A stretch of DNA of 64,000 nt, from positions 1 through 64,000 of the forward strand of contig CAMNRM010000021.1 in assembly GCA_946553025.1 (NCBI GenBank). The letters run 5' to 3'. The notes under the pieces are model-generated. The model was not told where the DNA came from and searched no databases. It was given only the letters and a program-made list of their open reading frames with translations. Source of the stretch: an uncultured Clostridium sp. Lineage in GTDB: Bacteria > Bacillota > Clostridia > Lachnospirales > Lachnospiraceae. A program made the position numbers and the translations under genes. This document shows positions 1 through 64,000 of the stretch, piece by piece (within the stretch, counting starts at the first letter, position 1; each line of letters starts with the position of its first letter).

Positions 1-1
1 A

Positions 2-943
2 GTTTTTATTGAATTTTCAAGGTACATAGACACTTATTTAAGTGCGAAGTTTGAGGATATAAAAGGAATTCATATTCAAAAATTGTATAATGAATTAGCG
101 GCAAAGGGAATGAAATCAAATACAATAAAGAAAGTAGCAAATATTTTACATAGCGCTTTAAAACAGGCCGTAAGAGAAAATCTGATTATGAGTAATCCGT
201 GTGAATCAGCAGTGATTCCTAAAACAGAAAAAAGAGAGAGGCAGGTTCTTACCGAAGAGGAGCAGCGCTGTTTTTTGGAATTTGTGAAATCCTCTGCCAG
301 ATGGGGAAGGTATTATCCATTTTTTGTAACTGCGTTCGGAACGGGAATGAGAATCGGTGAACTTTTGGCTTTAAAGTGGACGGATCTGGATTTTAAAGAG
401 AAAAATATTTCTGTTAGTAAAACTTTGCAGTATATTCAGATGGAGGGTAGCCGGGAATGTAGATTTGTTGTTCAAACACCAAAAACTAAGCAGAGTACTA
501 GAACAATTCCTATGCTGGATAATGTAGCTGCTTCATTAAAGGCTCATAAAGAAGCGCAGCGGAAAGATATTATTATATTGGGAGATATTTGGCAGAAGAG
601 TAATAATAAAGACCTGTGTAATCTGGTATTTACCACCGAAACAGGAAACCCTATTGATAGAAATAGTATTAACCGCACAATTAAAAGTATTGTAGAAAAG
701 ATAAATATTCAAGAGAATGAAAGAGCAAGAAAAGAAAATCGTCCGGCAATTATCATTCCAAGATTTAGCGCACATAGTATGCGCCATAGTTTTGCTACCA
801 GGTGTTTTGAAGCAGATATTCCTCCTAAAATGGTACAGACTTTTCTTGGACACTCTAATCTGGCTACAACGATGGATATTTATACCCATGTGGTAGAAGA
901 GAATAAAAAAGAGGAGATACAAAAAATAGCCTATACGGTTTAA
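2..943 (+). CDS. Tn916-type tyrosine recombinase (integrase), 5' end cut by window edge
   Basis: This enzyme catalyses site-specific DNA strand exchange for excision and integration of a mobile element. The reading frame is open from base 2, so the start codon lies before the window and only the C-terminal ~313 residues are seen. The catalytic-domain motifs are present: an Arg in GTGMRIGELLALKW, the HSMRHSFATR block (H-x-x-R) and GHSNLATTMDIYTHV with the nucleophilic Tyr. The N-terminal part visible here (FIEFSRYIDTYL...) is the SAM-like core-binding domain. The C-terminus is typical of integrases of Tn916/Tn1549-like conjugative elements, where int is the last gene before the element end, so the rest of the element is probably to the left of the window. 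The gene is AT-richer than the sugar locus that follows. The family call is firm; the exact element is inference. Confidence 0.93.
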   Translation, partial: VFIEFSRYIDTYLSAKFEDIKGIHIQKLYNELAAKGMKSNTIKKVANILHSALKQAVRENLIMSNPCESAVIPKTEKRERQVLTEEEQRCFLEFVKSSARWGRYYPFFVTAFGTGMRIGELLALKWTDLDFKEKNISVSKTLQYIQMEGSRECRFVVQTPKTKQSTRTIPMLDNVAASLKAHKEAQRKDIIILGDIWQKSNNKDLCNLVFTTETGNPIDRNSINRTIKSIVEKINIQENERARKENRPAIIIPRFSAHSMRHSFATRCFEADIPPKMVQTFLGHSNLATTMDIYTHVVEENKKEEIQKIAYTV

Positions 944-965
944 GGGAAGACATAGTTCATTTTTG

Positions 966-986
966 TACACCAATTTTACACCAATT
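966..986 (+). repeat. Direct repeat after integrase (possible arm or end site)
   Basis: TACACCAATT occurs twice with an 11-bp period (966-975 and 977-986), 23 bp after the integrase stop codon. Short direct repeats in this position are common as recombinase arm or core sites in integrative elements. The role is inferred from position only. Confidence 0.4.
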
Positions 987-1021
987 AAGATAAACAAGGA
1001 TAAAGCTTGTTAAGTAAAGAG

Positions 1022-1065
1022 GCCTGAAAATATGCGGTTTTTCAGGCTTGACAACAAAAGTCAAG
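1022..1065 (+). terminator. Two adjacent hairpins downstream of integrase
   Basis: GCCTGAAAA (1022-1030) pairs with TTTTCAGGC (1039-1047), and directly after it CTTGAC (1047-1052) pairs with GTCAAG (1060-1065). The first hairpin is a plausible transcription terminator for the integrase. The pair may also belong to the element-end recombination site. Confidence 0.45.
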
Positions 1066-1148
1066 GCAAGACAGTAAGTAAATCTTTGAAATTTAAAACT
1101 AGATGACAAGAGGGGGAGATGATTTATTTTATGGGGGTTTTGAAGGTA

Positions 1149-1280
1149 GTTACTGTTCACATAGGTCTGCGCACCTGCTGCGCTGACCGTATGTTAAACT
1201 GGGCCAGTGAGCAAAAATCCCATCAACGAAGGCGATTTTCATGGATTTTTGCTTGTTGCTGTGAACGTGTGAACAGTAAC
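1149..1280. repeat. 132-bp palindromic repeat element with perfect 13-bp inverted ends (copy 1)
   Basis: The ends are GTTACTGTTCACA (1149-1161) and its exact complement (1268-1280). Inside are two further hairpins: GGTCTGCGCA/TGCGCTGACC (1164-1188, one mismatch) and GCAAAAATCC/GGATTTTTGC (1211-1220 with 1243-1252). A 40-bp version that keeps only the outer parts lies at 14170-14209. No protein is encoded. It resembles a non-autonomous, MITE- or REP-like element, or a mobile regulatory hairpin. Confidence 0.7.
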
Positions 1281-1691
1281 GAAGTGTAAGCCCAGTGGGA
1301 AAGCAGACACCACGACTCTCATTGTCTGCCGTAAAGTTTTTCTGTTTTTCAGACACACCATCTTAAAATATCCCATTCATTTTTCATGTTCTGCTCCTCC
1401 TTTTCGTATACGGAGGGTTCTGTTATAGAGTCAAATATAAAATTTCACCAAAATTATTAAGAAATAACCAATTCTATTATCGAATATGTACTAAGCAAAT
1501 GTTAGAATAAAGTTGACATAAGCCAAAACCATGGCAAATAGGGCAAAAGGCAGCCGGAAAAACAGGTAAAACTGTTGGTTTTGACGAATGAATTTAGGCA
1601 TCGCTTATCGGGAAAACAGGTAAAACAGCGCATAGGGAAGGCAGCAAAATGTTACGGTTTACGGCAAAACGAAGAAAGGGGATGGGAAGCA
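1281..1691 (+). promoter_or_regulatory. Leader region of the glycan locus
   Basis: There is no convincing gene in these ~410 bases. The region holds a weak promoter-like pair, TTGACA (1513-1518) and AAATAG (1536-1541) with 17-bp spacing, and a direct repeat GGAAAAACAGGTAAAAC / GGGAAAACAGGTAAAAC (1556-1572 and 1610-1626). An open frame continues upstream of 1692 but lacks a ribosome-binding site, so I treat 1575-1691 as leader. The promoter assignment is tentative. Confidence 0.35.
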
Positions 1692-4600
1692 ATGAGAAAA
1701 ACAGTGCAAAAAAGAACGGCAGCCGTTCTTGCGGCGGTAATGTTTTCTGGTGTTATCAGCCAGGGGGTGTGGGCAGATAATCACAGGCAGCAGGCGGTTC
1801 GTCCGCCGATTATTGAACCGGTAATGAAAAATACCACGATTGTCAACGGGGCTTTTGAGAAATCCGTGGATGGTTTTGGAAATCCTGAAGGATGGAATAT
1901 CCGGGTCAGCAAAAACAGCGGGCCGGGGGGAAGTGTGAGTTATTCCCTGTCCAAGGAGGAGGATAATACCGATAATACCTCAAAGAAGCTTACATTATAT
2001 AACGGAATGGATGAAGATATAAGTTTTTCCGTTACCCAGACCGTCTATGCTTCCTCCTACGCTTCGGGAAACTATGTAGCTTCTGTTATTTACGAGGGAA
2101 GCTGGAACGAGGAGGACTCCGGTATCGTATTTCGTGTGAATGAAAAAAGCACAGGGTTTGGCATGTTGGAAGGGTGGCAGAAGTGGAAGCAGGCGGTTAT
2201 TCCTGACCTTTCCATTGTCCAGGGACAGAATATAGAAATTTCCATCAGCGGGCGGCTTCGCGCAAAGGAATTTCTTGATTTAGATGATGTGGAGCTGGTT
2301 GAGGCGGATCAGTTTGCAGCCAGAGCGTTTTTAGCATTGGAAAAAGAAAGGGAACATCCGCCGTATGAGCCGGTAAGGACGGCACCGGCGTTTGCGGTAC
2401 AGGAATTTATTCAAAACGGTACATTTGACGAGGATATTTGCTGGGATGTGTACGGATATCCCCAGGGCTATCTGCCGAAATGGGAGATTAGCGCAGAAGA
2501 TCTGTCAAAGTGGGATTACTGGATTGCAGACGGTGTGCTGGAATGTAAAAACATCAGTGAAACCGGCGGGGAACAGTCCATGACCATTAGCCAGAAGGTT
2601 CATTTAAAGCCGGGAAAATACCTGATGCATGGGGAAACCGGATGGGTCTGGGATGAAGGAAATGAAGATGGCGTGTGTATGCGCGTGGAAGATAAGCGGG
2701 GCGTACTGATTGCTGAACGGTACTGGAATCCCGGGTATGGAAGGATTATCTCCGATGAGTTTATGGTCAAAGAGGAGATGGATGTAACGGCATCCGTTAC
2801 CCTGAAGCTTCCCCAGGGGGCGAATGCAGCCATGGACGGGATAGAGATCACCGAGTCCCCCAAGAAGGTGAAATGGAATGCAGCAAAGCAGGTAGGCGGG
2901 GTTTCGGAGAAAGAGGATACAGAGAAAATTAGGGTAACGTTCTCTGCACCGGTGTTTGGACTGGAAGAGAAGCATTTTCTTGTCGATGACGCCATCGTTA
3001 CGAAGGTGACGCGGGACGGGAACAGCGCGTACCTTCTTCATCTGGAGGATGTGGCGTTTGCCAATGACAAAGAGATTGAAGTAAGGATGATTGAACCCGA
3101 ATATTACGATGTGGACACGAAAAAGAAAAAGGTGAAGGTCTACCGGGATGCGGAAGCTATTTCCGGTTCCTGGAACGGCGGGTTTGACCAGGGTGTTGAC
3201 TGGGGCAGGGAGGATTATCCTGACGGTTATATCGCGGGCTGGGAACTTCCTAAGGGAATCGACTGGGAGGTATGGCGGTACAATGTGATTGACGGCGTTT
3301 TCCAGGTGTCGAATATTTCAGAGAACGGGGCAAAGAAGGAATTTAAACTTCATCAGGTGGTATCCCTTCCCAAGGGGACCTATTCGATAAAGACCAATAG
3401 TCCGTGGACGAGGGATGAAGGTAACGCCGATGGGATTTTGCTGCAGGTTAAAGAAAAGAAAAAGATCCTGGCCCAGGTCAGCGGGTGTCCGGGTGCGGGT
3501 GTGATTCAGTCGGATACCTTTACCCTGGAAGAAGATACGGTGGTGGACTGTATTATTAGCCTGTCGGTTCCGGGAGGAAAAGATGCAGCGCTTAAGTATA
3601 TTTCACTTGAACCGACCGAAACTATTTCGTGGAAATCGGTCCGGCAGATGGGCGGCGAGCCCGAAAGCCGCACAACAGAGGCGGTGGAACTTGTATTTGA
3701 TCAGGATATCGCAGGACTGGCGGCAGAGCATTTCCAGACGGAAGGTGCAGAGATAGCCGGATTGCAGTCTTTGGGCGGCGGGAAATACCGACTGGAGCTG
3801 AATAAGCTTTCCGTGCCGGATGGGGAGCAGATCATGGTGAATATCGATGCGCCGAATAACTATCTGGTGCGTCCGACGTATTATCCGGTGACGGTGTACA
3901 GGGAGAGCGGCACAGAATATTCGACCGAACTGGTGAATGGAGATTTCTCCACAGAAGTTGACTGGTCGAATCCGTTATACCCGGACGGCTATGTGGAGGG
4001 CTGGCAGCTTCCTGATCCGATAGACTGGGCGACCTGGCGTTATTATGCAAGAAACGGCGTGTTTGGCGTAGTTAATAACGGGGCCGATGAAGCTTCCTTT
4101 GAGATTGGGCAGGAAATCATCCTTCCGGCAGGAGAATATGTTCTGGAAGCGGAAAGTCCATGGGCCGACGGGGATACAAAACATTCCAGGGTTAAACTTT
4201 TGGCGGAAGGTGAAGAGAAAGTTTTTGCCCAGGCAGAAGCACAGCCGGGGATGGGCGTATTTGGAACGGATAAGTTTACTCTGGATAAGCCGACTAAGGT
4301 AACTGTAAAGGTGCAGATGACGGCAGCACCCGGATGTGAAATCAATATCGACAATATTGTATTTTCCAAGCCGGGAGCAGAGCTTAAAAAAGTTACCTGG
4401 GAAAGCGCCGTACAGTCCGGCGGTAAAGACGAGATGGCGGAAAGCACAGGAATTATTCTGAAGTTTTCGCAGGATGTGGATGGACTGAGCGCAGATCATT
4501 TAAGCGTAACCGGAGCAGAAAAGGGCGGACTTAGTGCCGAAGGAGATGGAAAGTATTTACTGGAAATTTATGGAATCGAAGTGAAAAACGGAGAGGAAGT

Positions 4601-5984
4601 AACGGTAAAGATTCAGGCACCCGAAGGCTTTCAGATTACACCGGCTTCCCGGAAAGTAACCGTTTATCAGGAAGTTATTCAGGACGAGGAAGAATTTGAA
4701 GATCCGATTGTGAACGGAAGCTTTTTGGACGGTGTAGATTGGGATAATGGGGGAAGTCTGAAGGGCTGGACAATTGATTCGGTTGACTGGGATGTGTGGG
4801 ACAGTTATTCAGGAAACGGAGGAGAATGGGGGAATTTCTGGGTAATACGTAAAAACCAGGATTCAGATGTGCCGTTGTCACTGTATCAGGAAGTGGAACT
4901 GAAAAAAGGTGTATACACCTTAGAAGCAAACAGTCAGGGAACCTGGGATGAAGCATTAACCGATGCTGTCAGCCTGTATGCGGAAGCGGATGGAGAGATA
5001 ATTGCCTTAAAGGAAGTACAGCCGGGATATGGATCATTTATCACCGATGAATTTACATTAGAGGAAGATAGCCTTGTAAAGATTACCGTTTCCTTCAAAC
5101 TTCCAGCCAGCGCCGAAGCGGGAATTGATGATGTAAAACTTGCCAAAGTCGGAGAAGCAGACGAAGTAAAAGTTAGAAAAACGGATTCAGCAATGATAAT
5201 GAAGGTTCTGCAAGGCTCTGTTTCAGATGAGAATCAGGGAGAAGTAGAAGAGAAAGGAACAGAAGAAACAGAAGTGAAAGAAACACAGGAGAAAGAGGAA
5301 GAAAAGGCAGAAACAGAAGAAAAAGAAACACAAGAGGAGGAGGCAAAAGAGAAAGAAGCCGAAGAAAAAGAGGCAGAAAAGGCAGAAACACAAGAAAAGG
5401 AAACACAAGAGGAGGAAGCAAAAGAGAAAGAAACCAAAGAAAAAGAGGCAGAAAAGGCAGAAATAGAAGAAAAAGAAACACAAGAGGAGGAAGCGAAAGA
5501 GAAAGAAGCAGAAAAGGCAGAAATAGAAGAAAAAGAAACACAAGAGGAGGAAGCGAAAGAGAAAGAAACCGAAGAAAAAGAAGCAGAAAAGGCAGAAACA
5601 CAAGAGAAAGTCCCAGAAGAATTAGAATTCGATAGGAAAGTCCCGGAAGAATTAGAATCCGACGGGAAAGCCCCGGAAGAGATGGAATCCGAAGGAAAAG
5701 CCACGGAAGAGTTGGAATCCGAAGGAAAAGTCCCGGAAGAGTTAGAATCCGACGGGAAAGCCCCGGAAGAGTTAGAATCTGAAGGGAAAAGCCCGGAAGA
5801 ATTAGAACCAGAAAAGAAAGAATCACAGGAAATAAAACCAGAAGAAAAGAAGGAAGGGAAGGAAGGTAAAGAAGCCGAAGAGGGAGAGGAAGGGCATAAG
5901 CCCTGTACTTCGCCGAACCTCCCGGCAGCAATTCTGGAGGGGCAGGGGTTGGAGTTAAAACGGGAAAAGGAGGGGAATGCGTGA
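1692..5984 (+). CDS. Large secreted multimodular protein (jelly-roll-like plus Ig-like modules, acidic repeat tail)
   Basis: The protein has 1,430 residues starting at ATG 1692, which follows AAGGGGATGGGAAGCA and opens a clear signal peptide (MRKTVQKRTAAVLAAVMFSG...). After an N-terminal module (about residues 49-206) come four related ~150-residue modules that begin NG(T/G/D/S)F and have a W-rich core (about 239-388, 493-641, 746-893, 1005-1153). They look like carbohydrate-binding jelly rolls. Modules 1-3 are each followed by a ~90-residue Ig-like or SbsA-like unit. From about residue 1177 the chain is Lys/Glu repeats, then seven 10-residue P-E-E-L-E units. There is no LPXTG motif and no catalytic motif that I recognise. 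It is probably a surface or secreted glycan-binding protein of the downstream operon; the ligand is unknown. The next gene starts at its stop codon (TGATG), so the genes are translationally coupled. Confidence 0.85.
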   Translation: MRKTVQKRTAAVLAAVMFSGVISQGVWADNHRQQAVRPPIIEPVMKNTTIVNGAFEKSVDGFGNPEGWNIRVSKNSGPGGSVSYSLSKEEDNTDNTSKKLTLYNGMDEDISFSVTQTVYASSYASGNYVASVIYEGSWNEEDSGIVFRVNEKSTGFGMLEGWQKWKQAVIPDLSIVQGQNIEISISGRLRAKEFLDLDDVELVEADQFAARAFLALEKEREHPPYEPVRTAPAFAVQEFIQNGTFDEDICWDVYGYPQGYLPKWEISAEDLSKWDYWIADGVLECKNISETGGEQSMTISQKVHLKPGKYLMHGETGWVWDEGNEDGVCMRVEDKRGVLIAERYWNPGYGRIISDEFMVKEEMDVTASVTLKLPQGANAAMDGIEITESPKKVKWNAAKQVGGVSEKEDTEKIRVTFSAPVFGLEEKHFLVDDAIVTKVTRDGNSAYLLHLEDVAFANDKEIEVRMIEPEYYDVDTKKKKVKVYRDAEAISGSWNGGFDQGVDWGREDYPDGYIAGWELPKGIDWEVWRYNVIDGVFQVSNISENGAKKEFKLHQVVSLPKGTYSIKTNSPWTRDEGNADGILLQVKEKKKILAQVSGCPGAGVIQSDTFTLEEDTVVDCIISLSVPGGKDAALKYISLEPTETISWKSVRQMGGEPESRTTEAVELVFDQDIAGLAAEHFQTEGAEIAGLQSLGGGKYRLELNKLSVPDGEQIMVNIDAPNNYLVRPTYYPVTVYRESGTEYSTELVNGDFSTEVDWSNPLYPDGYVEGWQLPDPIDWATWRYYARNGVFGVVNNGADEASFEIGQEIILPAGEYVLEAESPWADGDTKHSRVKLLAEGEEKVFAQAEAQPGMGVFGTDKFTLDKPTKVTVKVQMTAAPGCEINIDNIVFSKPGAELKKVTWESAVQSGGKDEMAESTGIILKFSQDVDGLSADHLSVTGAEKGGLSAEGDGKYLLEIYGIEVKNGEEVTVKIQAPEGFQITPASRKVTVYQEVIQDEEEFEDPIVNGSFLDGVDWDNGGSLKGWTIDSVDWDVWDSYSGNGGEWGNFWVIRKNQDSDVPLSLYQEVELKKGVYTLEANSQGTWDEALTDAVSLYAEADGEIIALKEVQPGYGSFITDEFTLEEDSLVKITVSFKLPASAEAGIDDVKLAKVGEADEVKVRKTDSAMIMKVLQGSVSDENQGEVEEKGTEETEVKETQEKEEEKAETEEKETQEEEAKEKEAEEKEAEKAETQEKETQEEEAKEKETKEKEAEKAEIEEKETQEEEAKEKEAEKAEIEEKETQEEEAKEKETEEKEAEKAETQEKVPEELEFDRKVPEELESDGKAPEEMESEGKATEELESEGKVPEELESDGKAPEELESEGKSPEELEPEKKESQEIKPEEKKEGKEGKEAEEGEEGHKPCTSPNLPAAILEGQGLELKREKEGNA
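5270..5819 (+). repeat. Coding tandem repeats (Glu/Lys tail)
   Basis: The first part (~5270-5600) repeats units coding for KETQEEEAKEKE-like peptides. The second part (5610-5819) has seven 30-bp units coding for variants of VPEELESDGK. The base composition is almost purely A/G on this strand, which is why long meaningless frames appear on the other strand. Confidence 0.85.
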
Positions 5985-6958
5985 TGAAAAAACGGATGTG
6001 GACGGGTTTCTTGTCGGCAGCAATGGCTTTTAGCCTGCTGCCGGGCGGATCATGCAGTCAGGTGATGGCTGACGGAAGCAGGATTACAAAAATTGCTGTG
6101 GATATTACGACGGATTTTGCACCAGGGGAATCGATAGAAGACGGGGATATCCAGATAAGTACCGACAGCAGTGAATACCAGATTGACGAGTGGAAGCTAT
6201 TGAACGAGGAAACCGTGTGGGAAGGGGGCACGGTTCCTGTGGTGGAGATTGTGTTTTCCCAGACGGCAGATCCGAAGTTCAGTTATATCGGCGCAGATAA
6301 CCTGACGGTCCGGGGGGCGGATTTTACCTTTATCTCTTCCAAGCGGTCGGAAAAAGATACGATCTTAACGATGGTCATTAAACTTCTGCCGGTAACCGGG
6401 GATGTGGAAACGGCGGGGGAAATTACACTGGACGGCAATGGGATGCTGTCCTGGATTCCCGATGAGCACACGTCGTATTACAGGGTTAAGGTTTACCGGG
6501 AGAATCATAAGGTAAAGGAAGTTTCAACCTACGGAACACTGGTTTCTTTGCAGGATGTGATTACGCAGCCGGGGAATTACCGTGTGAAACTTTCCGGCGT
6601 CAGCAAGTATGACGGAAAGGATAAGACGGACTGGGAAGTGAGCGATGATGTATATTTTAACGAGGCGATGATTGCTGCTTTTACCGTGCCGGCAAAAGAA
6701 CTGGAAGGAAGGTGGAAGAAAAGCGGTGAAACCTGGCTTTATGTGAACCCGGGGGATCATCTGTCGGCGGCACAGTGGCAGAGGATTGACGGGAACTGGT
6801 ATTATTTTGATGCCCAGGGAATGATGAGGACGGGATGGGTTGCCTGGGATGGAGAATGGTATTATTGCGCAGACGACGGGCATATGCTGGCGGACAGTGT
6901 TACCCCCGACGGGTATTTTGCGGGAAGCGACGGCGCAGTGACCGGAAAGGAGAATTAG
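5984..6958 (+). CDS. Secreted protein with choline/cell-wall-binding repeats
   Basis: The protein has 324 residues. The start is ATG 5984, sharing one base with the preceding stop codon; a GTG three bases earlier is the alternative. The ribosome-binding site is AAAAGGAGGGG. A signal peptide (KKRMWTGFLSAAMAFSLLPG) is followed by a region of no recognised family. The C-terminus, from about residue 245, carries CW_binding_1-type repeats rich in W, Y and G (NWYYFDAQGMMRTGW, EWYYCADDG). Such repeats bind teichoic-acid choline or other cell-wall polymers, so the protein probably sits at the cell surface. Its tight coupling to the upstream multimodular protein suggests they act together in surface glycan capture. 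Confidence 0.8.
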   Translation: MKKRMWTGFLSAAMAFSLLPGGSCSQVMADGSRITKIAVDITTDFAPGESIEDGDIQISTDSSEYQIDEWKLLNEETVWEGGTVPVVEIVFSQTADPKFSYIGADNLTVRGADFTFISSKRSEKDTILTMVIKLLPVTGDVETAGEITLDGNGMLSWIPDEHTSYYRVKVYRENHKVKEVSTYGTLVSLQDVITQPGNYRVKLSGVSKYDGKDKTDWEVSDDVYFNEAMIAAFTVPAKELEGRWKKSGETWLYVNPGDHLSAAQWQRIDGNWYYFDAQGMMRTGWVAWDGEWYYCADDGHMLADSVTPDGYFAGSDGAVTGKEN

Positions 6959-6961
6959 GGG

Positions 6962-8890
6962 ATGAGAAGAACAAAAGCGATTCTGGCCTTTGCACTGGCA
7001 GCGGTTATGGCTGTGCCCCCGGCAATGCAGACCCCGGCCCGGGTGCGTACTTTATCGGATACCGAAGGAAAAGAAGCCCAGGTATGGATTTCGGACTGGA
7101 GGCAGCAGGTTTTTCAGGATGATACAATGCCGGGAAACGCCCCGCAGGAAGTGGATCTGGTTACCGGAAGGAATGATACGGAGCCTTTTCAGATTAATGT
7201 GCGGGCAGGGGAGGATGGAACGATAATTCATCTGGCATTTTCTCACCTGGTATCGGGGGAGCAGGTGATTCCTGTGGAAAATATATCCTACAGTTATGTT
7301 GACTATATTCGGACAAAGACAAATTCCCGCTACAGCGACAGTACGGATGAGGATGCCGTGGTTGACGAAGAGGGGATTGCCTGGATAAATATTTCCAATC
7401 CTGTCCGAAAGACAAACCCGGATATGCCTCTGGGCTTTCCCGAGATTCTTTCGGATACCCAGAGCAAAGTGGTGAAAAAGAATAAGACCCAGCCGATTTG
7501 GGTAAAGGTCCATGTGCCGGAATCGGCGCAGCCGGGGCTGTATCTGGGGCAGATGGAGGTGAGAACCAGCTTTGGCGTCTATCCCTTTGCCATTAACCTG
7601 GAAGTAAAGGACGTGGTGGTGCCGGATACGGCTTCAAAGGAGGCGTTCAGTGTGGAATTATGGTCGCAGCTGGTGGGAAACCTGGATACAGAGGTGGACG
7701 TGATTACGGATGCCTACGGGGTGGAGGTGGATTCGCCGGAATGGTGGACAGTGATGGAAAGCTTTGCCAAAGTGATGAAGGAAAACCGTCTGAATGTTAT
7801 GACGGTGAACCAGACGGATCTTCTCCTGCACGGAAAGGAAACCCGGGTAAATCCCGACGGAACGGTGGTTTTTGACTGGGAGTTTTTTAACCGGTTTGTG
7901 GCTTTTTTCAGGGAAAAGGCAGGGATTCAGACCTTTGCCTGTGCTCCGGTGGCAAAGTACAAGGCAAACCCGAAAAATTATAATAACGATATCCCGGGGG
8001 AAGAGGTAAACGACTATGTAAATCCCTATGTGGAAGTGCTTTCTTTCGATCCCCAGAATCCTCTGGTGCCGAAAAAAGAACTGCTGCTGGTCGATCTGGA
8101 AGCTTATGCGGCAGGGGTGGAGGGCCCGGCGCTGCATTATCTGCGGCAGTACGCCCGATCTCTGAACCAGAACCTGATAAGCCAGGGATGGGACAAGATG
8201 TGGTATCACCATATCATTGACGAGCCGGGAAAGCGCACCCAGGCCGCCCTGTATCCGGTGGTGGAAAAAATTATTTCGGAGGAATGTGCCGGGATGCCTA
8301 CGGGAGATGCCTTTACGGCGTGGACGGCGGAAGAAGAGTCGGAATACTCGGAAGTTTATGCGATTATGGAATATTCCATCGACGAACTGCCGGAAAAGGT
8401 GGCAGGGTTTTTGCATCCGGGAGATAAGCTGATGGTCTATACTTCCAGTGTCCCCTTAAAGGACAACTACTTAAACCGGATGATTGATCATCCTGTCTGG
8501 CACATGGAAATGCTGGGATGGTTCTGCTATAAGCACGGGGCGACAGGATACCTGCACTGGGGGATGAACCAGTGGAATACCTGGACGAGGGATTATCTGC
8601 CCTACCCGGATTACCCCGGGGAAATGATGTGGGATAATTCTTTAGGGGACGGCTCCTGCGTCTACCCGGATAAGGATAATTTAAGTATCCGAAGTTCCAT
8701 CCGTATCGAAGCGCTGAGGGAGGCAAGCGAACTGCTTTCCTATCTCTGGGCCGCGGAAAAAAACCATCCCCAGGAAGTGCAGGGTATTTTACATTCCCTT
8801 CTGCGCTCGGGAAATGACTATGAAACCGATATCGAAAAAATACGGACGGCGCGGGAGCAGATCCTTGACCTGGCAGAACAGCCGCAGTAA
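6962..8890 (+). CDS. Secreted DUF4091 (glycoside-hydrolase-like) protein
   Basis: The protein has 642 residues with a signal peptide (MRRTKAILAFALAAVMAVPP). The C-terminal half matches the DUF4091 pattern: a TIM-barrel-like region with the acidic motif HHIIDEPGK, followed by GATGYLHWGMNQWNTW near the C-terminus. DUF4091 proteins are thought to be carbohydrate-active because they sit in sugar loci and resemble clan GH-A hydrolases, but their substrates are largely unknown. The gene follows its upstream neighbour by 3 bases and precedes the ABC permease by 11 bases, so all are probably one transcript. A cytoplasmic paralogue lies at 12478-14160, so extracellular and intracellular steps on the same sugar are plausible (inference). 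Confidence 0.85.
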   Translation: MRRTKAILAFALAAVMAVPPAMQTPARVRTLSDTEGKEAQVWISDWRQQVFQDDTMPGNAPQEVDLVTGRNDTEPFQINVRAGEDGTIIHLAFSHLVSGEQVIPVENISYSYVDYIRTKTNSRYSDSTDEDAVVDEEGIAWINISNPVRKTNPDMPLGFPEILSDTQSKVVKKNKTQPIWVKVHVPESAQPGLYLGQMEVRTSFGVYPFAINLEVKDVVVPDTASKEAFSVELWSQLVGNLDTEVDVITDAYGVEVDSPEWWTVMESFAKVMKENRLNVMTVNQTDLLLHGKETRVNPDGTVVFDWEFFNRFVAFFREKAGIQTFACAPVAKYKANPKNYNNDIPGEEVNDYVNPYVEVLSFDPQNPLVPKKELLLVDLEAYAAGVEGPALHYLRQYARSLNQNLISQGWDKMWYHHIIDEPGKRTQAALYPVVEKIISEECAGMPTGDAFTAWTAEEESEYSEVYAIMEYSIDELPEKVAGFLHPGDKLMVYTSSVPLKDNYLNRMIDHPVWHMEMLGWFCYKHGATGYLHWGMNQWNTWTRDYLPYPDYPGEMMWDNSLGDGSCVYPDKDNLSIRSSIRIEALREASELLSYLWAAEKNHPQEVQGILHSLLRSGNDYETDIEKIRTAREQILDLAEQPQ

Positions 8891-8901
8891 GGGGGCAGAC
8901 G

Positions 8902-9807
8902 ATGATAACAAAGAGAAAAATGCATGAACAGCTTATTTTACAGTCCATGATCCTTCCGGGGCTTCTGGTGCTGATTGTCTTTGCCTATATTCCCATGTAC
9001 GGTGTGCTGATTGCCTTTAAAGATTTTGATATTACCGTGGGGATAACGGCCTCGCCCTGGGTGGGACTGAAACATTTCCGCACCTTTCTCGTCGATCCCG
9101 AATTGTGGAATGTGATGCGAAATACGCTGATTTTAAATGTTCTGGGCACCCTGATTTGCTTTCCCGCACCGATATTGCTGGCGGTTTTAATTAATGAAAT
9201 GCCTGCGGGAAACTATAAGAAGGTTTCCCAAACCGTATCCTACCTTCCGCATTTTCTTTCCTGGGTAATTTTTGCGGGATTAATTCTGGAAATGCTCAGG
9301 CCAAACGGCATTGTCAGCGATTTCTGCGTCAGGATGGGAATCTTTGACGGCCCGGTAAATTTTATGGCAAAAGGTCCCTGGTTTTATATGATTTTTGTGC
9401 TGGCATCCCTGGTTAAAGGTCTAGGCTACGGTTCGATTATCTATGTGGCGGCCCTTACCGGGGTGGACGAAGAAATCTATGAGGCGGCAAAGGTGGACGG
9501 CTGCAACAGGTTTCAGCGGATATGGCATATTGCGCTGCCCAGTATCCGGGGAACGATTGCCGTGATGCTGATTCTGCAGATTGGCTCCATTTTAAATACG
9601 GGGATCGAGCAGATCTTTATGTTCCAGAATGTAATGAATATTCAGTTCAGTGAAACCCTGGATACTTATGTGTATAAAGTGGGCATTGCCCAGGGGCGCA
9701 TGGCGTATTCGGCAGCCGTGGGACTGTTAAAATCCATTGTGTCCGTGATCCTCTTAGTGATTGCCAACACGGCGTCAAAAAAGATTACGGAACGGGGACT
9801 GTTCTAA
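8902..9807 (+). CDS. Carbohydrate ABC transporter permease (LplB type)
   Basis: This is an integral-membrane subunit of a CUT1-family sugar importer, 301 residues with about six membrane segments. The cytoplasmic EAA loop that contacts the ATPase is visible (EEIYEAAKVDGCNRFQRIW). The start ATG 8902 follows AAGGGGGCAGACG. Length and N-terminus match the LplB branch, which pairs with a YtcP-type permease and a large lipoprotein, as found here. No ATPase is encoded nearby; such systems usually share an MsmK/UgpC-type ATPase encoded elsewhere. Confidence 0.93.
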   Translation: MITKRKMHEQLILQSMILPGLLVLIVFAYIPMYGVLIAFKDFDITVGITASPWVGLKHFRTFLVDPELWNVMRNTLILNVLGTLICFPAPILLAVLINEMPAGNYKKVSQTVSYLPHFLSWVIFAGLILEMLRPNGIVSDFCVRMGIFDGPVNFMAKGPWFYMIFVLASLVKGLGYGSIIYVAALTGVDEEIYEAAKVDGCNRFQRIWHIALPSIRGTIAVMLILQIGSILNTGIEQIFMFQNVMNIQFSETLDTYVYKVGIAQGRMAYSAAVGLLKSIVSVILLVIANTASKKITERGLF

Positions 9808-9853
9808 ACTATACCTGTTTGTGCTGTAAACGATGTGCAGGATGGAGGAGAGG

Positions 9854-10738
9854 ATGAAAAAAAAGAAAATTTCTCTATTTGATATGATAAATTCCTGTTT
9901 TATGCTGGTGATGATGCTGGTTATGCTGTTTCCTTTCTGGTATTGTGTGGCAGGGTCGTTTAATGACGGCTCGGATTATCTGAAGGGCGGCGTGTATCTT
10001 TGGCCCCGCATCTTTACGACGGCAAATTATCAGGCGGTGTTTCGGGACAAGACGATTTTTCGCTCTATGATGATATCCGTGGCAAAGACCGTGCTGGGAA
10101 GTGTCAGCTGTCTTTTGGTCACTGCGCTTGCCGCCTATGCGATGTGTCGTCCGCAGCTTAAGGGGAGGAAGTTCTATGCGGTGATGATGACGCTGACGAT
10201 GTATTTCGGCGGCGGGCTGATTCCGTATTTTCTGGTAATTAAAACCCTGAATCTGTACGATCATTTTCTTGTCTATATTATTCCGGGGTTATTTAATGTT
10301 TGGAATATGATTATTATTCGCTCATTTTTCACGGATCTGCCGGACAGCCTTATCGAATCGGCAAAGATGGACGGGGCGGGGGAATACCGGATTTTCTTCC
10401 AGATTGTGCTTCCCCTGTCCAAGCCGGTGCTGGCGACGGTGATGCTGTTTTCCCTGGTGGGGCACTGGAATTCCTATTTTGATTCCATGATGTACACCTC
10501 ATCCATGGAGCTGCAGACGATACAGTTATTTTTAAAGAAAATGATTACCGATCCCGGTTCGGCGAGCGGGCTGGCCTCCTCGGCAGCGATGGCGATACCA
10601 GAAGCTGCCAGGAAGGTAACGCCCCAGACCATAAAACTGGCGGCAATGATTGTAACCTCGCTTCCGATTATCTGTGTTTATCCGTTTTTGCAGAAATATT
10701 TCGTAAAAGGGATGACCGTAGGGGCAGTAAAAGGGTAA
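9854..10738 (+). CDS. Carbohydrate ABC transporter permease (YtcP/MalG type)
   Basis: This is the second permease of the CUT1 importer, 294 residues. I start at ATG 9854, which follows GGAGGAGAGG; an upstream in-frame start at 9833 has no ribosome-binding site. The EAA loop reads ESAKMDGAGEYRIFFQIVLP. There are about six membrane segments, and the C-terminus FVKGMTVGAVKG is typical of MalG-like subunits. It pairs with the permease ending 47 bases upstream and with the lipoprotein at 10760. Confidence 0.93.
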   Translation: MKKKKISLFDMINSCFMLVMMLVMLFPFWYCVAGSFNDGSDYLKGGVYLWPRIFTTANYQAVFRDKTIFRSMMISVAKTVLGSVSCLLVTALAAYAMCRPQLKGRKFYAVMMTLTMYFGGGLIPYFLVIKTLNLYDHFLVYIIPGLFNVWNMIIIRSFFTDLPDSLIESAKMDGAGEYRIFFQIVLPLSKPVLATVMLFSLVGHWNSYFDSMMYTSSMELQTIQLFLKKMITDPGSASGLASSAAMAIPEAARKVTPQTIKLAAMIVTSLPIICVYPFLQKYFVKGMTVGAVKG

Positions 10739-10759
10739 AGTAAATGAAAGGGGAAGGAT

Positions 10760-12421
10760 ATGAAAAAATTTAATTATCAAATGGGTGCCGTTCTTTTAAC
10801 CGCGGCGATGCTTACCGGCTGTGCAGGCAAAGCTGCCTCGCCTGGAGGAGAGAGCACAGCGGCGGAGCCTGCCGCAGCGCTTCCTGAAACCGAGTATGAT
10901 TCCAGCAAGGCCAGCTGGGAGCAGGACCAGACGCCGGTTGAACTGGAGTGGTTTGTGGCTTATGACTGGGCAGCGATGAACTTTGACCCGGAATACAACC
11001 AGTTTGACCAGTATATTTATGAAAATACCGGAGTAAAGATTAAGTTCAGCATTGGTTCCCAGGAAAAGCTGAATATGCTGATTGCCACGGACAGCCTGCC
11101 GGACATTGTCACCTATGACGCTGTGTCGTCGGAGCGTCTTGCTCTGGAAAACGGCGGGAAACTCTGGTCATTAGATGAGCTTACAGAAAAATATGCCCCG
11201 GATATCCAGGTTCCTCAGGGGATGATTGACTGGTACAGGAATAAAAACGATAATCAGTGGTATGTGCTGGTGGGCTATTTTTACGATTTGGAAGAAGCCT
11301 ATCAGAGGGGCGGGTACATTGAGTCGCACAATATGAATTTTGCACGGAAGGATATTATGGAGGAGCTTTCCATTGACCCGGCGGGCATGACGACGAAGGA
11401 AGGTTTTCTTGAGGCGTTAAGAAAGGTTAAGGAGGCCAATATTCAGTACGAAGGCCAGACGGTTATTCCCTATGTGGCGGATGATGTAGAGTGTCTGGCG
11501 GAACAGTTCGGCGTCGATCGGGAGGATGCGGAAGGAAACCTGTTAAATATTAAGCGCCAGCCGGAGTATCTGGAAGCCCTTTTATTCCTGAATCAGATTT
11601 ACCGCGAAGGGCTGACGACGGATGAGATCTTTACGATGGATAATACATTGAGAAAACAAATGGTAACTTCAGGGACCGTATTTGCAGGAACCAGGGTCAA
11701 TTATCTGAACGGAAAGGACACGCTGTATTATAATGATCCCGATGCCCTGATGATGGGTGTGGGCTATATTACCGGGGATGGGGCAAAGGAAGCCATCGTT
11801 TCCCCGTCACCTACCGCAGGCTGGGCGGCGACGATGATTACGAAAAACTGTAAATATCCTGCCAGGGCCGCCAGCCTTCTTTCCTTCCTGACCAGGGAAG
11901 AAATCTCTCTTTCCTACTACTATGGAGGAATCGGCGGATACGATATCGTCGATGGGGCGGCAGTGATTAAGCCGGAACGTGCCGAGGAAAGAAAAGCGGA
12001 TTCCGCGGCATTTGACGCAAAGTACCGTTCAACCCTTCAGGATCTGGTGTGTGATTATGTGTGGGTAAAGAAGTATGAGCCGAAATCCGGGCTGGATGAT
12101 CTGGAACAGGACAGGCTGAACTATCAGCATAAGTGGGTGGACGGGCATATCTACGACGACAAAATTTTTAATGACGTCAGCCCGGACAGCGGATCGGATT
12201 TTGCGGCAATCGATGCACAGCTTACTTCCTACTGGAGCCAGCAGTTCCCGATGATGATTATGGCAGCTACGCCGGAGGAAGCCGAGCAGGTATACCAAAA
12301 CGCCATAGCCCAGATGGATCACATGGGTATGGATAAGCTGGATGCGTACAAGAACGAACGTTTCCAGGAAAATAAGAAAAAAATGGGTGTGGAATTTGCC
12401 TGGCCCAGGAACCAGAAATAA
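10760..12421 (+). CDS. Extracellular solute-binding lipoprotein of the sugar ABC transporter
   Basis: The protein has 553 residues. The N-terminus is a lipoprotein signal with the lipobox LTGC (Cys about residue 21), so it is anchored outside the membrane. The size and the ELEWFVAYDW-type start of the mature domain fit the large LplA/YtcQ-type family 1 binding proteins that deliver oligosaccharides to LplB/YtcP permeases. The ribosome-binding site AGGGGAAGG precedes ATG. It is the last transport gene before a second DUF4091 gene. The ligand is unknown, but family members with such permeases usually bind complex plant or host oligosaccharides (family knowledge). Confidence 0.92.
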   Translation: MKKFNYQMGAVLLTAAMLTGCAGKAASPGGESTAAEPAAALPETEYDSSKASWEQDQTPVELEWFVAYDWAAMNFDPEYNQFDQYIYENTGVKIKFSIGSQEKLNMLIATDSLPDIVTYDAVSSERLALENGGKLWSLDELTEKYAPDIQVPQGMIDWYRNKNDNQWYVLVGYFYDLEEAYQRGGYIESHNMNFARKDIMEELSIDPAGMTTKEGFLEALRKVKEANIQYEGQTVIPYVADDVECLAEQFGVDREDAEGNLLNIKRQPEYLEALLFLNQIYREGLTTDEIFTMDNTLRKQMVTSGTVFAGTRVNYLNGKDTLYYNDPDALMMGVGYITGDGAKEAIVSPSPTAGWAATMITKNCKYPARAASLLSFLTREEISLSYYYGGIGGYDIVDGAAVIKPERAEERKADSAAFDAKYRSTLQDLVCDYVWVKKYEPKSGLDDLEQDRLNYQHKWVDGHIYDDKIFNDVSPDSGSDFAAIDAQLTSYWSQQFPMMIMAATPEEAEQVYQNAIAQMDHMGMDKLDAYKNERFQENKKKMGVEFAWPRNQK

Positions 12422-12477
12422 ACGTTTTTGTGAACGTGCAAACGGCAGCAAATAAACCAGTAAAGAGGTCGGAAGCT

Positions 12478-14160
12478 ATGACATATTATCGATTTGCACT
12501 CTGCACATCGCTGGAGAAGGTTTTTCCTGAAAAGCCGCCAAAGACGATGGAGAGGGAGGAAGAAAAACTGCAGATCTTCCATGGGGAGAGAACCGCTTTC
12601 CAGCTTGCGTATTATGTGGATCATACAGGGACGGATCTTCTGGAAGAAAACTTATGTATCGAAGTGAAGGCCAGTCCCGGCATCCGGGTAAGCTTATACC
12701 GGGTGGGCTTGGCCCCCAGTGCATTTCCCTGTGACGGGGCGCATGATGAAGATTATCTGACTACGTCACCCGGCATGTTTCCCGATATTTTATGGCGGTT
12801 GGACGAACCTAAGCTGCGGGGAATATGCGGGCAATGGCGGTCGGTCTGGATAGAACTGATGCCGGAAAAGAACTGTCCTGACGGAATGGGGGAGGTCAGC
12901 CTTCTTGTCCATACAGAGAAGCGGGAGGTTTTTTACCAAAAGCGCCTGCCGGTGGATGTGCTCTGCAATGCACTTCCCAGGCAGCGGCTGATCCATACCG
13001 AACATCTCCATATCGACTGCCTGGCGGATTATTACCGGGCAGAGGTATTTTCCGAGCGTCACTGGGAACTGATTAAAAATTTTATGAAAACAGCGGCAGA
13101 GCGGGGAATCAATATGGTGCTGACGCCTCTGTTTACGCCGCCCCTGGACACGGGGGTCGGCCTTGAACGGACGACCGTTCAGCTTATCGATGTGGAGAAA
13201 CACCGGGAGAACTACCGGTTTGACTTTCGGCGGCTGGAACGTTGGATAGATCTTGTCGGGGAGTGCGGCATCCAATATATGGAAATGGCCCATTTATTTT
13301 CCCAGTGGGGTGCAAAATATGCCCCGAAAATTATAGCTGTGGAAGAGGGGGAGAGAAGGCAGATCTTTGGCTGGGAATCCCCGGGAGATGATCCGGCTTA
13401 TCTGGATTTCTTACGGCAGTTTCTGCCGGAGCTAAAACGGTTTCTGGAAGAGAAAGGGGTTTTGGATCGGGTGTGGTTTCATGTATCCGATGAACCCACG
13501 AAAATCCATCTGGAAACATACCAAAAAGCTCATCGGTGGGTAAAAGAGCTTCTTCCCGGATGCCGGATATTGGACGCGCTCAGCGACTATGCTTTTTATG
13601 AACTGGGGATTGTGGAACATCCCGTTGTCAGCACGGATCATATGGAAGCTTTTGTCCGGGCAGGGGTGAAAGACTTATGGGCATATTACTGCTGCGCCCA
13701 GGGCGTGGACGTAAGCAACCGCTTCTTTGCCATGCCTTCCTGCCGAAACCGGATACTCGGGGTACAGCTTTATCTTTATGCAGTTGAAGGTTTTCTTCAT
13801 TGGGGTTATAATTTTTATAATACCCGGTTTTCCGCAAAGAAGATTGATCCCTTTGCCGTGACGGACTGCGGGGAAAACTTTCCCTCCGGCGACGCCTTTC
13901 TGGTTTATCCCGGAGAAGATGGAAAGCCGGTGCCGTCGATCCGCTTTGCCGTGCTGGAACACGCTTTGAATGATTTGCGGGCGCTGCAGTATCTGGAGAG
14001 CCTAACCTCCAGAGCATACGTCGTCCGGCAGATAGAGGACCGGGCCGGGGTGATTACCTGGAAGCAGTATCCCAGAAATCCGGAATTTATCCTTCAGTTA
14101 AGGCGCTGGGTGAATGAAGAGATAAAACAAAGAAGTCCGTCGGATAAGGAAGTCCGATAA
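12478..14160 (+). CDS. Cytoplasmic DUF4091 (glycoside-hydrolase-like) protein
   Basis: The protein has 560 residues starting at ATG 12478 after AAAGAGGTCGGAAGCT; an in-frame GTG at 12430 lacks a ribosome-binding site. There is no signal peptide. The DUF4091 features are the acidic motif VWFHVSDEPTKIH and the late motif GFLHWGYNFYNTR, equivalent to those in the secreted paralogue at 6962. An N-terminal beta-rich domain of ~180 residues precedes the barrel-like part. It probably acts on the sugar after import (inference). The next gene is the sensor kinase, separated by a 40-bp palindromic repeat. Confidence 0.85.
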   Translation: MTYYRFALCTSLEKVFPEKPPKTMEREEEKLQIFHGERTAFQLAYYVDHTGTDLLEENLCIEVKASPGIRVSLYRVGLAPSAFPCDGAHDEDYLTTSPGMFPDILWRLDEPKLRGICGQWRSVWIELMPEKNCPDGMGEVSLLVHTEKREVFYQKRLPVDVLCNALPRQRLIHTEHLHIDCLADYYRAEVFSERHWELIKNFMKTAAERGINMVLTPLFTPPLDTGVGLERTTVQLIDVEKHRENYRFDFRRLERWIDLVGECGIQYMEMAHLFSQWGAKYAPKIIAVEEGERRQIFGWESPGDDPAYLDFLRQFLPELKRFLEEKGVLDRVWFHVSDEPTKIHLETYQKAHRWVKELLPGCRILDALSDYAFYELGIVEHPVVSTDHMEAFVRAGVKDLWAYYCCAQGVDVSNRFFAMPSCRNRILGVQLYLYAVEGFLHWGYNFYNTRFSAKKIDPFAVTDCGENFPSGDAFLVYPGEDGKPVPSIRFAVLEHALNDLRALQYLESLTSRAYVVRQIEDRAGVITWKQYPRNPEFILQLRRWVNEEIKQRSPSDKEVR

Positions 14161-14169
14161 GGGAAGAGG

Positions 14170-14209
14170 GTTACGGTTCACGTAGGTCTGCGCACGTGTG
14201 AACAGTAAC
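14170..14209. repeat. 40-bp copy of the palindromic repeat (copy 2)
   Basis: The ends are GTTACGGTTCACG and TGTGAACAGTAAC around the shared core TAGGTCTGCGCAC. It matches the outer parts of the 132-bp element at 1149-1280 with the centre missing. It sits between the second DUF4091 gene and the sensor kinase, ending 6 bases before the kinase's ribosome-binding site, so it could fold in the mRNA and affect kinase translation. Confidence 0.7.
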
Positions 14210-14226
14210 AAAAGAGGAGATTGCAT

Positions 14227-15939
14227 GTGAAAAAAACAATGGAAAGGCAGTCGCTGTACCGGCTGCTGCTGACACGTACACTGCTTTTCTTAATCGTTCC
14301 GTTTTTGCTGGTGATTACGCTTTTATTTATCCGGGTAAAGGAGGAAGGCGAGCGCAATTACCGGCAGAAGCAGAGCATGATGCTTAATCAGGTGCTTTTG
14401 GCACGTCAGACATGTATCGATACGGCACAGAAAATAGGAACCCGTATAGCAGCAAATGAAACATTGAAGGGTTTTTTTCTGGTGCCTTATTCCTCGGACA
14501 ATTTATTTTATTATTCTTCGGTTATTCAAAACCTTCTCTCCCCGGAAAGCGGAGAAGAGGGGATTTATTCTTCGGATGTGTATTATAAAAATACGACCAT
14601 TCCTGCAGGCTTTGGGCGTTTTCACCGCCTGGATAAGATGGTCCCTGAATCCGTGGAGGAATTTGCCTCTTCTTCAGAAACCTGTCGGTGGGTGATTCCC
14701 AAAGACGGCTACAGCCAGCCCTATCTTTATATGCAAAAGGTATTTGCGGGGGAAGAACTGGTATACATCCTTACGGTTTCGGTGGAAGCAACGGCGATGA
14801 ACGGCTTTCTTTTCCTTTCCTCCCAGGACGGGCCGTCCGTGCAGTGGAAGGAGGATAAGGACTGGCTGGTGGTCAATTACTCCCGCTATGCACTGGATGA
14901 TCTCCTGGAAGCAGGGCAGCCGCTTTTTTATCGGCGGGTGGTAAGAACGACGGCAGAACTGCGCGATTTTCCGCAGTCGGTTCTTGTGATTACCGATGCC
15001 AATCTGCAGAAATACTGGATTTACGCCGTATTCTCTCTGGTGATTCTGCTGATGCTGGTTTTAATGGGAAATGAAGTGGGGATTATCCGGGAAATATTTG
15101 CGAGGATACAATCCTGTATGAAAGGCTTTGAAGCTTCCGTGGAGGGAGGCTTTGCCCAAAAACTGGAAATTCATGGGAATAATGAAATATCCCGGATTGA
15201 GGAAGCCTTTAATGTACAGATTGATAAGATACAGGAACTTTTGGAACTGACGAAAAAACAGGTGGAACTGGTGAAGGACAGCCAGTTGATAGCCCTGCAG
15301 CACCAGATTAACCCGCATTTTCTTTACAATACGCTGGAAACCTTTTCCTATCTGATGGAACGGCACGGGCATTATGAAGAGGCGGATGCCATTGTGGCCT
15401 TTTCCCGTATGATGCGCTACAATACGATGAAAAACAGCAGCGGGTGTGCAACCATAGGGCAGGAACTGGCCCAGGTAAATAATTACCTGAGTATCCAGAA
15501 GCTGAAAAACCAGAAGCTGCACGTTCAGGTAGAGATTAGCGAAGAACTGTACCGCGATGAAATCCTGCGTTTTCTCTTGCAGCCGTTAATTGAAAACTGT
15601 GTCCAGCACGGGTACTGCGGGCGGGATTTGCATATTTTGCTGAAGGGGAAAAGAGAAGGAGAATATCTGCATTTTGAAGTGTATGACGATGGATGCGGGA
15701 TAAGCCCGGAGCGGGTTAAGGAAATCAACCGGTCGCTTCGGGAGAAAAAGGACAGAGATAAAATCGGGATAGGACTGAGCAATATTAACGATCGGCTGTG
15801 CCTGTTCTATTCCCGGGAATGTGGGCTGCAGGTGGAAAGCAAAGAGGGAGAATGGACAAGAATCCGCTTTTTGCTTCCCGGCAAGCCCTCCTGTCCCGCG
15901 GGCAGATCCGCGGTGACGGATGAACGGCGGCTGTTGTAA
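14227..15939 (+). CDS. YesM-type sensor histidine kinase
   Basis: This is the membrane sensor of a two-component system, 570 residues. I choose GTG 14227, placed 6 bases after AGGAGA; the earlier TTG overlaps no suitable spacing. The order is an N-terminal membrane helix (~18-38), a large outside domain, a second helix (YWIYAVFSLVILLMLVLMG, about 260-280), a HAMP linker, the His_kinase block QHQINPHFLYNTLE with the phosphorylated His, and an HATPase domain with N-box PLIENCVQHG and G-box DDGCGI. YesM/YesN pairs sense extracellular oligosaccharides and control adjacent ABC importers, which fits the genes upstream. The partner regulator starts 32 bases downstream. Confidence 0.93.
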   Translation: MKKTMERQSLYRLLLTRTLLFLIVPFLLVITLLFIRVKEEGERNYRQKQSMMLNQVLLARQTCIDTAQKIGTRIAANETLKGFFLVPYSSDNLFYYSSVIQNLLSPESGEEGIYSSDVYYKNTTIPAGFGRFHRLDKMVPESVEEFASSSETCRWVIPKDGYSQPYLYMQKVFAGEELVYILTVSVEATAMNGFLFLSSQDGPSVQWKEDKDWLVVNYSRYALDDLLEAGQPLFYRRVVRTTAELRDFPQSVLVITDANLQKYWIYAVFSLVILLMLVLMGNEVGIIREIFARIQSCMKGFEASVEGGFAQKLEIHGNNEISRIEEAFNVQIDKIQELLELTKKQVELVKDSQLIALQHQINPHFLYNTLETFSYLMERHGHYEEADAIVAFSRMMRYNTMKNSSGCATIGQELAQVNNYLSIQKLKNQKLHVQVEISEELYRDEILRFLLQPLIENCVQHGYCGRDLHILLKGKREGEYLHFEVYDDGCGISPERVKEINRSLREKKDRDKIGIGLSNINDRLCLFYSRECGLQVESKEGEWTRIRFLLPGKPSCPAGRSAVTDERRLL

Positions 15940-15971
15940 GGCTGTAAAGCAGGACAAGGGGCATAAAAAGA

Positions 15972-16748
15972 ATGAAGTATGTGATTTTAATTGTGGATGA
16001 TGAACCGTGTGTCGCGGAAGGGATTATATTAAAAATAAAACGGATGAAACTCTCCGATGCCTATGAGGCAGTGACCTGCAGCAGCGGAAAGCAGGCGGTG
16101 GCCCTTGTGCGGGAGAGGGCATTTGATATGGTGATTACCGATATCCGTATGCCCTTTATGTCCGGGACACAGCTGATTAAAGAAATTCGCAAATGCGGAT
16201 TTGACAAGCCGGTGCTGGTGCTGAGCGGGTACGATGATTTTGAGTATGTGAGGGAAGCCTTTGTCAACGGTGCAAATGATTACATGCTAAAGCCCGTGGC
16301 AATACAGGAACTGGAGAAAAAACTGCTTCACTATCTTCCGCAGAATGAACAGGAAAAGCCTCTGGCAGCAGATGGGCTTCTGGGACAGAAAGAGGAGGAG
16401 GCTTTTGTCTATGACCGGGTGATTACCTATGCCGTTCAGTATATTTACGATAACTACAAAAACAAAATGCTGAGTATGGAAGATGTGGCAAAGCATGTGT
16501 CCGTCAGCTACGGACATTTCAGCGGATTATTCCGAAAAGAAACCGGGATGACTTTCCCCTCTTTTCTCAGGAAGGTCAGGGTGGAAAAAGCCATTGAACT
16601 GCTGGAAGATCCTTTTTTAAAAATAGCGGATATTTGCTATCAGGTGGGCTACAAATACCCCCAGCAATTTTCCAATGAGTTTAAACGGGTGACCGGTGTT
16701 TATCCGTCACAATATAAAAAGAAGAAAAATGAGGAGAACAGAACATGA
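15972..16748 (+). CDS. YesN-type response regulator, AraC family
   Basis: The protein has 258 residues. The N-terminal receiver domain has acidic residues (VDDEP) and the phosphorylation Asp in VITDIRMPFMSG. The C-terminal ~100 residues form an AraC-type double helix-turn-helix (SMEDVAKHVSVSYGHFSGLF and IADICYQVGYKYPQQFSNEF). It is the cognate partner of the kinase directly upstream and probably activates the sugar-uptake operon. At 258 residues it is short compared with the usual ~500-residue YesN proteins, because it lacks the long middle linker. Its stop overlaps the next start by 4 bases (ATGA). Confidence 0.93.
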   Translation: MKYVILIVDDEPCVAEGIILKIKRMKLSDAYEAVTCSSGKQAVALVRERAFDMVITDIRMPFMSGTQLIKEIRKCGFDKPVLVLSGYDDFEYVREAFVNGANDYMLKPVAIQELEKKLLHYLPQNEQEKPLAADGLLGQKEEEAFVYDRVITYAVQYIYDNYKNKMLSMEDVAKHVSVSYGHFSGLFRKETGMTFPSFLRKVRVEKAIELLEDPFLKIADICYQVGYKYPQQFSNEFKRVTGVYPSQYKKKKNEENRT

Positions 16749-17671
16749 AGAAACCGGTGTTAGTGATTATGGCTGCAGGGATGGGGAGCCGGTATGGCGG
16801 TTTAAAGCAGATTGATTCCATCGATGAGCATGGATTTAAGATTATTGACTATTCGATTTATGACGCAGTGCAGGCCGGCTTTGAAAAGGTGATCATGATT
16901 ATCAAACATGAGATTGAACAGGAATTTAAAGAACAGATTGGCGACCGGATAGCGAAAAAAGTACAGGTGGAGTACGTATATCAGGAGCTGGATAAGCTTC
17001 CCGTGGGATTTACCGTTCCCAAAGAGCGGAAAAAACCGTGGGGAACAGGGCACGCGCTTCTTTGCTGTAAGGACGTGATCGACGGCCCGTTTGCGGTAAT
17101 TAACGCCGATGATTTTTACGGAAGAACCGCCTATGAAAAGATGTTTGCCTTCCTGCAGGGGAAGGAGGCAGTAAAAAAGCATTATGCGATGGCGGGCTAC
17201 GGCCTCTATCAGACCCTGACCGAAAACGGTCATGTGGCCCGGGGAATCTGTACGGTTGACGCAGAAGGAAAGCTAAAAGCCATTACCGAGCGCACAAGGA
17301 TTGAAAAGCACGGAGAAATTGCCGAATATACCGAGGACGATGGAAAAACATGGAATCCTCTGGCAAAGGACACGATAGTTTCCATGAATTTATGGGGCTT
17401 TACCAGGGAAATCCTGGACGAACTGGAATATTCCTTCGTAAGTTTTTTAAATCTGGAAGCAGATGCCAATCCCTGCAAAAGTGAATTTTTCCTGCCCTCG
17501 GTCGTAAACCGGATGATACAGTCAAAAGAAGCCCAGGTAACGGTGCTGAAAAGTGACGATCCATGGTATGGGGTAACCTATAAGGAGGATAAGGACGTTA
17601 TTGTCCGCGCAGTACAAAAAATGCGCAGTGAAGGGAAGTATCCGGGGGGTTTGTGGGAGGAAGAAGGCTGA
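16745..17671 (+). CDS. Nucleotidyltransferase (NDP-sugar pyrophosphorylase family)
   Basis: The protein has 308 residues. It has the signature glycine-rich loop VIMAAGMGSRYGGLKQID and later the metal-binding INADDFYG region typical of sugar-phosphate nucleotidyltransferases, which join NTP and sugar-1-phosphate to give NDP-sugar. It overlaps the response-regulator gene by ATGA, so it is translated with it. It could feed imported sugar into nucleotide-sugar metabolism; the specific sugar cannot be told. It is the last gene before the AT-rich restriction-modification block. Confidence 0.88.
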   Translation: MKKPVLVIMAAGMGSRYGGLKQIDSIDEHGFKIIDYSIYDAVQAGFEKVIMIIKHEIEQEFKEQIGDRIAKKVQVEYVYQELDKLPVGFTVPKERKKPWGTGHALLCCKDVIDGPFAVINADDFYGRTAYEKMFAFLQGKEAVKKHYAMAGYGLYQTLTENGHVARGICTVDAEGKLKAITERTRIEKHGEIAEYTEDDGKTWNPLAKDTIVSMNLWGFTREILDELEYSFVSFLNLEADANPCKSEFFLPSVVNRMIQSKEAQVTVLKSDDPWYGVTYKEDKDVIVRAVQKMRSEGKYPGGLWEEEG

Positions 17672-17710
17672 GTGGTATTATAGGGTAAAATTGGGGGCGG
17701 TAGAGCATTA

Positions 17711-17750
17711 ATCATGGGATTGGCACTGTTTACGGGATCAATTCCATGAT
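17711..17750. repeat. 12-bp inverted repeat upstream of the R-M cassette
   Basis: ATCATGGGATTG (17711-17722) pairs with CAATTCCATGAT (17739-17750), with one mismatch that becomes a G-U pair in RNA. There is no T run after it, so it is a weak terminator candidate for the preceding operon. It could also be an operator. Confidence 0.4.
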
Positions 17751-17778
17751 TTATAACCGCAACGATACTTATTGTCTG

Positions 17779-17807
17779 TTGACTAATTGTATGCATATGA
17801 TTATACT
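17779..17807 (+). promoter_or_regulatory. Promoter of the R-M cassette
   Basis: TTGACT (17779-17784) and TATACT (17802-17807) are spaced by 17 bases, a strong sigma-A-type promoter 20 bases before the controller-protein start. The spacer contains the palindrome ATGCAT, a possible controller binding site. Confidence 0.7.
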
Positions 17808-17827
17808 GAATAAAGTGAGGTGAAAAT

Positions 17828-18064
17828 ATGGATATTATTCGTGTCTTTTCGATGAACTTAAAAAAATATAGAAATGCACTTGGACTGTCACAAGAAGCTT
17901 TTGCAGACAGAGCTGGACTGCATAGAACATACATAAGTGCTATTGAATGCGGAAAGAGAAGTATTGCTTTAGATAATGTTCAGAAAATAGCAGATGCTCT
18001 TGGAATAGATACATATTTGCTATTTATAGATAATGATTCAAAGAATATGAAGGAGGTGCATTGA
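17828..18064 (+). CDS. Controller (C) protein of restriction-modification system, XRE family
   Basis: The protein has 78 residues and is almost entirely one Cro/CI-type helix-turn-helix (SQEAFADRAGLHRTYISAIE). Size, sequence style and position in front of a methyltransferase and a nuclease fit C proteins. These time expression so that methylation precedes cleavage when the genes enter a new cell. Its stop codon touches the methyltransferase start (TGA-ATG), and the methyltransferase ribosome-binding site AAGGAGGTG lies inside its last codons. Composition is AT-rich compared with both flanks, a sign of transfer. Confidence 0.88.
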   Translation: MDIIRVFSMNLKKYRNALGLSQEAFADRAGLHRTYISAIECGKRSIALDNVQKIADALGIDTYLLFIDNDSKNMKEVH

Positions 18065-21013
18065 ATGAAAACATTTCAATTGCCAATTGATAAAATAATT
18101 ATTCAATTAGGATATAAATCATCTGGTAATTTTTTCATGTCTAATCAATTTCAAAATGCTCCTCTATCTCCACAGTCTAAAAGAATATTAAAAGAGATAA
18201 ACCCATATGCGGTATATATTGTTGATAATGCTCCATTTGTATTGTTTTTTGACAAGTTAGTAAATGATGATATTTCCTTTAAAAAAATTAGTAAGCAAGT
18301 TTGGAATGCTCAGATTCCTGTTGCAATCTTTTGTGATGAAAGTACAGTAAAAATATTTAATGGGCTGTCATTAGATGTTTCGAATTATATGCTAAAACAA
18401 ATTGAATCATATTCAACAGAGGATTGTAATGAAATTTCGGATTTTTCCTATTGGCAGATTTCTAATCCAATTTTCTGGAACAAATATAACAAAATTTATT
18501 CAGAAACTAAATTAAACCAAAGTCTATTGGATAACATTTCATTTGTAACGAACGAATTAAAAAGCATCTATCATATACCATTTGCGACAAAACTTGTTCT
18601 TAGATTGATTTTTATTCGTTATCTCATTGATAGAGGTGTAGATTTAGACTATGGAAATTTTTCAACAGATATTGTACAGTCTCAAAAAATTTTTTTAAAA
18701 CTCGTTAGCAGCAAAAATGATATCTATAAATTATTTGCTCATTTAAAAGAAAAGTTTAATGGAAACTTGTTTGAACTGGAAGATGAAATAGATTGTACGG
18801 AACTTACCACAGAGGTATTTGTTTTGTTGTATGATTTCTTTTCGGGTAAAGAAGTATTAAATACGAAACAGCTATCTTTATTTGCGTTATATGATTTTAA
18901 TATTATACCAGTTGAATTGATTAGCAATATTTATGAAATACTTCTTGGTAAAGAAACACGTGACAAAGATAATGCGTTTTACACACCAAACTATTTAGTT
19001 GAATATATTTTAGACAGAACAGTTACGAGAACCTTAAAAGAGAAATCATCATTTACAATTTTAGACCCTTCTTGCGGATCTGGCGTATTTCTTGTAGATA
19101 GTTATCGTCGTATAATCCAGGAAAATTTGGGGGGGAAGCTTTATTGTGATGATGATGATGTTTTAAAGCAAATATTGATAAATCATATCTATGGTATTGA
19201 TATTAATGAAGAAGCTATTGACGTAACAATTTTTTCTCTTTATTTAACGATATTGGATTATAAAGATCCCAAAACCCTTTCTGGTTTTACTTTGCCGAAT
19301 TTGAAAGGAGAGAATTTGTTTGTTAGCGATTTTTTTGATGAAGATAAATTAAAATCGTTGACAGAAAAAAATATTGCTTTTGATTATATCATTGGAAATC
19401 CTCCTTGGGGCAATGTGAGAACAGGTATGCACATGTCTTATTGCAAATCAAAAGGATTTGCCGATAAGCAACAGAATAATGAAATTAGTAGAAGCTTTGT
19501 GTTCCGTGCAAAAGATTTTTGTACAGACAATACAACCTGCTGTTTTATTCTGCACTCAAAGTTACTTTATAATCAAAAAAAACCAGCAGTTAAATTTCGC
19601 AAGTTTATGTTAAAAGAAACAGAAATATGCAATATAGTAGAATTGTCTTCAGTAAGGAAACTGGTGTTTGATAATGCTGATGCTCCGGCAGCTATTGTTG
19701 CATTCAAATATAATTATCAGAATAATCTAAATCATAATTTTACTTATACATCAGTTAAGCCAAATATCTTTTTTAGATTATTTCATGTGATTTGTGTTGA
19801 AAAAAATGATATCAAAAGTATTCCTCAAGCTTTATTGTTTACTTATGATTGGGCTTGGAAAACAATTGTTTATGGCAGTAGTTATGATTTAGAAACGATT
19901 ATAAAGCTTAAAAGAAAGTACCCTGCAATAGAAAAGATATTAGATGAACAAAACCCATCAATTGTTAAAGGTGCTGGCGTAGAGTATCAAGATGGGGATA
20001 AGAATGATGCAACACATTTATTGGGACGTAAACTTTTGGATTCTCAAAATGGAGTGGAACATTTTATTGTAAAAAGTTCTTATACTTCAGTTTTCAGCAA
20101 ATCCCAAATACATCGTCCAAGAGATAAAAGATTATTTGATCCACCATATGTTTTGATTCCTAAAGGGATTGATTGTACGAATTATAAACTAAAGGCGGCA
20201 TATAGTGAAGAATCATTTGTTTCAAAGACCACAATGTATATTATTAAGGGTACTAAAGTTCAAAAAAGTTTTTTACTTAATTTAGTGGGATTGCTAAATT
20301 CATCATTGTATGCTTATTTTAATCTTATGCTTGGTACATCTGTTGGGATAGAGCGGGAACAAAGATTTATGGATGAAGTATTGTCATATCCGTACTTGTT
20401 TTCTGAGAAAGTTGTTGATAAAGTTGACTATATCCAAACTATGCTAAATAACCAAAAACAATTTATATTATATGATTATGATAAAGATAGCAATGAAAAG
20501 CAGCTTGATGATATGATTTTGAAAGAATTTGGCTTGGAGCATAACAATTTCGTAGACTATGCTATTAACATACAAATTCCGGAATTAACAAATTCTAATA
20601 AAAGTCAAGCGTATAGAACAATATCGGTTGATGACTTAAAAAAATATAGTGAATGTTTCATTAAACAGTTTTCTTTAATATATAATCCAAGCAATAAATA
20701 TGTATCCGTAACATTATATCCCAATATTGGAAATTGCTATGCTGTATTTGAATTATATATTAATGATAAAAAACCTGTTACTGAAATATTGATTGCAAAT
20801 GAAGCAGATGATGAAAAGAAATTACTTGCTCAATTTTCGGTATATGAGTATAATGACAAATTTTATCAAATACGTGATGTAATACACTTTGGCACAAATT
20901 CGCTATTCATTATTAAACCTAATTTCTATAAAAATTGGCATCCTGCTATTGCTGAGATTGATCTTGCCGATGTAATAGACCAAATTATGGCTGTTTCGGG
21001 AGGTGATGAATGA
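18065..21013 (+). CDS. N6-adenine DNA methyltransferase (Eco57I-like) of an R-M system
   Basis: The protein has 982 residues. The SAM-binding motif I is LDPSCGSGVFLVD (near residue 340), and catalytic motif IV is IIGNPPWGN (near 445), the N-P-P-W form of adenine methylases. About 300 residues of no clear family precede the catalytic domain. The C-terminal half is likely the target-recognition domain. The size is like type IIG enzymes, but I see no clear nuclease motif in the N-terminus, and a separate nuclease gene follows with a 4-base overlap (ATGA). The recognition site cannot be predicted. Confidence 0.88.
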   Translation: MKTFQLPIDKIIIQLGYKSSGNFFMSNQFQNAPLSPQSKRILKEINPYAVYIVDNAPFVLFFDKLVNDDISFKKISKQVWNAQIPVAIFCDESTVKIFNGLSLDVSNYMLKQIESYSTEDCNEISDFSYWQISNPIFWNKYNKIYSETKLNQSLLDNISFVTNELKSIYHIPFATKLVLRLIFIRYLIDRGVDLDYGNFSTDIVQSQKIFLKLVSSKNDIYKLFAHLKEKFNGNLFELEDEIDCTELTTEVFVLLYDFFSGKEVLNTKQLSLFALYDFNIIPVELISNIYEILLGKETRDKDNAFYTPNYLVEYILDRTVTRTLKEKSSFTILDPSCGSGVFLVDSYRRIIQENLGGKLYCDDDDVLKQILINHIYGIDINEEAIDVTIFSLYLTILDYKDPKTLSGFTLPNLKGENLFVSDFFDEDKLKSLTEKNIAFDYIIGNPPWGNVRTGMHMSYCKSKGFADKQQNNEISRSFVFRAKDFCTDNTTCCFILHSKLLYNQKKPAVKFRKFMLKETEICNIVELSSVRKLVFDNADAPAAIVAFKYNYQNNLNHNFTYTSVKPNIFFRLFHVICVEKNDIKSIPQALLFTYDWAWKTIVYGSSYDLETIIKLKRKYPAIEKILDEQNPSIVKGAGVEYQDGDKNDATHLLGRKLLDSQNGVEHFIVKSSYTSVFSKSQIHRPRDKRLFDPPYVLIPKGIDCTNYKLKAAYSEESFVSKTTMYIIKGTKVQKSFLLNLVGLLNSSLYAYFNLMLGTSVGIEREQRFMDEVLSYPYLFSEKVVDKVDYIQTMLNNQKQFILYDYDKDSNEKQLDDMILKEFGLEHNNFVDYAINIQIPELTNSNKSQAYRTISVDDLKKYSECFIKQFSLIYNPSNKYVSVTLYPNIGNCYAVFELYINDKKPVTEILIANEADDEKKLLAQFSVYEYNDKFYQIRDVIHFGTNSLFIIKPNFYKNWHPAIAEIDLADVIDQIMAVSGGDE

Positions 21014-21681
21014 TGGGAGGATTTCAAGATCGATTATTAAATCAAACTTTTAAGCAAAACTTTTTCAATATAATTATTACTACATTGATTACAGGCTGTA
21101 AGCTGATGGTAGAAAACGGTTGTTTAAATAAATTAAGTATTCCAAATAATGAGGAAAAAATTCGAACACATTTATTAGAGAACTATCTGGAAAATGAAAA
21201 AATTCGTTGTATGATTGGATTATCTGATGTACCTATTAGATTTCTTCCAGAGATACCTGAAAATTATGATGTGGATACCAATACATATATTGGACGAACG
21301 GATATAAGAGTTCTTTCCAGTAACTGGTTAAGCAATCCAAAGGATTATTATATTGTTGAGTGTAAGCGGCTTGATGGAACACGATCTTTAAATCAAAAAT
21401 ATGTTGATGAGGGTATATGCAGATTTGTTGGCGATACGCCCAAATATTCATCATATAATAATCAAAATATTATGCTTGGATTTATTGTAAAAGATATGGA
21501 TTGTTCTGTTGTTATTAGTGCAATAACCGATATTCATACTAAAAAGATAGGCAGCATTATTGTTAAAGACATAACCCCTATTATGAACTCAAAAGACTAT
21601 TATCTTTGTGAGAGTATTTATATTAATCAACTATCTTTGAAGCATATTTTTTATAATATTTCAAGCGTAATATCTTCATAA
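21010..21681 (+). CDS. Probable restriction endonuclease (PD-(D/E)XK-like)
   Basis: The protein has 223 residues and is AT-rich like the two genes before it. A PD-(D/E)XK-type core is suggested by GRTDIRVLSS followed by YYIVECKRLDG (Asp ... Glu-x-Lys), with the acidic and lysine residues at the usual spacing. It overlaps the methyltransferase stop codon (ATGA) and has GGAGGTGATGA as ribosome-binding site. The function as the cutting partner rests on this motif and on the operon order controller-methylase-nuclease. I do not recognise a named family. Confidence 0.75.
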   Translation: MMGGFQDRLLNQTFKQNFFNIIITTLITGCKLMVENGCLNKLSIPNNEEKIRTHLLENYLENEKIRCMIGLSDVPIRFLPEIPENYDVDTNTYIGRTDIRVLSSNWLSNPKDYYIVECKRLDGTRSLNQKYVDEGICRFVGDTPKYSSYNNQNIMLGFIVKDMDCSVVISAITDIHTKKIGSIIVKDITPIMNSKDYYLCESIYINQLSLKHIFYNISSVISS

Positions 21682-21720
21682 TATTTGTACTGTGAAACCT
21701 GCAGAATGGAGGAAAAAAGG

Positions 21721-22758
21721 ATGAAGTATGTAAAATTAGGAAATTCGGATTTACAGGTTTCCCGCATCTGTATGGGATGCATGGGGTTTGGTGAGGCAGG
21801 GAACGGGCAGCATACGTGGACGGTTGACGAGGAACATTCACGGGAGATTTTGCGGCGAGGTCTGGAACTTGGGGTGAATTTTTTTGATACCGCCATCAGC
21901 TATCAGAGCGGAACCAGTGAGCAGTATGTGGGAAGGGCATTAAGAGATTTTGCCCGGAGAGATGATATTGTGGTGGCGACGAAGTTTCTGCCCCGCACGC
22001 AGGCGGATATTGAGGCGGGAATCAGCGGGCAGAAACATATTGAGCAGATGATCGATAAAAGCCTTGAAAATCTGGGGATGGACTGGGTGGATTTGTATAT
22101 TTACCATATGTGGGATTACCAGACGCCGCTGTACGATATTATGGAAGGGCTTGACCGCGTCGTTAAGGCAGGGAAGGCAAGGTATATCGGTATTTCCAAC
22201 TGTTTTGCATGGCAGCTTGCAAAGGCGAATGCATTGGCAGAGAAGGAGGGTTTTTCTAAATTTATCTCTATCCAGGGGCATTATAACCTGATTTTCCGCG
22301 AAGAAGAGCGGGAGATGGCAAAGCTGTGTGCAGAGGATAATTTGGCGATGACGCCTTACAGTGCATTGGCAGGAGGGCGGCTCGCCAAGCTTCCCGGCGA
22401 AACCTCGAAGCGGTTAAAAGAGGACAGCTATGCAAGGCTGAAGTATGATGCCACGGCAAAACAGGACGGTATCATTATCGGGCGTGTGGCAGAACTCGCC
22501 AAGAGGCATGGTGTGTCAATGACTGAAATCGCACTGGCATGGCTGCTGACCAAGGCAACTTCCCCCGTGGCGGGGACGACGAAGCTGCACCAGATTGAGG
22601 GGGCGGTTAAGGCGGTGGATGTGGTTCTTTCCGAAGAAGAATGTGCATGGCTGGAAGAACCTTACATTCCCCATGCCCTGGTCGGGGTGATGGCACAGAA
22701 TACGCCGCAGGCCGCAAAGGAAGAGCATGTATGGTCGGTGGGGGGACAGAAACTGTAG
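21721..22758 (+). CDS. Aldo/keto reductase
   Basis: This is an NADPH-linked carbonyl reductase, 345 residues, with a TIM-barrel fold. The start ATG 21721 follows GGAGGAAAAAAGG; an in-frame TTG at 21685 lacks a ribosome-binding site. Recognisable motifs are MGFGEAGNG, FDTAISYQSG (catalytic Asp and Tyr), VVATKF (Lys) and WVDLYIYHMWD (His), which form the AKR tetrad. It belongs to the YdhF/Tas-like group. It is the first gene of the metabolic cluster after the AT-rich cassette. The substrate is unknown. Confidence 0.9.
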   Translation: MKYVKLGNSDLQVSRICMGCMGFGEAGNGQHTWTVDEEHSREILRRGLELGVNFFDTAISYQSGTSEQYVGRALRDFARRDDIVVATKFLPRTQADIEAGISGQKHIEQMIDKSLENLGMDWVDLYIYHMWDYQTPLYDIMEGLDRVVKAGKARYIGISNCFAWQLAKANALAEKEGFSKFISIQGHYNLIFREEEREMAKLCAEDNLAMTPYSALAGGRLAKLPGETSKRLKEDSYARLKYDATAKQDGIIIGRVAELAKRHGVSMTEIALAWLLTKATSPVAGTTKLHQIEGAVKAVDVVLSEEECAWLEEPYIPHALVGVMAQNTPQAAKEEHVWSVGGQKL

Positions 22759-22774
22759 GCAGGATGATAGGTTC

Positions 22775-22858
22775 GGTCGGCAGGAATACAGAAATGACAG
22801 GCAGGATTACATGTATGGTCGGCGGGAAAGCAGAAATGGTAAAAGGATTGAATGGTTA
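22775..22858 (+). repeat. Degenerate 42-bp tandem repeat between genes
   Basis: GGTCGGCAGGAATACAGAAATG (start 22775) recurs as GGTCGGCGGGAAAGCAGAAATG-like sequence 42 bp later (start 22817). It is non-coding and T-poor on this strand. The same 42-bp period appears in the repeat at 32045. Confidence 0.5.
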
Positions 22859-22880
22859 AAGATAAAAAGGAAGGATGAAG

Positions 22881-23717
22881 ATGAGAACGTATAAGGTTGC
22901 CGCGATACAGACGGATACACAGAATAACAAGCAGGAGAATTTAAAAAAGGCTGCCTGCCGGATAAAAGAGGCGGCGGGAGAAGGGGCAAAGCTGGTTTGT
23001 TTCCCGGAAGAGATGAATTTAATGGGAAGAAATATCGGAGAGGGCGGCGGTGCGGAAGAGATTCCAGGATATACGTCTTTGTTTTTAGCTGAGCAGGCGA
23101 GAAAATATGGGGTTTATATTCACGGAGGGAGTTTCCGGGAGCAGATAGCGGGGGATAGGCGTTTTGGAAATACAAGTATTCTTCTTGATCCGCAGGGGGA
23201 AATTGTGGCAAAATACCGAAAAATTCATTTATTTGACGCCTGTCTGCCGGACGGGACGGTCTGCGAGGAGTCGAAACGGATCTGTCCCGGCAATCAGATC
23301 GTTATGGCGGATACCGAACTGGGAAAGTTAGGATTTACTATCTGTTACGACCTTCGTTTCCCGGAGCTGTTCAGGAAGCTGGCTTTAGAAGGAGCACAGG
23401 TAATCTTTGTGCCGGCGAATTTTACATCACCTACCGGAAGTGCACACTGGGAAGTACTGCTGCGGGCCAGGGCGATTGAAAACGGATGTTATATCATTGC
23501 CGCAGGACAGACCGGGAAAAAACCAAAATATGAATCCTATGGGAACAGTATGATTATTGATCCCTGGGGAAAGGTATTATCCAGGGCCAGTGATGAGGAG
23601 GGTGTGGTTTACGGGGAGATTGATTTGGACTATCTGGAAGAGGTAAGGAGGCAAATCCCGTCGTTGAAGAATCGGAGGGAGCAGGTGTATGCTGAACCAG
23701 TAAAGATAAACCAGTAA
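22881..23717 (+). CDS. Carbon-nitrogen hydrolase (nitrilase/omega-amidase family)
   Basis: The enzyme hydrolyses a C-N bond, probably an amide, to an acid plus ammonia. It has 278 residues from ATG 22881, placed 6 bases after AAGGAAGG; ATG 22875 is too close to that site. The Glu-Lys-Cys triad is visible: Glu in FPEEMN, Lys in YRKIHLFD and Cys in TICYDLRFPE. The closing motif RARAIENGCYIIAAGQTG is typical of the Nit2/omega-amidase branch. In this cluster it could release an organic acid that is then activated by the CoA-transferases (inference). Confidence 0.92.
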   Translation: MRTYKVAAIQTDTQNNKQENLKKAACRIKEAAGEGAKLVCFPEEMNLMGRNIGEGGGAEEIPGYTSLFLAEQARKYGVYIHGGSFREQIAGDRRFGNTSILLDPQGEIVAKYRKIHLFDACLPDGTVCEESKRICPGNQIVMADTELGKLGFTICYDLRFPELFRKLALEGAQVIFVPANFTSPTGSAHWEVLLRARAIENGCYIIAAGQTGKKPKYESYGNSMIIDPWGKVLSRASDEEGVVYGEIDLDYLEEVRRQIPSLKNRREQVYAEPVKINQ

Positions 23718-23760
23718 AGATAAGTGAGTAGAGGTAAGCAGATGTAGCAGAGGGGAGATA

Positions 23761-23777
23761 TTGGCATGAAAATTGCT
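23761..23777 (+). promoter_or_regulatory. Sigma-54 promoter P1
   Basis: TTGGCATGAAAATTGCT has GG at 23763-23764 and GC at 23775-23776 with exactly 10 bases between, the canonical -24/-12 form. It lies 112 bases before the 3-hydroxyacyl-CoA dehydrogenase. TGAC-type half-sites follow it at 23827, 23835 and 23851, within the leader. Confidence 0.85.
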
Positions 23778-23804
23778 AAAATATATTGTGAAAACATCTT
23801 AATG

Positions 23805-23856
23805 GCACAGTGGCATAGCAGCATAATGACGCAGTGACATAACAACATTATGACAC
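23805..23856 (+). repeat. Imperfect repeats carrying TGACAC-type half-sites downstream of P1
   Basis: Three TGAC-based half-sites (TGACGC, TGACAT, TGACAC at 23827, 23835, 23851) lie in imperfect ~24-27-bp repeats in the leader. They match the half-site found near the other sigma-54 promoters. A downstream enhancer position is unusual but possible for sigma-54 activators. Confidence 0.45.
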
Positions 23857-23888
23857 AGTACATGGAAACAACGAAAAGGAGAGGTTTT

Positions 23889-24845
23889 ATGAGAAACCAA
23901 GATGTGACACAATGGAAGGTAGCCGTTTTGGGTGCCGGGAGTATGGGGCAGTGTATCGCGCAGTTTATGGCGATGAAGGGGCATGAGGTATTTTTATATA
24001 ACCGAACCCCGGCAAATTTAGAAAAGGCCATGGTACAGATAGAAAATAATCTGCATACCTTGGTGGGGCTGGAGCAGATTTCCTTTGATCAGGTGGCAGA
24101 AACCCTGGCACGGATTACCGATAGCAGTGATCTTAAAGCATCAGTGGAAAAGGCCGATATCGTAATTGAAAATCTTGCCGAGGTTGAGGAGGTGAAGAAA
24201 AACGTTTTCCGGCAGTTGGATGAATATTGTGCGGAAGATGTAATTCTCTCGAGTGATACCTCAACGATGAATATTTTTTCTTTTTTAACGATATCTCATC
24301 CCGAACGCCTGCTTATTACGCATTTCTTTAATCCCGCCCATGTGATGCCGTTAGTGGAACTGGTGCGGGGGCCTGAAACTTCGGATGAGGTTGTCCGGGT
24401 GACGAGAGCGTTTTTAGAAAATACCGGGAAGGAAGTTGCCGTGCTGAATAAGTGCGTTCCCGGATTTATTTTAAATCGAATTACCTTATCCGTATTCCGT
24501 GAAGCGATGCATCTTGTGGAGGAAGGCGTGGCAAGCCCGGAGGATATCGATAAGGCGATTGTTTCCACCTTTGGCCCGCGCTATGCTTTTGAGGGGCCGT
24601 TTGGGCTGAGTGATTTTGCGGGGATTGATATTTATGAACGGCTGGCTACCCTGCTTCCGCCGGTTCTCTGTTCTTCGACCGAGTGTCCGAAGCTTCTGCA
24701 TGAGATGACGGCACAGGGGAAGCTTGGCGTAAAGTCGGGAGATGGTTTTTATCATTATGAGGATGAAAAAGCTGCCCGGCGGGAGAGGGATACGAAGATT
24801 ATCAGGATGATTGCGGCGATCCGCGATGTGCAGCAGGGGCGGTGA
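23889..24845 (+). CDS. 3-hydroxyacyl-CoA dehydrogenase
   Basis: The enzyme oxidises a 3-hydroxyacyl-CoA to the 3-keto form with NAD. It has 318 residues starting at ATG 23889 after AAGGAGAGGTTTT; an in-frame ATG at 23850 has no such site. The N-terminal Rossmann motif is VLGAGSMGQCIAQFM. The family signature HFFNPAHVMPLVELVRG contains the catalytic His. The C-terminal domain (FGLSDFAGIDIYERL) is the dimerising helical domain. The length is normal for the monofunctional HbdH/FadB2 type. Sigma-54 promoter P1 lies 112 bases upstream, and the MFS gene follows after 7 bases, so they form one operon. Confidence 0.93.
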   Translation: MRNQDVTQWKVAVLGAGSMGQCIAQFMAMKGHEVFLYNRTPANLEKAMVQIENNLHTLVGLEQISFDQVAETLARITDSSDLKASVEKADIVIENLAEVEEVKKNVFRQLDEYCAEDVILSSDTSTMNIFSFLTISHPERLLITHFFNPAHVMPLVELVRGPETSDEVVRVTRAFLENTGKEVAVLNKCVPGFILNRITLSVFREAMHLVEEGVASPEDIDKAIVSTFGPRYAFEGPFGLSDFAGIDIYERLATLLPPVLCSSTECPKLLHEMTAQGKLGVKSGDGFYHYEDEKAARRERDTKIIRMIAAIRDVQQGR

Positions 24846-24852
24846 GGCAGGC

Positions 24853-26166
24853 ATGAAACATTTAGAGCTGAAGCGTACAGAACAGAAGTGCACAGAGCTG
24901 AAGCATACAGAACAAAAGCGTACAGAGCAGGAAAGTATAGGAGAAAGCACAGGGCTGAAACGTGCAGAATCAAAAAGGCTGGTGCTTGGCGGGCTTTTGA
25001 TGATTTTTGCCTATGGGTTGAGCAATAATATCGTCGCCTACTACATTACCCCGGTTACCGAAAGCTTAGGTTACACCAGGGCCGCCTTTAATTTTTGCTT
25101 TACTTTGATGTCGGTGGTAAGCTTTCTGACCGCGCCGCTCTACGGTTGGCTGTTTATCAAGGTTCCTGTCCGCAGGATTATTTTGCTGGGCGGAGTAATC
25201 GGCGCAGCCTGTTTTGTGGGATATTCCTTTTGTTCATCTATTGCAGCATTTTATGCTGTGGGAATTATTCAGGGTGCAGTGCAGAACGGAAGCACAAACA
25301 TGGCTGCGGTGGTGCTGATTAACCGCTTTTTTGACGAGAAACACAGCGGTTCGGCGATGGGTCTGGTGATGTCCGGGACGGGAATCTGCAGTATGATGAT
25401 GAGCGCGGTGCTTCCGATGCTGATTGAACGGCATGGATGGAGAAACGGCTACCTGCTTTGCGGCTTTCTCTGGGCAGCAGTGATGTTTGCGGCGTTTTTT
25501 CTGATTAAGGAGAATCCTTCTTCTGTCGGGGAGAAAAGGCAGAGCGAAAAGGAGAAACAGCAGGAGAAAAGCGCCGTCAGCGGTCTGACCTGCCGGCAGG
25601 CGCTTCATTGCGGGGGGTTTTACCTTCTGCTTGTCTGCGTGCTGATCTGCAATATTATCATGGTCTGTTCTCAGCACCTTCCGGCGTATTTTCAGGATGT
25701 GGGACTGTCCGGTGTGCAGTCCGGGCGGGTGATGATGGTGTTCAGCTTAGGGCTTATTGTCTGGAAAATTCTCTTAGGACAGTGTTATGACCGCTTAGGG
25801 GCGATTCCCACCGTTATTTTGTCCTATGTGTCCTTTATGCTTGGGATGTGGACGCTGTCTTTGGGGGCAAAGTGGGCATTAATTGCGGGATCGTTGTTGG
25901 CTGCCCTGGGAATCGCCTCCTCGACGGTGCTTTTTCCCCTGATTACCCGGAAGGTTTTTGGTTCAAGGGAATATGCACCGATCTGGGGCAATATTTCCAT
26001 GGCGGTTGCCTTTGGCGTTGCGGTGGGCTCTCCGATCTGGGGTTTATTTTATGACCATTTTGGAAGCTACCGCCCTGCTTTTTGGGGAGCGCCGGTGCTG
26101 TTGGGCGTAAATCTGGGGCTGCTGGTGATGCTGATGAAGAAAGAATATTATACCGATGCCGGATAA
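24853..26166 (+). CDS. MFS transporter with repeat-bearing N-terminus
   Basis: The protein has 437 residues with about 12 membrane helices and the layout of major-facilitator carriers of the OFA/monocarboxylate-like type. A cytoplasmic loop after helix six is rich in Lys, Glu and Gln. The start ATG 24853 follows GTGAGGCAGGC and gives an unusual hydrophilic N-terminus of ~38 residues made of two copies of a 10-residue unit (ELKRTEQKCT, ELKHTEQKRT). That is a 30-bp DNA repeat at 24865-24924. It probably imports the acid or amide substrate of the cluster. Its last codons form half of the terminator hairpin at 26159. Confidence 0.88.
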   Translation: MKHLELKRTEQKCTELKHTEQKRTEQESIGESTGLKRAESKRLVLGGLLMIFAYGLSNNIVAYYITPVTESLGYTRAAFNFCFTLMSVVSFLTAPLYGWLFIKVPVRRIILLGGVIGAACFVGYSFCSSIAAFYAVGIIQGAVQNGSTNMAAVVLINRFFDEKHSGSAMGLVMSGTGICSMMMSAVLPMLIERHGWRNGYLLCGFLWAAVMFAAFFLIKENPSSVGEKRQSEKEKQQEKSAVSGLTCRQALHCGGFYLLLVCVLICNIIMVCSQHLPAYFQDVGLSGVQSGRVMMVFSLGLIVWKILLGQCYDRLGAIPTVILSYVSFMLGMWTLSLGAKWALIAGSLLAALGIASSTVLFPLITRKVFGSREYAPIWGNISMAVAFGVAVGSPIWGLFYDHFGSYRPAFWGAPVLLGVNLGLLVMLMKKEYYTDAG

Positions 26167-26193
26167 TCTTTGTGCTGCTTAAAGATTATCCGG
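26159..26193. terminator. Bidirectional terminator between convergent genes
   Basis: CCGGATAATCTTT (26159-26171) and its perfect complement AAAGATTATCCGG (26181-26193) form a 13-bp stem with a 9-base loop. It overlaps the stop codon of the MFS gene and sits 14 bases from the stop codon of the convergent regulator, so it can serve both strands. Confidence 0.85.
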
Positions 26194-26207
26194 CAGTAAG
26201 TGAATGA

Positions 26208-28304
26208 TTAACTATCCAGGGCATTTACATCAATCTCAAATTCCTCAAGCTTCCGGTAAAACGTCCTCCGGGATATGCCGAGATAAACGCTGGCTTCCGA
26301 ACGGTTCTGGTCACAGGCAGCCAGTGCTTCTAAAAGGGCTTCCCGGGTAATATTTTTGCGTTTTTTGGATTTTGACGCCGAAGGGGAAGCAGAAGCGGGC
26401 AGTGCAGGCCCGGGGGTTTCTGTGCCGTAAGATGCAGGAGCAGACGCAGAACCAGGCAGTGCGGCTCGGGAGGTTTCTGTGCCGTAAGGTGTCGGAGCAG
26501 ACGCAGAACCAGGCAGTGCGGTTCGGGGGGTTTCTGTGCCGTAAGGTGTCGGGGCAGACGCAGAACCGGGAAAGCCAGGCAAGGTATCTTTTTGGGGGGC
26601 TGCAGAAGATGAAATACTGTCCTCGGCTTTTGGGCGGCAGCGGTCGGGGATATTGTCGAGGATGTATTCGGGGAGAATCATATCGCCGGGGTAAAGCTGG
26701 ACGATACATTCCATCAGGTTTTGCAGTTCGCGGACATTGCCGTACCAATCCAGGTTTTGAAGCAGTTCTTTGGCCTGGGGAGAAAAGCGCATAATATTGG
26801 GCTTTTCAATCCGCTGGGAAATGCTGCGGATAAAATGTTCCGCCAGAAGGACGATATCGTCCCGCCTTTCCCGCAGGGGCAATAAATATAATTTCATCGT
26901 GCTGAGCCGGTAGTAAAGGTCTGCGCGGAACAGCTTCTGTTCAATCATATCTTCAATATTGGCATTCGTTGCCGCGATAATGCGGACATCCACTTTAATA
27001 TTTTTCGTGCCGCCCAGGCGCATTAGCTGTTTGGTTTCCGTTACCCGAAGCAGCTTGGCCTGGAGATCTAAGGGCATTTCTCCAATCTCATCCAGGAAAA
27101 TCGTGCCGCCGTTAGCCAGTTCAAATTTTCCGATATTTCCGTTTTTTCGTGCGCCGGTAAAAGCGCCGTTTTCATAGCCGAATAATTCGCTTTCCACCAG
27201 GTCTTTGGGCAGAGCGCCGCAGTTTAAGGCGATAAAGGGCTTGCCCCGGCGTGCGCTGGCATTGTGGATGGCCTGGGCGAACACATCTTTTCCTGTTCCG
27301 CTTTCTCCCAGAATCATAATATTGCTGTCCGTCTGTGCCATGCGCTGTGCCTTTTGAATCAGGCGCTTTAGCTGGGTATTTTTTCCCACAATATCGTCAA
27401 AGGTTTTAATGGCACCGTTGGCAACCTGGCGGGAGAGTTCGGCGGTCATCTTCTGCGGGGTGGTAAAGTAAAAGACCACGCCGTGAGCGTTGATCATCGG
27501 CTGGTTAAAGGCATCCGTGGAGGCCAGGAGCTCGACCGTTTTTCCCTGGCAGGTGACTTCTAAGGGCTGGTTGGCGATAACACGGTGGTTTTTCACAATG
27601 TCCCACAGGGCTTCATTTGCCGGAAGCGGATCAATCAGGGATTCCACCGGTTCATAGTAGATCTGCATGGGCGGAATTTCCAAAATATTAAACAATTCAT
27701 CATTATAGTAGGTCGCCAGGTTCTGCCCGGAGTTGCTCATCATGTTGTCAATGGAGAGGATGCCTTTTCCGCTGCGCTCGTAGTACATGGTGGCAATATT
27801 ATTAAACTGCAAAGTAATCATCATATCGTGTGCCGTTCCCCGGATCATGGTCAGGTAGTCGTCCCATGCGTTTTCTAAGGTGGTAATGATGCCAAGGCCG
27901 CATTCTTCCATCTGATCGTAGGGCTCATAGGGGCTTAAGATGCTGATGGGAGCGTAGTAAATGGCATAGTTTTTCAGGGCGGGAAGTTCGTTCTCATCGC
28001 CGACGGTGCACAGGCTTTCGCGCCCGATAATGCCCTGGCGGACGGCATTGTGACCGACTTCCTTCCAGTTGCTTCCGGCGCGGATGCCGTCTTTGAGGTA
28101 GTGCTCTAAGGTGTGGTTTTCGCGGGCGAAGAGATCTAAGAGAAGGCCGTCACGGGAAAAAAGGCCCATGGCATAGTGGCTGCTGGAACTTAGGGAAATG
28201 GTTTTACTGATGTAGCGCCAGATAAAGGTGTAGAGGCGGGAAAGGGTTTTTCGCTCCTGTTTAAGGATGTCATAGGATACGTAGCGGAAGGAATCTGTAG
28301 TCAT
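26208..28304 (-). CDS. Sigma-54-dependent enhancer-binding activator (AcoR/DhaR-like), regulator of the cluster
   Basis: The protein has 698 residues. I start at ATG 28304, preceded on the minus strand by AAAGGAGTG; an upstream in-frame ATG at 28355 lacks one. The N-terminal ~300 residues look like a GAF/PAS-type sensing region and carry no receiver domain, so a small molecule rather than a kinase is the likely signal. The AAA+ domain has Walker A GESGTGKDVF (~335), the sigma-54 contact loop GAFTGA (~380) and Walker B GGTIFLDEIGEMP. The C-terminus is a Fis-type helix-turn-helix (NRSEASVYLGISRRTFYRKL). Between AAA+ and HTH lies a linker with three 19-residue tandem repeats. Four sigma-54 promoters nearby are its likely targets. 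Confidence 0.95.
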   Translation of the reverse strand: MTTDSFRYVSYDILKQERKTLSRLYTFIWRYISKTISLSSSSHYAMGLFSRDGLLLDLFARENHTLEHYLKDGIRAGSNWKEVGHNAVRQGIIGRESLCTVGDENELPALKNYAIYYAPISILSPYEPYDQMEECGLGIITTLENAWDDYLTMIRGTAHDMMITLQFNNIATMYYERSGKGILSIDNMMSNSGQNLATYYNDELFNILEIPPMQIYYEPVESLIDPLPANEALWDIVKNHRVIANQPLEVTCQGKTVELLASTDAFNQPMINAHGVVFYFTTPQKMTAELSRQVANGAIKTFDDIVGKNTQLKRLIQKAQRMAQTDSNIMILGESGTGKDVFAQAIHNASARRGKPFIALNCGALPKDLVESELFGYENGAFTGARKNGNIGKFELANGGTIFLDEIGEMPLDLQAKLLRVTETKQLMRLGGTKNIKVDVRIIAATNANIEDMIEQKLFRADLYYRLSTMKLYLLPLRERRDDIVLLAEHFIRSISQRIEKPNIMRFSPQAKELLQNLDWYGNVRELQNLMECIVQLYPGDMILPEYILDNIPDRCRPKAEDSISSSAAPQKDTLPGFPGSASAPTPYGTETPRTALPGSASAPTPYGTETSRAALPGSASAPASYGTETPGPALPASASPSASKSKKRKNITREALLEALAACDQNRSEASVYLGISRRTFYRKLEEFEIDVNALDS
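26398..26568 (-). repeat. Three 57-bp tandem repeats in the activator linker
   Basis: Three 57-bp units each code for variants of LPGSASAPTPYGTETPRTA, forming a flexible Pro/Ser/Ala linker between the AAA+ domain and the DNA-binding domain. The unit number may vary between strains. Confidence 0.85.
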
Positions 28305-28335
28305 AATGGGCACTCCTTTATTTTTTTTCGTGTTG

Positions 28336-28418
28336 TGACACGTAAGCTGTGTCATGTGTCATGGTTTGTAGGTTTGCGTGTTGGTGTGTTGTGACAATTA
28401 TAGCATGAAACTGTGTCA
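28336..28418. promoter_or_regulatory. Probable activator binding sites (UAS) for P2 and the regulator gene
   Basis: TGACAC (28336-28341) and GTGTCA (28349-28354) form an inverted repeat with a 7-bp spacer, with another GTGTCA at 28356-28361. A second pair is TGACA (28392-28396) and TGTCA (28414-28418). The second pair brackets a minus-strand TATAAT (28402-28397), a possible -10 for the regulator gene, so self-control is plausible. The sites lie ~70-155 bases upstream of sigma-54 promoter P2, a normal enhancer distance. Confidence 0.65.
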
Positions 28419-28488
28419 TTTGGAAGAGGAGAGAGGAATTTTTATGTTTCTTTTGACGCAATAATGGGTAAAAACCCGTGTCAGAAAG

Positions 28489-28505
28489 TTGGCATGGGAT
28501 TTGCT
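28489..28505 (+). promoter_or_regulatory. Sigma-54 promoter P2
   Basis: TTGGCATGGGATTTGCT has GG (28491-28492) and GC (28503-28504) with exactly 10 bases between. It is 109 bases before the DUF6282 gene and drives it away from the divergent activator gene. Confidence 0.9.
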
Positions 28506-28613
28506 TAACTATATTGCATAAGAGAATTAAAAAATAAAATGGAAAAGGCTTAAAGAATCTGAGAAAATGTAAAAAGAATCAGAAAAAATAATGCTATAGA
28601 AGGAGGATGATTT

Positions 28614-29504
28614 ATGGCAGTAAGGAATAAGCCGCTTGGAAGGATTGACGGGAAGGTGATTGAGGAACTCTGGAAGGAAAGTGTGGATATGCACATTCAT
28701 CCGGGGCCGGATTCGCTGGCGGAGCGTCCGTTGGACAGCATTCAGATAGCGCAGCTGGCGCAGAGTGCGGGGATGAAGGGGATTGTACTTAAAAGCTTTA
28801 CGTATAATACGGCCTCGGATGCGTTTTTGATTGAGAAGAATATTACGCCGGATTTACGTGTGTTTGGCAGTGTGGTTGTCGGCTATACGACGACGGGCGG
28901 GCTGGATTATGCGGCGGAAACGATTGAGGCGATGGCAAAGATTGGCGGTAAGGTGGTTTGGTTTCCGGCGATGGATTCCCTGTATTGCCGGAGTTATCTT
29001 GGAAAAGAAGGGGGAATTTCCATTCTTAATCAGGACGGGAGTTTAAAAAAAGAAGTAGATGCGATTTTAAAGGTGGCAAAGGAGTATAACTTGGTGGTTT
29101 GCTCCGGGCATATGTCGTATGAGGAAAGTACGAAGATGTTTGATGCGGCGATAAAGATGGGGATTACGAAGATGGTCGCCACGCATCCGCTGGCGGGACT
29201 GAGCAGGTTTACTTTGGATGAGATTAAGGAACTGGCAGATAAGGGTGTGTATATTGAACATGTTTACGGGACGCTGATGCCGCGGCTGGGAAATATGGAC
29301 CCGAGTGACTATGTGGACTGCATAAAGATGGTTGGTGCCGAGAGGAGTTTGATGGGGACGGATTTGGCACAGGTCTGGGATATGGACCCGGCGGCGGGAA
29401 TGCGTCATTTTATCGCCATGATGATTCAGTTTGGCTGTACGCCCGAGGAAGTGGAATGGATGTGCAGGAAGAATCCGGCGAAGCTTTTGGATATTGAAGA
29501 TTAG
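28614..29504 (+). CDS. DUF6282-type metal-dependent hydrolase
   Basis: The protein has 296 residues in an amidohydrolase-like TIM-barrel style. Possible metal ligands are the DMHIHPGPDS motif near the N-terminus (H-x-H), VCSGHMSYEES, MVATHPLAG and the late Asp in LMGTDLAQVWD. The family is uncharacterised as far as I know; the ligand pattern suggests hydrolysis of a cyclic amide, lactone or ester. It is the first gene after sigma-54 promoter P2 and has AAGGAGGATGATTT before ATG, so it is probably an early step of the pathway. The substrate is unknown. Confidence 0.82.
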   Translation: MAVRNKPLGRIDGKVIEELWKESVDMHIHPGPDSLAERPLDSIQIAQLAQSAGMKGIVLKSFTYNTASDAFLIEKNITPDLRVFGSVVVGYTTTGGLDYAAETIEAMAKIGGKVVWFPAMDSLYCRSYLGKEGGISILNQDGSLKKEVDAILKVAKEYNLVVCSGHMSYEESTKMFDAAIKMGITKMVATHPLAGLSRFTLDEIKELADKGVYIEHVYGTLMPRLGNMDPSDYVDCIKMVGAERSLMGTDLAQVWDMDPAAGMRHFIAMMIQFGCTPEEVEWMCRKNPAKLLDIED

Positions 29505-29558
29505 GATGGCAGGAAAAAATTTATTTATAAAAGGAAAAAGAAAAAAGGAGAGAGAGCA

Positions 29559-30542
29559 ATGAAGGATTTAAAGGATAAGAAGTTTGGATTTTTAGGATGG
29601 GGAGCGATTGGTTTTCCGATTTGTTATGGACTGGTAAAGAGCGGCTATTCGGTGAATCTTCCGGTTTACCGCAGAGAAAGCGCACAGAGGCATGGTTTTT
29701 CCGGGCTGGTGCCGGATGAGAAGGCAAAGACGGAGGCGATTGACTGGATGCTGGAAAACGGCGGCATTGCGGCGGCTTCGCAGAGGGAGCTTTTAGAAAA
29801 CAGTGATATTTTGGTATTTTCTCTTCCGAAATCACAGCAGGTCGAGGATGTGGTTTTAGGGAAGGACGGCGTGATGGAAGTGTGTAAGCCGGGAACGGTG
29901 ATTATCGATATGACGTCTGCGGATGCAGTCAGCACGAAAAAGCTTGCGGCACTTCTGGAGGAGAAGGGAATTGAACTTTTAGATGCTCCGGTCAGCGGCG
30001 GCACAAGCGGGGCGGCGGCACAGACCTTAACGATTATGTGCGGCGGGAAGAAAGAAACCTTTGACGCCATGAAGCCGGTTCTGGATGTGATGGGAAGCCC
30101 GGAAAAGGTGACCTACATGGGGCCGAGCGGTTCCGGGGATATGATTAAGTGTGCCAATAACTTCCTTTCGGCCTGCTGTGCCGCAGCGACGACGGAAGCG
30201 GTGGCTGTGTGTGCCAAAGCCGGGATTGACCCGCACATGGCGGTACAGGTGATTGGCACAAGCGGCGGAACAAACCATGCGGCGACCACGAAGTTTCCGA
30301 ATATCGTATTTCCCGGAAAGAACTGGAATTTCTCTCTGGGGCTGATGAGTAAGGACGTGGGGCTGTTTAATTCAGCCAGCAAGGATATGGGAATCCCTTC
30401 CCTGTTTGGCAATTTAACGGCGCAGATTTTAGCGATTCCCAAGGCAGAAGAAGGGGATGACGCGGACTGTGTTTATATGCAGAAGCTGTATGAGCGCTGG
30501 GCGAAGGTGGAACTTTGCGGGATTGATTCAAAAAACGAATAG
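29559..30542 (+). CDS. NAD(P)-dependent beta-hydroxyacid dehydrogenase
   Basis: The protein has 327 residues of the 3-hydroxyisobutyrate / 2-hydroxy-3-oxopropionate (tartronate semialdehyde) reductase family. The Rossmann motif is GFLGWGAIGFPICYGL (G-x-G-x-x-G with Trp in the second place, slightly unusual). The substrate-binding signature is DAPVSGGTSGAAAQTLTIM, and the catalytic Lys lies in GDMIKCANNFL. It is second in the P2 operon, 54 bases after the DUF6282 gene, with AAAAAGGAGAGAGAGCA before the start. It would interconvert a hydroxyacid and its semialdehyde; which one is not known. Confidence 0.9.
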   Translation: MKDLKDKKFGFLGWGAIGFPICYGLVKSGYSVNLPVYRRESAQRHGFSGLVPDEKAKTEAIDWMLENGGIAAASQRELLENSDILVFSLPKSQQVEDVVLGKDGVMEVCKPGTVIIDMTSADAVSTKKLAALLEEKGIELLDAPVSGGTSGAAAQTLTIMCGGKKETFDAMKPVLDVMGSPEKVTYMGPSGSGDMIKCANNFLSACCAAATTEAVAVCAKAGIDPHMAVQVIGTSGGTNHAATTKFPNIVFPGKNWNFSLGLMSKDVGLFNSASKDMGIPSLFGNLTAQILAIPKAEEGDDADCVYMQKLYERWAKVELCGIDSKNE

Positions 30543-30614
30543 CTGCAGTACCGGTTTGTGCTGGTGGAGTGTGGAAGAAAATGCCCGTGAAGCATGAACT
30601 GAATGGAGGAAATG

Positions 30615-31784
30615 ATGATACCTAAACCATTGGATGGAATTTTCGTTGTGGAAATGGGAACGACAGAGGCGGAGGGGATGGCGTCGCTTTTGCTCTCGGA
30701 TTTTGGGGCAGAGGTTGTTCGGCTGGAATTTCCGAAAAACGGTGAAGAAGCTCCGAAAAACGATGAAGAAGCTTCTGGTTTACCGGAGAAGGACGCCCCA
30801 GACAGGACGAGTGCAGAAGAAGCTTCTTTGTACCGCCTCTGTGATCGGGGAAAGAAAAGGGTTTTATGTGACCCGGGACTGACCGAGGACAGGAAATGGA
30901 TAAGGAAGCTTTTACAGCGGGCGGATGCGGTGATAACTTCTGTGCCGGATGTGGAGATGGCACAGTGGAATTTGAATATTGACACATTATGCAGCAAAAA
31001 TCCGGGACTTGTGTATGCTTCGGTGACCGGCTTTGGGCAGACAGGGCCTTATGCCCATCATTATGTTTACAATGACGCAGTGATTCAGGCAGAATCCGGG
31101 TTTATGTCCGTTACCGGAGAAGAGGGCGGGGAGGCGGTGCGCAGCGGCAGTGATTTTGCGGCATTTGCCGGGGCCGCTCATGCCTGTATTGCGGTTTTGA
31201 TGGCTTTGATTGAGGCAAAAAAAACCGGGCGGGGAAGAAGGATCGATGTGTCAATGATGGATTGTCTGCTGTACGGGTTTGAAAATCAGTACAGTATCTA
31301 TCTGAAATCCGGGAAGATTCCAAAACCGATGGGCAATCGCTATGCACTCTCCGCTCCGGTGGGAGATTTCCTCTGCCGTGACGGGAAACGTCTGATGATA
31401 TCGGTGGCGACGGAGATGCAGTGGAAGAATTTTGCTGAAGTTCTTGGGCACACCGAATGGCTGGAAAACCCGGATTATCGGAATGTAAAGGAACGGTTAA
31501 GGCATGTTAAGCCGTTGTGTGAAGAGGTTTCGGCAGCATTGATGGAACATGACAGCGAAGAACTGATGGAACTTTTGCAGACAAGAAGCTGTATTTACGG
31601 AAGGATTAATGATTTTGCCGATGTGGTCCGCCATCCCCAGGTAAAGGCCAGGCAGATGATTATGGAAGTCGAGGCACCTGACGGCACAAAGTTTAAGATG
31701 CCCTCCCACCCGATTGTTATGGACGGCTGCAAGCCTGCAAAAACGGTGATTGAGCGCCCGGTTTTATATTGGGAATGGGAATAG
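30615..31784 (+). CDS. Class III CoA-transferase (CaiB/BaiF family), with acidic insertion
   Basis: The enzyme moves CoA between carboxylic acids. It has 389 residues from ATG 30615, which has the best spacing to GGAGGA; ATG 30612 and ATG 30603 are alternatives. The catalytic Asp is in the conserved VSMMDCLLYGFENQ region, and ASVTGFGQTGPYAHH is the usual substrate-loop motif. After EVVRLEFP there is an insertion of ~35 residues with the repeated pattern PKNGEEAPKNDEEAS, where relatives have a short loop. The insertion is a recent-looking DNA repeat (about 30735-30825). It ends the P2 operon; a second CoA-transferase follows under P3. Confidence 0.88.
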   Translation: MIPKPLDGIFVVEMGTTEAEGMASLLLSDFGAEVVRLEFPKNGEEAPKNDEEASGLPEKDAPDRTSAEEASLYRLCDRGKKRVLCDPGLTEDRKWIRKLLQRADAVITSVPDVEMAQWNLNIDTLCSKNPGLVYASVTGFGQTGPYAHHYVYNDAVIQAESGFMSVTGEEGGEAVRSGSDFAAFAGAAHACIAVLMALIEAKKTGRGRRIDVSMMDCLLYGFENQYSIYLKSGKIPKPMGNRYALSAPVGDFLCRDGKRLMISVATEMQWKNFAEVLGHTEWLENPDYRNVKERLRHVKPLCEEVSAALMEHDSEELMELLQTRSCIYGRINDFADVVRHPQVKARQMIMEVEAPDGTKFKMPSHPIVMDGCKPAKTVIERPVLYWEWE

Positions 31785-32007
31785 ATTTTTCTTCGGTGTG
31801 ACAATGACGGATGGAGTGGGACGCAGAAAAAGGCTGTGTCTGAGGTGAACTGCGGCAAAATAGAGTGGTTGTGACAAATTGAAGCAAATGTGACAAAAAT
31901 AACCGCAGTGTGACATTAAAGTATACATACGGCACAAATGATACAGAGAGAAAAGATTAAAATGTAAGGAAAGAACAGCAAAAAATCATTACAAAGCCGG
32001 AAAAATT
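31785..32007 (+). promoter_or_regulatory. Upstream region of P3 with phased TGTGACA sites
   Basis: There is no gene here. TGACA, each preceded by TG, occurs at 31799, 31872, 31891 and 31911. The last three are 19-20 bp apart, about two helical turns, and lie ~95-135 bases upstream of sigma-54 promoter P3. This matches the half-site found at P2 and P4, so it is a likely enhancer. Confidence 0.6.
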
Positions 32008-32024
32008 TTGGCATGATTCTTGCT
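32008..32024 (+). promoter_or_regulatory. Sigma-54 promoter P3
   Basis: TTGGCATGATTCTTGCT has GG (32010-32011) and GC (32022-32023) with exactly 10 bases between. It lies 161 bases before the second CoA-transferase gene. The leader in between is mostly a 42-bp tandem repeat. Confidence 0.9.
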
Positions 32025-32044
32025 TTTATAAATAGGCAGGAAGC

Positions 32045-32161
32045 ACAAAAGACAGCAATAAAGTAGAAAGCTAAGAGGAAAGAAGTACAAAAGACAGCAA
32101 TAAGGCAGAAAGCTAAGAGGAAAGAAGTACGAAAGACAGCAATACAGCAGAAGTCTAAAAC
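32045..32161 (+). repeat. 42-bp tandem repeat in the P3 leader
   Basis: There are 2.8 copies of a 42-bp purine-rich unit starting ACAAAAGACAGCAATAA, at 32045-32086, 32087-32128 and 32129-32161. The unit contains the Shine-Dalgarno-like stretch AAGAGGAAAGAAG, so it may have grown by slippage of ribosome-binding-site-like sequence. It is non-coding on either strand in my reading. Confidence 0.8.
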
Positions 32162-32184
32162 AAAACAGAAAAGGAGAATAAGAG

Positions 32185-33411
32185 ATGAGCAAGCCATTAG
32201 AAGGTGTTCGGATTTTGGATTTCAGTCAGTTTATGTCGGGGCCGATGTGTACGTTATTATTATCGGATTTTGGTGCGGAGGTGATTAAGATTGAGAATCC
32301 GCCGATTGGCGACAATACCCGCTACGGAAATATTATTGACCGGGATGTGAGCAGTCATTTTGCCACGAGGAACCGGGGGAAGAAGAGCATTGTCCTGAAT
32401 ATGAAGGATGAGGAGCATAAGAAGTTATTTCTTAAACTGGTAAAGACGGCGGATGCAGTGATTGAAAATTATAAGCCGGGAACCATGGAAAAGTTTGGGA
32501 TTAATTATGACGTGCTGAAAGAGATTAATCCGAAGATTGTGTTTACCTCGATCTCCGGTTACGGGCAGAATGGTCCCTATGCGGGTCATGCGGCGTTTGA
32601 CCAGACCGTACAGGCGGAGTCGGGCATGATGAGCATTACCGGGCCGGAAGGCGGGGAGCCGGTAAAGAGCGGCGGCTCGATTGCCGACTATTCCGGCGGG
32701 CTGATGGCATGTATCGGTACGCTGATGGGGATTTTGGAGGCACAGAAAACCGGGCACGGGCGCAGGGTGGATGTGTCGATGATGGATTCGCTGATTTTCT
32801 GCCTGGAGAACCAGTTCAGTTCTTATTTAAAGACGGGTAAGGTTCCGAAACCCATGGGGAACAGTTACGCTTCGAGTGCTCCTATCGGTGCCTACAAGTG
32901 TAAGGACGGCAAGTCCCTGATGATTACGGTGGGGACGGACGCACAGTGGAAAACCTTCTGTGAGGCGCTGAATCAGCCGCAGTGGTATGCGAATGAAAAC
33001 TGGGCGACGATGACGCAGAGGGCTGCGGATTATAAGGCCATTGATGCCGAGGTCAACCGGGTATTTGCCCAGTTTACCAGCGAAGAAGTAGCCGATATGC
33101 TGTTTAAGGGCAAATGTGTTTACGGAAAGATTAATGATTTTGAAGCGGTGGCAAATCATCCGCAGGTGGCCTACAGGAAAACGATTGTTAATGCTTCCTA
33201 TGCCAACGGCGTTACCTTCCGCGTGCCGGGAAATCCTATCCTGATGAGCGATCTGGAGAGGGAAACCGAGTATACGGCAGCAGAACTGGGTGAGGATACC
33301 TTTGAAGTTTTGGGCGAGGTTGCCGATCAGGAAACCCTGCACCAGATGTTTGACCCGGTGATGGAGAAGGTGGCACAGGCACAGAAGGCGATTTACGATA
33401 AGTCGAAATAA
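32185..33411 (+). CDS. Class III CoA-transferase (CaiB/BaiF family)
   Basis: The protein has 408 residues. It starts with the family hallmark GVRILDFSQFMSGPMCT. The catalytic Asp lies in the conserved GHGRRVDVSMMDSLIF region, and SISGYGQNGPYAGH is the glycine-rich loop. It is clearly related to the CoA-transferase at 30615 but lacks that protein's acidic insertion. It is the first gene after sigma-54 promoter P3, with AAAAGGAGAATAAGAG before ATG. It likely activates the substrate acid or recycles CoA from a product acid. Having two such enzymes suggests two acids are exchanged in the pathway (inference). Confidence 0.93.
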   Translation: MSKPLEGVRILDFSQFMSGPMCTLLLSDFGAEVIKIENPPIGDNTRYGNIIDRDVSSHFATRNRGKKSIVLNMKDEEHKKLFLKLVKTADAVIENYKPGTMEKFGINYDVLKEINPKIVFTSISGYGQNGPYAGHAAFDQTVQAESGMMSITGPEGGEPVKSGGSIADYSGGLMACIGTLMGILEAQKTGHGRRVDVSMMDSLIFCLENQFSSYLKTGKVPKPMGNSYASSAPIGAYKCKDGKSLMITVGTDAQWKTFCEALNQPQWYANENWATMTQRAADYKAIDAEVNRVFAQFTSEEVADMLFKGKCVYGKINDFEAVANHPQVAYRKTIVNASYANGVTFRVPGNPILMSDLERETEYTAAELGEDTFEVLGEVADQETLHQMFDPVMEKVAQAQKAIYDKSK

Positions 33412-33535
33412 ACGCCGGGACAGGATAAGAGCAGAAAGCGGCACAAGGATAAAAAAGCAGCACAAGAGCAGAAAGCAATACAAAAGCAGCCAGCAGGATA
33501 AGAACAGGAAAACAGAAAATAAGGAGAAAACAGAG

Positions 33536-34135
33536 ATGGCAAGGTTAATCGAGAGCGGGAAAATCGAGGAAGTGATTTTTGCCAGGTTTGAGCCGGGCGA
33601 GGATATTTTAAAGGCATTGTACGATATTTGCAGGGAAAAGGACATTAAGACCGGGATTATCTTAGACGGGAGCGGGAGTGCAGTAGATTTTACTTACCAG
33701 CATTTCCCCATCAATCCCAAACTCTGCCCGACCAATGTTTCTATCGGAACGATGCACGGGAAATGCGAGATCAGCCTTCAGGGGACGATTGGGTCTACGG
33801 TCTGCAATCTTGCCGAGGGTGACACGCCGGATGCTGTCGTGGAGAGGATGTTCCCGACGGTTCCCGGTTTATGGGAAGGGCCCGCGGATAAATGGCCCAT
33901 GGTCGGCTGCGAATATGGGCCAGGAACGCCTTATATCCATGCGCATTGTGTGGCAAGCAATGCGGATTACACCGTATGCGGACATCTGATGCCCGGGACG
34001 AAGGTTGCCTCCGGCGATCCTTCCAAGCCGTCGCATTTTACGGTGATTATTGCCAAGGTCAGCGGCGTACAGCTGCAGGCGACGATTGATCATAAGATTG
34101 GGTTTTATCAGAATCTGGTAAAGACCGAAAATTAG
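33536..34135 (+). CDS. PPC domain (DUF296) protein
   Basis: The protein has 199 residues and is a single PPC/DUF296 domain (FEPGEDILKALYDICREKDI, then the conserved GIILDGSGSAVDFTYQHF and GHLMPGTKVASG). In plants this domain is part of AT-hook proteins; in bacteria it stands alone and its role is not established. Conserved His residues (IHAHCVASN) could bind metal. It is in the P3 operon between the CoA-transferase and an aldolase, and has AAGGAGAAAACAGAG before ATG. Confidence 0.88.
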   Translation: MARLIESGKIEEVIFARFEPGEDILKALYDICREKDIKTGIILDGSGSAVDFTYQHFPINPKLCPTNVSIGTMHGKCEISLQGTIGSTVCNLAEGDTPDAVVERMFPTVPGLWEGPADKWPMVGCEYGPGTPYIHAHCVASNADYTVCGHLMPGTKVASGDPSKPSHFTVIIAKVSGVQLQATIDHKIGFYQNLVKTEN

Positions 34136-34154
34136 TAAGAAAAGGAGAACGATC

Positions 34155-34973
34155 ATGCGTAATTTATTTGAGAAAAATCCTTTCCTGGAAAAAGTGAACC
34201 GGGGCAAGGCTCCCGTGGGATTTTTCAATTATCTGCGGGATACGGCGGTGCTGGATATCGCCGGAACCGTGGGGTTTGATTTTGTGGTGATTGACAATGA
34301 GCACACGGCGATGGAGAGGGAAACGACGGAAAAGCTGATTCTGGCAGCGGAGTTAAACCAGGTAGTTCCCTTTGTCCGGGTGCCGGAACTGATTCCCTAT
34401 CTGATGCGCAACTATATGGAAATGGGTGCAAGGGGGATTCTGGTTCCCCATATCCGCAGCGGCATCGAGTGCAGAATGGCCCAGGAAGCCCTTCGCTATC
34501 CGCCGCACGGCAATGCAAGCTGCTGCCGGTCGAACCATGCGGACGGTTTTGAGGCAAAGAACTGGATGAAGTATTTAAAGCATGTCGAAGATCTGGTGTT
34601 TGTGCCAATGATTGAGGACCCGGAAGCGATTGATCACATGGACGAGATTTTAGACGAACTGCAGCCCGGGCGGGATATGGTGATGTTTGGCAAGGCAGAT
34701 TACGGTCAGTCCTGCGGTTCCTTAAATGCAGACGGGACGTTTACCTCGGAGGTTAATGAAGCCTATTTAAAGGTGATGGAATGCTGCCGGAAGAGGAATA
34801 TCGGCTTTATGGCGTGTCCGTCGGCGGGGGCAAACGGGCAGACGGCGGCGGATGTACAGAAGGTGATTGAGGACGGATGTTCCGCGGTTGTGTTAAACAC
34901 CGATCAGCTTACCCTGGCTGCGGCTTTTGGAAATATCGTAGGGCCATGTCTGGAACTGGAGATTAAAAAATAG
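34155..34973 (+). CDS. HpcH/HpaI-type aldolase
   Basis: The protein has 272 residues and belongs to the metal-dependent class II pyruvate aldolases (4-hydroxy-2-oxoheptanedioate aldolase type). The expected catalytic residues can be seen: His in VIDNEHTAM, Arg in PFVRVPE, metal-binding Glu in PMIEDPEAI and Asp in MFGKADYGQS. It would split a 4-hydroxy-2-oxo acid, often to pyruvate or a related oxoacid and an aldehyde. It is 19 bases after the PPC gene in the P3 operon and is probably the carbon-carbon cleaving step of this cluster (inference). Confidence 0.92.
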   Translation: MRNLFEKNPFLEKVNRGKAPVGFFNYLRDTAVLDIAGTVGFDFVVIDNEHTAMERETTEKLILAAELNQVVPFVRVPELIPYLMRNYMEMGARGILVPHIRSGIECRMAQEALRYPPHGNASCCRSNHADGFEAKNWMKYLKHVEDLVFVPMIEDPEAIDHMDEILDELQPGRDMVMFGKADYGQSCGSLNADGTFTSEVNEAYLKVMECCRKRNIGFMACPSAGANGQTAADVQKVIEDGCSAVVLNTDQLTLAAAFGNIVGPCLELEIKK

Positions 34974-35112
34974 TGCAGGATGAGGCAGAAGCTTGATCCG
35001 TTGAAATCGGTAAAGAAAATAAATAGAAAATAAACTTAAAAATAAGATAGAAAACAAAAGGTAAGAATCGGAAAAAGATTTCAGAACGATAAATCAAAAA
35101 GGAGGATGAGGC

Positions 35113-35901
35113 ATGGATTTACAACTGCAGGGAAAAGTGGTCGCCATTACCGGCGGTTCGGAGGGAATCGGCTATGCGATGGCAGAGGCATTTGCCCGGG
35201 AGGGATGCAGGGTCGCGGTGTGCTCGCGCTCACAGGCAAAGCTTGATAAGGCACAGGCGGAGTTTAAGGAAAAGGGTTGGGATCTCTATGTGAGAAGTGT
35301 GGACGTCAGCGATTCCGATCGGCTGTACGGCTTTGTGGACGAGGTGAAAAAGGATCTTGGGCGCATTGACATCTGGATCAATAATACGGCAACAACGGTC
35401 GTAAAATCCATTCTTGAACTGGAACTGGAGGAATGGAACCGGATTATGCGCACGAATTTAAACTCCTATTTTGTAGGAACCCAGGCGGCAGGACGGGTGA
35501 TGAAGGAACAGGGCGGCGGCGTAATTATCAATGTGGCTTCTTTCGGCGGACTGATGCCCCCGATGTACCGCAGCGCCTATTGTACAAGCAAGTATGGAAT
35601 TAACGGTTTAACCCGGATGGCGGCGGCAGAGTTTGCCCCGTTTGGCATCCGTGTCAATGCCGTAGCCCCCGGAACCATTAATACCGCAATGCAGGCCGCC
35701 GCAGGGCGAAATGAAGAAGATGTTAAGCGCGTGGCGAAAAACTTTGCCCTTCACCGTGCCGGAGAGCCGGACGAGGTGGCAAAAGTGGCATTATTCCTGG
35801 GTTCGCACATGTCGTCCTATATTGACGGCGTCGTGCTGGAGTGCAGCGGCGGAAAGTTCCTGGCACAGGACTGCGATACCGCATGGCAGCAGAGGCGCTG
35901 A
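35113..35901 (+). CDS. Short-chain dehydrogenase/reductase (SDR)
   Basis: The protein has 262 residues of the classical SDR type. It has the cofactor motif TGGSEGIG, the NNTA variant of the usual NNAG motif, the catalytic Ser in NVASFGG and Y-x-x-x-K in YCTSK. It resembles 3-oxoacyl-ACP reductase-like or BaiA-like enzymes that act on hydroxy/keto groups of CoA esters or alcohols. It is in the P3 operon after a 139-base A-rich gap and has AAAAAGGAGGATGAGGC before ATG. The substrate is unknown. Confidence 0.92.
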   Translation: MDLQLQGKVVAITGGSEGIGYAMAEAFAREGCRVAVCSRSQAKLDKAQAEFKEKGWDLYVRSVDVSDSDRLYGFVDEVKKDLGRIDIWINNTATTVVKSILELELEEWNRIMRTNLNSYFVGTQAAGRVMKEQGGGVIINVASFGGLMPPMYRSAYCTSKYGINGLTRMAAAEFAPFGIRVNAVAPGTINTAMQAAAGRNEEDVKRVAKNFALHRAGEPDEVAKVALFLGSHMSSYIDGVVLECSGGKFLAQDCDTAWQQRR

Positions 35902-36001
35902 TATCTGTGCAGCAAAGCAGATAGGGATATGCTGCGATAGAGCCTGGACGGAATGAAAGATTCCGGGTTTGATCAAAAGAAAAATAGGGGGATAAGAAAC
36001 C

Positions 36002-37321
36002 ATGCTGGGAGTGATAGGACTTATTTTAGCAATTGTCTTTTTAATTATTTTTGCCTACCGGGGGCTGGGGGCACTTCCTCTTGCTGTGGGCGGGGCATTG
36101 ATTGCCATACTTTTTAACGGGATGCCGGTTTATGATACCCTGGCCGGGCAGTTTGTGCCGGGTTATGCAAGTGCATTTACCAGCTATATGCTGCTGTTCG
36201 TCAGTTCGGCCTTTTATGCCAAGCTGATGGATGTATCCGGATGTGCGACTTCCATCGGCAATAAGTTTACCGAGTGGTTTGGCATCAGGCATGTGGTGCT
36301 GGTCGGCATTGTTATCGTCGGTATTTTAACCTACGGCGGGATTAGCTTATTTGTGGTTATCTACGCGGCAGCGCCGATTTTATACACCATGCTGAAAAAA
36401 GCAAATCTGCCAAGGCATCTGACCGTTATCTGTTTCAGTGCCGGTTCTTCTACCTTCTCCATGACCTGCCTTCCGGGTTCACCGCAGTTATCGAACCTGG
36501 TTGCCACGGAATACCTGGGGACAAGCCTGAATGCAGCACCGGTGATGGGAATTATCTGCGGTATTGTGATGTTTGTGCTCTGTGCTTTTTATGGCGAGTG
36601 GGCCTCCAAAAAGGCACGGGAGAGAAACGAAGCCTGGAGTTATCCGGCCAATGTCGATCCGAAAAACTACGAGGTCGATGCAAGCCAGCTTCCGGCGGCC
36701 TGGAAGGGATTTTTGACCATTATCTGCCTGATTGCCATTATCGTTGTGGGGAGTCATCGGGGGGTAAATGCAACCTTTATTGCCATTTTGGCGATGGTGA
36801 TCGGAAGCGTAATGGTTATCGTGCTGAATATTGACCGCTTTTTTGGCAAGGTGAAATGGCTGAAGCTGTTCACCGAGGGAATGACCAGCGGTGTAACCTC
36901 TATCGGCGGCATTGCAGCCATCCTTGGTTTCGGGGCGGTGGTAAAGGCTACACCGGCGTATCAGGATATTATTGACTGGGCGCTGGGGTTAAATATGAAC
37001 CCGCTTTTGCTTGCCGTTGTCGTTACCTGTATTGTCTGTGCGATTGCCGGCGGTTCATCTTCCGGGCAGCGCATTATGTATGAAACGATGGCACCGACCT
37101 TTATTGCATCCGGCGCAAACCTTCCGGTGCTTCACCGTCTGGTAGCCATTGCATCAGGTTCCCTGGATACCCTGCCGCACTCTTCGGGTCTGTTCCTGGT
37201 TTACGATTTGCTGGGGCTGACCCATAAGGACGCTTACCGCCACAGCTTTGCGGTATCGGTTGCTATTCCGTTGTTTGTAACGATTGCGGCTACGGCGATT
37301 TGTGTTATTGTTGGGGTTTAG
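36002..37321 (+). CDS. GntP-like carboxylate permease
   Basis: The protein has 439 residues with about 12 membrane helices. The layout and motifs (GGALIAILFNGMP at the N-terminus, ILTYGGISLFVVIYAAAPI in the middle, CAIAGGSSSGQRIMYET near residue 355) match the GntP/hydroxybutyrate-type ion-symporter family. It is the second transporter of the cluster, after the MFS carrier at 24853, and may import or export a hydroxyacid. The stretch downstream (37322-37468) is a purine-rich repeat with AGAAGAACAAAGA units. Confidence 0.88.
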   Translation: MLGVIGLILAIVFLIIFAYRGLGALPLAVGGALIAILFNGMPVYDTLAGQFVPGYASAFTSYMLLFVSSAFYAKLMDVSGCATSIGNKFTEWFGIRHVVLVGIVIVGILTYGGISLFVVIYAAAPILYTMLKKANLPRHLTVICFSAGSSTFSMTCLPGSPQLSNLVATEYLGTSLNAAPVMGIICGIVMFVLCAFYGEWASKKARERNEAWSYPANVDPKNYEVDASQLPAAWKGFLTIICLIAIIVVGSHRGVNATFIAILAMVIGSVMVIVLNIDRFFGKVKWLKLFTEGMTSGVTSIGGIAAILGFGAVVKATPAYQDIIDWALGLNMNPLLLAVVVTCIVCAIAGGSSSGQRIMYETMAPTFIASGANLPVLHRLVAIASGSLDTLPHSSGLFLVYDLLGLTHKDAYRHSFAVSVAIPLFVTIAATAICVIVGV

Positions 37322-37468
37322 GAAAATAACGGGAAAGACAAAATAGAAGAACAAAGAGAAAAACAGAAGAACAAAGAAAAAACAGAAGAAAAAAGCAGGA
37401 CAAGACAGAAAGTAGAAATAAAAAGATAAGATAAAAACAAAAATAAAACATTTCAGGAGGAAAAAGAT

Positions 37469-38302
37469 ATGTCAGGACATCGCATTGATGAAACATGCCG
37501 CTATGAGGAGAACTTTACCATCACAAATTTTAATAAGATGATGGAGGGAAAGGTCGTTATCGTTACCGGAGCCAGCTATGGTATGGGCAAGAAAATGGCA
37601 GAGGTTATGGCGGAGCAGGGGGCAAAGGTGTTTGTTACTGCACGCGGGGAAGAAAAGCTGAATGTGGCGATTGCCGATATCAAGGCAAAGACCGGCGGCG
37701 AGATTTGCGGAATTGCTGCGGATTCCTCGAAGCCGGAGGACTGCAAGAAAGTATTTGACAAGGCATTAGAAGCTTTTGGGGATGTGGATGTATTGATCAA
37801 TAATGCCGGAAAAGGCGAATTGATTACCATTGATGCCGTGAGCGATGATATCATTGACCAGGTTGTTGATACCAATATGAAGGGGCCCTTATATCTTTGC
37901 CGCGAAGCTGTAAAATATTTCCTGAAAAAGGACAGCGGAAATATCATCAATATCTCTTCTGCCAACGGTGTTCGCCCGATGTGCGGCGCTGCTTACTGCT
38001 CCACCAAGGGCGGGTTAAACACCCTGACCAGGAACGTAGCCATCCGCTGCACCGGAACCGGAATCCGCTGCAACGCCGTTGCCCCGGGCCATACCCCAAG
38101 TCCCACCGCCTATGCGCATGATGACGGCGGCCCGCAGACCTTAGCTGAGGGTGTAATGAATGAAGTCCGCAACGCCCGCACTGTCCGCACCGTGCATCCA
38201 TGGGAGATCGACCAGGCTTATGCCGTTCTCTTCCTTGCCAGCGATATGTCCCGCTGCATTAACGGCGAAGTGATTACGGTTGACTGCGGCTGTTATTTAT
38301 AA
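37469..38302 (+). CDS. Short-chain dehydrogenase/reductase (SDR), second
   Basis: The protein has 277 residues. It has the cofactor motif TGASYGMG, the NNAGKGE motif, Ser in NISSANG and Y-x-x-x-K in YCSTK. An N-terminal ~30 residues (SGHRIDETCRYEENF) precede the normal SDR start. An insertion rich in Pro, His and Asp (PGHTPSPTAYAHDDGG) occupies the substrate-loop region, different from the SDR at 35113. It is the last gene of the P3 operon and has TTTCAGGAGGAAAAAGAT before ATG. Confidence 0.92.
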   Translation: MSGHRIDETCRYEENFTITNFNKMMEGKVVIVTGASYGMGKKMAEVMAEQGAKVFVTARGEEKLNVAIADIKAKTGGEICGIAADSSKPEDCKKVFDKALEAFGDVDVLINNAGKGELITIDAVSDDIIDQVVDTNMKGPLYLCREAVKYFLKKDSGNIINISSANGVRPMCGAAYCSTKGGLNTLTRNVAIRCTGTGIRCNAVAPGHTPSPTAYAHDDGGPQTLAEGVMNEVRNARTVRTVHPWEIDQAYAVLFLASDMSRCINGEVITVDCGCYL

Positions 38303-38354
38303 AAATAGAAGAAATATTCTCAGAGAATTTATGTTACTGTTTAACCTATCAAGG

Positions 38355-38455
38355 AAGTCCCCCGCTTCTAAGTCGCAAAAACGAAAGCGGTGGGTTGGGG
38401 GACTTACTTGTGTCAGGTGGGGTGCGAGCCCCATCTGACAAGCTGCGATAGCAGC
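38355..38455. ncRNA. Run of three strong hairpins; possible IS200/IS605-type end or small structured RNA
   Basis: AAGTCCCCC (38355-38363) pairs with GGGGGACTT (38397-38405), with CCGCTT/AAGCGG nested inside. Then TGTCAGGTGGGG (38411-38422) pairs with CCCCATCTGACA (38429-38440). Then GCTGC/GCAGC (38442-38455) has the loop GATA. There is no reading frame across it. The first hairpin resembles the end structure of IS200/IS605-group elements, but no transposase or TnpB gene is in the window. Strand and transcription are unproven. Confidence 0.5.
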
Positions 38456-38605
38456 ATAGGATTACGAGGAAGTAACGAAGTGGATTCCGAGTTTCCTTTG
38501 ACAAAGTAATATGAATGGTAATCATTCTACCGGCATCCCGTGGAGGAAAAGCCGGAGAAGAAGATTTATGATTTTTAGGCCGATTCTTTAGGCGGCTGTA
38601 GCAGG

Positions 38606-38651
38606 AAAAAAGACGAACGAAGAGAGGAGAGGTTTTTTGTTCGTCTTTTTT
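38606..38651. terminator. Terminator hairpin, T/A-flanked on both strands
   Basis: AAAAAAGACGAAC (38606-38618) pairs with GTTCGTCTTTTTT (38639-38651). The flanking A and T runs allow use on either strand, so it probably ends the P3 operon and the convergent Rpn gene. A second hairpin without a T run lies at 38666-38709 (ATACAACAG...CTGTTTTGTAT). Confidence 0.8.
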
Positions 38652-38730
38652 GATTTCATTTTTTCATACAACAGCCCCTGGTTTGAAAAATACCGGGACT
38701 GTTTTGTATTCCATCAAAGACTGCTTTTAC

Positions 38731-39648
38731 TTACACTATTTGAAGTCCTGCAAGTTGTTTTATTTCTGAAATACTGAGGCCAGTATCCTCCGCTATTTCT
38801 TCAATCGTCTGTTTTCCTCTTTTCAATAATTTAAGTGCAGTTTCCTTATTTGCTTCATTCATGCCTTTTTTCAAAATTTTCCGTGCTTCTGTTTCAATCA
38901 ATGCTCCGCTCATCAAATCACCTACACCTTTCCGCACATTTTCATATTTCTGTGCAATTTCTTTAATCACATCGCCGGAGAGCTCTATGATTGTACGTTT
39001 GTCAAATGCCCCAATTATTTTCTGCTGTTCCAGTCCGTCAAGTCTTTCCAAAATTTTCTGATACTCTGCCTTTAATTCTGCCAGTTTCTGCTCATTGCTA
39101 TTATATTCCAGAAAACTTTTCTCATGTGAAAAAATATAAAACGGAATCAGCATCAGCAGGCTTTTTTCAAAAATATCATCAAGTGAATATGTCTGTACTT
39201 TCATAATTGGTATGTTATACTGTACTGTACCGCCTGGTGTAATAATAATATATTTCATTTTATCGGGTGTTTTTTGGTAAGTCCGAAGATACAGAACAGC
39301 AGTATTAGGAAATGTTACTGTTAGTGTTTCCTCTGTAACCTTGCCCTCATCAAGTGCTATCTGCGCATCATACTCAAAAAGCCTTATTGTGATTTTTCCG
39401 TCCGGTAAGCTGCTTTCACACTCAACATGGTATTTCTTTGGTATTTTCCCAAAAACCGTAAAATTCGTGTCGGTAATTCGTTCTTTATCCGCTTTGTCCT
39501 GCTGGTCTAAAAAATGTTCATTTGGAAAAAAACAGATCTCTTCTTTCCCAGTATATGTTTCATCGAAAATTTCATTGATTACGGGGATAATCAGTTTCCG
39601 GCAGTCATTTAATATGGTTCTGAAAACACTGTCATATATATTTGCCAT
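38731..39648 (-). CDS. Rpn family recombination-promoting nuclease / PD-(D/E)XK transposase-like protein
   Basis: The protein has 305 residues on the minus strand. I start at ATG 39648 because AAGGAAGG lies 8 bases before it; ATG 39654 is two codons upstream. The N-terminal ~200 residues resemble the Rpn/YhgA PD-(D/E)XK nuclease fold, with ITDTNFTVFGK followed by YHVECESSL as the possible Asp...Glu core; the usual Lys after the Glu is not obvious, so activity is uncertain. The C-terminus has an HTH-like EETGLSISEIKQL-type segment. It splits the catabolic cluster on the opposite strand and is probably an independent mobile insertion. Confidence 0.82.
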   Translation of the reverse strand: MANIYDSVFRTILNDCRKLIIPVINEIFDETYTGKEEICFFPNEHFLDQQDKADKERITDTNFTVFGKIPKKYHVECESSLPDGKITIRLFEYDAQIALDEGKVTEETLTVTFPNTAVLYLRTYQKTPDKMKYIIITPGGTVQYNIPIMKVQTYSLDDIFEKSLLMLIPFYIFSHEKSFLEYNSNEQKLAELKAEYQKILERLDGLEQQKIIGAFDKRTIIELSGDVIKEIAQKYENVRKGVGDLMSGALIETEARKILKKGMNEANKETALKLLKRGKQTIEEIAEDTGLSISEIKQLAGLQIV

Positions 39649-39846
39649 ATCCATTTCCTTCCTTAAATTTATGTCTTTATCATATCATTTTTTTATCTTA
39701 AATTCAAGAATTTCACAGTATTTCACATTATTTCTACTTGTAGCCGGTTGCATTTCATAAAAGGAATGGGCATAGCATTTGCATTAAGATGAAGAACATG
39801 TGTTTTTTGTGCCATAGTGTAAACTTGTTTTTTTACAGCATCAATA

Positions 39847-39882
39847 TGACACATAGATGACACAAAAAATAAAGCTGTGTCA
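39847..39882. promoter_or_regulatory. Probable activator binding sites upstream of P4
   Basis: TGACAC occurs at 39847-39852 and 39858-39863, and the inverted GTGTCA at 39877-39882. They are ~120-155 bases upstream of sigma-54 promoter P4. This is the same half-site as near P2 and P3. Confidence 0.65.
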
Positions 39883-40003
39883 TAAGGAAAAACCGGGGCA
39901 TCCAAGGAAAGAAAAAAGAAAAAAAGCAGAACAGGGTATAAAAAAGAATGTGGAAAAGAATAATCAGGCAGAAAATAATAAAATACAGGCACTGAATTAA
40001 AAT

Positions 40004-40020
40004 TTGGCACGGGATTTGCT
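40004..40020 (+). promoter_or_regulatory. Sigma-54 promoter P4
   Basis: TTTGGCACGGGATTTGCT-type sequence with GG (40006-40007) and GC (40018-40019) 10 bases apart, the closest of the four to the consensus TGGCACG-N4-TTGC. It is 41 bases before the first gene of the last catabolic operon. Confidence 0.92.
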
Positions 40021-40060
40021 TGATATATAGATAGTAATGATAATTTCAGGAGGGTGACAC

Positions 40061-40861
40061 ATGGAAAAGAAATGGACTGCCTGTCAGGAGGAAGCGAAAC
40101 AAAAATTTATTGATGCGAGAGGTGCATGGAAGTGGAGTGCAATGTGGGATACGATTCTTGAGTTAGATCCCGGAATTGTGGCTTCCTATGCCCGGTATTC
40201 TTCCGTGCCGGATAAGAGGAATTATCTGGATATCCGCATGAGAAAGTTTATCTGCATTGCCATCGACAGTGTAACCGGGTGTTTAAATGCCAACGGGCTA
40301 AAAAACCATATGAAACACGCACTGCAGCTTGGCATTGATGTAAAGGAAATCCTTGAAGTGCTGGAAATTACCTGTATGGTTGGTGCAACGGTGCATGAGA
40401 TGAGTGTTCCGATTCTTGTGGATGAACTGGAGCGCAGGGGGATTTATCTTGCAGCAGGGGAACTTAGCGAAGAGCAGAAAGCATTAAAAAAGGCTTACAT
40501 GGACAAGCACAACGGCTATTGGAGCGATGAAAAGGAAAATATTTTAAAGCTTGACCCGGAGTATTTTGAAACCTTTACCGAGTTTGAGGAGGGACCGTGG
40601 AAGAACGGGCCATTGTCGCCGAAGGAAAAGGAACTGATTTATCTCGCTGTCCATGCGGCTCCGGTGACTCTGCATCCGGGACAGGTCAGATATCATATTT
40701 CCCGTGCGCTGGAGTACGGCGCAACGGTGAATGAACTTGCGGATGTACTGCACATGGTCAGCACCCTGGGTATCCATGCGGTGACGATGGGTGTTCCGAT
40801 TTTAAAGGAAGCAATGAAAGAGGTAGAGGCAGAAAAAGCGCATGAAAATAGGGAAGGCTGA
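40061..40861 (+). CDS. Carboxymuconolactone decarboxylase-family (CMD) protein
   Basis: The protein has 266 residues with two CMD/AhpD-like helical halves (about residues 40-125 and 180-255). The first half has FICIAIDSVTGCLNANGL and the second LIYLAVHAAPVTLHPGQV at the usual core position. The redox C-x-x-C of AhpD is not present; only one Cys remains in the first half, so peroxidase activity is unlikely and a decarboxylase/isomerase-like or binding role is more probable. It is the first gene after sigma-54 promoter P4. A second CMD gene lies at 46273. Confidence 0.88.
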   Translation: MEKKWTACQEEAKQKFIDARGAWKWSAMWDTILELDPGIVASYARYSSVPDKRNYLDIRMRKFICIAIDSVTGCLNANGLKNHMKHALQLGIDVKEILEVLEITCMVGATVHEMSVPILVDELERRGIYLAAGELSEEQKALKKAYMDKHNGYWSDEKENILKLDPEYFETFTEFEEGPWKNGPLSPKEKELIYLAVHAAPVTLHPGQVRYHISRALEYGATVNELADVLHMVSTLGIHAVTMGVPILKEAMKEVEAEKAHENREG

Positions 40862-40928
40862 AAAAGTCAAAGCAAAAAAACAAACATTGAAAACGAAAAG
40901 AAACCTAAATACAAGGAGGAAATGAATT

Positions 40929-41864
40929 ATGGCAAACGTACAGAAAGTAGACTGGCACACCCGTCCAACCCCGGATTTTGATTCGATTATCGGAAAGGGC
41001 CTTGGGCCGCGGTATTTTGAGTATACCTGGAGAGATGTTATCTTATATGCCCTCGGGGTAGGCTGCACGAAGGACGATCTTCCCTATGTGTGGGAGGGAC
41101 ATCCTGACGGGCTGAAGGCACTGCCTTCCTTTGTTTTAACTGCTTACTTAAATGCAATCACCATGCAGCCCCAGCGCCGTGTTCCCTATGCGCCCAATGA
41201 AATCCCCGGTGATTTGATTATCGAAGCGTTGGACGGCTATATTCCCAACCGTCTGCACATGGGCGTGGATTTTATTATGCATAAGCCAATCGATCCGCTG
41301 TGTGGGAAAATCCTTACGGAGGACAGTGTGGAGGAAGTATTTGACTGGGGCGAGAAGGGTGTAGTGAACCAGTGCAAGATGGAGATGTACGATATCGCCG
41401 GAAATCCCGTTTGTACCCTGCGCAGCCAGCATTATATTGCGGCATTTGGCAATAACGGCAGGCCCAAGTATGTTTCCAATAAGATGAATTACCCGGATCG
41501 CGCCCCGGATTTTGAATGTGACGACCATATCGCAGATAACCTTGCCGCTTTATACCGTCTGACCGGCGATACCTACACAACCCATATCGATCCGGAGGTT
41601 GGAAAGGGCTACGGCTATAAGGGTGCGTTTATGCCGGGACTTTGTTCGGCAGGCTTTGCGGCAAGGCTGGCGATTCAGGCGGCGATCCCCTATCAGCCGG
41701 AGAGAGTGACCCATGTGGCAACGCAGTTAAGAAGCGTAACCTTCCCGAATACCCCGGTGAAGTTTATGGCATGGAAGATCGAGGAAGGAAAGGTTATTTA
41801 CCGGATGATCAACAAAGAAACCGGAAAGGCTATCGTGGATAATTGTCTGCTGGAATATAAGTAG
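40929..41864 (+). CDS. MaoC-like enoyl-CoA hydratase (hydratase 2 type)
   Basis: The protein has 311 residues with two hot-dog halves, as in (R)-specific enoyl-CoA hydratase 2 / MFE-2. The C-terminal half carries the catalytic pattern YRLTGDTYTTHIDPE, where Asp and His keep the family spacing (D-x4-H); the usual N-P between them is replaced by T-Y-T-T. PGLCSAGFAARL is the matching G-L-x-x-x-G loop. The enzyme would add water to an enoyl-CoA to give a 3-hydroxyacyl-CoA, feeding the dehydrogenase at 23889. It is in the P4 operon with ACAAGGAGGAAATGAATT before ATG. Confidence 0.9.
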   Translation: MANVQKVDWHTRPTPDFDSIIGKGLGPRYFEYTWRDVILYALGVGCTKDDLPYVWEGHPDGLKALPSFVLTAYLNAITMQPQRRVPYAPNEIPGDLIIEALDGYIPNRLHMGVDFIMHKPIDPLCGKILTEDSVEEVFDWGEKGVVNQCKMEMYDIAGNPVCTLRSQHYIAAFGNNGRPKYVSNKMNYPDRAPDFECDDHIADNLAALYRLTGDTYTTHIDPEVGKGYGYKGAFMPGLCSAGFAARLAIQAAIPYQPERVTHVATQLRSVTFPNTPVKFMAWKIEEGKVIYRMINKETGKAIVDNCLLEYK

Positions 41865-41909
41865 TTTCATACAAAAACGGAAATTCCAAGGATGGAGGAA
41901 AGCAGAAAA

Positions 41910-43820
41910 ATGAAGTATAAAAAACTTTTATCACCGGCGAAAATCGGTTCGCTGGAGTTAAAGAACCGTGCAATTATGGCACCGATGTCCGCGGCTCTGG
42001 GAAATCCCGACGGGACGGTTTCCGATCCGCTGATTGCCTATCTTACGGCTCGTGCAGACGGCGGTGTGGGGATGATTATTACCGAATATTGTTTTGTTAC
42101 TGAGGAGGGAAGATCGTCGGATCATCAGATTTCGGTGACGGATGATGAAAAGATTCCCGGGTTAAAGCGGCTGGCGGATGCCGTGCACGAGCATGGGGCA
42201 AAGGTCTGCTTACAGCTTCAGCACGGCGGAAGGCGTTCTATCGTCCGGGTAATGGCACCTTCAGCCATTATGAAACAGACGGATCGGGTAATGCCGGAGG
42301 AGATGACGACGCAGGAAGTTTATGATTTAATTGATGCCTTTATTGCCGGTGCAGTGCGGGCGAAAAAGGCCGGGTTTGATATGGTGGAGGTGCATTGCTC
42401 TCACGGTTATCTGCTCAATGATTTTATCTCCCCAAGTGCCAACCGCAGAACCGATGCATTCGGCGGCGGGCTTACCGGGCGGGCCAAGGCTCCGGTGATG
42501 ATTATTGAAGGAATTAAAAAGGCGTGCGGTGCGGATTATCCGGTGAGTGTGCGGTTAAACGGCGACGATATGGTATCCGACGGCAACCTTAGTCGGGATT
42601 CGGCGGCGCTGGCGATGCTTTTGGAAGAGGCCGGTGCGGATTTGATTGACGTGTCCGGCGGGATGAACGGCGTGGGCTACGGCATTGCCCCGGCGGCGGT
42701 AAGGACGGGCTATAATGCCGATCCGGCAGAGGAAATCCGCAGGGTTATCGATATCCCGGTGGCTGTGGCAGGAAGGATTAACGAGCCGGAGTATGCCGAA
42801 AGCCTTCTGCGCAAGGGAAATGTGGAATTTATTACCTTAGGACGCGCCCTGTTTGCCGATCCGGCCTTTGTCAATAAGGCGGCAGCGGGGAAGGAAGAGG
42901 AAATCTGTCCCTGTGTGGGATGTTTACAGCGCTGCTACGGCAGCTACGGGCACGGCGGACAGTTCAGAGGATGTATGGTCAATCCGTTTTCCATGCGGGA
43001 AACCGTGCTGAAAATCGAACCGGCAGAAACAAAAAAGAAGGTGGTCGTTATCGGGGCAGGCATTGCAGGGATGGAAACGGCATGGACTGCAGCCGCCCGC
43101 GGTCATCAGGTGGAACTGTTCGAGGAGAGCGCATATCCCGGCGGACAGTTCAGGATTGCCGCCATTCCCCCGCATAAGCAGATGCTGGCAAGGGCCTGCG
43201 TGTATTACAGTAAGATGTGCGAGAAATACGGCGTGACCATGCATTACAACACGAAGGCAGATAAGGAAAAGATTTTGTCCTGCAACCCGGATGTGGTGGT
43301 GGTTGCCACCGGAGGAACGCCATTGGTGCCGGGGATTCCCGGGCTTAAAGAGTCGGGCTGTATCGCCAACCGGGAGATATTGCTGGGAAGGATTGCGCCG
43401 GGGAATAAGGCGCTGATATTAGGCGGTGGCCTTCAGGGTGCGGAAACGGCAGATTTTATGGCAGAGCATGGATATGAAGTGACGATTATTGAAATGCGTG
43501 ACGGTATTGCCATGGACGATCACCCGGCGACACAGAAGCTTCTTTTGGAAAGACTGAACAAAAACCATGTGCAGATGATTACCTCCGCTACCGTAAAAAC
43601 CGTGCATCCCGACGGCGTGGATTATGAAAAGGATGGAAAGACAGAGAAGCTTGGCGGTTTTGACAGTGTAATCCTTGCCTTTGGAACACGGTCAAATCAG
43701 GCGTTAATGGAAGAGTTAAAGGACATCCGGGCCGAGGTGGTTATGGTCGGTGATGCCGTAAAGGCGGGCAATGCCGTAGAAGCGATTTACCGCGGGGCTG
43801 TGCTGGGAACTTCGCTGTAA
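41910..43820 (+). CDS. OYE-family FAD/FMN/4Fe-4S enoyl-CoA reductase (2,4-dienoyl-CoA reductase/BaiCD-like)
   Basis: The protein has 636 residues from ATG 41910; an in-frame ATG at 41892 overlaps the GGAGG site. The order is an N-terminal TIM barrel with FMN (NRAIMAPMSAAL; HGYLLNDFISPSANRRTDAF), a 4Fe-4S motif CPCVGCLQRCYG followed by a fourth Cys in RGCMVNP, an FAD Rossmann motif (VVVIGAGIAGMETAW) and an NAD(P) Rossmann motif (ALILGGGLQGAETADF). The layout equals bacterial 2,4-dienoyl-CoA reductase and the bile-acid enzymes BaiCD/BaiH. It would reduce an unsaturated CoA ester with NAD(P)H. It is in the P4 operon with the hydratase. Confidence 0.93.
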   Translation: MKYKKLLSPAKIGSLELKNRAIMAPMSAALGNPDGTVSDPLIAYLTARADGGVGMIITEYCFVTEEGRSSDHQISVTDDEKIPGLKRLADAVHEHGAKVCLQLQHGGRRSIVRVMAPSAIMKQTDRVMPEEMTTQEVYDLIDAFIAGAVRAKKAGFDMVEVHCSHGYLLNDFISPSANRRTDAFGGGLTGRAKAPVMIIEGIKKACGADYPVSVRLNGDDMVSDGNLSRDSAALAMLLEEAGADLIDVSGGMNGVGYGIAPAAVRTGYNADPAEEIRRVIDIPVAVAGRINEPEYAESLLRKGNVEFITLGRALFADPAFVNKAAAGKEEEICPCVGCLQRCYGSYGHGGQFRGCMVNPFSMRETVLKIEPAETKKKVVVIGAGIAGMETAWTAAARGHQVELFEESAYPGGQFRIAAIPPHKQMLARACVYYSKMCEKYGVTMHYNTKADKEKILSCNPDVVVVATGGTPLVPGIPGLKESGCIANREILLGRIAPGNKALILGGGLQGAETADFMAEHGYEVTIIEMRDGIAMDDHPATQKLLLERLNKNHVQMITSATVKTVHPDGVDYEKDGKTEKLGGFDSVILAFGTRSNQALMEELKDIRAEVVMVGDAVKAGNAVEAIYRGAVLGTSL

Positions 43821-43877
43821 GTATGGTTTGCAGCGGAAGGTTATAACGGCGGAAGTTTTACCGATATGGAGGAAAAA

Positions 43878-44717
43878 ATGAAGCAGAAAACAGAAAAGAC
43901 CAGATTTACACTGTTGGATCTTGCCGATTTTGATGCGTATAAGGCAGAGCATGTGACACTCACCGAAGAAGAAAAGGCAGAGGATGAAAAAAAGCGGATT
44001 GTGTGGCCGATTCCCTGCTACTGTGTACTGGTGCAGCATCCGGTTCTGGGAAATGTGCTTTTTGACACGGGGATTGACGATGAATATAAAGAGCGCTGGC
44101 CCAAAAACCTTCTGCAGGAATATCCGGTGAAGCGGTTTTGCAGGCTGGAAACCCGGTTATCCGAACTGGGACTTATGCCGGGGGATATTGACCAGATCAT
44201 CCTTTCGCACATGCATTTTGACCATGCGGGGAATCTGCGGCTGTTTTGCGGGACGAAGGCAGGAAAAGGAGTGATTGTCCAGAAAGAAGAAGCGCGTCAT
44301 GGGTTTCTTTTGTCGAATCTTTACGATTGCAGTGAGGTAAAATACCGCTATGACGGCTATGTGCGCCATGAGTTTAACGGACTTCCTGGGATTTCTTTTA
44401 AGCTGGTCAAGGGGGATGTAAAGCTTGCGGATGACCTGGAACTTATTCATCTGCCGGGACACACGCCGGGAACGATGGGGCTTTTAGTGCGCACGGAGAA
44501 ATTTGGGACGGCGATATTTCCGTCGGATGCCGTGTACAATGCAAAAAATTACGGCCCGCCAGCCATGCTTCCCGGAATGTGCGCCTGCCCGGGGGAATTT
44601 GGCAGCAGTATAGAAAAATGCCGAGAGATAGTAGAGCGTGAGCAGGGGACGGTGTTTTTCAGCCACGATTCCAAGGTGTATCAAACCTATAAGAAGTCGC
44701 CAGAGTGGTATGTGTAA
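43878..44717 (+). CDS. Metallo-beta-lactamase-fold hydrolase (lactonase-like)
   Basis: The protein has 279 residues from ATG 43878, placed after GGAGGAAAAA. The zinc-binding set is complete: H-x-H-x-D-H in LSHMHFDHAGNL, His in HLPGHTPGTMG, Asp in FPSDAVYN and a late His in FSHDSKVY. The arrangement and length are like N-acyl-homoserine-lactone lactonases. In this operon a lactone or thioester intermediate of the catabolic pathway is a more likely substrate than a signal molecule (inference). It is the last gene of the P4 operon. Confidence 0.9.
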   Translation: MKQKTEKTRFTLLDLADFDAYKAEHVTLTEEEKAEDEKKRIVWPIPCYCVLVQHPVLGNVLFDTGIDDEYKERWPKNLLQEYPVKRFCRLETRLSELGLMPGDIDQIILSHMHFDHAGNLRLFCGTKAGKGVIVQKEEARHGFLLSNLYDCSEVKYRYDGYVRHEFNGLPGISFKLVKGDVKLADDLELIHLPGHTPGTMGLLVRTEKFGTAIFPSDAVYNAKNYGPPAMLPGMCACPGEFGSSIEKCREIVEREQGTVFFSHDSKVYQTYKKSPEWYV

Positions 44718-44783
44718 GTAAGTCTGACAGATAAAGACGGGTTGTAGTAAAGCAGCCCGGATGATAAGAAGAATATAAATATC

Positions 44784-44811
44784 AAAAATGCGGTCATATG
44801 ACCGCATTTTT
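44784..44811. terminator. Perfect 28-bp palindrome: terminator of P4 operon
   Basis: AAAAATGCGGTCAT followed by ATGACCGCATTTTT. It ends in a T run, so it should terminate the P4 operon. Because it touches the -35 of the next promoter, it could also be the operator of the toxin-antitoxin promoter. Confidence 0.8.
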
Positions 44812-44812
44812 G

Positions 44813-44840
44813 TTGACAAAAGGAAAAAAAGGAGTATAAT
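44813..44840 (+). promoter_or_regulatory. Strong sigma-A-type promoter of the toxin-antitoxin pair
   Basis: TTGACA (44813-44818) and TATAAT (44835-44840) are both perfect, with 16-bp spacing, 24 bases before the toxin start. Confidence 0.88.
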
Positions 44841-44864
44841 AAAAACAAAGGTGGGGGTGAATTC

Positions 44865-45203
44865 GTGGGGAATCAGGTTGGAAGTACAGAAATTAAGGCT
44901 TTTTTGGAAGAAGTTAAAACATTGCTCTCTGCGGGAAAATATGATTTTGTACCGAGAAGAAAGAATATGGAGTCATTAGCACAATACGGACTTACGATTA
45001 AGGATGCCAGGGATGAGATTTTGGAATTGAGGGTCAGTGATTATTATAAGGGCCCCAAGCAGGATTTTGAACGGAATGGAGTTATCTGGGAGTTTAAGAA
45101 AAGTATAGATGAAACTCCATTTTACATCAAAATAAAGATTGTCCAGGAAGATGGAGAGAATATTCTTAAATGTCTTGGATTCCACAAGGATGATTTTGCA
45201 TAG
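44865..45203 (+). CDS. MqsR-family toxin (mRNA interferase-like)
   Basis: The protein has 112 residues starting with GTG 44865 after GGTGGGGGTGAATTC. Sequence style and length match the MqsR family of RelE-like toxins (N-terminal helix STEIKAFLEEVKTLL, then AQYGLTIKDARDEILEL, GVIWEFKKS and FYIKIKIVQ strands and ILKCLGFHKDD at the end). MqsR cuts mRNA at GCU-type sites in relatives; activity here is not shown. The partner gene follows after 12 bases. Toxin-first order is typical of MqsRA and HigBA and unlike most other type II systems. Confidence 0.8.
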   Translation: MGNQVGSTEIKAFLEEVKTLLSAGKYDFVPRRKNMESLAQYGLTIKDARDEILELRVSDYYKGPKQDFERNGVIWEFKKSIDETPFYIKIKIVQEDGENILKCLGFHKDDFA

Positions 45204-45215
45204 GAGGCAGTGTCA

Positions 45216-46217
45216 ATGAAAAAATATTGTGAAATGTGTGAGAAGAAGGTAGAAACTAAAATTGTCACAAAAAAAGAGGTTTACGATGTTTGTGGTGAAT
45301 CTATTGAAGTAGAGGCACAAATTTTAGTATGTGCTGACTGTGGTGAAGAATTTTTTTGTGAGGAATTGGATAATCTTACCTTGATTAAAGCCTTTAATGC
45401 GTATCGAAGAAGACATAAACTGTTATTTCCCGACGAGATTAAGCAGATACGAGAGCAGTATGGATTAAGCCAGAGAAGTTTTGCGAAATTGCTTAATTGG
45501 GGCGATAAAACAATTTATCGCTATGAAAATGGTTCTATTCAGGATAAAGCACATAACAGTTTACTTTTATTTTTACGGGAACCGAGAAATATGAAGACTT
45601 ATTTAATGGAAAATGAAATAAGTTTGGAGGAGCGTCAGAAAAACAAACTATTAAAAATCGTTGAACAATTAGGGCAGGAAGCAGAACGTCCCATTGAAAA
45701 AAAAGTTTTTCATGCATTTTTTTCTTCGTCACCTTCAATTAAAAATGGTTTTAAGGTATTTGATTATGAAAAGTTATGTGCTATGGTTTTGTTTTTTGCG
45801 CATCAAAGTGAAAGGCTGCTGAAAGTTAAGTTGCTGAAATTACTTAATTATTCGGATATGATTTTTTATCAGGAAAATGGTGTATCGATATCAGGGACAG
45901 AATATATTCATTTCCAGTATGGACCCGTTCCACAGAATTATGATATACTATTTGGTATGATGGCGTTGGATCATGTTGTTCATATCGAAGTTGTTTTTGA
46001 TAACGGCTACGAAAAACATCAGGTTGTTCCTGAGTGTGCCGTCCCCGAAGGTATTTTGTCACAAGAAGAAATCGATGTACTTGAACGAATCCATAAGAAA
46101 TTTGCAGATTTTGGTTCTTTTGAGATTTCGAATTATTCACATAAAGAGAAAGGCTACAGTTCGACAAAGCAGGGAGAAGTTATTCCTTATTCTTATGCAA
46201 AGGATATTCAATTATAA
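45216..46217 (+). CDS. Antitoxin with zinc ribbon, HTH and Panacea (SocA-like) domain
   Basis: The protein has 333 residues from ATG 45216, which is 8 bases after AGGAGG. An N-terminal MqsA-type zinc ribbon has Cys pairs in KKYCEMCEKK and LVCADCGEEFFC. A helix-turn-helix follows (IREQYGLSQRSFAKLLNWG, DKTIYRYENG). From about residue 185 it carries a SocA/Panacea (DUF4065) domain: LLKLLNYSDMIFYQENG, GTEYIHFQYGPVPQNY. MqsA itself is only ~130 residues, so this is a fusion of an MqsA-like front with Panacea, a domain known to neutralise several unrelated toxins. It probably binds the toxin and represses its own promoter. Confidence 0.88.
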   Translation: MKKYCEMCEKKVETKIVTKKEVYDVCGESIEVEAQILVCADCGEEFFCEELDNLTLIKAFNAYRRRHKLLFPDEIKQIREQYGLSQRSFAKLLNWGDKTIYRYENGSIQDKAHNSLLLFLREPRNMKTYLMENEISLEERQKNKLLKIVEQLGQEAERPIEKKVFHAFFSSSPSIKNGFKVFDYEKLCAMVLFFAHQSERLLKVKLLKLLNYSDMIFYQENGVSISGTEYIHFQYGPVPQNYDILFGMMALDHVVHIEVVFDNGYEKHQVVPECAVPEGILSQEEIDVLERIHKKFADFGSFEISNYSHKEKGYSSTKQGEVIPYSYAKDIQL

Positions 46218-46272
46218 TTGGTAATAGGCTGTGCTGCTATAAAATATTGATGAAAAAAAGGAGAAAATGAAG

Positions 46273-46959
46273 ATGAATTTACATGCAACAGACCCGGAAT
46301 TTATGGAGAGATTTGAATATTTTGCGTATGAGGAGGCCGTCCATGAAAAAGGGCAGGAGCTTCCCGAAGAAACACGGTATATGGCAGTCTTGGCGACCTT
46401 GCTTGGCTGTCAGGGGGTGGATGCATTTAAGGAAGTTCTTCCCCGGGCGCTGGATGCGGGGCTTACGCCGGTTGTGGTAAAAGAGGTGGTTTATCAGGCC
46501 GTGGATTATCTGGGCTATGGACGGGTGCTTCCATTTCTGCGGGCAACGAATGAAGTGTTGGAGGAAAGAGGGATAATTCTTCCTCTTCCCGGACAGTCTA
46601 CCACAACGTTAGAAGACCGTCTGGAAAAAGGAGTGGAGGTACAGGCGGCAATTTTCGGCGAGCATATGAAAGAGGCGTGGAAAGCCGGGCATATTCAGAA
46701 GTGGCTGGCGGCAAACTGCTTTGGCGATTATTATACAAGAAAAGGGCTTGATCTTGCACAGCGGGAGATGATTACCTTTTGTTTTCTGTCGGCGCAGGGC
46801 GGCTGTGAACCGCAGCTTACAGCACATGCAAAGGGAAATATGAATGTCGGGAATAATAAGGAGTTTTTACTGAAAGTGGTTTCTCAGTGCCTTCCCTACA
46901 TCGGCTATCCGCGAAGCCTGAATGCGATTGCCTGTGTGAATAAGGCGGCAGAGATGTAA
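46273..46959 (+). CDS. Carboxymuconolactone decarboxylase-family (CMD) protein, second
   Basis: The protein has 228 residues with two CMD-like halves. I use ATG 46273, 9 bases after AGGAG; ATG 46267 is too close to it. Motifs are YMAVLATLLGCQGVDAFKE in the first half and MITFCFLSAQGGCEPQLTAH in the second, with single Cys residues instead of the AhpD C-x-x-C. It probably belonged with the P4 operon before the toxin-antitoxin pair entered. Its C-terminal 22 codons are repeated in degenerate form after the next gene (48602-48676). Confidence 0.85.
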   Translation: MNLHATDPEFMERFEYFAYEEAVHEKGQELPEETRYMAVLATLLGCQGVDAFKEVLPRALDAGLTPVVVKEVVYQAVDYLGYGRVLPFLRATNEVLEERGIILPLPGQSTTTLEDRLEKGVEVQAAIFGEHMKEAWKAGHIQKWLAANCFGDYYTRKGLDLAQREMITFCFLSAQGGCEPQLTAHAKGNMNVGNNKEFLLKVVSQCLPYIGYPRSLNAIACVNKAAEM

Positions 46960-47007
46960 AAGAGATAAATGGTTTTTGTTAGCTTTTCAATTAGAGGAGG
47001 GCGGGAG

Positions 47008-48588
47008 ATGGGGATTTATCTGAATCCGGGGAATGAAGGGTTTAAACGGGCACTGCGTTCACAGATTTATGTTGATAAGTCGGAATTGATTCAGGTGACC
47101 AATACCGTATTAGGGACGGAGCAGGAATACCTCTGTGTCAGCAGGCCAAGGCGTTTTGGAAAGTCCATGGCAGCAAATATGCTGTGTGCCTATTATGGGA
47201 AAGGCTGTGATTCTTCGGGTTTATTTGATGGATTGAAGATAGCAAAAAGCAGTAGCTATAAGGAATATTTGAATCAGTATAATGTGTTGTTTTTTAATAT
47301 TCAGCAATTTTTAACCGGGGCAGGAAGTGTAGAAGAACTTACGGTTTATCTGCAAAAAACGGTTTTGGAAGAATTGCGCCAGGTGTATGGGGAATGGGTT
47401 CCTTTACAGGAGAAGCAGCTTTCTTCGGCATTAGCATCTGTTTATGCAAAAGAATCCGGGGAAAAGAAGGGTTTTGTGATTATTGTTGATGAATGGGACT
47501 GTATTTTCCGTGAAGCAAAGGATAATAAACATGCACAGAAAGTTTATCTGGATTTTTTAAAAGATTTATTCAAAGACAGGAATTATGTAAAGCTGGCTTA
47601 TATGACAGGGATACTGCCGATTAAAAAATATGGTACACATTCGGCATTGAATATATTTTATGAATATTCCATGACAGAACCTAAAGGGCTGGCAGAATTT
47701 GTAGGATTTACCGAGGATGAAGTCAGGGCATTATGTAATAAATATACCTTGAATTTTGAAGAGGCAAAGGCGTGGTATGATGGGTATTCGTTTAAACGCG
47801 CAGAGCATATTTATAATCCTAAATCGATTGTCGATGCGATGTTAGAGGGGGCTTTTCACAGTTATTGGAGTAATACGGAAACTTATGAGGCACTGAAATT
47901 ATATATCAATATGAACTTTGACGGGTTAAAAGACGCGATTATCATGATGATGGGCGGTGAAAAATGTCGTATTCATCCGCGAAAGTTTCAAAATGATATG
48001 ACCAGTTTTGCTTCCAGAGATGATGTTCTTACTTTACTGGTTCATCTGGGATATCTGGGTTATAATGAACAGGAACAGGCTGTATTTATTCCCAATATGG
48101 AGATTGCAGGAGAGTTCGAGAATGCTGTAAGCGGAGATCGCGGATGGGAAAATCTGGCGAAAATTCTTCAACGCTCGGACGATTTACTTAAAGCAACATG
48201 GAGAAAAGAGGAAACTACAGTTGCAAAAATGATAGATGCCATACATGCAGATAACACGTCTATTTTATCTTATAATAATGAAAATGCACTGAGCTGTGTG
48301 ATTACCTTGGCTTATTTTAGTGCACAAAAAGATTATCAGTTGATTCGAGAGCTGCCAACGGGGAGGGGGTATGCAGATATTATCTTTTTGCCAAGAAAAT
48401 ATTCTAATTGTCCGGCGATGGTTATTGAATTGAAATGGGATAAATCGGCAAAGGGGGCAATCCGGCAGATTAAGGATAGGCAGTATGTGAAAGCACTGGA
48501 AGGTTATTCGGGCAGATTGTATTTAGTGGGAATTAATTATCAAAAAAGGATGAAGAAGCATCAGTGCTTGATTGAAATATTGGAATAA
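47008..48588 (+). CDS. AAA-ATPase-like protein with PD-(D/E)XK nuclease domain (DUF1703 type)
   Basis: The protein has 526 residues from ATG 47008 after GAGGAGGGCGGGAG. The N-terminus matches the AAA_9/DUF1703 family: YVDKSELIQVTN, then the P-loop-like SRPRRFGKSMAANMLCAYY and the acidic VIIVDEWDCIF. The C-terminus has a PD-(D/E)XK nuclease pattern, GRGYADIIFLP followed by AMVIELKWDKS (Asp ... Glu-x-Lys). Many copies of this family occur as scattered mobile-like genes in gut anaerobes; the role is unknown. It lies between an intact CMD gene and the remnant of another, as if inserted there. Confidence 0.88.
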   Translation: MGIYLNPGNEGFKRALRSQIYVDKSELIQVTNTVLGTEQEYLCVSRPRRFGKSMAANMLCAYYGKGCDSSGLFDGLKIAKSSSYKEYLNQYNVLFFNIQQFLTGAGSVEELTVYLQKTVLEELRQVYGEWVPLQEKQLSSALASVYAKESGEKKGFVIIVDEWDCIFREAKDNKHAQKVYLDFLKDLFKDRNYVKLAYMTGILPIKKYGTHSALNIFYEYSMTEPKGLAEFVGFTEDEVRALCNKYTLNFEEAKAWYDGYSFKRAEHIYNPKSIVDAMLEGAFHSYWSNTETYEALKLYINMNFDGLKDAIIMMMGGEKCRIHPRKFQNDMTSFASRDDVLTLLVHLGYLGYNEQEQAVFIPNMEIAGEFENAVSGDRGWENLAKILQRSDDLLKATWRKEETTVAKMIDAIHADNTSILSYNNENALSCVITLAYFSAQKDYQLIRELPTGRGYADIIFLPRKYSNCPAMVIELKWDKSAKGAIRQIKDRQYVKALEGYSGRLYLVGINYQKRMKKHQCLIEILE

Positions 48589-48601
48589 AAGAGGTAGTTT
48601 G

Positions 48602-48676
48602 TGCCTTCTCTACATCGGCTATCCGTGGAGCCTGAATGCGGGTACCTGCGTGAATAAGGCCGCTGTAAATCCTTAG
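48602..48676 (+). pseudogene. 3' remnant of a second-copy CMD gene
   Basis: The frame reads CLLYIGYPWSLNAGTC... and ends at TAG 48674-48676. It matches the C-terminus of the CMD protein at 46273 (CLPYIGYPRSLNAIAC). By hand count ~54 of 62 bases agree with 46887-46948. Nothing upstream of 48602 continues the frame. It is the remains of a paralogue most of which was lost, with the AAA gene now in its place. Confidence 0.7.
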
Positions 48677-48703
48677 TTTTAAAGATTTACAGCGGTCTTT
48701 TAT
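48660..48703 (+). terminator. Terminator after the AAA gene and remnant
   Basis: CCGCTGTAAATC (48660-48671) and GATTTACAGCGG (48684-48695) form a 12-bp perfect stem followed by TCTTTTAT. Confidence 0.85.
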
Positions 48704-48725
48704 CATGTAAATTCAGTGACAAAGC

Positions 48726-48848
48726 TTAGATAGCATATAAGTCTTTACTGTGATCTTCTCCGTAAATGCCCCATTTGTCAATAGCAGCCTGTAATTCCGG
48801 GCAGTTAGCAGCTTTCTCGCGCAGAGGAACATTGTTCATTAATGGGCT
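48726..48848 (-). pseudogene. C-terminal fragment of an unidentified gene
   Basis: On the minus strand an open frame of ~40 codons ends with a clean stop at 48726 and reads ...LREKAANCPELQAAIDKWG, then IYGEDHSKDLYAI. It has normal amino-acid composition and coding-like codons but is cut off by a stop at 48849. I do not recognise the parent family. It looks like a decayed gene in the same scar zone as the CMD remnant. Confidence 0.45.
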
Positions 48849-48928
48849 TTAAATTATAGAATCTAGCTTTGGAGGCGTTGATATTTGTAATATAGTTGAG
48901 AAATCATAGAAATCCAGAGAAAAAAGGA

Positions 48929-48957
48929 ATGACAAGAACAAATATTCGTGTTATAAT
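48929..48957 (+). promoter_or_regulatory. Promoter upstream of pcrA
   Basis: ATGACA (48929-48934) and TATAAT (48952-48957) are spaced by 17 bases, ~100 bases before the helicase start codon. No other gene lies between. Confidence 0.6.
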
Positions 48958-49057
48958 GAAACTGCCTGACGGGGAAATAAAGCAAAACAGGTGAAAAGAA
49001 GAAAAAGAAGAGATAGTATAGGAAAGATAAGTCGAATTAAAGAAGGACAGGTGAAGG

Positions 49058-51301
49058 ATGAGTCAATTGGATTTGTTAAATGATAAGCAGCGCGAGGCGG
49101 CGACCTGGACGGAGGGTCCGCTTTTGATTTTGGCGGGGGCAGGTTCGGGCAAGACCAGGGTGCTGACGCATCGGATTGCCTATTTAATTGAAGAGAAGGG
49201 TGTGGACCCCTGGAATATCCTGGCGATTACGTTTACAAATAAAGCCGCGGGTGAGATGAAAACGCGGGTGATGAATACGGTGAGAGAAGGTGCGGCGGGT
49301 GTGTGGGTCAGCACCTTTCATTCATTTTGCGTAAGGATTCTCAGAAGACACGCCGAACACCTGGGCTATGGGAATAATTTTTCTGTATATGACACGGACG
49401 ATCAGAAAACGGTGATGAAGCTGGTGTTAAAAAAGCTGAATGTGGACCCGAAACTCTATAAGGAACGGGCCATGCTCAATTACATATCGGACGCAAAAAA
49501 CCATCTGATTTCACCGGAAGCCTGTATTAAAAATGTATCGGAATTCAGAGAAGGGAAAATCGGACTGATTTACAAGACCTATCAGGAGGAATTAAAACAT
49601 AATAATGCCATGGATTTTGATGATCTTCTGGTCAATATGGTACAGCTTCTCCTTCGCGTTCCGGAAATCCTGGAAAATTACCAGAACCGTTTCCGCTATA
49701 TTATGGTGGATGAATACCAGGATACCAACCATGTACAGTTTAAGCTGGTTGAACTTCTGGCAAAGAAATACAGAAACTTATGTGTGGTGGGCGACGATGA
49801 TCAGTCGATTTATCGTTTTCGCGGGGCAGATATCCGCAATATCCTGGAATTTGAAGAAGCGTTTCCGGGGGCAAAGGTGGTAAAGCTTGAACAGAATTAC
49901 CGCTCTACCGGAAATATTCTGACCGTGGCCAATGAGGTTATCCGCCACAACCGGGAAAGGAAGGCAAAAACCCTCTGGACGGCGAATGAAGAGGGCGGAC
50001 TTCCGTCTTACTGTCAGTTTGATACCGGGGAGATGGAGGCGGATTTTATTGCCAGGCTGTTTTTGGAGAAAAAGGAGAAGGGCAGGGACTGGAAGGATAT
50101 GGCGGTGCTTTATCGCACGAATGCACAGTCCCGTCTTTTGGAGGAAGCCTGCATCCGGAAAAATATTCCCTATCTTTTGGTCGGCGGGGTGAACTTTTAT
50201 CAGAGAAAAGAGATTAAGGATGTCCTGGCCTATTTAAAAACTATAGCCAACGGTGTGGACGACCTGTCCGTAAGCCGCATAATCAATGTGCCCAGGAGGG
50301 GAATCGGAACGGTCACGATAGGAAGGCTGACGGCCTACAGTGCCCAGGAGGGGATTCATCTGTACGATGCCATAAAAACGGCTAAAAATATCCCCGGGAT
50401 TGGCAAGTCAGCAGAAAAGGTGGTTGCTTTTTCCGGACAAATCGAGGAACTGCGGGCATTTTCCAGGGACAGTGCGCACACGATTGCCGATTTAATTGAG
50501 GCTGTATTAAAACAAACCGGCTATCAGCAGGAACTTGAAGCCGAGGCAGAAGAGGGGCAGGAGCGCCTGGAAAATATTCAGGAATTAATCAGCAAAGCCG
50601 TCGGTTATGAAAGGGATGCCGAGCATCCCAGCCTGGACGAGTTTTTAGAGTTGGTGGCTCTGGTTGCGGATGTAGACCGCATGGACGATGCCGACAGCCG
50701 GGTGACGCTGATGACCCTGCACAGTGCCAAGGGACTGGAGTTTCCGTTAGTAGCGATGGCAGGGATGGAGGACGGTCTTTTCCCTAACGGGCTGATTGTC
50801 GCCTCGGAGAAACGGGAAGAGATGGAAGAGGAGCGCCGGCTCTGCTATGTGGGGATGACCAGGGCAAAAGAGGAACTCTTCCTGACCGGGGCAAGGCTTC
50901 GGATGATTAACGGGGAAACCCGGCGAATGCGGACGAGCCAGTTTGTCCGGGAGGTTCCTCAGGATTTTCTTGAGGTTGAACAGCCGGAGCGGCTGGATCT
51001 TCAATGGTCGAAACCTTCGGGAGAGAAGGAGAGTCCGAAAAACCAGATTCTGCGGATGAAAAAACGGGGGACAAGCCCCTTCCAGCCGGGAAATACCAGC
51101 TTTGGGAAGTCTTTTTCCGTCGTAAAGGCAGAAAGCCTTGACTACCAGGAGGGCGACCGGGTTCGTCACGGCCGTTTTGGCGAGGGCATTGTAGAACAGA
51201 TTAAGGACGGGCCAAAGGATTATGAAGTGACCGTCTGTTTTGATAAGGTGGGCGTAAAGAAGATGTTTGCTTCATTTGCAAAGCTGGAGCGTGTGGAATG
51301 A
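49058..51301 (+). CDS. pcrA: ATP-dependent DNA helicase PcrA/UvrD
   Basis: This is a superfamily 1A 3'-5' helicase for repair and plasmid/rolling-circle replication, 747 residues, the normal length. Motifs in order: Q-motif LNDKQREA, Walker A AGAGSGKTRVL, motif Ia ITFTNKAAGEM, Walker B VDEYQDTN, motif III GDDDQSIYRFRGA, motif IV YRST, motif V TLHSAKGLEF and motif VI YVGMTRAKEEL. The C-terminus ends with a Tudor-like segment (GDRVRHGRFGEGIVEQI) as in PcrA, which contacts RNA polymerase in relatives. This is core chromosome, so the region between 49 and 53.4 kb is probably not mobile. Confidence 0.97.
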   Translation: MSQLDLLNDKQREAATWTEGPLLILAGAGSGKTRVLTHRIAYLIEEKGVDPWNILAITFTNKAAGEMKTRVMNTVREGAAGVWVSTFHSFCVRILRRHAEHLGYGNNFSVYDTDDQKTVMKLVLKKLNVDPKLYKERAMLNYISDAKNHLISPEACIKNVSEFREGKIGLIYKTYQEELKHNNAMDFDDLLVNMVQLLLRVPEILENYQNRFRYIMVDEYQDTNHVQFKLVELLAKKYRNLCVVGDDDQSIYRFRGADIRNILEFEEAFPGAKVVKLEQNYRSTGNILTVANEVIRHNRERKAKTLWTANEEGGLPSYCQFDTGEMEADFIARLFLEKKEKGRDWKDMAVLYRTNAQSRLLEEACIRKNIPYLLVGGVNFYQRKEIKDVLAYLKTIANGVDDLSVSRIINVPRRGIGTVTIGRLTAYSAQEGIHLYDAIKTAKNIPGIGKSAEKVVAFSGQIEELRAFSRDSAHTIADLIEAVLKQTGYQQELEAEAEEGQERLENIQELISKAVGYERDAEHPSLDEFLELVALVADVDRMDDADSRVTLMTLHSAKGLEFPLVAMAGMEDGLFPNGLIVASEKREEMEEERRLCYVGMTRAKEELFLTGARLRMINGETRRMRTSQFVREVPQDFLEVEQPERLDLQWSKPSGEKESPKNQILRMKKRGTSPFQPGNTSFGKSFSVVKAESLDYQEGDRVRHGRFGEGIVEQIKDGPKDYEVTVCFDKVGVKKMFASFAKLERVE

Positions 51302-51485
51302 AAGGATAATGTTAAAGGATTTGCTGTGCGGTTATCTTGAAAGAACATGAAAAATCCAGTAAAAATCCATATCAAAATCTTTACGGAAAAAAATATAAAT
51401 TAGGATAGTAAAATCCGAAAAAAAATGGTATACTTATCCTGAGCGGAATGGACGCAAATTAATAAGAGGGAAAGGACGTGGATTT

Positions 51486-51830
51486 ATGAATAAGAATCGC
51501 TTGGATATGATGGGGAAAGAGGCCAGGGACAGAGTAGAGGAGATTATGAACTCCACCCGCTTGAATGAGTTCCTGCACAGAAAAGAAGAAGAGGATAAGA
51601 AGAAAAACTGTATTCTCTGGGTTCTTGCGATTATCGGTGTAGTTGCAGCCGTTGCAGCCATTGCCTATGCCGTATATCGTTTCTTTACTCCGGATTATCT
51701 GGAAGACTTCGAGGACGATTTCGAGGATGACTTCGACGACGACTTCTTTGACGACGATGAGAAGGAAGAGGAGAAGGCTGAGAAGGACGAAGAAGTAAAA
51801 GAAGCAGCAGAAGAGAAGGAAGAAGAGTAA
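51486..51830 (+). CDS. Small single-pass membrane protein with acidic tail
   Basis: The protein has 114 residues. A charged N-terminus of ~40 residues is followed by one membrane helix (ILWVLAIIGVVAAVAAIAYA, about 42-61) and then a very acidic tail of Asp/Glu/Phe and Lys/Glu repeats. I recognise no domain with certainty; similar small proteins sit near core genes in Lachnospiraceae. The ribosome-binding site is AGGGAAAGGACG before ATG 51486. A terminator follows at 51852. Confidence 0.75.
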   Translation: MNKNRLDMMGKEARDRVEEIMNSTRLNEFLHRKEEEDKKKNCILWVLAIIGVVAAVAAIAYAVYRFFTPDYLEDFEDDFEDDFDDDFFDDDEKEEEKAEKDEEVKEAAEEKEEE

Positions 51831-51851
51831 TTGTAATCGCTGTTTTGAATG

Positions 51852-51981
51852 TATGCCTCTGGAAACCAGGGGCATATTTTTGCTTTATAGGAAAATGCGT
51901 CCTATAAAGCAAAAACCCTCCGGGGGATGCGCACTCCGCGCTCAAGGAATATGGCTGCCAAGGCAGCCGCGCTTCGGCGCG
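51852..51981 (+). promoter_or_regulatory. Structured leader of rlmD with four hairpins
   Basis: The first is a terminator, TATGCCTCTGG/CCAGGGGCATA (51852-51876) plus TTTTT. Its T run is also the 5' arm of a perfect 15-bp inverted repeat TTTTTGCTTTATAGG / CCTATAAAGCAAAAA (51877-51891, 51901-51915). Then GGCTGCC/GGCAGCC (51953-51968), then CGCGC-TTCG-GCGCG (51968-51981). The first ends the small membrane gene. Together they could form an attenuator for rlmD (inference). Confidence 0.6.
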
Positions 51982-52004
51982 TACGACAGGAAGGAGAAAT
52001 GGGC

Positions 52005-53696
52005 ATGAAAAAAGGCGATATTGCCGAAGGAATAATTGAACGGGTGGAATTTCCCAACAAGGGGATTCTGACGGTGGATGGGGAGCGGCTTGTGGTAAAG
52101 AACACGATTCCCGGTCAAACCGTGCGTGTGCTTGTGACAAAAAGAAGAAAGGGAAAAAGTGAAGGACGGGTGGTGGAGGTGCTGAAAAAGGCACCCAAAG
52201 AGAGGGAAGAAGGCGTTTGTCCCCATTTTACCCGGTGCGGCGGATGTATTTACCAGAGTCTTCCCTATGAAGAGCAGCTAAATATTAAGGAAGGACAGAT
52301 TAAGGAGCTTTTGTTTTCGGTCTATCCCGAAGGAAGCTTTTTGTGGCAGGGATTAAAACCCAGCCCGCTTCCGGACAGGTACAGGAACAAGATGGAGTTT
52401 TCTTTCGGCGATGAGGTTAAAGGCGGGGATCTGGCACTGGGAATGCACCGGCGGGGGAGTTTTTATGATATTGTAACCACCACGGACTGCCGGATCGTCC
52501 ATCAGGATTTCTGCCGGATTCTGGAAGCAACACTTACGTATTTTCAGCGCAGGAATGTGCCGTTTTACCAGAAGCTTCTGCACATCGGCTACCTGCGCCA
52601 TCTTTTAGTGCGCCGTGCGGTAAAAACCGGGGAAATCCTGGTGGATCTGGTAACGACGACACAGACGGGATGGATGGAAGAGGTTAAATCCGAAGAAGAA
52701 AGCAGGTTTACCGAAGAGGAGCTTCTGGACGGATGGAAGGAATCGATCTGCGCTCTGGAACTGGAAGGAAAGCTGGCCGGGGTTATCCATACGCAAAATG
52801 ACAGTCTGGCAGATGTCGTGCAGAATGACCGAACTGAGGTTTTATACGGACAGGATTATTTTTTTGAGGAACTTTTAGGGCTGCGGTTTAAGATTACCCC
52901 GTTTTCCTTTTTCCAGACGAACTCGGCGGGGGCAGAGGTGCTGTATGAAACCGCGAGAAGTTACATCGGGGATACGAAGGATAAGGTGGTATTTGATTTA
53001 TACAGCGGAACCGGAACCATTGCCCAGATGCTTGCGGCGGTGGCAAAGCAGGTGGTCGGTGTGGAACTGGTAGAAGAAGCCGTGGAAGCCGCTAAGGAGA
53101 ATGCCGCAGGGAACGGACTGAAAAACTGCAGCTTTATTGCCGGAGATGTGGGGAAGGTGATGGATGAACTGGAAGAAAAGCCGGATTTAATTATGCTGGA
53201 CCCGCCAAGGGACGGTATCCACCCCAAAGCCCTGCCGAAAATTATCCGGTTTGGAGTTGAGCGGATTGTCTATATTTCCTGCAAGCCGACAAGCCTGGTC
53301 AGGGATCTGGTTCTGTTTAAGGAGGGCGGCTATCAGATGACAAAAGCCTGCGCCGTGGACATGTTCCCGCACACCGGGGGGATAGAGACGTGCGTACTTT
53401 TGTCCCAACAACATATCAACGATTATATCAGGGTTTCGGTAGACCTTGACCCGGAGGATGTCACCCCGGCAGAAACAACGGCTACCTATGATAAGATAAA
53501 ACAGTATGTATTACAGCATTATGGGGTAAAGGTTTCTGTTTTATACGTTGCCCAGATAAAGCGTAAGTATGGGCTGGATATGAGAGAGAATTACAATAAG
53601 TCAAAGAAACCAGATGCGAAAGTGCCGGTTTGCCCGCCGGAAAAGGAGAAGATGATTGTAGAAGCCTTACGGCATTTTCAGATGATACCAGGTTAA
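52005..53696 (+). CDS. rlmD: 23S rRNA (uracil-C5)-methyltransferase RlmD, with foreign C-terminal extension
   Basis: The enzyme methylates U1939-type uridine in 23S rRNA using SAM. It has 563 residues from ATG 52005, 8 bases after AAGGAG. A TRAM domain (about 3-60), an iron-sulfur Cys set (CPHFTRCGGCIYQ), the SAM motif FDLYSGTGTIAQ, DPPRDGIHPKAL and the catalytic Cys in YISCKPTS are all present. The normal protein ends soon after TGGIETCVLLS (near 53405). Here ~95 more residues follow (HINDYIRVSVDLDPEDV... to RHFQMIPG). rumA/rlmD is a known insertion target of conjugative elements, so this extension is best explained as element-encoded sequence fused in frame at the attachment site. Confidence 0.93.
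   Translation: MKKGDIAEGIIERVEFPNKGILTVDGERLVVKNTIPGQTVRVLVTKRRKGKSEGRVVEVLKKAPKEREEGVCPHFTRCGGCIYQSLPYEEQLNIKEGQIKELLFSVYPEGSFLWQGLKPSPLPDRYRNKMEFSFGDEVKGGDLALGMHRRGSFYDIVTTTDCRIVHQDFCRILEATLTYFQRRNVPFYQKLLHIGYLRHLLVRRAVKTGEILVDLVTTTQTGWMEEVKSEEESRFTEEELLDGWKESICALELEGKLAGVIHTQNDSLADVVQNDRTEVLYGQDYFFEELLGLRFKITPFSFFQTNSAGAEVLYETARSYIGDTKDKVVFDLYSGTGTIAQMLAAVAKQVVGVELVEEAVEAAKENAAGNGLKNCSFIAGDVGKVMDELEEKPDLIMLDPPRDGIHPKALPKIIRFGVERIVYISCKPTSLVRDLVLFKEGGYQMTKACAVDMFPHTGGIETCVLLSQQHINDYIRVSVDLDPEDVTPAETTATYDKIKQYVLQHYGVKVSVLYVAQIKRKYGLDMRENYNKSKKPDAKVPVCPPEKEKMIVEALRHFQMIPG
53375..53411 (+). other. Candidate attachment-site junction of an integrative element in rlmD
   Basis: The conserved RlmD 3' end (bases coding for GGIETCVLLSQ) is followed in frame by non-RlmD sequence that continues into mobile-element-type genes. 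The core site of insertion is expected here. The other copy (attR) would be beyond the right edge of the window. Confidence 0.5.
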
Positions 53697-53769
53697 GAAT
53701 TTGTACTTTTCATTGCCTAGAGCTGGCTGCCATGATATGATATTTCTAATAATACATAGGAGGTGTATC

Positions 53770-55308
53770 ATGGATAGCCAGCTTTTACTTGATGGGATGC
53801 TCCCACCGCTCAAAGAATTTGATAGGGGGATTAAAGCGAATAAGTATTTGAAAGATCAAGAAAAAATAAATTTATATCAAATATTTTGTGATTGTATGAA
53901 TAGGGGGGAGGCTTATAACGTCAAGGCGGCTCTTACAGATATTGCCATATCGTATGGTAAATATTTCAAAAGGGGTAAGACACTTCCTTTTTTACTTAGG
54001 CAGGTTATTTTTTGCCTTACTGTACATTGCCTAAAATATAATAAAATGAATCAGAAACAAGTGATTGAATACTTGAAGAAAAATAGGGTAACTATATCTC
54101 ATAATTTTATCTCAAGGGCAAAGATTAAGCCTACAGATTATTGGAAAGCGTATGAGTGTGAGATACCTGACCCTCCAGTTGAATATATGGGACAGAAGAA
54201 AGGTGAACTTGGTGCGGCGATAAGAAATCTTGTTTATCAGGCTAGAGAGTATAATACTTTTATTGACTTGTTTGGCGGCAGTGGTGCAGCAACAGCATCA
54301 GTAATGCATTTGAAGGATAAGCAGTATATTTATAACGAGGTCAATCCAAGGGTATATAGTTTGTTTTGTTATCTTGCTAAGGATTACAAATCGTTATTAG
54401 AAGGTATAAAGGTATTACAAGATTATATTTGTCTTTCTGAGAATTATCCTAAAAAGAACAATATTTTCGAAGAGGCTCAAGTGTGGATTGATGGTAGGAT
54501 TGATGATAAATATTATGAACTTGACAGAGAATTAGTACGCGAAGGTACACGGCAGGGGTGTTGCGTGGTGTGCTTATATTATTTTACGCATTATACTCTT
54601 GAACCCTTGGAGCAGGCTGTGAGTGAGGTGTTTAGGCGTCACTTCTCACATTTAGGTAATGTCGATGTGGTATCAGCCCTATCTAAGATACGAGATTTTG
54701 GTAATATAATGAAGTTTACAGGCAGGTTCTATGATAATTTAATGAAAGCCTTTCATGAGGCTATTGCGGATACACAATGCAAGAATACTAATTGTTTTGC
54801 CTTAATAGATAAGGATGAAACTTCAAATTTATACTATGTAGACCCGCCATATGTCGCTACTTCTGAGTATGATGAGGATGGCTATGGTAGGTTTACTACA
54901 GATGATATGGTGCAGTTAATAGAGGAACTTAAAAAAATCAAGGGGAAATTTATATACTCATGCAGAGCTGTAGATACTCCCGATGGAGGGTTAAAAAAGA
55001 TTAATAGTAATAAAAAACGCAAAGAGATAAAGCGAGCGAATGGAAAGATTCGTGAGTTTGTATTTGATGTGTTTAATAAAAAGCGTCAGTCTGATATTTA
55101 TGTCCTTGCCATTGAAAATTTTACCACAAAGGATAAAAAACAAGAAAAGACATTGGCACAGAGAATAAAGAACTGTGAAGTTGTCGAGTTAATGATTACA
55201 AATTATGAGATACATTCGTTCATGGATATACGATATCCACGCACAATGTTTAGAGTTTATGGTCTTGATGCTTTTTTGGATATATGGAATAAAAATGCGT
55301 TAGTTTAA
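53770..55308 (+). CDS. D12-class N6-adenine DNA methyltransferase
   Basis: The protein has 512 residues from ATG 53770, which follows AGGAGGTGTATC. The SAM motif is FIDLFGGSGAATAS (about 158-170) and the catalytic motif is LYYVDPPYVATSEYD. These are the Dam/D12 class signatures. A ~150-residue N-terminal part of no known family precedes it. It is AT-rich relative to rlmD. It is a solitary methylase with no nuclease beside it, so it probably protects the element from host restriction or marks its own DNA. Confidence 0.9.
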   Translation: MDSQLLLDGMLPPLKEFDRGIKANKYLKDQEKINLYQIFCDCMNRGEAYNVKAALTDIAISYGKYFKRGKTLPFLLRQVIFCLTVHCLKYNKMNQKQVIEYLKKNRVTISHNFISRAKIKPTDYWKAYECEIPDPPVEYMGQKKGELGAAIRNLVYQAREYNTFIDLFGGSGAATASVMHLKDKQYIYNEVNPRVYSLFCYLAKDYKSLLEGIKVLQDYICLSENYPKKNNIFEEAQVWIDGRIDDKYYELDRELVREGTRQGCCVVCLYYFTHYTLEPLEQAVSEVFRRHFSHLGNVDVVSALSKIRDFGNIMKFTGRFYDNLMKAFHEAIADTQCKNTNCFALIDKDETSNLYYVDPPYVATSEYDEDGYGRFTTDDMVQLIEELKKIKGKFIYSCRAVDTPDGGLKKINSNKKRKEIKRANGKIREFVFDVFNKKRQSDIYVLAIENFTTKDKKQEKTLAQRIKNCEVVELMITNYEIHSFMDIRYPRTMFRVYGLDAFLDIWNKNALV

Positions 55309-55322
55309 AGATGATTTTCTTA

Positions 55323-55357
55323 AGCTGCCAGCCATGATTAAGAGGTTGGCGGCTTTT
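55323..55357 (+). terminator. Terminator after the adenine methylase
   Basis: AGCTGCCAGCC (55323-55333) pairs with GGTTGGCGGCT (55344-55354), including two G-U pairs that form only in the RNA of this strand. TTTTC follows, so it works rightward. Confidence 0.75.
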
Positions 55358-55478
55358 CTCTGTCTATCCCGATATTTTTCTGAATTTCGCCATAAATAAC
55401 TTGAATTATCCCCTTTACAGAGTTAAAACAGGACACACGCCCGAAGCGGGGGCGGAAATTATACGAAGGGGGTATTTT

Positions 55479-56765
55479 ATGAATCGAAGTAATTTACCTT
55501 TGGGTTTATGCAAACTCAAAAAATATTGGGATTCTCCTGAGAGGACGCTGCGCTGTGATCTGCCGTTCCAGCGTCATGCGGGGGTATGGAGTCCGATAAC
55601 AAAGAGCAACCTTGTATGGTCTATGCTTGCGGACTCCTATATCCCACCCATCGTTCTGCTGAAGGATAGGACAGAGGACGGCAAGGGGTTTATCTATGAG
55701 ATCGAGGATGGACAGCAGCGTCTGACAAACTTGTTTTCTTTTATGGATGGCGAATGGGTATTGCACGGCTCCACGCCGGAAGTGGAGATTGACGGCCAGT
55801 CGTATGAGCTTGCGGGTAAGTCCTTTGAAGAACTGCCAAAGGAAATCCAGAATACGATTTCGCAGTATCGGTTTACCATCCAGTGCCTGGAGAACTACAC
55901 ACTAAAGGAGGCAGAGGCGTTATTTTTCAATATCAACTCTGGTGTTCCCTTGTCTGCGGTGCAGAAGGCAAAGCCAAAGTTGGGTACTGACCTTATCAGG
56001 TTCTTTACTGGCCTTTTAGAAGGTAGCTTTTTTTCGCAAGCGGTCAATATCACAGCGGCCCAGGCTAAGAGGGAGGACGACCTGCTTATGCTGCTCCAGT
56101 CGGTAGCCTTATTGGATAATAGGCATGAAGGCTACTATTATAAGTCGATCAGTGCAGCGGAAATGCTCAATTATGCCGCTGAAGCGGGGAGTTCTTATAA
56201 TCAGGGTAAGCAGAGAATGCTGTCAGAGATTATCTATTACCTGGACGAAGCCTTTCAGGAACGCAATAAATTTCTCCGTAAGAATAATGTGCCGATAGTT
56301 GTGGTGGTGGCGAAGGTGGCACTGGAGTGCGGCTTGTCCAGCGATGACTACCGACAGTTTATCGAGCATTTTGCGGACACCGTTTATCCGGAGTATGAGG
56401 AGGCCAGCGGCAGCGGTAATGTAAAGGCCAGAAATGTCCAGATGAGGCTCAGGGTGATGTTCCTTGCGCTTCTTAAGTTTTTTGAGTTGTCACTGGATAA
56501 GGTAATCCCGCCGTTTTCTCCCGTTGTTGAGCTGTTAGAGGGTATTAAGACAGACAGCCCACTTCTTTGGAACATCGATATAGAAAAGTATGGAGTTTCT
56601 GATGGTGATGAAGCAGGTGTTGGTGAAGAATCGCCAGATGAGGGTATCAGCCACGAAGAAGTGAAAGAAGTTCTGACGGCAGAGGATTGCCAAAGCACAG
56701 AAAATACGCCAGAGGAAAGTACAGACGGGGAGGTGCCAGTAGATGCTGCTGACATACCAGCTTAG
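55479..56765 (+). CDS. DUF262 domain protein (ParB/GmrS-N-like)
   Basis: The protein has 428 residues from ATG 55479 after GAAGGGGGTATTTT. The DUF262 core shows DLPFQRHAGVWSP, the ...YEIEDGQQRLTNLFSF motif and LENYTLKEAEALFFNINSG. DUF262 is a ParB-fold domain that in GmrSD and related systems binds or hydrolyses nucleotides. GmrSD has a nuclease half (DUF1524), which is absent here; the C-terminus is instead an acidic tail (EESPDEGISHEEVKEV). It could be a defence, anti-defence or element-maintenance protein. Its 3' end overlaps the next gene by 23 bases. Confidence 0.85.
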   Translation: MNRSNLPLGLCKLKKYWDSPERTLRCDLPFQRHAGVWSPITKSNLVWSMLADSYIPPIVLLKDRTEDGKGFIYEIEDGQQRLTNLFSFMDGEWVLHGSTPEVEIDGQSYELAGKSFEELPKEIQNTISQYRFTIQCLENYTLKEAEALFFNINSGVPLSAVQKAKPKLGTDLIRFFTGLLEGSFFSQAVNITAAQAKREDDLLMLLQSVALLDNRHEGYYYKSISAAEMLNYAAEAGSSYNQGKQRMLSEIIYYLDEAFQERNKFLRKNNVPIVVVVAKVALECGLSSDDYRQFIEHFADTVYPEYEEASGSGNVKARNVQMRLRVMFLALLKFFELSLDKVIPPFSPVVELLEGIKTDSPLLWNIDIEKYGVSDGDEAGVGEESPDEGISHEEVKEVLTAEDCQSTENTPEESTDGEVPVDAADIPA

Positions 56766-57150
56766 GGTTGATATCCAGACCCGCCTGATGTACAAGGGAA
56801 AACTTGTATATATGGAAAATACACTTGAGGCTTTCCAGCGGTATGTGAATTTTGACTGTGACAGTGGGCATATTGAAACAACGTGTCTGCCAGGGGGTAT
56901 TATTTTAATCGTACATTCGGATGGCAAGCTGTTCAATTTTCCGGTGAACCGTGCGCTGGTCAGCGAGGAGGGGCATATTATCGATATCCTGGTGGGAAAT
57001 ATCGTGGCGGTAAGGGCGGAGGGTGAGGAATTTAGTGATATTTTGCCAGAGGATGTGGATTTTATTGAGAAACATCTGAAACCTGCTTATGTGGTAAATG
57101 GAACAGTCGGCTTTCTCGATATTGTTCCTTTGCCGGAGTACCCATCATGA
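56743..57150 (+). CDS. DUF3846-type small protein of mobile elements
   Basis: The protein has 135 residues. The core resembles DUF3846 proteins of phages and conjugative elements: ENTLEAFQRYVNFDCDSG, then LIVHSDGKLFNFPVNRALV and HIIDILVGNIVAVRAEGEEF. The function is unknown. The start ATG 56743 lies inside the preceding gene (23-base overlap), and its end overlaps the next start (ATGA), so these genes are translationally linked. Confidence 0.75.
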   Translation: MLLTYQLRVDIQTRLMYKGKLVYMENTLEAFQRYVNFDCDSGHIETTCLPGGIILIVHSDGKLFNFPVNRALVSEEGHIIDILVGNIVAVRAEGEEFSDILPEDVDFIEKHLKPAYVVNGTVGFLDIVPLPEYPS

Positions 57151-57326
57151 TTCTGGAGCTGACTGCCCCGATAAATGACCCTTACAGCCCTAAACCCGCA
57201 GGAGCCAGATTAAAAGTTGAGTATATTGATTCTATTGGCCAGATACATGGTGTATGGCTACCACCACATGGAGGGAGTATCGCTATTATTCCAGAGGTTG
57301 ACCACTACATCGTCATTGAGCCATAG
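57147..57326 (+). CDS. DUF4314-like small protein
   Basis: The protein has only 59 residues and is easily missed. It overlaps the preceding stop codon by ATGA (57147-57150) and ends at TAG 57324-57326. The sequence style (INDPYSPKPAGARLKVEYID, then IGQIHGVWLPPHGGSIAIIP) matches the DUF4314 pattern of small phage and ICE proteins: N/D-D-P-Y, then D-x-G-Q-I-H and G-S-x-x-x-I-P-x-V-D. Function unknown. Confidence 0.72.
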   Translation: MILELTAPINDPYSPKPAGARLKVEYIDSIGQIHGVWLPPHGGSIAIIPEVDHYIVIEP

Positions 57327-57331
57327 ATGTT

Positions 57332-57366
57332 AGACCCGTATTGCTGTTTAGTGATGCGGGTTTTTT
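57332..57366 (+). terminator. Terminator after the DUF4314-like gene
   Basis: ACCCGTATTGCT pairs with AGTGATGCGGGT (with G-U pairs) and is followed by TTTTTT. Confidence 0.75.
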
Positions 57367-57413
57367 CTGTTTAATGTCAGTTATTACCACTAAAAAGAAG
57401 AGGAGTGGTGACA

Positions 57414-58313
57414 TTGATAGTCAAACAGTTTAGGTCGGTAGTTATAAGTCTGTTGCTTTCATCATTAGTACTTGGGTATAACCCGCCAAGGGAGCCAGTA
57501 GTAATCCAGGACGGTGTCATGCAATGGGAGTATGATGGGGAGGACTGGCGTTACCTGACCCCAGATGGAAATTCGGTAGTTGGGAGGTTCTGTGACAGCA
57601 TGGGAGATGTGTATTATGCGGGAGCAGACGGCAAACTCTTGTGTGAGGGGTATCTTGGAGAAGAGTATTTTGGAGCCGATGGCAGGCTGGTAAATCCCTC
57701 AGCTAAAGGAGCTGATAAGTTTAAAGAAGTAGTTGACGAGTTTGAGGCCGGAGAAGCCGTTTGTTTTAAAAGTACAGATGAAGTAGTGGATTTTATGCAT
57801 TGGTATTCTTCCCAGTGGAGCATGGGAAGGCATGACACCAATTTGCAGGCCGAGGTAAGCTCCAGAACCGGCAGAGTTAAGTTTACAAAGCCCAGGGAGT
57901 TTCTATATGACCGTGAGGCGGTAATGCGTGAGTTGTTTGAGAGGTTTGGAAGGATTGCCCCCAGCTTATCTGATCTGGAGAAAATCAATACAGCCTGCTC
58001 TAAACTGTCAGATTTTAACTATGACGTAACCATGTATCAGGAGTCAATCCATGATGTACTTGCCACATCAAGCGGAGTGTGTTGGCAGTTTTCGAGAATT
58101 GTTCAGTGCTTGCTTGAGGATTGTGGCCTTGAGGTTGAGGTAGTGCAGGGGCTGTATGGAGATGTTTATCATGCGTGGCTGAAGGTAAAGGCGGACGGCA
58201 GATGGGTATACGTTGACCCGACAGCATTTGTCGGCGGAGGAGACGCCATCGTAAGCGAGAGTAACTATCTTAAGAACTATCGGGTATTAATTCAGGACAA
58301 GAAATCTCAATGA
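57414..58313 (+). CDS. Secreted transglutaminase-like cysteine protein
   Basis: The protein has 299 residues. I prefer TTG 57414, 8 bases after AGAGGAG; GTG 57408 or 57405 are closer. An N-terminal hydrophobic segment (FRSVVISLLLSSLVLGYN) is a signal peptide or anchor. It has a short repeat region resembling cell-wall-binding motifs (GDVYYAGADGKLL). The catalytic set Cys223 (SSGVCWQFSR), His253 (DVYHAWLKV) and Asp268 (WVYVDPTAF) matches the transglutaminase/cysteine-protease fold. It probably modifies or cleaves proteins or peptidoglycan peptides at the cell surface. It is followed after 15 bases by the ADP-ribosyltransferase gene. Confidence 0.87.
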   Translation: MIVKQFRSVVISLLLSSLVLGYNPPREPVVIQDGVMQWEYDGEDWRYLTPDGNSVVGRFCDSMGDVYYAGADGKLLCEGYLGEEYFGADGRLVNPSAKGADKFKEVVDEFEAGEAVCFKSTDEVVDFMHWYSSQWSMGRHDTNLQAEVSSRTGRVKFTKPREFLYDREAVMRELFERFGRIAPSLSDLEKINTACSKLSDFNYDVTMYQESIHDVLATSSGVCWQFSRIVQCLLEDCGLEVEVVQGLYGDVYHAWLKVKADGRWVYVDPTAFVGGGDAIVSESNYLKNYRVLIQDKKSQ

Positions 58314-58328
58314 GTTTAGGAGGCAGAC

Positions 58329-60689
58329 ATGGATATATACAATGTATCATTATATAAGGATGCACGTCTGAAGCAGTGGCTTGGGTATTTATGTAAGCCA
58401 CCAGTCGGCACTTGTTTTCTTGGAGATATGAGGTTTGCCGGACTATTTAGGGGTAAGCCTTTCATATCTTCTGAGGATTATGCCAGATTATATGCCAGCA
58501 ATCAGCCCCTGGCTGTTAGTCTTAGGGATGCTGGCTGTGTAGTCTTTCCGGGGAGTTATCTTGTATATAATGCCGCAGGCCAGTTTATCAGTTTGTTTGG
58601 GGAGCAGGTATTTGACCAGTTCCGCACCCAAACAGGTATTACTTTGACGGAGAGGTACATCGTGGAGCAGTCAAATATATCGTATAAACGTCAGGGAGAG
58701 GGAGTTGTGTATTATCTGGCATCCGATGAGCATGGCACTCCGGCAGATAAAGACCAGTTACTACAGACAGGAGTATTTGACTGGATAGGTGTTCAGAGTT
58801 TATCAAGAGAGCAGTTCAAGGCACTTTTTGTTCCTTTAGATGAGTGTATAACGCTTGCCGATGGTACTGTAGTAAACGACCCAAGGATAGGAGGACATGG
58901 TAAGGGCGATTTTATAGTGGTCAGGATGGGCTGGTCGGACTGGGATTGGCAGAATATGAGGTGTATTCCAGGCAGTGTTTTTCAGAGGTTGTATAATAAT
59001 ATCGGCTGGGTAGACTGCCTAATCAATGAGGGGTATGAGCTTCAGAAGCCACCATCTTTTTATCAGACTGTAAAAGGTTTGCAGGATAAGAGTGACGAGA
59101 TAATCAGAGAGGTATATAAAATACGTGAGGGGGTATTAAAAGGCCGCTATGAATTGGTTTGCGGGCCGATAGTTTCTGTCAGCAATCCAGATGGCAGGCA
59201 GTATGAGATAAAGGTTGACACCAATGTCTTGTATGTAGACTGCGAGGGAAAGAATGCAGTTTCAGTAATCGGCAGAAAGATACAGAGGAAGAACACGGAC
59301 GAGCTTAGGTCATTTCTTTCCTTGCTTCTGGGAGTTCAGAGAAAAGGCTGGCTGTCGAGAATGAGGGCAGCGTATTGTGATATAGCAACTCGAAACGCTA
59401 TATCAAGGTTTACAGGCGCAGGTTATGAGGGTATCAATACCGCCATGCGGTCAGGGAGCTTTATGGGTATTGGAATCGAGATGTATCTTGACATTTACAA
59501 TATCTATTCCTATCTTGGCAGGTGTTTATCCGGAGGGGTAACGCTTTTCAGAGGCATGAGGCTTTCCAGTGAGCCGAAGGCTGGAGCCACCGTAGATTTG
59601 GATTGTTTTACCAGTTGGTCACTTGGGTATTTCGTAGCCAAGGATTTTATAAAAAACGAGAGGTATCATGTATTTGTATTAAAAGATGTTTCAAGAATCC
59701 ATGCCGCATATATCAATGCGATATCCGAGCATAGGGACAGGGAGTTTGAGGTATTAGTCAATGCTGGGTATTCTCTTAAAGTAGAATCCAAACTTGCCGA
59801 TAGGCTGTGGTTATGCTCCTTAGTGGAGAATGAAGAGTTTTATCTTCGAGAGAAGTCTACCCCATCTGGAGATTTTATATCCATGCTTGGGTATTCCATA
59901 GACAGTGACCCCATACTTAGAGGGTCTGTATATGTGGCAGAAGACTACGATGGAATATTCATTGGAAACAGCTTCAGTGACGACAGGCTCCAGGTACAGG
60001 TAAGTGAAAGCGGCTGGATATGCGGTGAGTTGAGTGGTTCTTTTGACGATTTAGATGGTTCTGTAGCCAAAGTAATTGGGTATTTACGAGGCATAGTAAA
60101 TGAATTCAGAAAGAAGGTGGGTAGTGATAAGCTCTATTACCATTGCAGTTCTTTCATGTACAATATTACATCGAAGTTTGCTTCGGAGGGGTTTCAGATC
60201 ATCAGGCAGAAGTTTATAAACCGTGATGACATCTCTGAAAAGAAAAATATGAGAGGAGCATTGCAGATATCAGGTGACAGTGACGACCATATAACCTTGC
60301 AGTTTCTGATAAAAGATGATTTGAGTGTCAGTGTAAGCGCAAGGGACAAGGAGAATCAAATCAAGCAGACCTTTTCAGCGATTAACAATGATGTATACCA
60401 AAACGTATATGATGAGATAGTACATAAGTGTAAGTTAAATCAGTTTGGCAGGCTGGAGAAGGCTCTGAAATTAGTTTCTGGGTATTGCCGGGAGCCGCTT
60501 ACTGTAGTTGACAAGGGTAAATATTCATTGGGTAGCAAGTATCGTATAATAGCTGTTATGGATGGGGAGATGGTACAGCTATACATCAGAGGGGGTATCA
60601 AATCAAGTCACAGCTATTACTTTTGGGATAACCTGCGGGATATAGCCGTAGGGGTAAGCAATGCTCTTTGCGGTGACGAGAAGAAATAA
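58329..60689 (+). CDS. Large protein with a probable ADP-ribosyltransferase domain
   Basis: The protein has 786 residues from ATG 58329 after TTTAGGAGGCAGAC. A central region (about 330-490) has the R-S-E pattern of NAD-dependent ADP-ribosyltransferases: Arg408 in TLFRGMRL, the S-x-S of CFTSWSLGYF (Ser429, Ser431) and the E-x-E of REFEVL (Glu472, Glu474). E-x-E usually means arginine as the target. About 330 residues before it and ~300 after it match nothing I recognise. There is no signal peptide, so it acts inside a cell unless exported in another way. It could modify host or recipient proteins, like phage ModA/Alt, or be a toxin. Confidence 0.78.
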   Translation: MDIYNVSLYKDARLKQWLGYLCKPPVGTCFLGDMRFAGLFRGKPFISSEDYARLYASNQPLAVSLRDAGCVVFPGSYLVYNAAGQFISLFGEQVFDQFRTQTGITLTERYIVEQSNISYKRQGEGVVYYLASDEHGTPADKDQLLQTGVFDWIGVQSLSREQFKALFVPLDECITLADGTVVNDPRIGGHGKGDFIVVRMGWSDWDWQNMRCIPGSVFQRLYNNIGWVDCLINEGYELQKPPSFYQTVKGLQDKSDEIIREVYKIREGVLKGRYELVCGPIVSVSNPDGRQYEIKVDTNVLYVDCEGKNAVSVIGRKIQRKNTDELRSFLSLLLGVQRKGWLSRMRAAYCDIATRNAISRFTGAGYEGINTAMRSGSFMGIGIEMYLDIYNIYSYLGRCLSGGVTLFRGMRLSSEPKAGATVDLDCFTSWSLGYFVAKDFIKNERYHVFVLKDVSRIHAAYINAISEHRDREFEVLVNAGYSLKVESKLADRLWLCSLVENEEFYLREKSTPSGDFISMLGYSIDSDPILRGSVYVAEDYDGIFIGNSFSDDRLQVQVSESGWICGELSGSFDDLDGSVAKVIGYLRGIVNEFRKKVGSDKLYYHCSSFMYNITSKFASEGFQIIRQKFINRDDISEKKNMRGALQISGDSDDHITLQFLIKDDLSVSVSARDKENQIKQTFSAINNDVYQNVYDEIVHKCKLNQFGRLEKALKLVSGYCREPLTVVDKGKYSLGSKYRIIAVMDGEMVQLYIRGGIKSSHSYYFWDNLRDIAVGVSNALCGDEKK

Positions 60690-60953
60690 TTTTCGCCAGT
60701 TCATGGAAGCGTTAGCAACTGTTTTACGAGAGAATGATATTTATTTCTGTTTTTAGTAGAATTTCAGGGGTAAAACCTTAAGGGAACTCAATTACAAAGC
60801 AACTTGCTTTTTAAAAACTCTCGATGGAGTGCATCGGTACTATAGATAATTCTTGACTGATATATTTGAGTAATAACTAAGAAGCGAAATATGGTGATTT
60901 GTAATTGGTTCCTTGTCTTTGGTTATTAATTTTATAGAAAGGTGGATTAATTT

Positions 60954-61613
60954 ATGGGTTGGAACGTAAAAAGCGGGTCAGTTAGGTCAACGAAATCAAG
61001 ATTAGTAGAAAATCTGCTGGGTGGGGAGTATTGGAGTGGTGGAGTTTGGAATGGCTATGGTTTTGATGATTGTCATGACTACCCACGATACAGTTTTACA
61101 TGCCTAGAAGGTTTGACATTTGTAGATAAGGACGAGTTTGTAGAGGGGTTTGATATTTTTGATAAGTATGATGAGAGTGTGAATCTTATAACCAGAGGCT
61201 CCCGTCCAGTTGGGTATGAAGTTTCAATTCCAAGTTTTCAGGAGATTCCAATAAGTGATGTTCGCTTTATCGATGATGTAATAAAGATGTTGAGAAAAAG
61301 CGAAAAAAAATATTATATCCGATATGCTATAAATTCCAATATTAAGTGTTCATACTGTTCACCCTCTTTCAGAAAACCTTATAAAGAGTTGTATGGGGAT
61401 ACTTTTACAGAGAGTAAAGAGTGGGCTTTGAAGCATCTTTGGGATACCAAGGGAGATAGGGTAATAGTTGTTAATGTGCGGACTAAAAAGGCTTATATTG
61501 CCGAATTTGTTTTACATAAGAAGTTACAAAAGACCGCCAGGACTACAGTTTATGGTAAGTATCTTGTAGAACCTGTGTATGATTGGAGGTACACGTTCCC
61601 TTATCATTTTTGA
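60954..61613 (+). CDS. Hypothetical protein of the island
   Basis: The protein has 219 residues and no family that I recognise. It is rich in aromatic residues (GGEYWSGGVWNGYGFDD, WRYTFPYHF) and has one C-x-x-C pair in SNIKCSYCSPSF. There is no signal peptide or membrane helix. The ribosome-binding site is AAAGGTGG with a long gap before ATG. The ~264-base gap before it has no gene but contains GGGGTAAAAC-type sequence also found after it. Confidence 0.6.
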   Translation: MGWNVKSGSVRSTKSRLVENLLGGEYWSGGVWNGYGFDDCHDYPRYSFTCLEGLTFVDKDEFVEGFDIFDKYDESVNLITRGSRPVGYEVSIPSFQEIPISDVRFIDDVIKMLRKSEKKYYIRYAINSNIKCSYCSPSFRKPYKELYGDTFTESKEWALKHLWDTKGDRVIVVNVRTKKAYIAEFVLHKKLQKTARTTVYGKYLVEPVYDWRYTFPYHF

Positions 61614-61694
61614 TTTTGATTTCTTGTGCTAGAGAGGAGGGTATTGGCTTAAGGTATATAAATAGTTTTTACAAGGTTTTGGGGTAAAACTCAG

Positions 61695-61724
61695 GGAGCT
61701 GTGACGGACACAGTTCCTTTTGTT
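61695..61724 (+). terminator. Terminator after the 60954 gene
   Basis: GGAGCTGTG (61695-61703) pairs with CACAGTTCC (61709-61717, one G-U pair), followed by TTTTGTTTT. Confidence 0.75.
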
Positions 61725-61744
61725 TTACTTAGAAATTTTAAATA

Positions 61745-61787
61745 AATTATCAGATAACTTGACTAATTATCAGATAAATTATATTAT
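61745..61787 (+). promoter_or_regulatory. Promoter with direct-repeat operator
   Basis: TTGACT (61759-61764) and TATTAT (61782-61787) are spaced by 17 bases. The 13-base sequence AATTATCAGATAA occurs exactly twice (61745-61757 and 61765-61777), 20 bp apart, on both sides of the -35, as expected for a regulator binding side by side on one face of the helix. Confidence 0.65.
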
Positions 61788-61814
61788 ATAACCAAAAAAG
61801 GAGGTTAAACATTT

Positions 61815-62108
61815 ATGGATGATTACGAAAAAGAGCGTATGGAGGAGCTAAACACAATGCTTGCGGAGTACAAGGTAATTTTGCCGGACGGTATTCAGAA
61901 AACTTGTTTATCAGGTGTACGCAGGCCGTTGGTACTGCATAGGGGTAAACCTATCACAAAGGAGCAGGTTATACAGTTGATCGTAGGCGAGGAGCCGTTG
62001 TTCAGGCGGGGTAACGATGAGCGGGACTGTATGTTCGACCCAAGGGGAAACAGAGGCGTACTGAAAAATATCTTTTACCGCCAGGGCTATGACTGGCTGT
62101 CAACTTGA
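61815..62108 (+). CDS. N-terminal part of a split island gene
   Basis: The protein part has 97 residues (ATG 61815 after AAAAAAGGAGG...) and ends at TGA 62106-62108. The next reading frame starts directly after that TGA in the same frame, and the joined sequence reads naturally (GYDWLST, stop, then VHSDGTIGG). So this is probably the first third of a 308-residue protein interrupted by one stop codon. No family that I can name. The promoter with the direct-repeat operator lies just upstream. Confidence 0.6.
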   Translation: MDDYEKERMEELNTMLAEYKVILPDGIQKTCLSGVRRPLVLHRGKPITKEQVIQLIVGEEPLFRRGNDERDCMFDPRGNRGVLKNIFYRQGYDWLST

Positions 62109-62741
62109 GTGCATTCCGATGGCACAATCGGGGGTAACCTCATATACCTGGGAAAATACCCGGAGATATATGATATACTGCCGGATTATATCCATTTAGC
62201 GGGTAAATATCCATTCTTGGATATGGTGGTTTCCTATACCAGTTATAATGAGTGCTGCTGCTATTTCTGTGACGGAGATGAATGTGAGGACTGCCGTCCT
62301 TATCTTGATAAAATCCGCAAGTATAAAGACGCTGACTGGAATCCTGACCCTGATTTTGAAGAGTTATATTTCAGGAGCTGGGATACAGGACATGTCCGTA
62401 GCGATATCGGTAAAGATGTTGAACTGACCATATGGATACATGGGGGTAAGACAGAGGTATTATTTGGCGACAAGGCAAAGGCGAAGTTTGTTGAATATAA
62501 TAAGCAGTATTGCTCACCGGAGTATGATTTTATGTTTTCTGCTGATTTGTACAGTTATAAATCGAATTGTATCTGCAGCAAGGAGTTTGTGGAGGAGTGC
62601 TTTGAGTATGCGGGTATGCCGAGGAGTCTTTGCGATAAATATGTGGAGCGTAATTTCATATCACCATTCAATACATCGGCTCAGGTAGTGACAAAGGACT
62701 GGGTAATAGAACAGTACCGCACCTTTATATCCAGGGGGTAA
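62109..62741 (+). CDS. C-terminal part of the split island gene (in-frame after TGA)
   Basis: The frame codes for 210 residues from a GTG directly behind the TGA, with no ribosome-binding site in front, so separate translation is doubtful. The sequence has many Cys residues that could bind metal (CCCYFCDGDECEDC) and island-type motifs: KYPFLDMVVSYTSYNE, YFRSWDTGHVRSDIG. Together with 61815-62108 it resembles one protein of the kind seen in phages and conjugative elements. It is either a fresh nonsense mutation or a read-through codon. Function unknown. Confidence 0.55.
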   Translation: MHSDGTIGGNLIYLGKYPEIYDILPDYIHLAGKYPFLDMVVSYTSYNECCCYFCDGDECEDCRPYLDKIRKYKDADWNPDPDFEELYFRSWDTGHVRSDIGKDVELTIWIHGGKTEVLFGDKAKAKFVEYNKQYCSPEYDFMFSADLYSYKSNCICSKEFVEECFEYAGMPRSLCDKYVERNFISPFNTSAQVVTKDWVIEQYRTFISRG

Positions 62742-62780
62742 AAAGAAAATGATATTTTTTAACTTTTTTATAAGGCAGTG

Positions 62781-62808
62781 TTGACATAACTGAGATAAGA
62801 GTTATAAT
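62781..62808 (+). promoter_or_regulatory. Promoter of the 62841 gene
   Basis: TTGACA (62781-62786) and TATAAT (62803-62808) are both perfect, with 16-bp spacing, 32 bases before the start codon. Confidence 0.85.
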
Positions 62809-62840
62809 CACACAAACGTTCGAGAAGAGGAGGATTTAGT

Positions 62841-63407
62841 ATGGATTCCGTAACTTTATTTACTACAAATGCTACACTTGTATACTTTGGTGAGCAGAAG
62901 CCGGAGCTGGAGGAGCAGGCGAAAAAGCTGTACCGGCTGGCAAAGAATGCGGTTGTTGAATGGGTACGCCTGGAGCTGCTTGACGCCTGCCGCACACCGG
63001 GGGTGTATGGTCAGAGTGTATCGCTTTGCTTGCCAGCGAGTGATCACGACATTGACATCAGCGTTGACACAAACCCATTTTTTGATTCTTTTGAAAACAA
63101 CTGTTTCTTACCAGCGCAGCCGCCGAGGATGTTTAACAGCTCCCCGTACTCTGGTGAGAACTATGTTACCCCGATTGGGAGAATGCCGTATGCTTTGTAC
63201 AGGAAGATCATGACCGAGGAGACTCCGATTTCCAGGATGTTTGAGTTCCTTGCGTCAGAGTACAAGAAGCTGACAGACAGGGCAAAGACGACCGTGCCGA
63301 GCAAGGAGGCTGTGGAGGAGTTATCTGCCCATGATGTACTCTTTCTGTATCAGTATGGCGGAGTTATCCAGGCATTTGAGGCGATGAGACGTTCCAGTGC
63401 AGCATAA
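62841..63407 (+). CDS. Hypothetical protein of the island
   Basis: The protein has 188 residues from ATG 62841 after AAGAGGAGGATTTAGT. I recognise no family. The N-terminal half is helical (PELEEQAKKLYRLAKNAVVE) and the middle has a DHDIDISVDTNPFFDSF acidic stretch. It has a strong promoter of its own and a terminator right after it, so it is an independent, well-expressed unit. This suggests a regulator, an anti-restriction protein or a structural protein of the element (inference). Confidence 0.65.
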   Translation: MDSVTLFTTNATLVYFGEQKPELEEQAKKLYRLAKNAVVEWVRLELLDACRTPGVYGQSVSLCLPASDHDIDISVDTNPFFDSFENNCFLPAQPPRMFNSSPYSGENYVTPIGRMPYALYRKIMTEETPISRMFEFLASEYKKLTDRAKTTVPSKEAVEELSAHDVLFLYQYGGVIQAFEAMRRSSAA

Positions 63408-63428
63408 TATAACTTGGGTATTCTTTAG

Positions 63429-63461
63429 AGGCCAATCTTTTTATGGGTTGGCCTTATTTTT
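63429..63461 (+). terminator. Terminator after the 62841 gene
   Basis: AGGCCAA (63429-63435) pairs with TTGGCCT (63448-63454), followed by TATTTTTAT. A closely related terminator closes the next gene. Confidence 0.8.
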
Positions 63462-63479
63462 ATCGGAAGGAGGAAGGAT

Positions 63480-63956
63480 ATGTATATCACAGAGGAGAGG
63501 CACACAATGTTTTACAATAATCCATCCATGCCATCTGGCTGGATTGAGCTACAGATTTTATGGTGTGATGGTGATAATGCTCTTATACCAAACAAGCCTT
63601 ATGATGGTGAGTTCTGGGTGGAATTCAGAAATAGTGCCGGGTATTTGAATGGATTTACTAAAGCATTTTATTACTTATGCGCTCCGTCAGTCAGGCATGA
63701 TGTAGAGAGGGCATTTAAAGGTTTCCTGTGCTACTGCGGTATTCATGCAGGCTTTGTCATCAAAGAAGCCCATGCTTTCTATATAAGTGTTGGTGAGACA
63801 GAGTATATCGTGAATTTTAATGGTATACCAGGCCGAGGCAGAGTTCAGTGTTCAGTGGAGCAGGATGAGCGAGTCGTAAATATGGGTACGATGGATATAG
63901 ATATTATACATGAGCGTGAGTTGTTACAGTGTGCTTACAGCATATTTAAACATTAG
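63480..63956 (+). CDS. Hypothetical protein of the island
   Basis: The protein has 158 residues from ATG 63480 after GGAAGGAGGAAGGAT; an in-frame ATG at 63507 is an alternative start. I recognise no family. It looks like a small alpha/beta domain (WIELQILWCDGDNALIPN, then AFYISVGETEYIVNF). It is the last complete gene of the window and is followed by a terminator at the edge. Confidence 0.6.
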   Translation: MYITEERHTMFYNNPSMPSGWIELQILWCDGDNALIPNKPYDGEFWVEFRNSAGYLNGFTKAFYYLCAPSVRHDVERAFKGFLCYCGIHAGFVIKEAHAFYISVGETEYIVNFNGIPGRGRVQCSVEQDERVVNMGTMDIDIIHERELLQCAYSIFKH

Positions 63957-63976
63957 AATAGATAGGTATTCTCAGA

Positions 63977-64000
63977 GGGCCAACTTGTTAGAGTTGGCCC
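63977..64000 (+). terminator. Terminator at the window edge
   Basis: GGGCCAACT (63977-63985) pairs with AGTTGGCCC (63992-64000). The sequence before it (GGTATTCT...AGAGGGCCAA) repeats that before the terminator at 63429. The T run would be outside the window. Confidence 0.7.

Follow-up and report, generated by a model that had tools for sequence, protein, structure and literature searches.

Genes and promoters of the cluster

The window, by which we mean the whole analysed stretch of 64,000 nucleotides, carries a catabolic gene cluster with four sigma-54 promoters (P1 to P4) and one sigma-54 activator gene. Counterparts were compared in four relatives (G724, G003, G725 and G726).

23761..23777, + strand: P1, sigma-54 promoter TTGGCATGAAAATTGCT at the head of the HCDH-MFS genes; exact pattern match, sigma-54-like site also just upstream of the HCDH orthologues in G724, G003 and G725
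23889..24845, + strand: 3-hydroxyacyl-CoA dehydrogenase-like protein (HCDH); PF02737/PF00725, start from AGGAG, 65-78% identity to three relatives
24811..26166, + strand: MFS transporter; PF07690
26208..28355, - strand: sigma-54 activator of 715 aa with GAFTGA, AAA+ and Fis-type HTH; Pfam domains, loop motif and alignment
28489..28505, + strand: P2, sigma-54 promoter TTGGCATGGGATTTGCT; exact pattern match, counterpart in 4/4 relatives
28614..29504, + strand: DUF6282 protein with weak amidohydrolase similarity; profile match
29559..30542, + strand: beta-hydroxyacid dehydrogenase (HIBADH-like); profile matches
30603..31784, + strand: class III CoA-transferase CoAT1; PF02515
32008..32024, + strand: P3, sigma-54 promoter TTGGCATGATTCTTGCT; exact pattern match, counterpart in 4/4 relatives
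32185..33411, + strand: class III CoA-transferase CoAT2; PF02515
33536..34135, + strand: PCC-domain protein; PF03479
34155..34973, + strand: HpcH/HpaI-type aldolase; PF03328, best PDB matches to 2-dehydro-3-deoxyglucarate and related aldolases
35113..35901, + strand: short-chain dehydrogenase SDR1; profile match
36002..37321, + strand: hydrophobic 439-aa protein, putative transporter; sequence inspection
37469..38302, + strand: short-chain dehydrogenase SDR2; profile match
40004..40020, + strand: P4, sigma-54 promoter TTGGCACGGGATTTGCT; exact pattern match, counterpart in 1/4 relatives (G724, with 4 half-sites)
40061..40861, + strand: carboxymuconolactone-decarboxylase family protein (CMD); PF02627
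40929..41864, + strand: MaoC/MFE-2-type hydratase; profile and further matches
41892..43820, + strand: old-yellow-enzyme family flavoprotein (BaiCD/2,4-dienoyl-CoA reductase type); profile and further matches
43866..44717, + strand: metallo-beta-lactamase-fold hydrolase, lactonase-like (MBL); profile matches

All four promoters proposed in the earlier note were recovered on the + strand, which is that of the genes they precede, and the operon heads carry -24/-12 elements with GG and GC exactly 10 bases apart, as had been claimed for P1, P2, P3 and P4. The distances from the end of the site to the start codon (111, 108, 160 and 40 bases for P1 to P4, the first taking the HCDH start at 23889, chosen from AGGAG) agree with the 41-161 bases given previously. 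Since the P4 17-mer opens with TT at 40004, the 16 letters formerly quoted for it begin at 40005. The pattern TGGCAYRNNNNTTGCT matches exactly at P1-P4 and nowhere else in the window; with two mismatches allowed it gives 23 matches against a chance expectation of 17.0, and it is therefore informative in its exact form only. The genome-wide scan that the earlier note had called for, run with TTGGCAYNNNNNTTGCW, returned 15 matches in the 4.87-Mb genome (11 forward and 4 reverse), whereas the reversed control pattern gave 3; P1-P4 account for four of the 15, although the window represents 1.3% of the genome.

The 439-aa protein has no match in Pfam or NCBIfam and is presumably a GntP/CitMHS-like transporter, as judged from its sequence. 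Searches of the DUF6282 protein against the PDB gave pentatricopeptide matches only, with no passing stretch, which we took as spurious, and nothing was found on this family in the literature. The bai (bile-acid) operon encodes old-yellow-enzyme, class III CoA-transferase, SDR and MFS families, all of which are also present here; however, the scores lie far under the NCBIfam cut-offs (521.7 versus 825 bits for the BaiCD equivalog, 145 versus 400 for the bile-salt MFS transporter). Bile-acid, AHL-lactone and vitamin B6 pathways were all set aside, their family scores being sub-threshold only.

The activator and sigma-54 genes

The activator combines an AAA+ sigma-54 interaction domain (PF00158, 237.7 bits), an intact GAFTGA loop, as previously read, and a Fis-type HTH (PF02954), which are the features of enhancer-binding proteins. 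It is 64-79% identical to its counterparts in the four relatives, and the HTH segment YLGISRRT is invariant across the five aligned proteins. A recognised N-terminal sensor domain is usual, though not required, in enhancer-binding proteins. The N-terminal region of the window protein has no Pfam match at E values up to 5, one of the five orthologues gives a weak HVO_0513_N match (E 0.17), and the DhaR model aligns with residues 61-574, scoring 261 bits where its cut-off is 551.

The earlier note had spoken of a single activator, which holds within the window and fails genome-wide: contig C6 also carries a GAFTGA activator and contig C85 a GSFTGA protein, taken for the LevR type. The former, which we take to be CdsR-like from a cysteine-desulfidase-like neighbour recognised by sequence, is unlikely to control the cluster because its two neighbouring promoters are without TGTGWCA.

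A sigma-54 gene was found in all five genomes. It lies outside the window on contig C42 in the genome studied here, whose sigma-54 is distant (46% identical), and directly behind the activator gene in G003 and G725. In G003 this is the single rpoN found, sited in the catabolic cluster, and no second GAFTGA activator was detected among the ORFs examined, whether by loop and Walker motif or by loop alone. More distant activators (40-44% identical) occur twice in G932 and once in G1051; CaiB-like genes are nearby in two of these three stretches, one of them also with a MaoC-like gene, and no rpoN match was seen in any of the three.

TGTGHCA half-sites as a candidate operator

Copies of a short motif, TGTGHCA, are clustered upstream of P2, P3 and P4, the exception being P1.

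23803..23857, - strand: half-sites downstream of P1, TGGCACA at 23803 and TGACACA at 23851; motif search
28334..28418, + strand: candidate operator of five TGTGWCA half-sites, overlapping the activator gene start and extending toward P2
31797..31915, + strand: candidate operator upstream of P3, TGTGACA at 31797, 31870, 31889 and 31909; motif search
39808..39882, + strand: candidate operator upstream of P4, half-sites at 39808, 39847, 39858 and 39876; motif search

The four promoter regions of the window contain 13 half-sites, compared with a mean of 0.53 and a maximum of 6 in 2000 shuffles. Same-direction pairs number 17 in the whole genome against 12 for the control, so that a pair by itself is not rare. 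Seven of them are in the window (one within a gene), and none of the ten outside lies 300 bp or less upstream of a sigma-54-like site. A shared candidate operator of this kind did not figure in the earlier note.

The half-sites recur in the four relatives. Among the 7-mers found in at least four of 14 promoter regions from the five genomes, the four commonest were TGTGTCA (20 copies), TGTGACA, TGTGCCA and CACAAAA (10 copies each). TGTGHCA is present in 12 of the 14 regions, with 40 half-sites against a dinucleotide-shuffle mean of 1.75 and a maximum of 7 in 500. Their spacing is variable; in a 14-region count that excludes P1 and its G003 counterpart and adds two regions found blind, 39 of the 47 TGTGNCA half-sites fall between 55 and 210 bp upstream. 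Ten of the 24 sigma-54-like sites scored in the relatives have at least two upstream half-sites, and all ten head regulon genes, eight of them known beforehand and two found blind, the latter preceding a CMD orthologue and HCDH-MBL orthologues. The motif was originally derived from the window sequence and was relaxed from W to H once L023 had been inspected, which makes the 14-region count, and likewise eight of these ten sites, partly circular; the cleaner tests are the two blind sites and the initial test of half-site recurrence in the relatives.

Two other operator models were rejected. The palindrome TGNCACA-N4-TGTGNCA, with at most one mismatch, does not occur in the window; across the genome it gives 8 matches against 18 for the control (both strands). 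The motif TGT-N10-12-ACA reaches 10 copies (shuffle mean 3.2; 10 copies reached in 4 of 500 shuffles) and was not adopted because these are confined to 4 of the 14 regions and absent from the other 10. The TGTGHCA half-sites contain TGT and ACA in themselves.

The exceptions to the pattern concern P1 and P4. There is no half-site in the 250 bp upstream of P1, and the two downstream of it are therefore a weak candidate operator. The regulon may thus consist of P2-P4, P1 being controlled differently, by another activator, through the weak sites in its downstream leader, or after loss of an enhancer where the end of an amidase gene now lies some 44 bp upstream. The downstream half-sites, at +42 and +90, sit in degenerate repeats, the amidase and aldo-keto reductase genes upstream of P1 have no match in the stretches of the relatives searched, and the G003 counterpart of P1 also has no upstream half-site. 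However, the HCDH counterpart in G725, on a separate contig, has a sigma-54 site with three upstream half-sites, and that in G724 has two half-sites close to the promoter; we consider separate control of P1 rather unlikely. Concerning P4, CMD is located inside a longer gene run in G003 and G725, and in G726 the roughly 1 kb preceding CMD showed neither a sigma-54-like site nor a half-site.

The half-sites could in principle be bound by a different regulator, for instance of the CRP/FNR type, and merely accompany the sigma-54 promoters, and TGTGA indeed resembles a CRP half-site. A CRP site is TGTGA-N6-TCACA, i.e., two half-sites facing each other with their starts 9 apart, yet this geometry occurs in none of the facing adjacent pairs at the 14 promoters, and across the five genomes the half-sites go with this activator's operons rather than with the remaining sigma-54-like sites that were scored, which makes such a regulator very improbable. 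It is hardly credible that the four promoter matches arose by chance and that the operons are transcribed from ordinary sigma-A promoters: although two-mismatch matches scarcely exceed chance, the exact ones are rare and clustered, and their counterparts are kept in relatives together with half-sites.

A proposed sigma-54 regulon for CoA-ester catabolism

Taken together, promoter sequences, activator domains, half-sites and an arrangement kept in five genomes make it very likely that the cluster is a one-activator sigma-54 regulon driving a CoA-ester catabolic pathway. The earlier note had proposed that all four operons switch on together when the activator senses a pathway molecule. As far as sequence can tell, conservation in the five genomes and the shared half-site give strong support to sigma-54 promoters controlled by one linked activator, less completely so for P1, which has no upstream half-site, and for P4, with a counterpart in one of four relatives; sensing of a pathway molecule may be part of the control.

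The 715-aa activator would bind the TGTGHCA clusters, which lie for the most part 55-210 bp before the -24 element, loop to sigma-54-RNA polymerase parked at TTGGCAY-N5-TTGCT and spend ATP on promoter opening, its unclassified N-terminal region sensing an effector; co-induction of the operons would follow. The enzyme families suggest that the pathway probably runs from import through CoA activation to degradation: an organic acid would be imported, activated by the CoA-transferases and broken down by ene-reduction, hydration, oxidation, aldol cleavage and lactone/ester hydrolysis.

This organisation resembles the Clostridiales regulons described in the parts of Nie et al. 2019 (PMC6615313) considered here, in the promoter consensus (TTGGCATNNNNNTTGCT), the Fis-type HTH, GAFTGA, the position of the activator gene near its targets (usually beside them in that survey) and the multiple upstream sites (often present there); 93 of 263 activators were assigned two to six operons. 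TGT-N10-12-ACA was reported for fifteen groups, whereas here it occurs in 4 of 14 regions and TGTGHCA in 12. Genes such as caiB, gntT and others for CoA esters are among the targets of YctR (crt-gntT-caiB-bcd-etfAB) and XcgR (cotY-gntT-bcd-etfAB), which, compared by gene content, share with our cluster a sigma-54 activator accompanied by CoA-transferase and GntT-type transporter genes. In contrast, the regulon genes of our cluster revealed neither an acyl-CoA dehydrogenase nor an ETF gene; they include instead DUF6282, PCC, CMD, old-yellow-enzyme and aldolase genes, and no group in Table 1 of that survey, as considered here, has such a gene content. The portions of another sigma-54 survey (PMC12316311) that we drew on do not mention the cluster, and no description of it was recognised in a surface-level literature search on this gene set, sigma-54 activators with CaiB, Flavonifractor, and rpoN beside activators in Clostridia.

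More tentatively, the cluster could be a transferable, self-contained sigma-54 module, fullest in G003 and G725 (enzymes, operators and activator-rpoN pair), with the G003 sigma-54 there for this one pathway and the window genome borrowing a distant sigma-54. Dedication of a sigma-54 copy to a single activator and a single set of genes recalls Cereibacter (Rhodobacter) sphaeroides, for which the pairs RpoN1-NifA, RpoN2-FleQ and RpoN3-AprX are given in the part of PMC11999139 considered; that species, however, has four RpoN copies per cell, whereas one rpoN was found in G003, in the catabolic cluster.

For a so far uncharacterised cluster of catabolic genes in gut-type Clostridia, these results provide a defined gene set and a candidate code of promoter plus half-site, one that helps to locate pathway genes still missing and did so twice here. 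In the relatives where rpoN adjoins the activator, a Firmicutes sigma-54 may be dedicated to just one pathway, which would make them a simple example of such an arrangement.

Sigma-54-type promoters and the genes behind them

The four sigma-54-type promoter sites described in the earlier note are present: a pattern scan of the window for TGGCAYRNNNNTTGCT returned exactly four exact matches, which are these sites. From gene order, we infer that the following genes form operons under them.

Sigma-54-type promoters, the genes grouped behind them and the activator gene
23761..23777, plus strand: P1; 3-hydroxyacyl-CoA dehydrogenase-like (HCDH) gene and MFS transporter
28489..28505, plus strand: P2; DUF6282, beta-hydroxyacid dehydrogenase and class III CoA-transferase
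32008..32024, plus strand: P3; second CoA-transferase, PCC-domain protein, HpcH/HpaI aldolase, two short-chain dehydrogenases and transporter-like protein
40004..40020, plus strand: P4; carboxymuconolactone-decarboxylase family (CMD) protein, MaoC-type hydratase, old-yellow-enzyme flavoprotein and metallo-hydrolase
26208..28355, minus strand: sigma-54 activator of 715 residues

The Clostridiales sigma-54 consensus is given as TTGGCATNNNNNTTGCT by Nie et al. (PMC6615313). The genome-wide scan that the earlier note proposed, run with TTGGCAYNNNNNTTGCW over 4.87 Mb in 126 contigs, gave 15 matches against 3 for the reversed control. Four of these are P1 to P4, three more directly precede likely genes (two adjoining another sigma-54 activator on contig C6 and one on C90) and the remaining eight are, as judged by eye, mostly intragenic. 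Downstream of P3, the leader of the first gene carries a repeat present three times in tandem with a 42-base period (32031-32165).

Immediately after the catabolic cluster, the window encodes an MqsR-like toxin and an MqsA-type antitoxin fused to a SocA/Panacea domain (44865-46217). A Type IIG restriction enzyme-methyltransferase is encoded at 18065-21013, and two GH123 glycoside hydrolases, a transport permease and a histidine kinase/response regulator pair at 6962-16748, probably a separate sugar-use locus.

Candidate operator half-sites

A repeated TGTGWCA, a candidate operator half-site for the activator, was first spotted by reading the four upstream regions of the window; in the vicinity of P1, half-sites are present downstream only.

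Upstream half-sites in the window
28334-28412: half-sites before P2
31870-31909: half-sites before P3
39847-39876: half-sites before P4

In a first test in relatives (stretches L021, L022 and L023), five of six DUF6282 and CoA-transferase promoters had at least one TGTGWCA; the sixth (L023, -9894) carries TGTGCCA, and the motif was broadened to TGTGHCA after this had been seen. Fourteen promoter regions together contain 40 half-sites, compared with a mean of 1.75 and a maximum of 7 in 500 dinucleotide shuffles, and with a background average of 0.14 per tile (639 tiles). Twelve of the regions have at least two, and the upstream half-site sought at P1 and at its counterpart, the HCDH promoter of relative G003, was found at neither. 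A motif-free count, which kept 7-mers found in at least four of the 14 regions, was headed by TGTGTCA, which occurs 20 times in 10 regions; TGTGACA, TGTGCCA and CACAAAA each occur 10 times. Half-site spacing is variable, the commonest adjacent pairs being same-direction at 19 (n = 4) and divergent at 11 (n = 3). An N4 palindrome failed its test as an operator model. TGT-N10-12-ACA, the pattern of other clostridial activators, exceeds its shuffle mean of 3.2 with 10 copies in 4 of the 14 regions, a number reached in 4 of 500 shuffles, so the activator here may be related to that class.

The four relatives with activator orthologues (G003, G724, G725 and G726) contain 31 sigma-54-pattern sites, of which 24 distinct sites with loci were scored and 7 left out, including the DUF6282 promoter of G726, already among the 14 regions. 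At least two upstream half-sites are present at 10 of the 24, all heading regulon genes, eight of these 10 coming from regions seen beforehand; the other 14 have one or none. The remaining two of the 10 were blind picks, chosen without knowledge of the gene behind: they precede orthologues of HCDH and a metallo-beta-lactamase-fold hydrolase (G725, contig C65) and of CMD and MaoC (G724, C2:45097), the latter followed by an old-yellow-enzyme gene. The window's own genome contains 17 same-direction half-site pairs versus 12 for the control, and none of the 10 outside the window lies within 300 bp upstream of a sigma-54-like site. Its contig C6 (L017, positions 1-16000) encodes a second sigma-54 activator, adjoined by what we take to be a cysteine desulfidase gene; the two sigma-54 sites there lack TGTGWCA.

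Comparative evidence, with the half-sites upstream of P2 to P4, makes a sigma-54 regulon under one activator, as the earlier note proposed, well supported as a prediction, although P1 lacks an upstream half-site and CMD has its own promoter in only one of the four relatives. In G003 and G725, CMD lies inside a longer gene run; in G726, it is preceded by an esterase-like gene, and neither a sigma-54-like site nor a half-site was found in about 1 kb upstream. Between the short-chain dehydrogenase gene SDR2 and CMD, the window has a gene on the minus strand that weakly matches the Rpn family (38731-39654); in G724 and G726, this place is taken by the esterase-like gene, which was sought in the window and not found.

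The activator, its distribution and linked rpoN genes

Over the full protein length, the window activator shares 64-79% identity with its four orthologues, and GAFTGA and the HTH core YLGISRRT are invariant among all five. In its N-terminal region (an alignment of the first 320 codons), the window protein has no Pfam match and a single orthologue has a weak one (E 0.17); the best PDB match of this region has E 0.55. The NCBIfam DhaR model aligns over residues 61-574 with a score below cut-off, which may be taken as a hint only.

The system is of a known kind. Compared with the groups that Nie et al. (PMC6615313) give in their Table 1, its gene content matches none, although the activator may be listed among the full set of sites of that paper; the literature searches made yielded no recognised description of the cluster.

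Among 11 genomes of the genus, two have an activator match at E up to 1e-100: the window's own and G003. With the limit set at 1e-120, samples of the family (397 genomes) and the order (392 genomes) yielded one matching genome each, both times the window's own; these two samples overlap. In the family of the Flavonifractor MAG G724, 3 of 400 genomes match at the latter threshold, only G724 itself being a close orthologue. The relatives are fragmented assemblies, some of them named as metagenome bins, which calls for caution in these comparisons. The window activator is nearer to those of G724 and G726 (a 'Clostridiaceae' record) than to the one in G003, which belongs to the same genus as the window; this suggests transfer. 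G+C is 0.456 in the window and 0.577 in L021, and the four genes compared between the window and G724 are about 80% identical in nucleotide sequence; the window stretch is therefore not a recent copy.

In G003 and G725, the activator gene is followed immediately, in the same orientation, by rpoN (activator-rpoN pairs at L028:13779-17243 and L022:10001-13501), which encodes all three sigma-54 domains. Between them, these two RpoN proteins share 75% identity, as against 45-46% with the unlinked copy in the window's genome. G003 has one rpoN match and twelve PF00158 matches, in an assembly rated 97% complete (270 contigs) from which genes may be missing. GAFTGA is present in its activator, and such a loop is absent from the five ORFs read, which cover six further PF00158 matches of at least 40 bits, five matches of 31.1 bits or less being left out. 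Devoted sigma-54 copies have a precedent in Cereibacter sphaeroides (PMC11999139). With a single rpoN match and no other GAFTGA among the ORFs read, the sigma-54 of G003 may serve the catabolic pathway alone.
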